A stretch of DNA of 32,332 bases. It comes from a virus. Both the position numbers and the translations under genes were made by a program. This document shows, piece by piece, positions 1-32,332 of the stretch (its first letter is position 1; each line of letters begins with the position of its first letter). Below the pieces are notes generated by a model. It was not told the DNA's origin. It searched no databases and saw only the letters and a list, made by a program, of their open reading frames with translations. The stretch spans positions 1 to 32,332 of the IMG/VR virus record IMGVR_UViG_3300023301_000059; one strand, given 5' to 3'.

Positions 1-1172
1 ATAAGCATCCGCTTTGGTGGAGTAGATTTCTGAGGTGTCCTCGCACGCTGAATAAACAGCTTCTTCTATTTTATTAATAGAGGCTGAGAATATTGTGTAT
101 TCATTTTTTTGAAAAAACCAAACCGTATCCCTTTTAAAGAAATTCTGACCTAATGAGTTGGTGAATAATGGTTTAGGTTCAGGTTTCTCAGCGATTCGGT
201 AAACGTTTTCAGGGTGCTCTCGGTCTGTATGCCACTCCTCAAAACGAGGGGGTCCAATTATTAAGCTCCAGCCTAAATAGGAGATCTTTTCAATCGGCTT
301 CCCCTGCTCTGCGGCAAACATAACCATCTGCCTATAAGCATCCGCTTTGGTGGCGTAAATTTCTGATGTGTCCTCGCACGCTGAATAATTATCTTCTTCT
401 ATATAATTAATATTGCGTGCGAATATTTCAAAGGTTGGTTTATGAAACCACCAACCCTGATCCCCTTCAAAGAAATTATGATTAAAGGAGTTCGTGAATA
501 GGGATTTAGGTTTAGGTTCACCTCCCTTCGCGATGCGGTAAACGTTTTCAGGATGGTCTATGTCTGTATGCCACAGATCAAAACGCCCGTTTGCTATTAC
601 CCACCCAGAATAAATGTTATAGAAAATCAACTTCCCTTGCTCTTTGGCATACATAACCATCTGCCTATAAGCATCTGCTTTGGTGGCGTAAATTTCTGAT
701 GTGTCCTCGCACGCTGAATAATTATCTTCTTCTATTTTATTAATAGAGGCTGAGTCAGTTATGAATAATTTTTCATCATACCACCAAACCTTTTGATTTT
801 CAAAGAACTCCTGACCTAAAGAGTTGGTGAATAATGGTTTAGCTTTAGCTTTAGGTTCCTCAGCGATTCGGTAAACGTTTTCAGGATGATCTACGTCTGT
901 ATGCCACTCCTCAAAACGAGGGGGTCCAATTATTAAGCTCCAGCCTAAATAGGAGATCTTTTCAATCGGCTTCCCCTGCTCTGCGGCAAACATAACCATC
1001 TGCCTATAAGCATCCGCTTCAGTGGAGTAGATTTCTGATGTTGAATCGCACTCTGAATAGAATGCCTCTGGTATATTATTAATATTGCCTGATTCTATTG
1101 TGAATAACTTTTTGCGAAAATACCAAACCTTTCCATCTCTAAATAAATCCTGATCTAACGAGTTCGTGAACA
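1..1172 (-). repeat. Intragenic tandem repeats, ~333-339 bp period, four copies (last partial)
   Basis: The landmark ATAAGCATC(C/T)GCTT recurs at 1, 334, 667 and 1006, so the spacings are 333, 333 and 339 bp, all multiples of three. Copies one and three in coding order share an identical 125-bp run (895-1019 and 223-347), whereas the intervening copy differs there. This points to recent duplication or gene conversion between non-adjacent units. Confidence 0.9.
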
Positions 1173-1302
1173 GCACTTTTTTGCTGGCGTGTGGTTCAAA
1201 TTGAACCACAAATATTTCTCCGTGCGTATCGTGCTTAGGAGAATAATGCCTTGCAAATTTAATCCCGGGCAGTCCTTCAATTAATTCTAAGTTTGTTTTC
1301 AT
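1..1302 (-). CDS. Tandem-repeat protein of unknown function, C-terminus cut by window edge
   Basis: An open frame runs from ATG at 1302 to the window edge with no stop, giving 434 visible codons. About 42 unique N-terminal residues are followed by three full repeats and a partial fourth, with a period of 333-339 bp (111-113 aa). Each unit starts near FTNSL, then has a W/F-rich segment, an acidic YSA/SEC stretch, TSEIY, a conserved DAYRQMV segment, and ends with WHTD and HPENVYRI. No signal peptide or membrane segment is seen. I do not recognise the family. The repeats suggest a binding or scaffold role, but that is inference only. It is the last gene of the leftward small-gene run. Confidence 0.7.
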   Translation of the reverse strand, partial: MKTNLELIEGLPGIKFARHYSPKHDTHGEIFVVQFEPHASKKVLFTNSLDQDLFRDGKVWYFRKKLFTIESGNINNIPEAFYSECDSTSEIYSTEADAYRQMVMFAAEQGKPIEKISYLGWSLIIGPPRFEEWHTDVDHPENVYRIAEEPKAKAKPLFTNSLGQEFFENQKVWWYDEKLFITDSASINKIEEDNYSACEDTSEIYATKADAYRQMVMYAKEQGKLIFYNIYSGWVIANGRFDLWHTDIDHPENVYRIAKGGEPKPKSLFTNSFNHNFFEGDQGWWFHKPTFEIFARNINYIEEDNYSACEDTSEIYATKADAYRQMVMFAAEQGKPIEKISYLGWSLIIGPPRFEEWHTDREHPENVYRIAEKPEPKPLFTNSLGQNFFKRDTVWFFQKNEYTIFSASINKIEEAVYSACEDTSEIYSTKADAY

Positions 1303-1367
1303 AATGTTTTTTTGTTTTTAATATCACCAAAACAAGTGAGCCGTAGAACGCCCGACAAACGAGCATC

Positions 1368-1694
1368 CTACGAACCCCCTGCTATTTGTTTAAAATATCC
1401 TTGTTCGTTAATCTCGTAACATTCTTTGCCGAGTAGGCGCGCCCATTGGCGTTCAATTTTAGCGCCTCGGCTTTCTTGCCAATCCCAGATGAATAATACG
1501 TAATCAACGAAGAGGATTGCCCATAAACACACAATCATATAGGCGTACCAGTTCTCAAAACCTAGGAATGGGCGAAATTTTACAGGATTCTTAACCTTGT
1601 GTCTGGTGAAAGTTTTTTCAATGCTGTTGAACTTCTCAACGTAGGTCTGGTCTCCGGTGATTTTGCCGGCTATGTATATTGTTTTTCGCTTCAT
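1368..1694 (-). CDS. DUF4406-like small protein (nucleoside 2-deoxyribosyltransferase-like fold)
   Basis: The 108-residue product begins MKRKTIYIAGKITG, the typical N-terminal strand and glycine loop of DUF4406 phage proteins. It continues with a conserved NPV, a YM..CL segment, a WDW..SRGA motif and a C-terminal LGKE. The family is related to nucleoside 2-deoxyribosyltransferases, so a role in nucleotide or modified-base metabolism is possible but unproven. The frame is open further upstream, to 1733. I chose the ATG at 1694 because the conserved domain starts there and the preceding gene stops at 1699. Confidence 0.75.
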   Translation of the reverse strand: MKRKTIYIAGKITGDQTYVEKFNSIEKTFTRHKVKNPVKFRPFLGFENWYAYMIVCLWAILFVDYVLFIWDWQESRGAKIERQWARLLGKECYEINEQGYFKQIAGGS

Positions 1695-1698
1695 CTTT

Positions 1699-1914
1699 TT
1701 ATTTGGATTCACTTTCAGATTTGTGCTTTTCAAAAGCCTTTATAAAGGCGTCTGGTTGACGCAGGGTGTATGTTCCAATCAGCGCAGGAATATTAACTAT
1801 AAACCCTCCTGAGTAGGGACTGGTATCAAATTTAATTTCGAAGCTAAGTCCAGTCTCTTTTAACAACTTAAAGCCCTGCTTTTCAGCATTATTCATTGCT
1901 CTCGGAAACATCAT
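1699..1914 (-). CDS. Small hypothetical phage protein (71 aa)
   Basis: The start is one of two adjacent ATGs at 1914/1911, about ten bases after the stop of the preceding gene. The frame is open to 2106, but that stretch overlaps the upstream 75-aa gene and reads as low-quality sequence, so the short form is preferred. The product contains a GLSFEIKF..SPYSGGFIVNIP segment, which suggests a small beta-rich fold, and a charged ESESK tail. I do not recognise a family. Confidence 0.5.
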   Translation of the reverse strand: MMFPRAMNNAEKQGFKLLKETGLSFEIKFDTSPYSGGFIVNIPALIGTYTLRQPDAFIKAFEKHKSESESK

Positions 1915-1924
1915 GACAAGATTT

Positions 1925-2152
1925 TCATGCCTGATGGATTTCACAAACCAGAAGATCGTGGTACCAGACGCCCATTTCGTTTTTTGCCTTTTCTGCCTCT
2001 TGTTTAGTTTTGAAGCGCCAGGCGGCTGTTGGTTTCTGAGTAAAATCAGGAATGGTATTAACGCAGTCACTGAAGTATATGTCCGCATCTTTCTTCTTGA
2101 GGGCAAACTTGAACGTTTTTACATCCTCAATTCCTAGTATCATATTTATCAT
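1925..2152 (-). CDS. Small hypothetical phage protein (75 aa)
   Basis: It begins MINMILGIED. An unusually good Shine-Dalgarno, AAGGAGG (GGAGG at 2160-2164, seven bases from the ATG), lies in the last codons of the upstream gene. The middle contains a W-x-F-K-T-K-Q-E-A-E-K-A segment like the substrate-side helix seen in many small phage early proteins. No family is recognised. Tight spacing on both sides places it in the leftward early operon. Confidence 0.55.
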   Translation of the reverse strand: MINMILGIEDVKTFKFALKKKDADIYFSDCVNTIPDFTQKPTAAWRFKTKQEAEKAKNEMGVWYHDLLVCEIHQA

Positions 2153-2154
2153 TT

Positions 2155-2424
2155 CTATTCCTCCTTATTAGTTTGTTTGCCGGTTATTTTACCCATAATT
2201 TTAGATAGATGTCCTTGTGGCTTATCTATTATTACATTCTTGGTGGCCCCTGAATAAGCCTCAATAAATCGAAAGTATTGGTCAGGGTCGCTGCTGGGCT
2301 TTATGCCGGTCATTCTTTTAATGCCATCAATGCCAATTCTCTTTTCAAAACTGATGGTGGCCTCATTTACATCCTCTTTGCTGCCAATGATTTTAATGGT
2401 GTAGGTCGATTCTTTTTTTGTCAT
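2155..2424 (-). CDS. Small hypothetical phage protein (89 aa)
   Basis: Lysine-rich, with a beta-like N-terminus (YTIKIIGSKEDV) and an FRFIEAYSGA segment. Its start overlaps the stop of the upstream zinc-ribbon gene by four bases (2421-2424), which indicates translational coupling. Its last codons supply the Shine-Dalgarno for the next gene. No family recognised. Confidence 0.55.
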   Translation of the reverse strand: MTKKESTYTIKIIGSKEDVNEATISFEKRIGIDGIKRMTGIKPSSDPDQYFRFIEAYSGATKNVIIDKPQGHLSKIMGKITGKQTNKEE

Positions 2425-2657
2425 GATTTTGTTTTTACAGATAAAAATAATTTGTCGAATATGTGCCGATACATTGTGTACTTAAATACAATCCCTTCGC
2501 CCTTGCATAGCGGGCAGGGCCTTTTCTCAGATTGATGCCCGCCGGTATGGCCGTAAAACCCTGTGTAAAACTCTTTGGTTTTTTCGCCTTTGCAGTGCGG
2601 ACAGATTTTTTTTACCAACTGGTCGTGGTCCATTATTGTAATTTCTCTCATTTTCAA
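2421..2657 (-). CDS. Small zinc-ribbon protein (DnaJ-like CxxC pairs)
   Basis: The 78-residue protein carries two Cys pairs, CPHCKGEKT near residue 19 and CPLCKGEG near residue 48, separated by a GHTGGH segment. This is the CxxCxG pattern of a single DnaJ-type zinc ribbon. Such mini-proteins are common among phage early genes and presumably bind zinc, with an unknown partner. The start could be 2657, 2651 or 2633. All of these overlap the upstream frame by more than 100 bases, which is unusual. Confidence 0.6.
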   Translation of the reverse strand: MKMREITIMDHDQLVKKICPHCKGEKTKEFYTGFYGHTGGHQSEKRPCPLCKGEGIVFKYTMYRHIFDKLFLSVKTKS

Positions 2658-2835
2658 TTATGTTTTTAATTATTATTATTCGCCGCATGACGGACTTCTG
2701 ATCTTCTGTTTTAAAGAATACTGGCATGCTGTTTCCAAGCACTATTATCCCGTCTAAAACCAACTCAAGATCATCCTGCGATAAGCAGTGAATTGAGTAT
2801 TCATCTTTGCTTTGATCAACGTAAAGACTGTGCAT
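2527..2835 (-). CDS. Small hypothetical phage protein (102 aa), tail overlaps the next gene
   Basis: It starts MHSLYVDQ at 2835, overlapping the upstream stop by 20 bases. The first ~60 residues look like a genuine acidic/hydrophobic protein (DDLELVLDGIIVLG). The last ~40 are basic and irregular, and are read from the alternate frame of the zinc-ribbon gene. The natural stop may have been lost by a small frameshift near 2660. No family recognised. Confidence 0.45.
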   Translation of the reverse strand: MHSLYVDQSKDEYSIHCLSQDDLELVLDGIIVLGNSMPVFFKTEDQKSVMRRIIIIKNIIENERNYNNGPRPVGKKNLSALQRRKNQRVLHRVLRPYRRASI

Positions 2836-3139
2836 GTTTTTTGGTTTTTGAGGTGATTATTTTGGCCTGATGGTCTAGCTCGTGAAATTGAGTGATGAGT
2901 GATGCGGAGGAAGAACTATTTCCGCCTGGTATTAGTGTAATGATGGCCACGCGGTTCCTTTTCCAAAAGTTGGCGGCGGTCACATCGTTTTTGTAGCCAT
3001 TGTAGTCGATGTGTCTTTTTAGGAATCCGATTTTGATAATGGCAAAATCATTGTTGATTTGGCTTCTATTAACCTCAATTAGCTTGAGCCGAATACGCAT
3101 TACTTTTCGTATAAATTCAATAGCGGTTTCGTGGTACAT
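2816..3139 (-). CDS. Small hypothetical phage protein (107 aa)
   Basis: It begins MYHETAIEFIRKVMRIR, with an amphipathic N-terminal helix, and contains the segments KRHIDYNGYKNDV and RVAIITLIPGG. It follows the small regulator gene across a 45-base gap that holds the 16-bp repeat at 3161-3176. No family recognised. It is probably the second gene of the leftward early transcript. Confidence 0.5.
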   Translation of the reverse strand: MYHETAIEFIRKVMRIRLKLIEVNRSQINNDFAIIKIGFLKRHIDYNGYKNDVTAANFWKRNRVAIITLIPGGNSSSSASLITQFHELDHQAKIITSKTKKHAQSLR

Positions 3140-3160
3140 AGTCGGTTATTTGCGTTTATT

Positions 3161-3176
3161 GAGCGTTGGCGGACGC
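3161..3176. repeat. 16-bp repeat, copy 1 (GAGCGTTGGCGGACGC)
   Basis: An identical copy is at 4464-4479. The inner 14 bases can fold (GCGT paired with ACGC around a six-base loop). Both copies lie in the short leader upstream of a start codon, here 22 bases before the ATG at 3139. Confidence 0.6.
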
Positions 3177-3184
3177 ATTTGGGT

Positions 3185-3400
3185 TTACAACTTGTCTATT
3201 TTTGACATTATCTTTGCTTTTTCTAACGAATTTTCATAAGCCAACTCAATGGCTTTGCTCAGTATGTCCACATTGTTTATATCTCCTGAAAGGACTTTAT
3301 ATACAAGGGCTTCACTCTTACCTGTCTGCTCGGCAATTGTTTTTGCATAGTGTTTTGGCAGATTTTGTTTAATCCTTTTTAATTGCTTCTTAGTAACCAT
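3185..3400 (-). CDS. Small Cro-like helix-turn-helix regulator (71 aa)
   Basis: From ATG 3400 the product reads MVTKKQLKRIKQNLP, then a helix-turn-helix (KTIAEQTGKSEALVYKVLSGD, ~residues 20-41), and a helical C-terminus. The recognition-helix pattern and its divergence from the large repressor at 3506 fit a Cro/anti-repressor controlling the leftward early genes. The frame is open upstream to 3472 but that part is AT-rich leader. The 105-base gap between the two divergent genes should contain both operators. Confidence 0.7.
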   Translation of the reverse strand: MVTKKQLKRIKQNLPKHYAKTIAEQTGKSEALVYKVLSGDINNVDILSKAIELAYENSLEKAKIMSKIDKL

Positions 3401-3428
3401 TTTTTCGCGCTTTGCGTTTATATATAAA

Positions 3429-3468
3429 ATGTATAAATTCAATAGAAATAATGTATAGTAATTGTACA
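3429..3468. promoter_or_regulatory. Candidate operator half-sites between divergent regulators
   Basis: ATGTATA occurs at 3429-3435 and again at 3451-3457, 22 bp (two helical turns) apart. The palindrome TGTACA follows at 3463-3468. All three are in the AT-rich gap between the Cro-like gene and the repressor gene, where phage operators are expected. Assignment is by position and repetition only. Confidence 0.35.
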
Positions 3469-3505
3469 GCAAGATTAAATAAAAATTTGACCAATTCCAA
3501 ACATA

Positions 3506-4249
3506 ATGAATAAAAAATTGACCAATATAAAAGAAAGAATTTTATATCTAACTGAATATTACGAGGTTTCCAAAGAATCTTTTTTTAAAGAAATAGGTAT
3601 GACCTATGGAAATTTTAAAGGAGAATCTAAAAAGAGAACTTTAAATTCAGATGCAATAGAAAGAATTCTGACCGTGTGTCCTGATATCAGTGCTGGGTGG
3701 TTGGTGAGTGGTAAAGGTGACATGCTAAAGCAAAATGAGTCTTATGAAATAAGTCCTATTACTGAAGAATTAGAGCCCTCTATTATTGCAGAAACAAAAA
3801 CCTTATCAGAGCGCGTGAAGGCCGTTTTAATCCGTTTTGATGAAAATGCAGAGCGCGTTGGCAATGTAACTGGTAAAGCATCCAATACCATTAGGAATAT
3901 TGCTAACGGTAAAACGGCAGATGTAAGAGCCTCAACTTTAATATCATTATTGAAGATGTTTCCACGCGTAAATGCGCAGTGGTTGCTTACCGGAGCCGGC
4001 AACATGATTACAAGTCATAAAGATTACAGCCAGCGAAGCAATTCTATGCAGTTGGCAGCTGAGCCGAAAAGTAATTACAGATGCCAGGAGTGCAGTAATA
4101 AGGATGGGGAAATAAGAGCGCTTAAACAATACAATCAGATGTTGTCAGACAAGTCAGATAAGCAACAAGAAGAGATAGGCAAGTTAAGACAGCAGCTGGA
4201 GGGACTAAGGGATATGGGAAACAAGAACAATTCCAAACAAGCGGGATGA
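3506..4249 (+). CDS. Phage repressor with two tandem HTH domains and a C-terminal coiled coil
   Basis: The 247-residue protein has two similar DNA-binding units. Unit one (~5-74) ends GWLVSGKGDMLK and unit two (~98-168) ends QWLLTGAGNMIT, the signature end of the Bacteroidota phage CI-like HTH family. A CxxC pair (CQEC, ~residue 194) and a charged heptad-like helix (~200-238) follow, as in single-domain relatives that use it to dimerise. No S24 autoprotease domain is present, so LexA-style self-cleavage is unlikely. Divergent from the Cro-like gene and upstream of the integrase, it is the likely lysogeny regulator. Confidence 0.8.
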   Translation: MNKKLTNIKERILYLTEYYEVSKESFFKEIGMTYGNFKGESKKRTLNSDAIERILTVCPDISAGWLVSGKGDMLKQNESYEISPITEELEPSIIAETKTLSERVKAVLIRFDENAERVGNVTGKASNTIRNIANGKTADVRASTLISLLKMFPRVNAQWLLTGAGNMITSHKDYSQRSNSMQLAAEPKSNYRCQECSNKDGEIRALKQYNQMLSDKSDKQQEEIGKLRQQLEGLRDMGNKNNSKQAG

Positions 4250-4369
4250 CAGTGGTTTGGAATGCTATTTTGCACATAGATTGACAAGGACAAAACACCC
4301 TTAATAAAGCCCAAAGACAAAAAAGACAAATTATAATAAGCTATATGCCAACGCAATGCACAGGTGTTA

Positions 4370-4390
4370 AGTCTCCTGGTACCCCGACAA
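4370..4390 (+). other. tRNA 3'-end-like stretch; candidate phage attachment core
   Basis: CCTGGTACCCCGACA, preceded by TTAAGTCT, resembles the T-arm and acceptor end of a tRNA without the rest of the gene. It lies just upstream of the integrase gene and just before a strong hairpin, where an attP using a host tRNA 3' end would sit. The T-loop is not canonical (the C of TTC is missing), and no host side is visible to compare. Confidence 0.3.
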
Positions 4391-4391
4391 T

Positions 4392-4430
4392 AATTCTGAA
4401 ACCCTCTAATAGCGGGGGTTTCAGAATTTT
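4392..4430 (+). terminator. Strong hairpin with T run between repressor and integrase
   Basis: The arms at 4392-4404 and 4416-4428 are perfectly complementary over 13 bp around an 11-base loop, and the sequence runs into TTTT at 4427-4430. It could end the plus-strand repressor transcript, or be the captured terminator of the tRNA that the neighbouring stretch resembles. Confidence 0.65.
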
Positions 4431-4463
4431 CATGTATGTCATTTGTGTCATTGTGTGTTTTGC

Positions 4464-4479
4464 GAGCGTTGGCGGACGC
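4464..4479. repeat. 16-bp repeat, copy 2 (GAGCGTTGGCGGACGC)
   Basis: Identical to 3161-3176. It ends 17 bases before the integrase ATG at 4497, so it would lie in that gene's leader. Confidence 0.6.
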
Positions 4480-4496
4480 GTAAAAATCCAATTGAC

Positions 4497-5705
4497 ATGA
4501 GACAAAAATTAGTGATTTTGCCAAAGCTGAACAGTGCTGGCGGAAAAATGGAAAAGTCTTGGTTTATTTTCTTTTCGGCTCGGGATCCCTTGAGTGGGAA
4601 AATGGTTCGATTTAGAAAAAGCGAGAATCTCAATTCTTTTAAAACCAAAAAGGGCAGGTCCGAAAGGGCTGTAGAATTAATTGAAGAATACTCCACAAAG
4701 CTAAAGAATGGATGGTCGCCTTTTGGTGATGAGTCTGAGGCAATCTATTCCGATCAGCTGCATTTTAAAAGTCTGGCAGACATTTACAAAAAGAAGCGTA
4801 AAAGTAACCGGACACTTAATTTCTTTATTAATCAATTTATTGAGGATATTTCCGGCAAACTGGCGGAGGCGTCGAAGCATACCTACATAAGTAAGTTTAG
4901 AACTTTTAATCTTTGGATGGATGAAAGAGGACTTACTGATGATGATATCAGCATTATTGAAAATAAGCGCATTGTTGAGTTTTTTCTTTTTCTTGTCAAT
5001 GAAAGAAAGCTGAGCGGAAATAGTATTAAGAAGTACCGGCAGATACTTGGGGCTTTTTTTGAGTATATGGTAAAGCACAAGCACCTGAGATTTAACCCGG
5101 TTTACAACCTTCCGGAATGTAACAGAATAAACGATCAGGCTCCACGGCCGGTTTATAGCAATGATATTGAAGTCTTCAAAAAAGCGATATCTAAAGAGGA
5201 TCCGCAATTATGGTTGGCCATTGAATTTCAATTTTATTGCTACCTACGTCCAGGCACTGAATTACGACTGCTTAAAATTGGGGATATTGATTTTGCCAGG
5301 GGGCTGATTTTTATTAGCCGTGAGAACTTCAAAACCCGCCGCGAAAATGTAAAAGAAATACCAGAACATTTCTTGCTAAAATTGCGCAATCACTACGATT
5401 TGTTAAGTTATAGCAGAGAATGCTATGTAATTGGCAAACACGGAATGCCTAGCCTGGAAAATTTAAGCAAGAATAATCTAAGATTTAGGTTTAACAAGTT
5501 CAGGAAAAGCCTAAAAATGCCAGACACTTACAAACTATACAGTTGGAAGCATACCGGTGGAGTAACGGCCAGTGAAAGTGGCATTCCGGATAAAGATATA
5601 TCAGACCAAATGGGCCATACCAGCCTGAATACCACAAGCGCCTATCTAAAGGCCAAGGGAGGCAGGAGAATTGTTAGCATCAGAAACAATTATCCACGGT
5701 TATAA
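4497..5705 (+). CDS. int: Tyrosine recombinase / phage integrase
   Basis: A 402-residue integrase of the Bacteroidota phage type. The N-terminal arm-binding part (~1-100) precedes a SAM-like core-binding domain (~100-215; KHTYISKFRTFNLWM, SIKKYRQILGAFFEYMV). The catalytic domain has the first Arg in CYLRPGTELRLL, a WKHTGG box, MGH, and the nucleophile Tyr383 in TTSAYLKA. The usual H-x-x-R box reads Y-S-W-K, so Lys replaces the second Arg. I recall this kind of variant from Bacteroidota integrases. The ATG at 4497 is preferred to 4443 because the upstream codons look non-coding and hold the 16-bp repeat. Confidence 0.93.
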   Translation: MRQKLVILPKLNSAGGKMEKSWFIFFSARDPLSGKMVRFRKSENLNSFKTKKGRSERAVELIEEYSTKLKNGWSPFGDESEAIYSDQLHFKSLADIYKKKRKSNRTLNFFINQFIEDISGKLAEASKHTYISKFRTFNLWMDERGLTDDDISIIENKRIVEFFLFLVNERKLSGNSIKKYRQILGAFFEYMVKHKHLRFNPVYNLPECNRINDQAPRPVYSNDIEVFKKAISKEDPQLWLAIEFQFYCYLRPGTELRLLKIGDIDFARGLIFISRENFKTRRENVKEIPEHFLLKLRNHYDLLSYSRECYVIGKHGMPSLENLSKNNLRFRFNKFRKSLKMPDTYKLYSWKHTGGVTASESGIPDKDISDQMGHTSLNTTSAYLKAKGGRRIVSIRNNYPRL

Positions 5706-5712
5706 AGCAAAG

Positions 5713-5739
5713 GCCCTGTCTTATTGACGGGGCTTTTTT
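5713..5739 (+). terminator. Rho-independent terminator of the integrase gene
   Basis: GCCCTGTC (5713-5720) pairs with GACGGGGC (5726-5733), one G-U wobble, around loop TTATT, followed by six Ts. It lies eight bases after the integrase stop and overlaps the 3' end of the convergent amidase gene. Confidence 0.85.
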
Positions 5740-6365
5740 GATACTGTAACTTCAGGCAGATAGTTATTGCTGGTGTATCGCTGATAAATCTCAAAAATAG
5801 CATACAAAAGAGTGTCAATGTATTTTTTAAAGACAACTTCGCTTTTTAAAAGCAGCAAGTCCTTAGTATTATCCATAAACAAAAACTCAGTGAGCACAGC
5901 ATGGTACAACGGTTTCACATGCTTATTGCCGGCCAATATAGTAAAGTCCCTTTCTTTATCTAGGTTCCCGGATCCTTTCTCGCACTTTCTGTAATGCACG
6001 TTTTTAAAATCCTTAATAAACCGGTTGCCTATGATGTGGGCAATCTTGTCAGACTCATCTTCATTCACTGTTGTGAAAAGCTCAATACCAGTACCTCCAC
6101 CAGCATTGTTGTGAAATGATAATAGGATAGGTGTTTTAACACCTTTTGAGAGCTTGTTGGCAATTGTCACCCTGGCAAATAGTCCCGGTTCAAATTCATT
6201 GTTAACCGTGAATGCATAAGGGATGTTTAACTTATCGAGTTCTTTGGCCAAGGTCTGGATTGTTTTTTCGCTGTATTCCCACTCAATAAATGAGCTATCC
6301 GGCGATCTCTTACCGGATACATTAGAGCCATGTGCGCGGTCCAGAATGAATAAAATATTTTTCAT
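5721..6365 (-). CDS. N-acetylmuramoyl-L-alanine amidase (endolysin)
   Basis: The 214-residue protein is a zinc amidase of the Amidase_3 type, which cuts the bond between MurNAc and L-Ala in peptidoglycan. Visible residues are His12 in LDRAHGSN, Glu28/Glu30 in SFIEWEYSEK, His85 in SFHNNAGGG, and catalytic Glu160 in LTEFLFMDN, in the correct family order. There is no signal peptide, so export needs the holin-like protein encoded just upstream, two bases away. It is the last gene of the lysis cassette and converges on the integrase. Confidence 0.9.
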   Translation of the reverse strand: MKNILFILDRAHGSNVSGKRSPDSSFIEWEYSEKTIQTLAKELDKLNIPYAFTVNNEFEPGLFARVTIANKLSKGVKTPILLSFHNNAGGGTGIELFTTVNEDESDKIAHIIGNRFIKDFKNVHYRKCEKGSGNLDKERDFTILAGNKHVKPLYHAVLTEFLFMDNTKDLLLLKSEVVFKKYIDTLLYAIFEIYQRYTSNNYLPEVTVSKKPRQ

Positions 6366-6366
6366 T

Positions 6367-6582
6367 TTAGCTTTCCTCTTTTTGTATTTCCAAAATCTTC
6401 CTGTTTTGATATTGCTTGTTAGAGTAAAGGGCTACGGCACTGCCTATGCCAGAAGCAAAGACGACCGCCGCACCTTCAATGTTTTTGTAAAAACCATAAA
6501 ACGTTAGCAACACCGTTGCAACGCCTAAAAACCAAGCAAAGCGCTTTGACTTTGAATAGTAGTAGCTATTATTTTTTGTCAT
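6367..6582 (-). CDS. Small two-helix membrane protein, holin candidate
   Basis: From ATG 6582 the 71-residue product has a lysine-rich N-terminus and two hydrophobic stretches (~residues 15-32, FAWFLGVATVLLTFYGF, and ~37-53, GAAVVFASGIGSAVALY). A charged tail follows. Size, topology and a position directly before the amidase fit a holin that lets the endolysin reach the cell wall. The frame is open to 6786, but that extension overlaps the upstream gene and is implausible. It overlaps the upstream gene by 14 bases. Confidence 0.65.
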   Translation of the reverse strand: MTKNNSYYYSKSKRFAWFLGVATVLLTFYGFYKNIEGAAVVFASGIGSAVALYSNKQYQNRKILEIQKEES

Positions 6583-7006
6583 GTGAGCTCCATTTCTTAA
6601 CCTTGATGGTGTAGGTGATGCTGTCCTTTTTAATTTTATGGTGGGGAAGGTTATTTTTCTGTATTTCTTTAATTTCATCCTCAACATGTTGAATGAGCTG
6701 GATATTGACCGGTTGCTCAGAGGACTCTTTAATAATAGTGATAAGCTTTTCAGTGACCGCTTCATTGGTGGAGGACAGATCGGCAATACAACTCACCAGT
6801 AAGTAGTTTATTTCTTTGATTTCTCGAGATTCTCGAAGGATTTCAATCTGATTGGATTCAATAGCGTCTAATTTTTCAGAGCTGCCCACAAAGCTATTGT
6901 AAACAATAAATACCGACCATATAATAGGGATAGCAGGCCCCGCTATACCTAATAAGTATGCCCACTTTTCGGGCATGCCAAAAGCTATGAGCGTTTTAAT
7001 TAGCAT
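6569..7006 (-). CDS. Membrane-anchored coiled-coil protein of the lysis cassette
   Basis: 145 residues: an N-terminal hydrophobic region (~15-42, YLLGIAGPAIPIIWSVFIVY), then a long charged helical region (~45-120), then a lysine-rich tail. It overlaps both neighbours (6996-7006 and 6569-6582), which indicates tight coupling. Position suggests a role in lysis, as an antiholin or holin partner, but no family motif is recognised. Confidence 0.55.
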   Translation of the reverse strand: MLIKTLIAFGMPEKWAYLLGIAGPAIPIIWSVFIVYNSFVGSSEKLDAIESNQIEILRESREIKEINYLLVSCIADLSSTNEAVTEKLITIIKESSEQPVNIQLIQHVEDEIKEIQKNNLPHHKIKKDSITYTIKVKKWSSHDKK

Positions 7007-7388
7007 CTGAAAGGTCTTTAGGATCTACGTTCACAATCTTTGCCAGACGGGTAACTTTTCTGTCAACATAAGAAACATCTTTTTTGATAGAACTCAAGCC
7101 AGTTTCCTGCTTCATCATAAATTCTCGCAGGGTATGACTTTCATTGCGGGAAGCCTTAATAAACCGGTTTATAGTTGCAATCGTATCATTAATAGCATCA
7201 ATACCCTTTTGCAGGTTGACATTAGTCAAATCCTGACTATTAATCGTATCGCTCAAATGCTCCTGAAGTGTAGCCAGATGGTTCTTTATTCTGATGAAGG
7301 CTTTTCCAATAAATACCACTACAAAAATTATAGCAATGATGCTAATAACTATTTGAATGAATTTTGCCAGAGCGGTAATTTCAACCAT
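6996..7388 (-). CDS. Membrane-anchored coiled-coil protein, first gene of lysis cassette
   Basis: 130 residues with one N-terminal membrane segment (~10-32, IQIVISIIAIIFVVVFIGKAF) followed by ~90 residues of heptad-like helix. The topology resembles phage holin-associated or inner-membrane spanin-like proteins, but no family is certain. It follows an 80-base gap that holds a weak copy of the late-promoter motif, and appears to start the lysis transcription unit. Confidence 0.55.
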   Translation of the reverse strand: MVEITALAKFIQIVISIIAIIFVVVFIGKAFIRIKNHLATLQEHLSDTINSQDLTNVNLQKGIDAINDTIATINRFIKASRNESHTLREFMMKQETGLSSIKKDVSYVDRKVTRLAKIVNVDPKDLSDAN

Positions 7389-7418
7389 GTTCCCAGTGTT
7401 TAACGTTAATAATTGATG

Positions 7419-7454
7419 TAAATATGGGGATTCACTGGGGATGTCTAAAGGACG
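7419..7454 (-). promoter_or_regulatory. Weak copy of the phage late-promoter motif before the lysis cassette
   Basis: On the minus strand CGTCCTTT (7447-7454) matches seven of eight bases of the TGTCCTTT box. The downstream box is poor at the standard N20 spacing (CATATTTA) and only slightly better two bases further on (TATTTACA). It is included because it precedes the lysis genes as the better copies precede other blocks. Confidence 0.35.
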
Positions 7455-7468
7455 AGATGGTATAGCAC

Positions 7469-7978
7469 TTAAAAGAAAAAGCGTCTTATTAAAAAAACAC
7501 CAACAAGCAAAGCAACAAGAATATAAAAGACATACCTGAGGCGGTACGGGTCTTTAGGCGTCTCTTTTGTTTTGATATCCGAAGTAATTTTTTCATCCGA
7601 CTTAAGACTGGCCACGTCAATGGTCTTAACAGTGATTAAAGTGGAATCTGATTTGATGGCCCCTTTTACTGTTTCCGTCTTATCGTCAATATCAAAAATG
7701 GACTCTTTCTTTTTAAAGAATGTGGTAGTTGTGTTTCCAAGGCTGTCGGTAGCGGTAATTGGTTCATACTCGCTTATAGTCACCTTCGTTTTTCTATTGC
7801 GTAATATGCGCAACAACTCTTCTGTATCGCTATAATCATTTGTGATGTGATCTGTTATTTTCTCATTTATCAGAGTCTCCTTTTTGGATGTGTCATACGA
7901 TTCATTTTTCTGCATTTTTACTGGCGCCTTGCAGCCAACAATAAAAATGAGCAAGAATGCAATTAAAGTCTTTTTCAT
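7469..7978 (-). CDS. Lipoprotein with C-terminal membrane anchor, candidate unimolecular spanin
   Basis: 169 residues: a lipoprotein signal with Cys in FIVGCK (~residue 16), a polar, helix-rich periplasmic middle, and a strong C-terminal membrane segment (YVFYILVALLVGVFLI) ending in RRFFF. An outer-membrane lipid anchor plus an inner-membrane helix is the layout of u-spanins such as phage T1 gp11, which fuse inner and outer membranes at lysis. It lies between the tail genes and the lysis cassette. This is inferred from topology only. Confidence 0.65.
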   Translation of the reverse strand: MKKTLIAFLLIFIVGCKAPVKMQKNESYDTSKKETLINEKITDHITNDYSDTEELLRILRNRKTKVTISEYEPITATDSLGNTTTTFFKKKESIFDIDDKTETVKGAIKSDSTLITVKTIDVASLKSDEKITSDIKTKETPKDPYRLRYVFYILVALLVGVFLIRRFFF

Positions 7979-7980
7979 GG

Positions 7981-10143
7981 CTATTTAGATATTAGATCTA
8001 CGGTTGAGTCGCCGATCCCACGTGTCATGTGCACCGGGATTGATATTGATTTGATATAAGAAACCACTCCATCCACCCTTACCGGCTTATAAATTTTATG
8101 GTTCAGGAGGTCTGTGAATTTTAACTTAAAAACCGTTCGTTTTTCGCGGTACTTAAAGGCTTTATGAGTAACAAAGTCATACAATGCACCTTCAAGAATA
8201 CCGGCCTCTTCACGCCACCGGAGCTTTACATTTGGCGTTGGCAGTGACGCCACTGTGTCGAAAGAAGCTGATTTGATATCTCTGTTATCAAAATTGAAAT
8301 ATCCCCCATCTTTTGTGTTGGGGTAGGAAACTTCTTTCTTTTTGCCTCTATAAATAACATAGGCAAAATCAGGCTGTACGTCTTTTGCGTCCATTGATGA
8401 AACAGGTATTTCAAACAAACCTCCACCCATTTGAACCAGGTCGTTGATTGGAATGGAGCCCACCACCGGAATTTCTTCTGTTTCCGAAGAGGCAAAGCCG
8501 GCTTCTAATGCGCCTAAGGCAGAAACTTCACGCCATTCGTAAAAATCGGGGTCTAGTCTAACAAATGGGAAAAAGTCCATATCGTTTTCTTCACGTCTGG
8601 AAGCGATTGTGATAATTCTACTAAATATAGAAAGGCATGAGAGGCGCATAATTAACCGATCATCCCCAGTCAATGTTATCGGCTGTGCCGTTCTAAGGTA
8701 GAATGATTTATACTCATAGGTTGTGTTTTTCACATTCTCAACATGAGTCGCTATTGTGGTGTATTCTCCATCACGGAGAAGGCGAAGTTCTATATGTAAT
8801 TTGGCGTCAGTCGTAGAGCTTGACTTAATCCACGTCGTAAGGCTCATAGTTCTTAATAATTCTCCTTCAAGAACTCTAAATGCATAAGCGTTAATGAGAT
8901 TTGGTTGAATTGAAGAAAAGGTCTGATTTGAATATTCTTGACCTAATTGGCCCGCTAGGGCATCTATTTCATTATATGACACGCCGCCAACAGTGGTTGT
9001 TGTAGTTTTTAAAAACAAGCCATCCGTATCAAAAATGCTCGCTTGTTTGTACAATGGGCCTCTGTCTGGGTTCGCGCTTTTTCTTCTAAAAAAGCGCCTG
9101 TGAGCCGCAGTCTCCTGGAATAACCAAATTTCATCAACTTCATCAGGCGATGCCGTTGAAAAATCGTTAGGATCTGGTAAATTAGCAAGGCTACCGTAGA
9201 CCGTGCGCGCCGGTGGCACGTCATACTGGTCAGGATTTAAAATATCATCATCCTCACCCTTAAAAGAGAGTTTCACCCTTTTGGGATTTAAGCTGTCAAA
9301 ATGTTCTGACCGTACAAATTTATCTGACCAGTCCGTGGGTTCAGCATTAATAATGTTTTTGTACAGAAGCAGTTCAGCCTGATACAAAAACGGGTTAAAA
9401 TAAAGTAATATCCCAAAACTTTGCAGGTCCTTAAGCAAATCAAAAGCCGATATGTGAGGCATCCATGATGCCATGTTTGCATCTCCGTCGCCAAAGTAGG
9501 TTATTCGATTTTTTGCACACCAAATGGATAGCCGGTTAAAATCGCTGAATTCCGCCAAATCATCTTTAGCCAAATCTAATTCAAAAACCTCTATAATTCT
9601 AATTAGAATATGTTTTACATAAGTGGCTGGGCATGGACTCGATATGCTATTATCATCAAAATTGTAGTCGTTATAGAGCCTGTCTTTTGTGGTTATTGGA
9701 GCGGCTACAAAACTAAATGCAGGATAGATAGCATTGAGAGATCCTACAAAATCAGCAGGTCTAAACTCATCCCAAAAATGGCCACCTATTTTGTCATCTA
9801 AAAACGAACTCTTTAAAATAGAGGTGTAACTACTTTTACCCGCTTTCAAATATATTTCTATACCCAGGGCGTTAACTACCTCCACATCTCCCTGCAAAAA
9901 AAGCTCATAGTTTTGGAACAGCTCAAATGAAAAGCTTTTTTTGGTAGAATCTCCATCGCCTGGAAAGTCGAAAATGTGCTTATTATCTTCATACGGAATT
10001 GTCAACGGATAGGAGAAAGTGCCAAAATCAGAAAACAACGGATTGCTAATGATGATATTGAAAGACGTATCAGCAGGCACATACAACTGTCGTTTTACAC
10101 CAGCTCCGGATCCGCTTTTTTTCCAAACAAATATTTGTATCAT
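7981..10143 (-). CDS. Large phage tail protein (tail-tip/baseplate-associated)
   Basis: 720 residues, beta-rich, starting MIQIFVWKKSG and containing a PLTIPYEDN segment early on. The ATG overlaps the upstream tail gene's stop in an ATGA junction (10140-10143). Large beta-rich proteins at this place, after the tape measure and fibre genes, usually form the tail tip or baseplate hub in Bacteroidota siphoviruses. No catalytic motif is seen. The role is inferred from position and composition. Confidence 0.6.
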   Translation of the reverse strand: MIQIFVWKKSGSGAGVKRQLYVPADTSFNIIISNPLFSDFGTFSYPLTIPYEDNKHIFDFPGDGDSTKKSFSFELFQNYELFLQGDVEVVNALGIEIYLKAGKSSYTSILKSSFLDDKIGGHFWDEFRPADFVGSLNAIYPAFSFVAAPITTKDRLYNDYNFDDNSISSPCPATYVKHILIRIIEVFELDLAKDDLAEFSDFNRLSIWCAKNRITYFGDGDANMASWMPHISAFDLLKDLQSFGILLYFNPFLYQAELLLYKNIINAEPTDWSDKFVRSEHFDSLNPKRVKLSFKGEDDDILNPDQYDVPPARTVYGSLANLPDPNDFSTASPDEVDEIWLFQETAAHRRFFRRKSANPDRGPLYKQASIFDTDGLFLKTTTTTVGGVSYNEIDALAGQLGQEYSNQTFSSIQPNLINAYAFRVLEGELLRTMSLTTWIKSSSTTDAKLHIELRLLRDGEYTTIATHVENVKNTTYEYKSFYLRTAQPITLTGDDRLIMRLSCLSIFSRIITIASRREENDMDFFPFVRLDPDFYEWREVSALGALEAGFASSETEEIPVVGSIPINDLVQMGGGLFEIPVSSMDAKDVQPDFAYVIYRGKKKEVSYPNTKDGGYFNFDNRDIKSASFDTVASLPTPNVKLRWREEAGILEGALYDFVTHKAFKYREKRTVFKLKFTDLLNHKIYKPVRVDGVVSYIKSISIPVHMTRGIGDSTVDLISK

Positions 10144-11444
10144 GAGATAAAGAAGTCTTGGTTAAAGTCATCGTTAAAATCTCCAAAAGGGCTAGCGCTT
10201 ACCGGTGTATCACTGTAAAACACATCCTGACTGGCCGGCTTATACGAAAACGATAAATCAAACAAATCTTGCCGGTCCTCTCCCATAGGGGTATTATTGT
10301 TAGGTTCAACAACTATGGGGTGAATATCATATCCAGCCGGATAAAACACACGGTCACTATTTAAGAAGTCCAGAAGCCAAAAACGGTGTGTTTTTGTAAA
10401 ATGTCCGATGCTTAGATCTCTTGTCAGGTCAATAACGCCCTTTTTGCTCGCAATAGAATGGTTTCTGGTTGCCGGAGGAAGCAAGGGTAAAACACTTTCA
10501 CTTTTTGACATGCTCACCTTTTCAGAAGCAAAGCCGTGACACCACAAAACATCATATACACCCAGCGAATTCATGAAAAAGAAGACATCATTCCGCTCAT
10601 ATTCTACATAATCAGGAATAAAGGTTCTTTTTTCAGTGATGAATGATTCATCAACTGTGGCCATATAAACCTCATATTTCTCAATTTTCTTAACAATGTT
10701 ATAATTGCCCAGCCTTAACTCCTTTATGCCAACGGCAGCCTCTATTAAGTACCCATTTGCAGCTGGACCTATCACATGCGTGCTGTTGGTTCCATCGGTG
10801 TAATATATTGTACTCTTAAGATACAACTCGGTGCCAGAAGGATTTAAGAGATACAAACGCAGTGGTTGTCGCGGATGGATTTTTAAATTATTTGGCATCC
10901 AGGTTAAAAACTTCCGGTTGTTTACAGCGGTAAAAAATGAAAACAAGTCAGTGGCGTTACGTTGCAAATAGGCTTGCATGGAGCGACTTGCCCCGCCGTT
11001 GAACACCTTAAAGTGATAATCTGAATTGCTGCTATTGTTTGTTTTGGCGTGTGAAATTACACCAGAGGTTGGTGTAACCCATGAGTATTCTGCGTTAAAA
11101 TAGCCTTCAATTAATAGACTGCTGTTATTGATAGCAGGGTAATCCGGATCGGCTGGAAAAACAAAATGCTCTTCCGGGAGATTGTTCCGCAATGTGAAAT
11201 CATTCCATGCACCTGAAATGACTTCGGTAATATTGAACTCTGCCTCATACGGATCAGCGGGCAATGTTCTTTTGTAAGAAACAACCCCGCTAAGGGTTCC
11301 AAATTCTACATATAAGCTCACATACCTTAAATAACCGGAAACCGTTTGAGGATCATCAACCCTTACCCTGAAAACATTTGATTGTCCAACACCAGCCCAT
11401 AAAACTTCACCCGCAGGAAGCGGGAAAACTGACATGATTGCCAT
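10140..11444 (-). CDS. Phage tail protein, beta-rich, coupled to the 720-aa tail protein
   Basis: 434 residues. The N-terminus (SVFPLPAGEVLWAGVGQSNVFRV) and many alternating beta segments suggest Ig- or carbohydrate-module-like folds. The C-terminus is acidic and aromatic (FGDFNDDFNQDFF). It follows a terminator/promoter junction and is translationally coupled to the next tail gene. Probably a distal tail or tail-tip component. The exact family is not recognised. Confidence 0.6.
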   Translation of the reverse strand: MAIMSVFPLPAGEVLWAGVGQSNVFRVRVDDPQTVSGYLRYVSLYVEFGTLSGVVSYKRTLPADPYEAEFNITEVISGAWNDFTLRNNLPEEHFVFPADPDYPAINNSSLLIEGYFNAEYSWVTPTSGVISHAKTNNSSNSDYHFKVFNGGASRSMQAYLQRNATDLFSFFTAVNNRKFLTWMPNNLKIHPRQPLRLYLLNPSGTELYLKSTIYYTDGTNSTHVIGPAANGYLIEAAVGIKELRLGNYNIVKKIEKYEVYMATVDESFITEKRTFIPDYVEYERNDVFFFMNSLGVYDVLWCHGFASEKVSMSKSESVLPLLPPATRNHSIASKKGVIDLTRDLSIGHFTKTHRFWLLDFLNSDRVFYPAGYDIHPIVVEPNNNTPMGEDRQDLFDLSFSYKPASQDVFYSDTPVSASPFGDFNDDFNQDFFIS

Positions 11445-11460
11445 AGCTTATATTTTTTCT

Positions 11461-11496
11461 ACAAAATATGAGTTATATAGAAGTGATAAAAGGACA
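11461..11496 (-). promoter_or_regulatory. Candidate phage late promoter driving the tail-tip/spanin block
   Basis: Minus strand: TGTCCTTT (11489-11496), 20 bases, then TATTTTGT (11461-11468), then ATG at 11444, 16 bases later. Box sequence and spacing match four other gaps in the late region. The upstream box overlaps the 3' arm of the terminator at 11485-11527. Confidence 0.6.
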
Positions 11497-11527
11497 GGTA
11501 GTTTACGCGAATGTGTAATACCTGTCC
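11485..11527 (-). terminator. Rho-independent terminator ending the fibre/DGR block
   Basis: On the minus strand GGACAGGTA (11519-11527) pairs with TACCTGTCC (11492-11500), nine perfect base pairs around an 18-base loop, followed by TTTT. It starts within the last codons of the 111-aa gene, whose stop lies in the loop. Confidence 0.65.
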
Positions 11528-11838
11528 ACCTTCAGCACCTTCGCTTCAAATGGCATCATATCAGCATACTTTTCGCACTGACTAATCAGTACATTTGAGC
11601 CGCTAAAAAACACAAAGGAAGTGCCTGGGTCTGTGGAATACTCAAACTGCACGGTCACGCACTTTTCTGCATTTGATTTCTTGTATTTGCTCTCCTTAAT
11701 ACGATATGAGCGCACGACGATTGAAACGTTTAGGATCTTTTCAAGTGTTACTTTTTCGCCTGTAAGTGCACGCTCTTCATCCGCAAAATCAGAGAACTTC
11801 TTTAGCGTTGTGATAATTGTGTCGCAGTTATCTTGCAT
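11503..11838 (-). CDS. Small phage protein (111 aa), possible OB-like fold
   Basis: The product contains a run of beta segments: ILNVSIVVRSYRIKESKYK, CVTVQFEYS, FVFFSGSNVLISQ, and a C-terminal MPFEAKVLKVDRYYTF. Proteins with this pattern recur in Bacteroidota phages. The pattern is compatible with a small OB-type nucleic-acid- or ligand-binding domain, but that is inference. Its start overlaps the upstream gene by 37 bases. It is the last gene of the transcription unit that carries the DGR. Confidence 0.5.
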   Translation of the reverse strand: MQDNCDTIITTLKKFSDFADEERALTGEKVTLEKILNVSIVVRSYRIKESKYKKSNAEKCVTVQFEYSTDPGTSFVFFSGSNVLISQCEKYADMMPFEAKVLKVDRYYTFA

Positions 11839-12116
11839 TCTGCTCTTAAGTTTTGATAGTTAGTGTATTCATTTTCGTATTCAACCGGGTCGGCTGTATG
11901 ATTGTTGATTAGCGCAATCTCATCCTCTAATGAGTAATGTTCAGCAATAAGGCTTCTTATTATTGCCGTTCTGGATGCTTCACCAGTGACAATAATATGT
12001 TTGTATTGAAATAGCGCGCCTTCTTCGGCTGCAAGCTCTTCAATATCAAAATTAAATTGTGTTCGTCCGCCTAGGTCGATGGAACTAGGAGGCCTTTCGT
12101 TTGAATTTGCTTTCAT
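11802..12116 (-). CDS. Small phage protein directly downstream of the DGR reverse transcriptase (104 aa)
   Basis: From ATG 12116 it reads MKANSNERPPSSIDLGGRTQ, then LFQYKHIIVTGEASRTAI, then EDEIALINN and a YTNYQNLR motif near the end. I recall similar small proteins in the fibre region of Bacteroidota phages. It starts 31 bases inside the reverse transcriptase gene. It is not the four-helix Avd accessory protein of classic DGRs, having beta segments and the wrong charge. A role in tail-fibre maturation is conceivable. Confidence 0.55.
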   Translation of the reverse strand: MKANSNERPPSSIDLGGRTQFNFDIEELAAEEGALFQYKHIIVTGEASRTAIIRSLIAEHYSLEDEIALINNHTADPVEYENEYTNYQNLRAECKITATQLSQR

Positions 12117-13071
12117 AGTCTTGTAGATATTTTTGACGTAAATTATAACAGTTTGCATGCTTGCACCATCCATAATAGGACGCGCCGGTTGTCGGCTTAA
12201 TGTTTTTCCGGACCGCTCTTTTCATCGCTTTAGCAATCCTTTTTCGTAGCAATATGTGCGTATGGAAAAACCGGTATCCTAAAAAATCAATCCCGCGAAT
12301 AGACACTGGGAATACCTGATAATTTGATTTTACATCAAGATTTAAGTTGCTGTTTAAATAGTTTTCAATCACCTTAAAAACGGTATGTAAATGCTCTTTG
12401 CTATAATGGAGGATAACAATATCATCGCAATAGCGGTGATAGTATTTGAGAGATAAAACCTCTTTGCAGTAATGGTCAAAATATGCAAGGTAAACGTTAG
12501 ACAGGTATTGACTAAGATAGTTACCAATTGGCACTCCTTTCGTGCTGTCTATTATCTCATCGAGCAGCCATAGCAGCGATGCATCTTTGATTTTCTTGCG
12601 CACAACATCTTTTAAGATGGCATTATCAATAGACGGATAGAACTTTTTAATGTCGAGCTTAAGACAATATTGAGTCTCAGGAATATTCTCCAGATCAATT
12701 TTTAAGCGCTTAAGGCCCGTATGGATACCACGGCCCTTAATGCTACTATAGGTATTCTCAATTAGAATAGACTGCCAGATAGGCTCAACAACTTGCATTA
12801 TGGCATGATGAATTATTCTGTCAGGATAATAAGGGAGTTTATAAATCTCCCTATCCTTGCCGCTGCATCGCTTGTGCATGATCTCATAAGGTGCGTTTTT
12901 GAATGTTTTATCAACAAGCATGTTGTGGATGTTGCCAATATAAGTATCAGTATCAGAGTTAACCATTTTTACTTCCTTGTAGAAAGTCTTTCCTTTTTGC
13001 GCATTAACATGCGCAAGTCGGATATTGTCCTTGTCGACAATTTTTTCAAATAAATTTCCCAATCTCTTCAT
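12085..13071 (-). CDS. DGR reverse transcriptase
   Basis: 328 residues with reverse transcriptase blocks in order: LKLDIKKFYPSI (~137-148), the DGR-type IGNYLSQ box (182-188) in place of the QG box of group II intron enzymes, and catalytic YCDD (214-217). IDFLGYRF follows, and there is no maturase or endonuclease domain. It should copy the template RNA made from 13173-13304 with errors at adenines, giving cDNA that replaces the variable repeat. The order target gene, template, reverse transcriptase on one strand is the standard DGR layout. The start is 102 bases after the template. Confidence 0.95.
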   Translation of the reverse strand: MKRLGNLFEKIVDKDNIRLAHVNAQKGKTFYKEVKMVNSDTDTYIGNIHNMLVDKTFKNAPYEIMHKRCSGKDREIYKLPYYPDRIIHHAIMQVVEPIWQSILIENTYSSIKGRGIHTGLKRLKIDLENIPETQYCLKLDIKKFYPSIDNAILKDVVRKKIKDASLLWLLDEIIDSTKGVPIGNYLSQYLSNVYLAYFDHYCKEVLSLKYYHRYCDDIVILHYSKEHLHTVFKVIENYLNSNLNLDVKSNYQVFPVSIRGIDFLGYRFFHTHILLRKRIAKAMKRAVRKNIKPTTGASYYGWCKHANCYNLRQKYLQDYESKFKRKAS

Positions 13072-13149
13072 TTTTGCTTAGGCCTTGCAGAGTTTTCGCC
13101 GAGACTACCAACACCGCAGTTTACTGTTATTTATTTTGCCAAGAGGCAG

Positions 13150-13318
13150 CGCCGACCTGATGACCTGAAAAAAGCTTAGCTGCGCCCCGATATTCCAATT
13201 CGCATTCGTCGAGTCGTTATTCGCATTCAGCGCCGCGACGCCTGCATTCGCACCATTATTCAAATTGCCACCTGCGAAGCAGACACGCCAGCCAACGGAA
13301 TATCGGATCAGGTCGGCG
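13150..13318. repeat. Perfect 12-bp inverted repeat enclosing the DGR template
   Basis: CGCCGACCTGAT at 13150-13161 is the exact reverse complement of ATCAGGTCGGCG at 13307-13318. The arms sit 11 bases and 2 bases outside the template repeat. A second GACCTGA at 13162-13168 offers an alternative, shorter pairing. In the template RNA the arms would form a GC-rich stem closing both ends of the template. Confidence 0.85.
13173..13304 (-). repeat. DGR template repeat (TR)
   Basis: 132 bp aligned without gaps to the variable repeat at 13369-13500. There are 21 differences, every one at an adenine of the minus-strand template (30 adenines, 9 unchanged). Read in the target's frame, the template has ten Asn codons (nine AAT, one AAC), at which the variable repeat encodes H, S, Y, Y, R, D, L, F, D and S. 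The AAY pattern allows wide diversity without stop codons. It lies between the target gene and the reverse transcriptase. The last five bases at the 3' end (13173-13177) are the least certain. Confidence 0.95.
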
Positions 13319-13347
13319 TTTTGTTAATTATCGTTAATTTCTTTTTA

Positions 13348-13384
13348 GGGGCCCCGCGATGCGTTAATAGCAAAGCCGCGCCCC
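13348..13384 (-). other. Possible stem at the 3' end of the variable repeat
   Basis: GGGG (13348-13351) can pair with CCCC (13381-13384), and CGCG (13355-13358) with CGCG (13377-13380), with a three-base bulge and an 18-base loop containing the stop codon. In the Bordetella phage DGR a hairpin just after the variable repeat helps mark the target. This structure is less regular and only suggestive. Confidence 0.3.
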
Positions 13385-16300
13385 GATACTCCAATCCGCA
13401 AACGTCGAGTCGAGATCCGCACGCAGCGCCGCGACGCCCGCATACGCACCATAAGACAAATGGCCACCCGCGAAGCAGACACGCCAGCCAACGGAAGACC
13501 AAGCGTAATCCGTATAATAAGTAACGGTTGAAGCCCCCCCCGTCGCAGGGACTATTGCTCCAGCTATTGAATGTATAGTTTTGAGGTATGAATTTGACGG
13601 AAGTGCAACGCCTAAATCATCATAGCCTGCGGGCGTATCGGATGCCAAAACAGCTTTATTATTCGTCACATACACATTCCGCTCGTTAACATTGATACCA
13701 TCCACACAAGTCCACAGGTGGCCATAAAAATTTTCTATCCCGCGATAACTCATTGCAACTGTCTTATGCTCACCCCAGCTTGCGGAATTAACTATGTCGG
13801 CATCATACCAATCATTAGCAACAACGCTTACGCTTTGATTCCCGGCATGCAAAGTTCTTCCACCTCTCCGGCGCCATGCGGAGCTATTCGCCCCTTCGGT
13901 AAAGGCTTGGAGCCTGTGTTGTGAAAAAAGGTCAGCATATTCGGTGTAAAATAATAGCTGGAGAGCTGAGCGGTACCAGAACATCTCTAATTGCCATCCC
14001 GCCCCCCTGTTTTGCGCCTGCCCCCTAAAGGTAGGAAGATTGGTTGAGTTGGCTGGTATTGAATTGGGCAGAGATGCCAGCGTGCCCCCAATATTGATTG
14101 CTTCCAATCTGGAAACATATATAGCGTCAACCTGCGAGCCGGTGCCATCCACAAATGCGGGATGTACCGTGAATCCGTCATATGGATACATTGACAGGCC
14201 AATTCTTACTTTTGAGCGGCCCGATATGCCGGTGGGAGAAGGTTCATAAGTCTGGAAAAAGTAAAATTTTGGGATCTTGACCATAACCTGTCCATCGTCT
14301 CCATCGAAGCGAGCTGTGCAAATCTCAAAAGAGTCGCCAATCTCAAAAATGTTAGAGGAGGGGGATCCTGTGCGCGGGTCGCTAATAACAAGTGTGTCAT
14401 TATTTGTCTTTCCTGTGATTAGTGCGTACCTGCTTGTTTTGCTTAATGTGGTGTTGTGGGCATAGCGGCCTACATAGTCATCTTCGACGCCGGCAAATAA
14501 GCCCGTGCAATTGAGGACCGTCCTCCCATCCGCGGTTACAACATCCATCACTGTCGGTGCGACTCCTGACCTGTTATAGTTATTGTAAGGGTCAAGATCG
14601 TAATTTTCAGTGCCGCTGTCAAGCAGCATCACGCTCTTCATTTTATTGTGCACAAACAAGAGGTGATCCGGCACGTTAGAAAGCGGGCGGGTGTTAATAT
14701 TGTAGCCATTATCCCCATAAGCACCGCCACCTGCGTAGCCGGAGAGTGACCCAATTCGCAAGCATCCGGGATTCACGCGCCCTTCATCCCACTCAACGCC
14801 ATACCATCCGAGGTCAAGACCGTCGGGAGAAGGTAGTCCAGGGTAATAGTTTGCTACCACCTGCCGGATAGTGTCCTCAGTCCACTTTTTTGGCACCGGA
14901 TCATCATCATGCACAGGAGTGAAGGGCCCGGATGCACCACCCTTCAGGATAACTTCACTCTTGTATACAAGGTTGCTTTCTTCCCTAATTATCTTGTACC
15001 AATAATCGGTCCCATCGTACCAAAATTCTATTGCATTACGTGAGTTATTAATGTTATTCCATCCCATTGAGTCCGGGGCGGTTTTGAATATTGAGCTGAA
15101 GCCTGGCACGTGCAATTCGGTTCCATCTGCATTCATTACAACCATGCACCTTGCACCAGCTACGGCCGTGGCTGTAATAGGGATAAAAACACGTTCCTCA
15201 TCTGATGCCGTAATCGGCATTGATGTCATTATCGAGGTGAATGGGATATTAACGGAAAAATCAACATGCTGGCTTCTTGTTTCGTTAACAGCCTGCTCAA
15301 CTGTTTTTCCGTCGGACATTGTAATGTCGGTAGCAGTGTGCTGGTGTCCCGCATCTGCTTTATTGCCTAACTCGGCAAAAACTCCTCCAGAGCTTACGGC
15401 ATTCGGGCTATCATTAGTTGGCACAGCGTCAATAGTTATAGATGCGGCATGACTCCCAGAATCTACCCAATCGCCACCTTCGACATCCCAAACCCAAAAA
15501 GTATCAGTTTCACCAACTAAAGAAAACCAACCTTCTTCGCCAACAGGGTGCGCGGCTCTTAACAGTGCTTCTGTTACAAAAAACTGTTTGTCGTTAGTAT
15601 TGCCGCCGCCTACTCCGAACGGCTGTATTTTATAATCGGCAGGGGTGAACCCTGAGCCGGTCTTGACGATAAAAGATGGTTCTGTAATTGTAATATAGAA
15701 TTGAATCTGGGTGGCATCTAACATGCCTACCATCCCGGGCACTAATACGATGAGGCAATCATCGCGGTAAGGAAGGTAGAAGTCATTCTCTATTTTTTGC
15801 GAATCAACGACATCAATAAGATTACTCCCATTGAATCTTGACTGGTGGATCCAACTACCTATGCTGCCATCGTTTGGTTTGATGCCTGTTTCAGCGTTTT
15901 CAGTGAAACGATACCAATATTTTACGCTGGTAACTATTACTGAGTCACCAGTTTTCATCCCCTCTATTGCCTTTAGCTCGGCTAATGAGGCAACTACACC
16001 TGTTGATGTGTTGCGCGAAGAGATAGTAACGCCTTCTCCCTTATTTTCCCATTTTAGAGGATGAGACTCCGGGCTTTCACCTATTTCGGCATTTTGGATA
16101 CATAAATAAACCTGAACCTCATGAAAATCAGGGTTGGCAGAAGACTCATTGACGTATGTAACAAAGTTCTTTCCGGCATAATAAGCAAAGCCGTTTGAAT
16201 CGTTAGGGCGCATGGCGTCATAAAGTGCCGTGTTTTCTACGTCTACAATTTCACTCCTAGCGCCAAAAGACTTAACCTCTGTGCCGTTGTTGTAATACCA

Positions 16301-16456
16301 GATATCATCTGGCAAATTGTAGGCCCATTCTCCTATCATTATATAATAACTACGCCATTCGCTATCGCCAGGCTGAACACCTTCAGGCGCCGCTATTGGT
16401 TTTTCGCCAATGCCTTTTAAAATGAGGTGCTGAATCCTTGCTTTTAGAGTTCCCAT
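13364..16456 (-). CDS. DGR target: tail fibre / receptor-binding protein with C-type-lectin-like variable domain
   Basis: 1030 residues. The N-terminus (MGTLKARIQHLIL) leads into repeated fibre-type segments. A linker motif SDGKTVEQAVNE (~residue 385), shared with the neighbouring fibre protein, lies mid-protein. The last ~250 residues have the lectin-like/FGE-like fold seen in DGR targets: IPKFYFF, a WYRSALQ helix, MSYRGIENFYGHLWTCVDGIN, and the terminal GWRVCFAGG variable core. It should sit at the tail tip and bind the host surface, with the DGR changing specificity. It lies ten bases after the other fibre gene, in one operon with the reverse transcriptase. Confidence 0.92.
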   Translation of the reverse strand: MGTLKARIQHLILKGIGEKPIAAPEGVQPGDSEWRSYYIMIGEWAYNLPDDIWYYNNGTEVKSFGARSEIVDVENTALYDAMRPNDSNGFAYYAGKNFVTYVNESSANPDFHEVQVYLCIQNAEIGESPESHPLKWENKGEGVTISSRNTSTGVVASLAELKAIEGMKTGDSVIVTSVKYWYRFTENAETGIKPNDGSIGSWIHQSRFNGSNLIDVVDSQKIENDFYLPYRDDCLIVLVPGMVGMLDATQIQFYITITEPSFIVKTGSGFTPADYKIQPFGVGGGNTNDKQFFVTEALLRAAHPVGEEGWFSLVGETDTFWVWDVEGGDWVDSGSHAASITIDAVPTNDSPNAVSSGGVFAELGNKADAGHQHTATDITMSDGKTVEQAVNETRSQHVDFSVNIPFTSIMTSMPITASDEERVFIPITATAVAGARCMVVMNADGTELHVPGFSSIFKTAPDSMGWNNINNSRNAIEFWYDGTDYWYKIIREESNLVYKSEVILKGGASGPFTPVHDDDPVPKKWTEDTIRQVVANYYPGLPSPDGLDLGWYGVEWDEGRVNPGCLRIGSLSGYAGGGAYGDNGYNINTRPLSNVPDHLLFVHNKMKSVMLLDSGTENYDLDPYNNYNRSGVAPTVMDVVTADGRTVLNCTGLFAGVEDDYVGRYAHNTTLSKTSRYALITGKTNNDTLVISDPRTGSPSSNIFEIGDSFEICTARFDGDDGQVMVKIPKFYFFQTYEPSPTGISGRSKVRIGLSMYPYDGFTVHPAFVDGTGSQVDAIYVSRLEAINIGGTLASLPNSIPANSTNLPTFRGQAQNRGAGWQLEMFWYRSALQLLFYTEYADLFSQHRLQAFTEGANSSAWRRRGGRTLHAGNQSVSVVANDWYDADIVNSASWGEHKTVAMSYRGIENFYGHLWTCVDGINVNERNVYVTNNKAVLASDTPAGYDDLGVALPSNSYLKTIHSIAGAIVPATGGASTVTYYTDYAWSSVGWRVCFAGGHLSYGAYAGVAALRADLDSTFADWSIGARLCY
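13369..13500 (-). repeat. DGR variable repeat (VR) at the 3' end of the target gene
   Basis: It occupies the last ~44 codons of the 1030-residue target. The invariant frame (GWRVCFAGG, AGVAAL, IGA) alternates with variable residues at 987, 999, 1001, 1002, 1005, 1012, 1014, 1015, 1019, 1021, 1023, 1027 and 1029. The adenine-free GGGGCGC run near the 3' end is a candidate for the initiation-of-homing (IMH) segment. All differences from the template are at template adenines. Confidence 0.95.
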
Positions 16457-16465
16457 AGTAATGAT

Positions 16466-17380
16466 TTATTGAGTTATTCTGATTTCGTAAAACTCAATCC
16501 ACGACCCTGCTTCAATATATTCTCCTATATTTCTAACTGTAGAAATAGCGATCCTTAAATATCCCAAAGCGCCAGTATCATAGTACCAGTCAAACCTTGC
16601 ATAATTCGGGCCCCAAATAGATTTTCTCAAAGAAGTTGACATTCCGTTAGGGCTTCTGTATGGGTCAAACCACGTAATACTGTCCCGGATATTAAGTCCT
16701 CCTACCGTTGAATTGCGCATTTGCTGATTGGACCTCACGGAATACCTTAAATAATAGCTTTGGGGTAAGAATAGTCCAGGAAATCCCAGTTTTGTATGAT
16801 TGACCTTTATTAACTGGGCAAAGAACAAGGCGGAGTCAGGTGCCAAAGGGTCATATTCAGGTAGATAAACCCTGTTAATAAAGACAACGCTATAAACTCC
16901 TGTTGGAGGATAAAAAATTATTTTATAATCTTCTTTCACATCACCATTTACAGTAGTCATATTAAATCCATCCACATCTTTCTGTATGAGATAATCTGCA
17001 TATGGCGCATTTGGGTCAGACTCTTCGCCTGGCTCTGGTTCTGGTTCAGGTTCTGGTTGCGGATCTATATCTGGATCAGGTTCTGGCACCGGCTCCTCCT
17101 CGTTGGCTGTTATCAGCGATACATCCATAAAAACAACACTATTGATCGCTTTAAACTGGTCAGAAAAATCAACTGAAGAGCCATTACCGACGGTTCTGTT
17201 TCTGAGTTCCTGAATGGCCTGTTCAATGGTTTTTCCGTCGATTAGTGTCATTTCGGGCACACTGTCCAGAATATTGACAATGAATTGACGCAGCACATCG
17301 CCGGTTATTTCCTTGTTAAGGTTAGACCAAGGGAAATTGGTAATAATCTCAAAATACTGACTTTTACTTATTCGGGCCAT
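16466..17380 (-). CDS. Tail-fibre-like protein with Pro/Glu/Asp linker
   Basis: From ATG 17380 (MARISKSQYFEIITNFPW) the product is 304 residues. The N-terminal ~90 residues contain DGKTIEQAIQELRN, matching SDGKTVEQAV in the DGR target and probably a shared attachment element. A (P/E/D)-rich linker (~residues 95-122) follows, then a beta-rich C-terminal domain ending WIEFYEIRITQ. It is likely a fibre or adaptor that docks beside the variable receptor-binding protein. It has no variable repeat of its own. Confidence 0.65.
   Translation of the reverse strand: MARISKSQYFEIITNFPWSNLNKEITGDVLRQFIVNILDSVPEMTLIDGKTIEQAIQELRNRTVGNGSSVDFSDQFKAINSVVFMDVSLITANEEEPVPEPDPDIDPQPEPEPEPEPGEESDPNAPYADYLIQKDVDGFNMTTVNGDVKEDYKIIFYPPTGVYSVVFINRVYLPEYDPLAPDSALFFAQLIKVNHTKLGFPGLFLPQSYYLRYSVRSNQQMRNSTVGGLNIRDSITWFDPYRSPNGMSTSLRKSIWGPNYARFDWYYDTGALGYLRIAISTVRNIGEYIEAGSWIEFYEIRITQ
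17025..17097 (-). repeat. Low-complexity Pro-Glu/Pro-Asp codon repeat
   Basis: Hexanucleotide-like repetition (GGTTCT/GGCTCT/GGATCT units on the plus strand) encodes the PEPEPEP linker of the fibre-like protein. Such tracts can vary in length by slippage. Confidence 0.7.
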
Positions 17381-17395
17381 AATGTATGTTTTACT

Positions 17396-17431
17396 CAAAA
17401 ATATGGGATGCCTGCCTACTCAGAAAGGACA
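17396..17431 (-). promoter_or_regulatory. Candidate phage late promoter driving the fibre/DGR block
   Basis: Minus strand: TGTCCTTT (17424-17431), 20 bases, TATTTTTG (17396-17403), then ATG at 17380, 15 bases on. The downstream box also fits the Bacteroidota -7 consensus TAnnTTTG. Confidence 0.6.
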
Positions 17432-17441
17432 ATAAAACTTA

Positions 17442-20438
17442 TCATGTTCCCACATCCGAGAGTATGGTATTCATTTTATCGCGACTTCTACGGTCATAAT
17501 CAAAATCCCAAACGCCTTTAACGCCATCATGATATAGCTTTTCCATGAGATCAGTATTACGACGCAGCAAAACCTCCATGTCGGGAGAGGCGGACGATTG
17601 AGGTTGCGATGGTGTTATAGTTGGAACAGTCTCAGAGGTATATCCGCCCGACTTTCGTCCGGCCGAGTTGCCGGCTCCAATCACACGCGCTAAATCAATG
17701 GTATTAATGGTTCCATTCTTTTGCGATGCATCAATAATGTCCGTCACCATTTTTACTGACGGATTGCGAACGCCATTAGCGTTCACAATAAACTCATTGG
17801 CATGGTGCCAGCCGGTAACCGTATCATCTGAAGATGAAGCGCCGGAATAGCCACCCTCTTTCTTGCCCTCCATGGGTTTTGTGGCATTTTTTATAGAATT
17901 GATAAAAGCGCCGGTCTGCGCAATAAAACCAGCAATTAACGGAATGTTTTGAGGAAACCCGACCGCCGCCGTTTTAGCCTTACCAAGTCCCAAAGCCATT
18001 GTAGCCTCAGCCAATGCGGCACCTTGCTTAACAATTAGTAAAGCCTTTGTCATTTGACCTTCCTCATTCATCACAGAAGCAATGCCGCCCAACACATCCT
18101 GTGCCACTTGCAACTGCCCAAGCCTTAAGCCCTGCTCTTTTTTAAATATATCCTGTTTGTTTTTCAGGTTCTCACTTTCGAGCTTTTTAACTTCTTTTTG
18201 ATTTGACAGCTCAATGCGTAGAAGTTCTGTTTTATTATTTGAGAATTGTTCCTGTTCAAGTGCATAACGCTCATTTTGCAGCTGCATTTGCATTTGAAAC
18301 CGCTCGTCCTCTAAGGCCAATTGTTCCTCAAAAGAAAGTGCATCCGTTTCAATACCCAATTGTCGCAGTTCCTCCTCATATTCCCGTTGAATCAATAACC
18401 TCTCTCTATCCTCACGCTCCATGAGCTGCATAATGGCCATGCGAGCCTCTTTGTACTGCTGATCGCTAATTATGCGCTCATCGTAATATTGCTTAAGCAG
18501 CTCAATGCTTTTTGCATGCGTCGTTACCTCCTCAACCATGCCATACTTAGCCTGAATGTCTCTATAATTACCCCACTTTTGAGTGAAATCATTGAGCATT
18601 TTGTCCAGACTCTTATCCATAGCCTCCAGGCTGCGCTCATATTCTTTTTCAAACTTGTCGGTATTGAGAGGCTTCAACTCTTTAGGCTTTTCACCGTTGG
18701 CGCCACCACCGCCATCAGGGGGTGGTGGATTAGTCCCACTTTCTCCAATTTCAAGGTTTAACCAATCCTGAGCCTCCTGCATTTCCTGACGGATTCGCTT
18801 AACTGTTGATTCACTTTCGCCGAGATAGCCTCTAATGAGAGCAATTGTTTGAGTATAATCTTCGCCAGAGGTGGTAGCATAACCATACTGGCCACCACCC
18901 TGGGTGGTAAGGTTGTTAAGTTGCACACCTAGTTCTCTAACAGCTGAGGCCTGCTCTAAGATACCCATTCCGCTTTCTTGAATAAGTCTTATTTCTTCCC
19001 CCATGCCATTGGCATTCTCATTGATTAATTCAGAGATGCGGTCACGTAATCTCATTTGAGCCGCATAAAACTTTTCATAATCTCCGGCTTGTTTTGTAAG
19101 CGCCTTTGTCATTTCCTCCTCACGAGCAGCAAGAAAAATACGCTGAATTATAGTGTTATTATATTTTTCAAGAGCCTCACGCGTGCGATCCGTAGCACGC
19201 CCCTCATCATCAAGGGATGCAACAACATTTGGTGCAATTGCCTGTAACTCGTTGATTATTTTTTTACGTTGTTCACTCTCAAGGTTGTGCTCATACAATG
19301 CAGTCGTCAGGCTATTGACACGGCTTTGTTGGTTTTCAAGCTGCTCAATCTGTGATACCTGAAAGTAAGCTACCACGTTCTCTTTCATCTGTCTCCATCC
19401 AGCTGCAATATCTTTTTGCAACCTTAGCAACTTATTACCCTCAGAGTTATAGGCCGCCTGTGCATCAGCCGATTTACGCTGAATAAGCTCCAGCGTTACC
19501 ATGGCCTCCACCTGCGCCTTAGTGGCATTGGTAGTTTTCTCCTTTTCCTTAACCAGGTCTCTGAATTCCTCACTATCCTTTCTGATGGCAATACCAAGTT
19601 GTTTCAACTGCTCATTTTCGCCCAACATGGCTTTTGTGAGAATCTCTGACACCTGAGCCGCACCATGCTGGCCACCGGTCCATTCATCCAATGCACCTGA
19701 CAGGCCTTGCAATTCGGTTGACATTTCAGCGGCTTCCTGACGGGTAAAATTTAAAGGGATTAACAAGTCACCCGTTGCCGTAGCCGCAGCAATAAACTCG
19801 CGCCGGGTAGCTCCCATTTTGCCGGCCAGTTCACCAGCTCTTTGCGACACATAATCCAGAGAGTCACCAAATACCTGTGAGCTACGAATAGAATCAGCCT
19901 CCATGACTTTAGTGAGGTTGAACAGCTCACCCACAAGGTTTTTAGCACCCATAAGCAAGCCGGCAATACCAGCCACAGGCAATAAAGACCGTAACGCCCC
20001 CATGGCCTGACCGGTACGCTTAGCGGCACCACGTACTTGATTCATGCGGCGGCTTACCTGCCCCAATTCATTCTGATACTTTTTCCATTCCGCAGTATGG
20101 GGCACCGTGCTATCCATGGCCTGTTTAAGCCGTGAGTACTCTTTACGTAATTCCTTAGACGTCATGGCATTTAAGCCCAATTGTTTTCGGGCCTTACTCA
20201 TAGCCGACTCGTTGTCCTTTATGGTAGCGTTGTTTGATTTAATCTGTGCCTGTAGCTGCTTGTATTCAGCTGTGTTCTTTTTGCCCGCAGCCTCCATTTT
20301 CTGGAGCTCTACGCGCAAATCTTTATTGGCATCCTTAAGCCCCTTAGTAGTTTGCTGAAGCTTGTTTAGCTCACTGCGCGCCTTATTGCCATTAATGTCA
20401 ATCTTGAGGCTAAGCGTATCGTCCGAGAGTTGTCCCAT
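17442..20438 (-). CDS. Tail tape-measure protein
   Basis: From ATG 20438 (MGQLSDDTLSLKIDINGN) the product is 998 residues. Long N-terminal coiled-coil segments (~20-130) are followed by a hydrophobic stretch (LLPVAGIAGLLMGAKNLV), more helical heptads up to ~residue 760, then a Gly-rich region. The C-terminus has GWHHANEFIVNANGVRNP, typical of Bacteroidota tape-measure proteins. This protein sets tail length and passes through the membrane during DNA entry. Length, composition and position before the fibre genes agree. Its own promoter-like motif precedes it. Confidence 0.9.
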   Translation of the reverse strand: MGQLSDDTLSLKIDINGNKARSELNKLQQTTKGLKDANKDLRVELQKMEAAGKKNTAEYKQLQAQIKSNNATIKDNESAMSKARKQLGLNAMTSKELRKEYSRLKQAMDSTVPHTAEWKKYQNELGQVSRRMNQVRGAAKRTGQAMGALRSLLPVAGIAGLLMGAKNLVGELFNLTKVMEADSIRSSQVFGDSLDYVSQRAGELAGKMGATRREFIAAATATGDLLIPLNFTRQEAAEMSTELQGLSGALDEWTGGQHGAAQVSEILTKAMLGENEQLKQLGIAIRKDSEEFRDLVKEKEKTTNATKAQVEAMVTLELIQRKSADAQAAYNSEGNKLLRLQKDIAAGWRQMKENVVAYFQVSQIEQLENQQSRVNSLTTALYEHNLESEQRKKIINELQAIAPNVVASLDDEGRATDRTREALEKYNNTIIQRIFLAAREEEMTKALTKQAGDYEKFYAAQMRLRDRISELINENANGMGEEIRLIQESGMGILEQASAVRELGVQLNNLTTQGGGQYGYATTSGEDYTQTIALIRGYLGESESTVKRIRQEMQEAQDWLNLEIGESGTNPPPPDGGGGANGEKPKELKPLNTDKFEKEYERSLEAMDKSLDKMLNDFTQKWGNYRDIQAKYGMVEEVTTHAKSIELLKQYYDERIISDQQYKEARMAIMQLMEREDRERLLIQREYEEELRQLGIETDALSFEEQLALEDERFQMQMQLQNERYALEQEQFSNNKTELLRIELSNQKEVKKLESENLKNKQDIFKKEQGLRLGQLQVAQDVLGGIASVMNEEGQMTKALLIVKQGAALAEATMALGLGKAKTAAVGFPQNIPLIAGFIAQTGAFINSIKNATKPMEGKKEGGYSGASSSDDTVTGWHHANEFIVNANGVRNPSVKMVTDIIDASQKNGTINTIDLARVIGAGNSAGRKSGGYTSETVPTITPSQPQSSASPDMEVLLRRNTDLMEKLYHDGVKGVWDFDYDRRSRDKMNTILSDVGT

Positions 20439-20453
20439 ATTTATAATTTTGAC

Positions 20454-20489
20454 GGAAAGTATTTGAATCAATCAGGCTGTAAAAGGACA
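20454..20489 (-). promoter_or_regulatory. Candidate phage late promoter driving the tape-measure gene
   Basis: Minus strand: TGTCCTTT (20482-20489) directly after the upstream gene's stop, 20 bases, TACTTTCC (20454-20461), then ATG at 20438, 15 bases on. Confidence 0.6.
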
Positions 20490-20978
20490 TCAATGGTATC
20501 CCGTACGTATCGATTTTGACAGCATGGCCGCCAAATTACGATCAGAAGCAGCCACCTGCTTTAGTGCCACATCGCGCACCTTGTAATACGGCATATTGGT
20601 TTTGTATATACTTTCCATTTCTTTATGAATTACCTGTTTTACATCCTCAGTCAATCCCCATTGAAGCGTGTTGATAGTAGGATTATACAGCACCCCAAAT
20701 ACAATTCTATTGTACAAATGATAACCCTCACGCTTAACACTTCTGCGGGGGTCGCGCATGTCCAAAAACCGGGTGTAAGTCAGGTAGCGCATAGTCAAAG
20801 AGCCACCACCCGCAGCATCATTAACACTAAAATGCCCTTTAATCTGATTTTCCATTGCCCGGGAATCAAACAGGCTCCATTCTTTAACCACCCGCATCTG
20901 CCTGTCCTGAATCATTTCAGCAGTCTCGCGCAAAACAGCGCTCACAAATTGGCCCCTTATCCTCAGGTTTTTATCCAT
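20490..20978 (-). CDS. Phage structural protein, tail-completion/connector type
   Basis: 162 residues, basic and helical at both ends (RETAEMIQDRQMRVVKEW; KVRDVALKQVAAS), with a TMRYLTYTRFLDM strand-rich middle. It lies four bases after the 183-aa gene and just before the tape measure, where head-tail connector or tail-terminator genes are usually found. No family is certain. Confidence 0.55.
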   Translation of the reverse strand: MDKNLRIRGQFVSAVLRETAEMIQDRQMRVVKEWSLFDSRAMENQIKGHFSVNDAAGGGSLTMRYLTYTRFLDMRDPRRSVKREGYHLYNRIVFGVLYNPTINTLQWGLTEDVKQVIHKEMESIYKTNMPYYKVRDVALKQVAASDRNLAAMLSKSIRTGYH

Positions 20979-20981
20979 ATC

Positions 20982-21533
20982 TTAAAACAGAAAAGCAGAT
21001 CCATTCTTGGTAAAGCTCACATCCCAGCCAATACAGTTAAGCAATATCATCGGATCCACCGGTGTAATGGTGAAATTGCCATTCAACATGCGATTAACCG
21101 CGCAGGTGTTCTTGTCGCGTTGCTCAAAATGCTTCAACATGCGTTTAGCATAAGCCAGTAAGGTGTTGCGCCAAAGCGCATCCTCAATAGGATCCAATTT
21201 TCTCTTATTACCAGGCATCGCAATAATGCACGAAAACATGAAATCAATATTACTGCCACCTGTGGCAAAAATATTCGAACCACGAAACAGCCCGTAATCG
21301 AGTAGCATGAATGGACCCTTGACATTTCTCATATGCTCGTTGGCCGCATCCGGATCTAGACCAAACACAAAGTCTGTTAATTCAGGGAGAATCGGCACTG
21401 TAGTGTCAGCAGCAATGCTACTGCGCAGCGCCTCATAGTCGGGATGCATGTTTTTGACAGTCTTGTCAAAGTTCTTAAGCACGCCGTCACGGTCGCACAA
21501 CAGCGCAAACTCCTTAATTAAATCAATTAGCAT
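20982..21533 (-). CDS. Phage structural protein of the connector/tail region (183 aa)
   Basis: It begins MLIDLIKEFALLCDRDGVLKNF and contains GPFMLLDYGLFRG and ATGGSNIDFMFSCIIAM, with alternating beta segments. It overlaps the upstream small gene by 11 bases. The position between portal and tape measure suggests a neck or tail-terminator role. I recognise it only as a typical hypothetical of Bacteroidota siphoviruses. Confidence 0.5.
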   Translation of the reverse strand: MLIDLIKEFALLCDRDGVLKNFDKTVKNMHPDYEALRSSIAADTTVPILPELTDFVFGLDPDAANEHMRNVKGPFMLLDYGLFRGSNIFATGGSNIDFMFSCIIAMPGNKRKLDPIEDALWRNTLLAYAKRMLKHFEQRDKNTCAVNRMLNGNFTITPVDPMILLNCIGWDVSFTKNGSAFLF

Positions 21534-21789
21534 CGGCAGTAGTTATAAAGTCATCAATACATTCTTTGAGGATACCCAGCAGGCGGTTGGTTATAACAAT
21601 GCTGCCTTTGGCCTCATACTTTTCAGCATCCACCAGCAAGTCATACATGGTCTGAAACTCCGGCTTTGGCTTTTTAAGCGGCGGGGGTGGTGGTGGCTTC
21701 TTGAAGATTGGCACGCCGCGCCCCTTTTGGGGGCGTAAATCTTCAAAAACATCAATTGGTTGATAACACTCTCCTGATCGATTTCCCAT
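21523..21789 (-). CDS. Small proline-rich phage protein (88 aa)
   Basis: It has a striking poly-proline run (KKPPPPPPLKKPKP, ~residues 30-43) followed by a helical C-terminal half (YDLLVDAEKYEAKG...LLGILKECIDDFI). It lies between two structural genes with overlap downstream and a four-base gap upstream. The proline segment probably acts as an extended linker or binding peptide. Family unknown. Confidence 0.5.
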   Translation of the reverse strand: MGNRSGECYQPIDVFEDLRPQKGRGVPIFKKPPPPPPLKKPKPEFQTMYDLLVDAEKYEAKGSIVITNRLLGILKECIDDFITTADAN

Positions 21790-21793
21790 AACA

Positions 21794-22801
21794 TCAAATT
21801 TTAGCGATTACCTCAGAGGGCAATCCCGTTTTAGCAACAATATCATGCATCTTCATTTCCATATCCTTCATAGCCTGCACATTCTCAACCAGTTCACGCA
21901 ACATAATGGCAAAATAGTCGGGCAAAGGAAACATCTCCACCTCCTTTTTATTGCCATAGCCCTTACCTGCCATAGAGTAAATAGTGTTGCCCATGCCTGG
22001 CATGTAAGCGCTTTCATGCGTGCTTTTTCTAATGAATAGCCATACATAAGGACTTTTAGTGCTTAAATATTCCAGTAAACTTTGAAACCAGATATACACC
22101 GTCTTTTTCACCACCGATGAAACATCCTTAAATATTAGAGCATGCTTTTGGGCGTTATATGTAGAGTAGTCGCCTCTGTTTTGGCGGTACAAAATAGCCA
22201 CAAAAGTGTCCAGATAAGTATCATCCCGGGTAACATTAAACAGATTAAAGAACTCATAAGCATCTACATACTCACCAGCCACTATATTGGTAGTAACTAT
22301 CCCGTTTTTATCAATATCGAATTCAGGACCATAAAAAGTAAGACCGTCCACGTCGATGGAAGGAATTAAAACACGCTTAATGTCAAGGTTTAAACGCGGC
22401 TCAACACTAATCATATTCTTAATCATGCCGAGCTGGTCAACCCACTCAACTTCGTTAATTTCAAATGGAAAGCGTGTTTTAAGTGCCTTCTGTAAATCAT
22501 CATCGAGCACCGATAAAATTTCAGGTGTAGTAACATGCGGTTTTATGGGAAAGCGCATTTGCTCACTCAAAATAAAAAAGTTCTCTTGCACCAGCTTCAG
22601 CTGATCGTCCGTCATTCTGCCCAGCGTCTTTTTATTCGGCGCGTAGCCCGATAATTTAGTGAGCAATTTAACCCTGAACTGCTCTAGCGTAATGGAACCC
22701 TTGATAAAGCGCTCAGTTAGCTCAACCGTATCACAGGCCTGCTGTGGAGTTAGCTCCTCCCAGGCATTGGGGATGTGAATATCTTCGTTAATTAGAATCA
22801 T
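21794..22801 (-). CDS. Phage structural/assembly protein, tail-assembly-chaperone-like N-terminus
   Basis: 335 residues. The N-terminus (INEDIHIPNAWEELTPQQACDTVEL) has the W-x-E-L-T-x-x-Q pattern seen in proteins that resemble tail assembly chaperones. A long mixed alpha/beta region and a C-terminal SEVIAKI helix follow. It overlaps the upstream 370-aa gene by an ATGA-type junction (22798-22801). A capsid role cannot be excluded from the sequence alone, but there is no HK97-type signature that I can see. Confidence 0.5.
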   Translation of the reverse strand: MILINEDIHIPNAWEELTPQQACDTVELTERFIKGSITLEQFRVKLLTKLSGYAPNKKTLGRMTDDQLKLVQENFFILSEQMRFPIKPHVTTPEILSVLDDDLQKALKTRFPFEINEVEWVDQLGMIKNMISVEPRLNLDIKRVLIPSIDVDGLTFYGPEFDIDKNGIVTTNIVAGEYVDAYEFFNLFNVTRDDTYLDTFVAILYRQNRGDYSTYNAQKHALIFKDVSSVVKKTVYIWFQSLLEYLSTKSPYVWLFIRKSTHESAYMPGMGNTIYSMAGKGYGNKKEVEMFPLPDYFAIMLRELVENVQAMKDMEMKMHDIVAKTGLPSEVIAKI

Positions 22802-23910
22802 AGAGAGGATACATATTTGCGATCAGCATCGGGCTTCACTTCAAACTGGATAAAAGACGGGGTTTCGCTACCGGTCTGCGCTTTGGATGAGCGGGCCATA
22901 TCAATACCCTTTAAAAAGTCCTTGGCATCTTCAATTAGCTTATTGCGTAGGTTTTCACGAATAAACTGAACGTCGCCCCCCTTTTTATTCATTTCATCAT
23001 TAATGGGGCCCCGAATACTTTCAGGCAGCCAGTTAATGTCCAACCGGATAATGGCATCGGCCACCGTTTGATAAGCCAAAAAGGTTTTGATTTCCTCCAT
23101 TAAGTCAGCAGGGTAAGCCGTGCCAAAGCGCGGCTTTAAGTGGGACATAATGTTTTTGCGGATGATGTGGCGGGCCTTAATAAAGAAAGCCGCCGAGCGG
23201 TCAATGCCGTAATACTTGTCAAAGTCGCGGTAATTAGTAAAAATTAGCGATTCACTTTCGCGCTTCTGGTCCGACAAGGTCCACTCCAATAAAAACACCT
23301 CCGAAGCCGGGGCCTGAGTCCAGTCGGCCGCATCAAATGCCTCCAGACTCGTAAAGTCCGCATTGGCCTTGTAAAAAGTGCCATACTGACTAATCAAGTC
23401 ATCCGCTTTATAGTCAAACGCCGGCGCAAAGTCACTGAACTTATCAGCATGCTCAGTCAGGAAGTCAATCAAATCAGAATACCCCGCATACGCCCGTTGC
23501 AAAAGAGAGTTCTTAGCCTCACTGGTCTGGTATTTATAAGCCGTAGTTTCCTGCGTGCTTTTGGTGGTGGTAACGCCACTGTTACTCACGCGGATGGTTA
23601 GCCAGATAAAGTGGTGGTGAAAGGCTATGGCCGATAAAGGCACCCGCAGCAACTCAGCCATTTCCTCCATCATCTTCCACCGCAAATAGGCCTCTGAAGA
23701 CGCTTCGTTCTCAGCAGGAGCATCGGGAATATCAGTCAGTTCAACATGCTTAATGTACAGGCTGTAAACCTCGGGTGATATAATATCCCTCACATCAACA
23801 GCTGCCTGGCGCAGACTGCTCTCAAGGTTATCAATATCCACAGAAGCATCAATGCCACTGATGTATTTTTTTAGCTCAACGCCAGCGTTGAAACCCTCTA
23901 TATGTGCCAT
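22798..23910 (-). CDS. Phage head-tail connector-like protein (possibly DUF6712)
   Basis: 370 residues, mainly helical. Segments such as NSLLQRAYAGYSDLIDFLTEHADKF and ESLIFTNYRDFDKYYGID resemble, from memory, the DUF6712 family of Bacteroidota prophages. It starts five bases after the portal gene's stop. Location and composition fit a neck or connector protein. The DUF assignment is unverified. Confidence 0.5.
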   Translation of the reverse strand: MAHIEGFNAGVELKKYISGIDASVDIDNLESSLRQAAVDVRDIISPEVYSLYIKHVELTDIPDAPAENEASSEAYLRWKMMEEMAELLRVPLSAIAFHHHFIWLTIRVSNSGVTTTKSTQETTAYKYQTSEAKNSLLQRAYAGYSDLIDFLTEHADKFSDFAPAFDYKADDLISQYGTFYKANADFTSLEAFDAADWTQAPASEVFLLEWTLSDQKRESESLIFTNYRDFDKYYGIDRSAAFFIKARHIIRKNIMSHLKPRFGTAYPADLMEEIKTFLAYQTVADAIIRLDINWLPESIRGPINDEMNKKGGDVQFIRENLRNKLIEDAKDFLKGIDMARSSKAQTGSETPSFIQFEVKPDADRKYVSSL

Positions 23911-23915
23911 AATCG

Positions 23916-25403
23916 TTAGTTTGAAGTGTTTTCCAATCTGTCATCACTACTAATTTCCTTTTGACGCTCAGGAATGCGGCGGAAGGTGCCCAGTTTAACC
24001 CGGTCACGCTCCAATTGCGGAAAGTTGATGTACAAAGCCCGGTTTAAGTCGCGCAGGGCAAAGTATTCAGCATAATTGAGTGAGTTGAGATATATAATGT
24101 AATTGTAATACGACTGAGAGCCGCTACCCTGGAACATCCCTTTGCCCGTCACGTTGCTGATAGATGGGTCCAGCCCCTTACCTTCCAGAATAACCTCAAC
24201 CGCCCGCTTGTCAAAATCAATAATACTTGAAATAAACTCCTTGTACTTGGTAGGTATTTCCTTAAATTCCCATTCCTCAATGCCATATTCAGTCCTGAAC
24301 TTACGAGAATAAAAAGCCTTTCCTTGATTCTCACCTGCACCCGAAAGCACCTCGGTGAGTTCGTTCAACTTAATATCAATCAGTTTCTGCACCATTGAAA
24401 AGTCAAACACAGTACCAATATCCTTCAATCCTTCATACTCCGTAATAAGTGGTTTACCTGCCTGATCGCGCTCTTGGTTAGTATCGCAAACCTTCTTAAT
24501 AGTAGCCTCTTTGTTCGAAATCCACTTATCCGGAATAAGCACATGCAGTTTAGCGTTGAGGCTATTTCTTAAATAACTATTGATGTATTTAGGGTTGATA
24601 TTTGAGCCTTTAATCCATTCTTTTAGTCCAAAATAGAAAGTAGGGAAGGAGTAAATACTGTCCCCAAAACTCATGTCAGATACATAACTGATAGCCACAT
24701 TGTGCTTAAGCGGATCCCGCTTATCCAGAAGCGGAAAAACCTCCATGCGGTCTTTAAACGGCAAATCCCAACGACCAACCATGGCATGCGTAAAATCCTT
24801 ACGCTCATAAAACTCACTCACATCCCTAACACCCGGCACTGCAAACCGAAAGCGGGTAGAAGGTATGTGCTCCAAGCCCAACACCGGTAATTGTCCGGAA
24901 CTTCGACTACTCAACCTGCGCGCGCGGGTATAAAGCCACTTTGTGGGGATGCCTTCGGTGTAGTAATATTCAGTCATCGACTGAATAATGTATTCTTCCA
25001 CACTGTTTTCAATGCCCATACGCTCCCAGCTGTCGAGCCACTCAAACACCTGCGGATACAAGGCCGAAACCGGAATGCGCTTAATGCCATCCTCCGATTC
25101 TTCCTCGCGGAACAAAAACGCCCCCTGGCCATACAGCATGCGCACCTGTTTTTTTAGTATCTCAGGCAAAATATGATTATTGCGGATGAGCGTTTGAACC
25201 TCATTAGGCAACCGGTTATCGGCCCCATACGTGGCCACCGTATGGTCGCCAAAAGTGAAATAATCACCATGCAGTTGAAAGGCATTGTATTTTGCCTTAT
25301 CCTCTTCAATGGAAACCGTGTCGGTTGCTGCTATCATTTCAAATGATAGCACCGCTGAGCTATTGCGATCGACGGTGCCAAATCTTCCGTATCGTTGTAT
25401 CAT
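23916..25403 (-). CDS. Portal protein
   Basis: 495 residues. The N-terminal part has DNRLPNEVQTLIRNNHILPEILKKQVRMLYGQGAF, a typical portal clip/stem lead-in for Bacteroidota phages. The middle carries helical stretches around GSNINPKYINSYLRNSL, and the C-terminus is polar (ISSDDRLENTSN). Twelve copies would form the ring through which DNA enters the head, docked by the terminase encoded just upstream. Its ATG overlaps the stop of the 103-aa gene (25400-25403). Confidence 0.75.
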   Translation of the reverse strand: MIQRYGRFGTVDRNSSAVLSFEMIAATDTVSIEEDKAKYNAFQLHGDYFTFGDHTVATYGADNRLPNEVQTLIRNNHILPEILKKQVRMLYGQGAFLFREEESEDGIKRIPVSALYPQVFEWLDSWERMGIENSVEEYIIQSMTEYYYTEGIPTKWLYTRARRLSSRSSGQLPVLGLEHIPSTRFRFAVPGVRDVSEFYERKDFTHAMVGRWDLPFKDRMEVFPLLDKRDPLKHNVAISYVSDMSFGDSIYSFPTFYFGLKEWIKGSNINPKYINSYLRNSLNAKLHVLIPDKWISNKEATIKKVCDTNQERDQAGKPLITEYEGLKDIGTVFDFSMVQKLIDIKLNELTEVLSGAGENQGKAFYSRKFRTEYGIEEWEFKEIPTKYKEFISSIIDFDKRAVEVILEGKGLDPSISNVTGKGMFQGSGSQSYYNYIIYLNSLNYAEYFALRDLNRALYINFPQLERDRVKLGTFRRIPERQKEISSDDRLENTSN

Positions 25404-25711
25404 TGCTTAAACCAATTTACTTTCATAAGATTAAAATGTGGGGGAAAACCAACAAAGCGCACCAGTTTTTTGTAGCAAGTGCGAGGCTCTTTGGTATCTA
25501 AATCCATGTATGGTAGGTACAAATCAGATGGATGGAAGTAAGTATCGTCAGGCAAAGAAGGCCTCAACCGACAGCGGGTAACTACCCGCAGCCCCTTGGT
25601 TTCGTTAGTGGCCGCATTGTAAGTGAGATGATGTAATTCAAAGTGTAAATGCTCCTTGTGTCGCAGCTCGCGCATTCTGGCTATAGCCTCAGTACCCGTT
25701 ATATCTTCCAT
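25400..25711 (-). CDS. Small phage protein preceding the portal gene (103 aa)
   Basis: It begins MEDITGTEAIARMRELR, followed by a beta-rich middle (HFELHHLTYNAATNETKGL, VVTRCRLRP) and YLPYMDL. It is the first gene of the transcription unit that starts at the candidate promoter 25731-25766, and is translationally coupled to the portal gene. No family is recognised. Confidence 0.55.
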   Translation of the reverse strand: MEDITGTEAIARMRELRHKEHLHFELHHLTYNAATNETKGLRVVTRCRLRPSLPDDTYFHPSDLYLPYMDLDTKEPRTCYKKLVRFVGFPPHFNLMKVNWFKQ

Positions 25712-25730
25712 ATATCAAAAATTGATATAA

Positions 25731-25766
25731 CGAAAGTCGGAAAGCAAAAGCACGGATGAAAGGACA
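25731..25766 (-). promoter_or_regulatory. Candidate phage late promoter driving the portal/connector block
   Basis: Minus strand: TGTCCTTT (25759-25766), 20 bases, GACTTTCG (25731-25738), then ATG at 25711, 19 bases on. Confidence 0.6.
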
Positions 25767-25772
25767 AAGCAA

Positions 25773-27500
25773 TTACAGGCCTTCGTAATCCTGCGTCTCC
25801 TCATCACCCGTTGGTAGATACTTTTCATACAAACCAAAAACCAAATAAGTAAGTGCTGAAGGTATTTGAGGCGAATACCATGCCTGATCGGGAAAATCCA
25901 GTTTTTTCTCCGCACTCTTATCCATTTCTATACGGTTATCATCCGTTTTTTTGCGCGGCGTCATGTAAATAGAAGATATCAGCTCTTCACACTCGTATTG
26001 GCAAACCCTCAGAGATGGCACACGCACCTCCCGTTCGCTAAGGATGCGACTGAATAACAAAAAGTGCTGCCAATGAAAGATCGTTCGCTGATCGCGGCTC
26101 ATAAGATGCACGGTCCACCCCAAATCCTCCAGTTCAGTTTTCATGATAGTGGCATCCGTGTCGCCTTTCGGATTCTTGCGATATCTCTCTTTACGCTGGT
26201 TTCCGGCACGGTCGTAATGCAAATAAATAGTGCGCCGGGTATGGTATTCGAAAAAAGAATCTATTTTTTTAGCCAGCTCATGGTGCTCTTCCGGCAAATA
26301 CACATACATGTTTTTAAACACACGCAGCTCTTTATTCGTTTCCTGAGCAAACACCGCACTGCTAAAGCCACCCGGGTCGAACCCCATCAAAAGCGGCTTA
26401 TTGGTGTCGCAATACTTCAGATCGCGGCTGGTCTTTTTATAAGTGCCATCCACCGCATGTAAATCAATGCTATTGTATTTATAACTATCCTCAAAAATGT
26501 GGCGGGCCGCAAACTTGGCAAAAAACCGATCCTTAACCTCCTTAGGTCGGATGCCCAGTATCGATAATTTGAACTTATCAATGTTATGCCGGCTACCCTT
26601 GTACTGATTTTTCATGTAGTCAAGCCCCAGAATCACCATATTGGTAAAACTTGTACCCTTCAGATAGAGCGTGGTGCCTTTCCGCTTTTCGTTTAGCTGA
26701 CTTTCCCATTTATGAGCAAAGCGCATGGATTTTTCTATATCCCTATCCATTTTTTTAATCAGAAACAGCGTGTTTTTACCCGTAATGCTCTCTTTTTCGC
26801 GTCGCAGCTGCTCAGCCTGAGCCAATTTAACACTAACCCGGTAGGCCACATAGATAATTTCCTCAATTAAATCTTTATCCTGATTTTCTTCCCATTTTAA
26901 CCACCAATCGTGGTCATTTTCGAAATTAGGCGTAGATGAAAAGCCCGTAATGCCACCAAAATAGTGCGAATTCCCAAATATTTGACGGTTCCCACGCTGC
27001 GCAGGCATCAGCCGCTCAGTAAAATTGGTCTCACTTATCCTTAGCAGCTCGTCAACAAATATATGCGCCATGTTTTGACCAACACCCGACGTGTTAGGAC
27101 GGTCAACCCCCACAAATTTGGCCACAGTGCCCCACACCGTACTTATTGTATGCTTCCATTCCGGCACCTCAGCCAGTGGCCGCTTAAAATGCTTCGGCGG
27201 CTGTTTGCCGTACTCAAAGTGAATGCCCCGCTTGTAGTAAATATTAAGGAATTCAAGAATACCCGGCACTATCGTGTCAATAACAAAGGAGTAAGACGGA
27301 CCAGCAATGGCAACCGTAGAGCGGGGCATGGCCGCGCATACCCGCACAAAGCGATTGCCCATAATGTGCGTTGTCTTACCCGATCCCCGGCCAATTTCGC
27401 CAAACATGTTTTGAGGATCGGCCAGCAGCGCACGTGTTTGCAAAACCGTGTGGTATTTTTGCTCCATCTGCTGAACAGTAGTGTCGTGCTTACTCATCAT
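25773..27500 (-). CDS. terL: Terminase large subunit
   Basis: 575 residues. The ATPase has Walker A GRGSGKTT (37-44) and Walker B HIFVDE (146-151). The C-terminal RNase H-like nuclease begins at LLMGFDPGGFSS (~370), whose Asp is a metal ligand, with further acidic residues near the C-terminus. It cuts and pumps phage DNA into the prohead through the portal. The start overlaps the small-terminase candidate by 11 bases. A second Met follows immediately, so 27500 or 27497 is possible. Confidence 0.93.
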   Translation of the reverse strand: MMSKHDTTVQQMEQKYHTVLQTRALLADPQNMFGEIGRGSGKTTHIMGNRFVRVCAAMPRSTVAIAGPSYSFVIDTIVPGILEFLNIYYKRGIHFEYGKQPPKHFKRPLAEVPEWKHTISTVWGTVAKFVGVDRPNTSGVGQNMAHIFVDELLRISETNFTERLMPAQRGNRQIFGNSHYFGGITGFSSTPNFENDHDWWLKWEENQDKDLIEEIIYVAYRVSVKLAQAEQLRREKESITGKNTLFLIKKMDRDIEKSMRFAHKWESQLNEKRKGTTLYLKGTSFTNMVILGLDYMKNQYKGSRHNIDKFKLSILGIRPKEVKDRFFAKFAARHIFEDSYKYNSIDLHAVDGTYKKTSRDLKYCDTNKPLLMGFDPGGFSSAVFAQETNKELRVFKNMYVYLPEEHHELAKKIDSFFEYHTRRTIYLHYDRAGNQRKERYRKNPKGDTDATIMKTELEDLGWTVHLMSRDQRTIFHWQHFLLFSRILSEREVRVPSLRVCQYECEELISSIYMTPRKKTDDNRIEMDKSAEKKLDFPDQAWYSPQIPSALTYLVFGLYEKYLPTGDEETQDYEGL

Positions 27501-28125
27501 CTACATTTTCGTAATCAATATCCTCTACAATATTCAGCGCACCGGCAGCATCGCGCAGCGCCGTGTTTTTATCGCGGCTGTCAATTGGCAAATGGTTAAT
27601 AAAAGTCTGCGTATCCTTCCACAATGTGCTTAAATTGAACTCTTTTAAGCCCAGAAGCTCAGGCTTGACCTCGGGTGACACCAAAAACGTATGCGGTTTA
27701 ATTTCTTCCGGGTTAATGGCAATGGTAGAAGCCTCCATTCGAAAGTCCTTAGCCCGCTCCATGTTTCGGCGTGCCTCCGTCAGGTTGTTTTTGGCAATGG
27801 CCAGTTTAGAGAGATCCTCCAGGCGGTCGGCATAATAATTACACCACGCCTCAGCCTTAACCGAGCTGTTTAAGTGAAAATAGTTGATGGCATCATAGAT
27901 GCGTGTTTTGGCAGTAGTAAGCGTCAAGTTGGGAAAGGTCTGACGCAACAACTGAGCCGCCCTATTAATATTGTGCTCATTCTCAGCCGTGCGAATTTCC
28001 ACAGCCCTGTCCAACTCCCTAATGTACTGTTTCAAATCCTCCTTTAACGCCATGCTTTCTCCCGTACTTCTAAAGTCCTGAAGTATTTCAACAGGGAGCG
28101 TCTGCAATTCATTAAAATAGCTCAT
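27490..28125 (-). CDS. Candidate terminase small subunit
   Basis: 211 residues, helical and charged, located directly before terL with overlap. The N-terminal half contains LRQTFPNLTLTTAKTRIYDAINYF, which could be a DNA-binding helical motif. The middle is a long charged helix (LSKLAIAKNNLTEARRNMERAK) suited to oligomerisation, and the C-terminus is acidic (IDYENVDDE). Small terminases recognise phage DNA and regulate terL. The call rests mainly on position and composition. Confidence 0.6.
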   Translation of the reverse strand: MSYFNELQTLPVEILQDFRSTGESMALKEDLKQYIRELDRAVEIRTAENEHNINRAAQLLRQTFPNLTLTTAKTRIYDAINYFHLNSSVKAEAWCNYYADRLEDLSKLAIAKNNLTEARRNMERAKDFRMEASTIAINPEEIKPHTFLVSPEVKPELLGLKEFNLSTLWKDTQTFINHLPIDSRDKNTALRDAAGALNIVEDIDYENVDDE

Positions 28126-28415
28126 ACGCCAAATAGGTTTTTGCGTAGTTCGATGTAATCCCGATCATCCGTGTACTGTAATTTAGCCTTTTGGGTCTCA
28201 ATTTCGGCCAATTTAAACTGTTCAGCATCCAACCTGTAGCGCCCGGCATTAAAGCCCTCATTGTACATGATAAAGGCCGGCGACTCCGGGTCCTTCAAAT
28301 CATGCTCCAAAGAGGGTGGCGCATCATCCCCCAAAATGTACATAATCCTGGCAAGAGGATACTGCAAAGCCCCAAACGACTTGATTTTTTTTAATAATTC
28401 AACAGAATAACTCAT
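28122..28415 (-). CDS. Small phage protein of the packaging block (97 aa)
   Basis: It starts MSYSVELLKKIKSFGALQYPLARIMYILGDD, with an amphipathic helix, then a SPAFIMYNEGFNAGRYRLD segment and a helical C-terminus. Its ends overlap both neighbours by four bases (28122-28125 and 28412-28415). It may belong to the packaging machinery, but no family is recognised. Confidence 0.55.
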   Translation of the reverse strand: MSYSVELLKKIKSFGALQYPLARIMYILGDDAPPSLEHDLKDPESPAFIMYNEGFNAGRYRLDAEQFKLAEIETQKAKLQYTDDRDYIELRKNLFGV

Positions 28416-29161
28416 TCAGAAAAAAGCTTTTTAACCAATAATTCACCTTTAATAAAAAGTTGCTTCGGCTCCTGCTCAATGCGCTCCATAAAATCATGCT
28501 TAGCCTGTTGGCTGCTGAAAGTGATAGTAACGTAAGTGTCCACTTCGTTTTTAGCCTGTCCTTTTTTAGTATCCTTAACGGCCTGTATGCGCTCCTCTTT
28601 GGCTTCGGGCGTTACTTCCTCTTTTTTTTGCTCCTTGATTGATTCAAAATCAGAAATAGCACTCTCAACAAAATCGTTGGTAATATTGTCCAGATCCATA
28701 TTGATACCAAACATCTCCAAGTCCTCATCCTTAATGCCCGCAATATCAAAATCGAGCGTGGGCATAGTGTCGGATGAAAGAATCTCATTCATTTTGCCGA
28801 TATCATAATCACCCATTAAACGGGGATTGTTGAAAGCTATATTCAGCTCAATTTCTTCTTTGAGAGGGATATCCAGCACCACAACAGTCAATTTGTAATC
28901 GCGGTTACCGGCCCCATTCTTACGCTCCCACTCTTCGTCCATAATTCGCAGGCGCTGATGACCGCCAACAAGTGTACCGGTTTGCTTATTCCAGATGAGA
29001 GGTTCCCGCAGGTGTATTTTCTTAAGCGAGCGCTTAAGATCCTTATAATTCTGATCATTAATAACCCGGGGGTTGTACACCGCTTCATTAATCAGGCTGC
29101 GGTGAATATTGTCCACCACATAGTCCTGTAAAAAATGCAAATTATCTATTTCGTTGCTCAT
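28412..29161 (-). CDS. ParB-like nuclease-domain protein (IbrB-like)
   Basis: 249 residues from ATG 29161; an in-frame ATG at 29173 is an alternative start. The N-terminal ParB/Spo0J-type domain has YNPRVINDQNYKDLKRSL, LREPLIWNK and LVGGHQRLRIM, the usual GGHQRL box. Then comes a helical middle and a C-terminal KEEVTPEAKEER coiled segment. Phage proteins of this type commonly pair with a PAPS-reductase-family gene, as in the IbrA/IbrB pair. The start lies inside that gene here. The likely action is on DNA, as regulation or modification, but its target is unknown. Confidence 0.8.
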   Translation of the reverse strand: MSNEIDNLHFLQDYVVDNIHRSLINEAVYNPRVINDQNYKDLKRSLKKIHLREPLIWNKQTGTLVGGHQRLRIMDEEWERKNGAGNRDYKLTVVVLDIPLKEEIELNIAFNNPRLMGDYDIGKMNEILSSDTMPTLDFDIAGIKDEDLEMFGINMDLDNITNDFVESAISDFESIKEQKKEEVTPEAKEERIQAVKDTKKGQAKNEVDTYVTITFSSQQAKHDFMERIEQEPKQLFIKGELLVKKLFSE

Positions 29162-29825
29162 AATCGTATTCATATAAGATTTGACGGGATAGCGGAAATA
29201 TGTTGAAAATCTTTTCTAAATCATCAGGGAAGAACTCTCTCAGATACAGAAAAACGTCAATATTAAGATCGAGGCCATTGCTATTTTTGGCCCCATATTC
29301 AATAGGTTTGATAATGTTGTTGATTTGGATGTATGATTTAACCTGGCGCTTGGTCCACAAGGCAAGCGGGTATATTTTCTTGCCCTTATCATTGATACAA
29401 TCAAATTTGTAGGTTGAAAGCATTATTCGACGGTTCATGCTGTCGGCTTTTTTGTGCCCAAAAACAATCCAGTCGCAACCCGATATCTCCCTGGCTTTAC
29501 CTTCAATATCCGCCTGTTTTAAGGCTTTGATGCTTCGGCCGGGGGTTGGAATACTGAAGTAATTGTGTTTGATGTAATAGGATACCATCCAATGCGGTAA
29601 CTGGTGGAGCGTGGCATTTGGGTATCGCTTAACCCATTCCAAAAAAAAGTTAAGATGCCTTAGATTCTTTACAAAATACATGAAAAAGCAATGTACTTTA
29701 AAGTGTGGTGCCAGTAAATCCAGCAGCACCAAGCTGTCTTTTCCACCTGAATAAAACAGAACAACCTCCGGGGTTTGCTCCCGGAGGTGTTTTAACGCAA
29801 TTGCTGCATGCTTAGTGGGATTCAT
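29142..29825 (-). CDS. Phosphoadenosine phosphosulfate reductase family protein (IbrA-like)
   Basis: 227 residues with the adenine-nucleotide alpha-hydrolase P-loop SGGKDS (26-31) in VVLFYSGGKDSLVLLDLL. Further PAPS-reductase-like segments are HLNFFLEWVKRYPN, WIVFGHKKADSMNRR and YPLALWTKRQVKSYI. It lacks the C-terminal Cys motif of metabolic sulfate reducers, so it is a phage-type relative, as in IbrA and DndC-like proteins. It overlaps the ParB-like gene. GGAGG at 29829-29833 is a rare clear Shine-Dalgarno here, three bases from the ATG. Confidence 0.85.
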   Translation of the reverse strand: MNPTKHAAIALKHLREQTPEVVLFYSGGKDSLVLLDLLAPHFKVHCFFMYFVKNLRHLNFFLEWVKRYPNATLHQLPHWMVSYYIKHNYFSIPTPGRSIKALKQADIEGKAREISGCDWIVFGHKKADSMNRRIMLSTYKFDCINDKGKKIYPLALWTKRQVKSYIQINNIIKPIEYGAKNSNGLDLNIDVFLYLREFFPDDLEKIFNIFPLSRQILYEYDYEQRNR

Positions 29826-29887
29826 TATCCTCCAAGCGAAAAAGAACCGCCGGTCATTGTAAAACCTCTGTTACCTGAACGTAGCAT
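29825..29887 (-). CDS. Possible 20-residue leader peptide before the PAPS-reductase gene
   Basis: ATG at 29887 opens a 20-codon frame ending GGSFSLGG, whose TAA overlaps the next gene's ATG (TAATG). It sits between the candidate promoter at 29933-29968 and the PAPS-reductase gene, and its last codons include that gene's Shine-Dalgarno. It is glycine-rich. The junction suggests translational coupling, but such a short frame can arise by chance. Confidence 0.35.
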   Translation of the reverse strand: MLRSGNRGFTMTGGSFSLGG

Positions 29888-29932
29888 AACTTTAAATTTT
29901 AAGTGAAACAAAAAGAATTCAATTAATAATAT

Positions 29933-29968
29933 CGAAGTTAAGCAGTAGCCCAGTGTCCGGAAAGGACA
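29933..29968 (-). promoter_or_regulatory. Candidate phage late promoter driving the packaging block
   Basis: Minus strand: TGTCCTTT (29961-29968), 20 bases, TAACTTCG (29933-29940). The first box is half of the small palindrome TGTCC-GGAAA-GGACA (29954-29968), and it adjoins the terminator at 29974-29995. Confidence 0.6.
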
Positions 29969-30001
29969 AAAAAACCGCCCGGGGTGGCGGGCGGTTTTTT
30001 T
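29968..30001. terminator. Bidirectional rho-independent terminator
   Basis: ACCGCCCG (29974-29981) pairs with CGGGCGGT (29988-29995) around a six-base loop. A seven-base A run precedes it and a seven-base T run follows. It sits right after the stop of the membrane-protein gene and separates the early-type operon from the packaging operon. Confidence 0.9.
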
Positions 30002-30362
30002 ACTTTAATTTTCCTGATAGGTCCTGGAGAATGTCGGCCAGAGGTTTTGATACATTTCCCCCATTTTTGTTAATCTCTTCAGCAATTTCATTTAGCTTGT
30101 CGAATCGTGTCCGTGGCTGGTAATCACCATCGCTTTTTATCATCCATGCTTTTTCATGCAGTAGGTCACATGCCAGCTTGTTATTGCCTTTGAACAGCTC
30201 AATCTCCAACAGCCTGTTTAAATCAAAATAATTTTTTTTGTTTCTCGTTAGCCTTCGCTTGATAAGTGAAACATTAGCGGCCATGTAAAAAAACACAACC
30301 ACTGTGCATACGCTTAAAGCGTATGCGAATACACTTATTAAGCCAGCAAATTCTTCATCCAT
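30000..30362 (-). CDS. Small membrane protein (120 aa)
   Basis: One N-terminal membrane segment (~8-32, ISVFAYALSVCTVVVFFYMAANV) followed by a basic, helical cytoplasmic domain with LNRLLEIELFKGNNKLACDLL. It is the last gene of the right-end operon, ending in the bidirectional terminator. Possibly a superinfection or lysogeny membrane protein, but no family is recognised. Confidence 0.5.
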   Translation of the reverse strand: MDEEFAGLISVFAYALSVCTVVVFFYMAANVSLIKRRLTRNKKNYFDLNRLLEIELFKGNNKLACDLLHEKAWMIKSDGDYQPRTRFDKLNEIAEEINKNGGNVSKPLADILQDLSGKLK

Positions 30363-30374
30363 AATAATATTAAT

Positions 30375-30836
30375 TTAAAGGTTGCACATTTCGTTTGTAA
30401 AAGCTTCAATGTCGGATGAGGGACTGCCCCAGCCAACCGGTTCATTCCAGAATCGGTCTATTTCGTCAACAAGAAAATAAACCTGAGCGGCTGAAAGTGC
30501 TGATATCTTAGCCTTTAACGCATCGACATCAATCTTCAAATTGCTAAAGGTGCCTTGCATCTGCTCACCGTCGCAAATTTGAGCCGTTACAACCAGCTTG
30601 TTGCAAGCTGACCGAGGTTCGAAATTCACGCTTTCAAAATTCAAAACCAGCGCCTTCAATTCCAGGCGCGTAAAAAGGCCCTTCAATTCACGAAGGCTGT
30701 GAGCTCTTAATGATAGGAATACGTTGCCGGCGCGAGCAACACCGGCATTGCCCTTGCCGTAAATCTTGGCATAGGCCTCTGTGGCCTTCGGTTCTTGAAG
30801 ATAAACCGTGAAGGCCCTTTTTCGTTCTGTTTTCAT
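30375..30836 (-). CDS. Hypothetical phage protein (153 aa)
   Basis: Basic N-terminus (MKTERKRAFTVYLQEPK), an FLSLRAHSLRELKGLFTRLELK segment, a beta-rich middle (KLVVTAQICDGEQM) and a helical C-terminus (SAAQVYFLVDEIDRFW). It overlaps the ASCH-like gene by four bases, so the two are coupled. No family recognised. Confidence 0.55.
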   Translation of the reverse strand: MKTERKRAFTVYLQEPKATEAYAKIYGKGNAGVARAGNVFLSLRAHSLRELKGLFTRLELKALVLNFESVNFEPRSACNKLVVTAQICDGEQMQGTFSNLKIDVDALKAKISALSAAQVYFLVDEIDRFWNEPVGWGSPSSDIEAFTNEMCNL

Positions 30837-31222
30837 AAGTCAAATTCTTTGTCTAATAAGTTATAATCAAAGAGAAAATCACCAACCTTGTAAGGGAGCT
30901 TTTCCCTGGTCTTGTTTCGTTTTCTTAACACTGGCGCCTTCAGTCGCTCAAGGTTCTCGCTGCTGAGCACTTTGCCCAGAACAATTTCAAAAACATCAGT
31001 CACCTCAATGCCTTTGCATTCAACGATCATAAGCGGGGCATCGGTAGCATAGCCATTCTTGAAGATGATCTTCTCAAAGTGCCGGGGCGTGCCGTCGCCA
31101 TTAATGAGGCGCGCCTGCCAGTATTTTGTCTTTTGACGAAATTCGCGTGATTTATTCCCCTTTAATATCTGATAGAAAAATTCGGCGAAGAGAGTGAGGT
31201 GAAGTGTTGTTTTTGAGCCCAT
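30833..31222 (-). CDS. ASCH/PUA-like domain protein (129 aa)
   Basis: The N-terminal LHLTLFAEFFYQILKGNKSREFR, KTKYWQARL, EKIIFKNGYATDAPLMIVECKGIEV matches the ASCH pattern: first strand, a K-G-x-K-x-x-E-x-R loop, W..RL, and a central IxFxNGY strand pair. ASCH proteins are PUA-like and are thought to bind RNA or modified nucleotides. The C-terminus is basic. It lies 15 bases downstream of a GC-rich hairpin in the right-end operon. Confidence 0.7.
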   Translation of the reverse strand: MGSKTTLHLTLFAEFFYQILKGNKSREFRQKTKYWQARLINGDGTPRHFEKIIFKNGYATDAPLMIVECKGIEVTDVFEIVLGKVLSSENLERLKAPVLRKRNKTREKLPYKVGDFLFDYNLLDKEFDL

Positions 31223-31236
31223 TTTAATTCTTTTTT

Positions 31237-31258
31237 GCCCCCAGCGTTGGCCGGGGGC
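31237..31258. repeat. GC-rich intergenic hairpin, copy 1
   Basis: GCCCCC (31237-31242) and GGGGGC (31253-31258) flank a loop with core AGCGTTGGCC. It lies between a stop codon (31265) and the next start (31222). A near-identical copy is at 31604-31625, and the similarity continues into GGGTGG-TAATCA past the right arm. The minus strand has A rather than T after the stem, so it is not a standard terminator in the direction of transcription. Confidence 0.75.
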
Positions 31259-31264
31259 GGGTGG

Positions 31265-31576
31265 TTAATCATTCATTTCCTTTTCTTCCATTCCGCGGAA
31301 GGCTTCAGGGCAATCGTCGAACTCTAACTCGACGTAAACACATTGCGAGTTTTGACTCGTGAATTCACCATCTGCCCAAATGGCAAACACATTGCCCTTA
31401 CGGTCATACATGATGTCGGCCCATTCGTCCTCTTCCCAATCACTGGTCGGTAGGTCGCATAAGGATTCAATAATCTCTCTCGCCTGGTCCTGAAATCTTC
31501 CATCATTGTCGCCGCAAGATCTTAATATCATTTGGCTGCTTATAGTGCCAGTTGTTGTTGTGATTACAGTTTTCAT
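31265..31576 (-). CDS. Small acidic hypothetical phage protein (103 aa)
   Basis: It begins MKTVITTTTGTISSQMILRSCGDND and contains REIIESLCDLP and a strongly acidic WEEDEWADIMYDRKGNVFAIW segment; the C-terminus is EMND. No family recognised. It lies between two copies of the GC-rich hairpin and probably belongs to the early operon. Confidence 0.5.
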   Translation of the reverse strand: MKTVITTTTGTISSQMILRSCGDNDGRFQDQAREIIESLCDLPTSDWEEDEWADIMYDRKGNVFAIWADGEFTSQNSQCVYVELEFDDCPEAFRGMEEKEMND

Positions 31577-31603
31577 GTCAGTTTGTTTTTAGTTTTGTTT
31601 GAT

Positions 31604-31625
31604 GCCCCCAGCATTGGCCGGGGGC
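31604..31625. repeat. GC-rich intergenic hairpin, copy 2
   Basis: Same arms as copy 1 (31604-31609 and 31620-31625) with one base changed in the loop (AGCATTGGCC). It lies between the stop at 31636 and the start at 31576. Confidence 0.75.
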
Positions 31626-31635
31626 GGGTGGGTAA

Positions 31636-31845
31636 TCAAAAGTTTTTCAATAACTCAAACTTTTCGGCAATCTCGCCGGCCACTGAAGCGCAGTTTCCCT
31701 TATAGCGAACCTCTCCATTTGAGATATACACCTTGTCAGCTTTCTTGCCTCTTACTGTTATCTCGATGCTAGCCCCGTCCACATAAGCAAAACAGCCTGC
31801 AATCTCTGTATTTATGATCTCTGCTACTTCGTTGTAATTTTTCAT
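31636..31845 (-). CDS. Small hypothetical phage protein (69 aa)
   Basis: It contains alternating strands and loops (CFAYVDGASIEITVRGKKADKVYISNGEV) and a C-terminal helix (EIAEKFELLKNF). Second gene of the right-end operon, 18 bases after the first. No family recognised. Confidence 0.5.
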   Translation of the reverse strand: MKNYNEVAEIINTEIAGCFAYVDGASIEITVRGKKADKVYISNGEVRYKGNCASVAGEIAEKFELLKNF

Positions 31846-31863
31846 GGTCTTAATTTTAGTTAG

Positions 31864-32091
31864 TTATTCTACTATTCTAAATTCTATTACTTGTTGGTTA
31901 AAATCATCTTCTACTGTGAGGTCGCTTTCGGTCCTGCTTAAGACAGTCCCTCCATTCCTTCTCCATGAAGACTCCATACCATCTAAGGACTGCACGGCCT
32001 CTTCCCATGTCAAATCCTGTTCGTAAGTTGGTTTGTTTTTTGATTCTGCCCCGATGTAGGTTTTTGAGATGTCAAATAATTGCTTTGCCAT
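31864..32091 (-). CDS. Small hypothetical phage protein (75 aa), first gene of right-end operon
   Basis: It begins MAKQLFDISKTYIGAE and has a SLDGMESSWRRNGGTV loop and a C-terminal QQVIEFRIVE strand. It follows a good host-type promoter by about 50 bases. No family recognised. Confidence 0.55.
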   Translation of the reverse strand: MAKQLFDISKTYIGAESKNKPTYEQDLTWEEAVQSLDGMESSWRRNGGTVLSRTESDLTVEDDFNQQVIEFRIVE

Positions 32092-32138
32092 GATGTTTAA
32101 TTTTAATGATGATTAATATTAGTGTCTTAATTGTTTAT

Positions 32139-32169
32139 CAAATATACTCAATATTTTTTAAATTGCAAA
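32139..32169 (-). promoter_or_regulatory. Host-type (Bacteroidota) promoter of the right-end early operon
   Basis: On the minus strand, TTTG (32166-32169), 19 bases, TATATTTG (32139-32146), an exact match to the -7 consensus TAnnTTTG with a -33 TTTG. The first gene starts at 32091. The region upstream (32170-32332) is AT-rich and holds a small palindrome TCAGA-AAA-TCTGA (32299-32311), possibly a regulator site. Confidence 0.75.
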
Positions 32170-32332
32170 CTTTACTGCATAAATAATCGCAAAATTTACA
32201 TTTATTTTTGCCTTCTATTGTTTAGCAGGCCGTTAAGACAACTTCATAAACTGCAAAAGCGGGATAGCCGGGTATAATTCAAGTCTTTAATTTTTTTATC
32301 AGAAAATCTGAGCATTATTGATGCGCTCATCC

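Follow-up and report, generated by a model that had tools for sequence, protein, structure and literature searches.

Late promoter candidates in the window

Within the analyzed window, i.e., the whole 32,332-nucleotide stretch of the virus record IMGVR_UViG_3300023301_000059, gaps between late-gene blocks carry the octamer TGTCCTTT at a fixed distance from a second box, and the question is whether these pairs of boxes act as promoters and, if so, what reads them. The preliminary description had reported five exact minus-strand copies of the octamer, each with a second box 20 bases further on that in four cases ends 15-19 nt before an ATG, as well as a weaker sixth site and a host-type promoter of the 32091-30000 operon. 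All of these were found where claimed (Table 1), and for the sixth site, both CGTCCTTT and CAnnTTTG boxes are known in relatives. As argued below, the sites are most probably phage-specific late promoters, in which a host sigma -7 box would be combined with a GTC element placed on the -33 position.

Table 1. Putative promoter elements and adjoining features of the window.
Feature	Position	Strand	Basis
TGTCCTTT element, putative promoter of packaging block (PAPS-reductase-like, ParB-like, 97 aa, TerS-like, TerL)	29961..29968	-	sequence
-7 box TAACTTCG, packaging block	29933..29940	-	N20 from octamer
TGTCCTTT element, putative promoter of portal/neck block (103 aa, portal 23916-25403, following genes)	25759..25766	-	sequence
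-7 box GACTTTCG, portal/neck block	25731..25738	-	N20 from octamer
TGTCCTTT element, putative promoter of tape measure gene	20482..20489	-	sequence
-7 box TACTTTCC, tape measure gene	20454..20461	-	N20 from octamer
TGTCCTTT element, putative promoter of block with 304-aa gene, tail fibre and DGR	17424..17431	-	sequence
-7 box TATTTTTG, perfect TAnnTTTG, fibre/DGR block	17396..17403	-	N20 from octamer
TGTCCTTT element, putative promoter of tail tip block (434 aa, 720 aa, 169 aa)	11489..11496	-	sequence
-7 box TATTTTGT, weak match, tail tip block	11461..11468	-	N20 from octamer
CGTCCTTT, probable sixth element, 5' of lysis genes (amidase 5721-6365)	7447..7454	-	variant used in relatives
-7-like box CATATTTA of sixth site, 4/6 positions	7419..7426	-	sequence
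GC-rich hairpin and T run, read as terminator of preceding unit	29969..29994	-	by eye; adjoins 29968 promoter
Ordinary host-type promoter TTTG-N19-TATATTTG, before 32091-30000 operon	32139..32169	-	sequence; contrast case

The window contains eight copies of TGTCCTTT against 1.39 expected, a number reached in none of 100 shuffles. The octamer followed at N20 by an A-containing box was seen six times, compared with a mean of 0.14 and a maximum of 2 in 400 Markov-1 resamplings; one of these six matches is the plus-strand copy at 20213, which, like the two other plus-strand copies (6622 and 28557), lies within a gene. Both the octamer and its pairing with the box are thus above chance, and so is the recurrence of the spaced pair, in the orientation of the genes, at several gaps between late blocks. 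A loose search of the window for the whole pattern, with three mismatches allowed, revealed no excess (17 matches vs 14.5 by chance); therefore, the signal resides in the exact octamer and the fixed spacing, and looser claims about the motif were given up. Terminator-like sequence of the kind found next to the packaging promoter adjoins the promoter also in L008, L014, and BT-TP2.

Conservation of the motif in related phages

A megablast comparison of the window with phages gave no matches. When the window was compared with two relatives (TerL 70-74% identical), every base of the octamer matched at the eight sites compared (64/64), whereas spacer agreement, at 47 of 160 positions, was near random. 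The motif is thus kept in the equivalent gaps of related phages, where its absence had been named beforehand as the observation that would speak against it. The octamer of the packaging gap is present also in L008, where the gene that follows is homologous to the first packaging-block gene of the window (46% identical), and that of the portal/neck block, localized after TerL, is kept in L007, L008, L009, L010, L015, and a Porphyromonas phage. The same gap carries the tape measure octamer in L007, L008, Porphyromonas phage026a, and BT-TP2, and the fibre/DGR octamer in L007 and L008.

A scan of related phages found the spaced motif clade-wide. For this comparison, loci were fetched by protein and not by motif, which gave 85 non-redundant loci. 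In these, GTC[CT]TT[CT] followed by TAnnTTTG at exactly N20 occurs 174 times on the coding strand, compared with 0-5 times at each other spacing from 10 to 30 and four times on the opposite strand; four control patterns were flat. Likewise, a distance of exactly 27 nt between GTC and a following TAnnTT(T/C)G was counted 109 times, vs 2-18 times for other distances. The majority of the 174 sites (155) lie outside ORFs, and the median distance from the box end to the next ATG is 20 nt. The motif is distributed among Bacteroidales and Cellulophaga phages, and TGTC(CTTT) at a fixed distance before the host-type -7 box appears to mark the starts of late blocks in a large virus family of gut, mouth, and aquatic Bacteroidota.

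Anatomy of the element and the proposed mechanism

The conserved core of the element is TGTC or GTC, and its 3' half depends on the lineage (CTTT, TTTT, CTTC, ACAA, or TTAA). At first, the motif seemed to be absent from the Flavobacterium phages 6H and laban6-1, an impression that was overturned by inspection of the gaps: laban6-1 carries TGTCACAA at all five sites, on the coding strand and at G+27, and 6H carries TGTCTTAA at four of four (three at G+26 and one at G+27), so that both retain GTC and have lost TTT. At the variable positions, within-genome likeness is 0.63, compared with a mean of 0.36 and a maximum of 0.52 in 2000 shuffles, which favours a phage-encoded reader. The base-frequency table of the flanks of the 174 sites revealed no second half-site or upstream inverted partner.

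The ordinary register of the clade is TTTG-N19/20-TAnnTTTG, and the TTT of TGTCCTTT coincides with that TTTG. The preliminary description, which had placed the -33 element off its usual distance, was wrong on this point: the TTT sits at the ordinary position, and only the G is lost (it is absent from all five strong window sites, which read TTTT or TTTC), while the GTCTTTTG variant includes the complete TTTG. Non-GTC TTTG sites of the clade have spacers spread over N18-20, and the promoter of the 32091-30000 operon (TTTG at 32169-32166, N19, TATATTTG at 32146-32139) shares the register of these non-GTC promoters. The TAnnTTTG -7 box is strong across the clade and degenerate at some window sites; poor boxes, which count against the promoter reading proposed below, are TATTTTGT in the window and TTCCTTAG in L009, L011, L012, and L014.

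We consider it highly probable that these sites are phage-specific late promoters whose GTC element is read by a phage-encoded factor acting with the host polymerase; promoter function, late use, and reading by a phage protein are what we infer from the sequence features described above. The host sigma(ABfr) region 2 would read the TAnnTTTG -7 box as usual. The asymmetric TGTC-CTTT element would occupy the -33 position and the bases just upstream of it, with the start of GTC held rigidly at 27 bases from the -7 box that follows. Before the late phase, the phage would produce a protein that binds the GTC element as one unit and helps or replaces sigma region 4, and the host RNA polymerase would then start at the packaging, portal/neck, tape measure, fibre/DGR, tail tip, and probably lysis blocks. 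Of the two agents suggested earlier, a phage activator or an altered RNA polymerase, the first would be enough if placed at the -33 region, and the second is not needed, since the TAnnTTTG at -7 is that of ordinary host promoters.

Candidate readers of the element

The leading candidate reader is family B, a conserved uncharacterised protein of about 160 aa with a basic, HTH-like C-terminus, which we put forward tentatively, at somewhat less than an even chance. In most B-containing loci examined, its gene precedes the first late promoter by 400-620 nt; the window record is incomplete and the gene would fall outside it. Family B extends over the motif-bearing clade: among 21 near-full genomes, it is clear in 14, remote homologues are present in 6H and laban6-1, weaker matches were found in G007, G032, Ingeline, and G044, and MT835559 is the only record without any match. 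A search of genome contigs with family B gave matches where a search with TerL gave none. The AF2 model (pLDDT 90) predicts helices 79-108, 112-123, and 130-150 at high confidence, with a C-terminal HTH-like unit. Residues ~93-149 gave weak matches to DNA-binding three-helix domains of homeodomain/Myb-like type, with VIA Z of 3-4.7 only; the Foldseek E values of family B were 3 or worse. A clear fold relative was not found by these comparisons, and the folds of sigma region 4, MotA, and Mor/C were not among the weak matches, which carries no weight against any of them. No column of family B clearly separates the box variants, a comparison confounded by phylogeny. What would link family B to the motif is the position of its gene and the resemblance of its modelled fold. 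Some Muribaculaceae-type prophages carry a GTC box also before a gene of ~970 aa upstream of the family B gene; therefore, some use of the element may precede the late phase, and family B would then feed back on itself.

With slightly more reserve, a previously undescribed transcription switch may be envisaged in a large clade of Bacteroidota siphophages: the single-copy family B, apparently without sequence kinship to known activators, would appropriate the sigma(ABfr) polymerase at TGTC-NNNN replacing the -33 box, its specificity drifting by lineage.

Approaching an even chance is that the promoter class is real and its reader another phage protein, such as family A or a small early protein that diverges quickly; this competes with the proposal only as regards family B. 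Family A is a LuxR-type HTH protein encoded in the early region of 6H, laban6-1, Ingeline, and others, and the GTC boxes upstream of the family B gene would also fit a different reader. However, a comparison of 25 genomes or fragments revealed family A in only 10. As it is lacking in many motif-positive genomes, among them those of the Porphyromonas and BT-TP2 phages, it was downgraded. The product of gene X, localized between the family B gene and the first late promoter, looks beta-rich and structural (a sequence impression only) and was dropped.

Phage specificity and explanations without a phage-encoded reader

In eight host chromosomes (2.4-7 Mb), matches to the motif cluster in prophages, and outside prophages their level is about that of the reversed control. 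Host matches are thus essentially confined to prophages, in agreement with the earlier view of a phage-specific motif; it is not a host consensus, and no host regulon bearing it was found in the eight genomes tested.

This distribution bears on the simplest explanation, by which the sites would be ordinary host promoters and GTCYTTT merely a favoured -33 element of host sigma(ABfr), used without a phage factor. The TTT on the -33 TTTG position, the complete TTTG of the GTCTTTTG variant, and the host-type -7 box agree with it, but the confinement to prophages, the retention of GTC with loss of TTT in laban6-1 and 6H, and the spacer fixed at 20 make it unlikely, as the spacer of the B. thetaiotaomicron host promoter motif is variable in length (PMC7366714) and that of the non-GTC clade sites ranges over N18-20. 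Less probable still is reading of the GTC element by a protein of the host, be it an alternative sigma factor or an activator; phages of many different hosts share one core motif, and ECF sigma factors are numerous in Bacteroidota (PMC7366714), yet the hosts tested have no motif regulon, the 3' half tracks the phage lineage, and the -7 box remains of the housekeeping type. Finally, it is very improbable that the octamer belongs to a signal for termination, RNA processing, or packaging placed between transcription units, for although terminator-like hairpins adjoin several copies, many others have no neighbouring hairpin, and such a signal fits neither the exact N20 coupling to TAnnTTTG nor the strand bias and the short median distance to the ATG.

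Significance

The human gut and mouth are rich in Bacteroidota phages, and no description of their late promoters or late regulators was found in the open-access literature searched; the passages on promoters and activators found in the hankyphage study name none for late genes. The motif may allow direct annotation of late transcription units in hundreds of contigs, with close prediction of start sites, and it could supply Bacteroides genetics with promoters that depend on a phage, and opens the identity of the late switch to testing. Moreover, the GTC core with its drifting 3' half constitutes a natural series for the study of activator/site co-evolution.

Comparison with known systems

A parallel in design is offered by the middle promoters of T4 (MotA box/AsiA), in which a short asymmetric phage element stands in for the -35 and the host -10 is kept, as here a -33 element at a fixed distance is combined with a kept -7 box. 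The MotA box binds a monomer and lies at an almost constant distance (PMC2988021). The two systems differ in sequence, host, and -10/-7 type, and the sites of the Bacteroidota phages serve structural and lysis genes, with an element that overlaps -33 and may preserve the contact with sigma. Among the Pfam/PHROG matches of the proteins scanned, neither a MotA nor an AsiA family was found.

In phage Mu, one activator, C, turns on several late blocks (lys, I, P, and mom) from a site that either coincides with -35 or precedes it (PMC4461284). A single phage activator for several late blocks is what is proposed for the Bacteroidota phages; however, Mu C is a dimer with a site upstream of -35 and non-consensus host elements, whereas the GTC element stands as one half without a partner, and the base frequencies over the flanks of the 174 sites showed no inverted repeat of the Mu C type.

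Housekeeping sigma(ABfr) promoters have a TAnnTTTG -7 box and a -33 TTTG (PMC7366714). The phage sites share this -7 box and the TTT at the -33 register, but differ in the added GTC, the spacer fixed at 20, the usual loss of the G of TTTG, and their restriction to one phage clade.

The same promoter architecture is present in Duneviridae and related siphophages (6H, laban6-1, Ingeline, Porphyromonas gingivalis phages, and BT-TP2), which have the portal, TerL, tape measure, and most head genes in common with the window or its relatives. They differ in that the window contains a DGR, and in that 6H and laban6-1 carry other 3' halves of the element.

Gene content of the window

The window, a 32,332-base virus record from IMG/VR, encodes an amidase endolysin, a diversity-generating retroelement (DGR) reverse transcriptase, a tail protein, a tape measure, an integrase, and PAPS-reductase-like and ParB-like proteins; its portal, TerL and TerS were named via homology to annotated relatives. 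As the capsid, head protease and primase known in relatives were not found within the window, the record is probably incomplete.

Features of the window and of related phage or prophage loci (L handles)
Locus	Position	Strand	Feature
Window	11489-11496, 17424-17431, 20482-20489, 25759-25766, 29961-29968	-	TGTCCTTT with second box
Window	7447-7454		Weak site CGTCCTTT
Window	1-1302	-	Open-ended ORF (at least 434 aa), four tandem repeats of ~111 aa (333/333/339 bp apart in the DNA); without significant match to a Pfam family
Window	12085-13071, 13170-13496		DGR: reverse transcriptase and 131-nt repeat pair
Window	13170-13300, 13366-13496		DGR repeats, 85% identical; second lies at 3' end of 1030-aa tail protein gene
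Window	31228-31271, 31595-31638		44-base G/C-rich terminator-like repeats, 89% identical, between small genes
L010	3691-4074	+	Gene X
L014	1711-2097	+	Gene X (equivalents elsewhere)
L137	44905-45462	-	Family A (early LuxR-type HTH protein)
L139	15323-15928	+	Family A
L140	41889-42461	-	Family A

A spaced element in late-gene gaps

The preliminary description proposed a phage-specific late promoter at five gaps between gene blocks, and all five TGTCCTTT octamers, with their 20-base spacers (N20) and second boxes, were verified. The octamer occurs eight times in the window (1.39 expected), a count reached in 0/100 shuffles; five of these are intergenic, on the coding strand, and the remaining three are intragenic, on the plus strand. 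With an A-containing box at N20 it was found six times, compared with 0.14 on average after resampling of the sequence, one match being the plus-strand copy at 20213. The weak sixth site has the correct spacing but a poor box, CATATTTA.

Relatives were retrieved by TerL, independently of the motif. In each of loci L007 and L008 (TerL 74% and 70% identical to that of the window) TGTCCTTT occurs exactly four times, always in a late-gene gap, on the coding strand and with a box at N20; the octamer is present also in L009-L015. The recurrence in the same gaps that the preliminary description had anticipated was thus observed: over eight paired sites the octamers agree at 64/64 bases, the -7 boxes at 44/64 and the spacers at only 47/160. 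At the packaging block, the L008 site stands before a homologue of the gene that opens this block in the window, and the L007 site lies at a slightly different gene junction, ahead of TerS.

IMG/VR was also scanned with the exact pattern; among the matches listed, whole-record counts in 50 records gave 112 for the forward pattern and 1 for the reversed control, of which only the excess is informative, since many records were selected by one match. In an unbiased set of 85 non-redundant loci, retrieved via portal or family B proteins (described below), GTC[CT]TT[CT] preceded a -7 box at exactly N20 174 times on the coding strand and four times on the opposite one, whereas counts were 0-5 at any of the other spacings between 10 and 30, and control patterns were flat. 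GTC stood exactly 27 bases ahead of TAnnTT(T/C)G 109 times, versus 2-18 at other distances. Most sites (155/174) are extragenic, and the next ATG follows at a median distance of 20 bases. The carriers include Porphyromonas gingivalis phages, Bacteroides phage BT-TP2 and Cellulophaga phage Ingeline, as well as prophages of Bacteroides, Prevotella and other Bacteroidales.

Lineage variants and the host promoter

Unbiased 7-mers at N20, all of them on the coding strand, were GTCTTTT (32), GTCCTTT (23) and GTCCTTC (8). Variable bases agree within genomes (0.63 vs 0.36 by chance), and GTCTTTT and GTCCTTT are mixed within many Prevotella phages. Flavobacterium phage laban6-1 has TGTCACAA at 5/5 sites on the coding strand, at unchanged distance, and phage 6H has TGTCTTAA at 4/4, three of them one base closer. 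As both retain GTC and lose TTT, the constant part of the element is GTC, not TTT.

The host sigma(ABfr) consensus comprises a -7 box, TAnnTTTG, and a -33 TTTG (PMC7366714). At the clade's non-GTC sites TTTG lies 18-20 bases (mostly 19-20) ahead of the -7 box, so the TTT of TGTCCTTT falls in the -33 register, contrary to the earlier view that the -33 TTG is not at its usual distance. In eight host genomes GTCYTTT-N20-TAnnTTTG clustered in prophages wherever a clear cluster existed, and elsewhere stayed near the reversed-control level.

Family B as a candidate reader

Protein families common across the clade are mostly structural; the near-universal non-structural one, family B (~160 aa), gave no convincing match in Pfam or PHROG. 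In most loci its gene is found 400-620 bases ahead of the first GTC promoter, a single small gene separating the two, and under looser box criteria a GTC box follows 250-800 bases past B in 89/99 B loci. Remote members occur in 6H and laban6-1. Its AlphaFold2 model (pLDDT 90) contains a C-terminal helix-turn-helix-like unit and a basic tail. We regard family B as the leading candidate reader, not a result, given its weak matches to three-helix domains that bind DNA, the failure to find any residue covarying with the box, and the GTC boxes that stand upstream of B, ahead of a ~970-aa gene, in some Muribaculaceae-type prophages.

Those boxes (L256, L258, L262, L292, L296, L297 and L300), ~3.6-7.5 kb upstream of B, share their variant with the late boxes, so a replication-type gene in these prophages may likewise be under the switch's control. 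In most loci the small, fast-diverging gene X, whose product is probably beta-rich, separates family B from the first late promoter. Family A, with a cysteine motif, was present in 10 of the genomes compared within the clade.

Proposed mechanism and known parallels

Host RNA polymerase, carrying its own sigma, would most likely recognise the -7 box, and a GTC-bound phage protein would help sigma region 4 at -33 or take its place. The steps observed are facts of sequence; from them, the GTC sites are predicted to act as promoters, to work late and to be read by a phage protein. No account of the motif, or of late promoters in this group of phages, was found in searches of open-access literature, and novelty is therefore likely, not established. 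T4 MotA promoters have a single asymmetric element in place of -35 (PMC2988021), a likeness in way of working rather than demonstrated kinship; Mu C, being a dimer (PMC4461284), is less alike. Phage elements that take the place of -35 are a known kind; the promoter class described here, the hosts in which it occurs and the candidate reader appear to be new.
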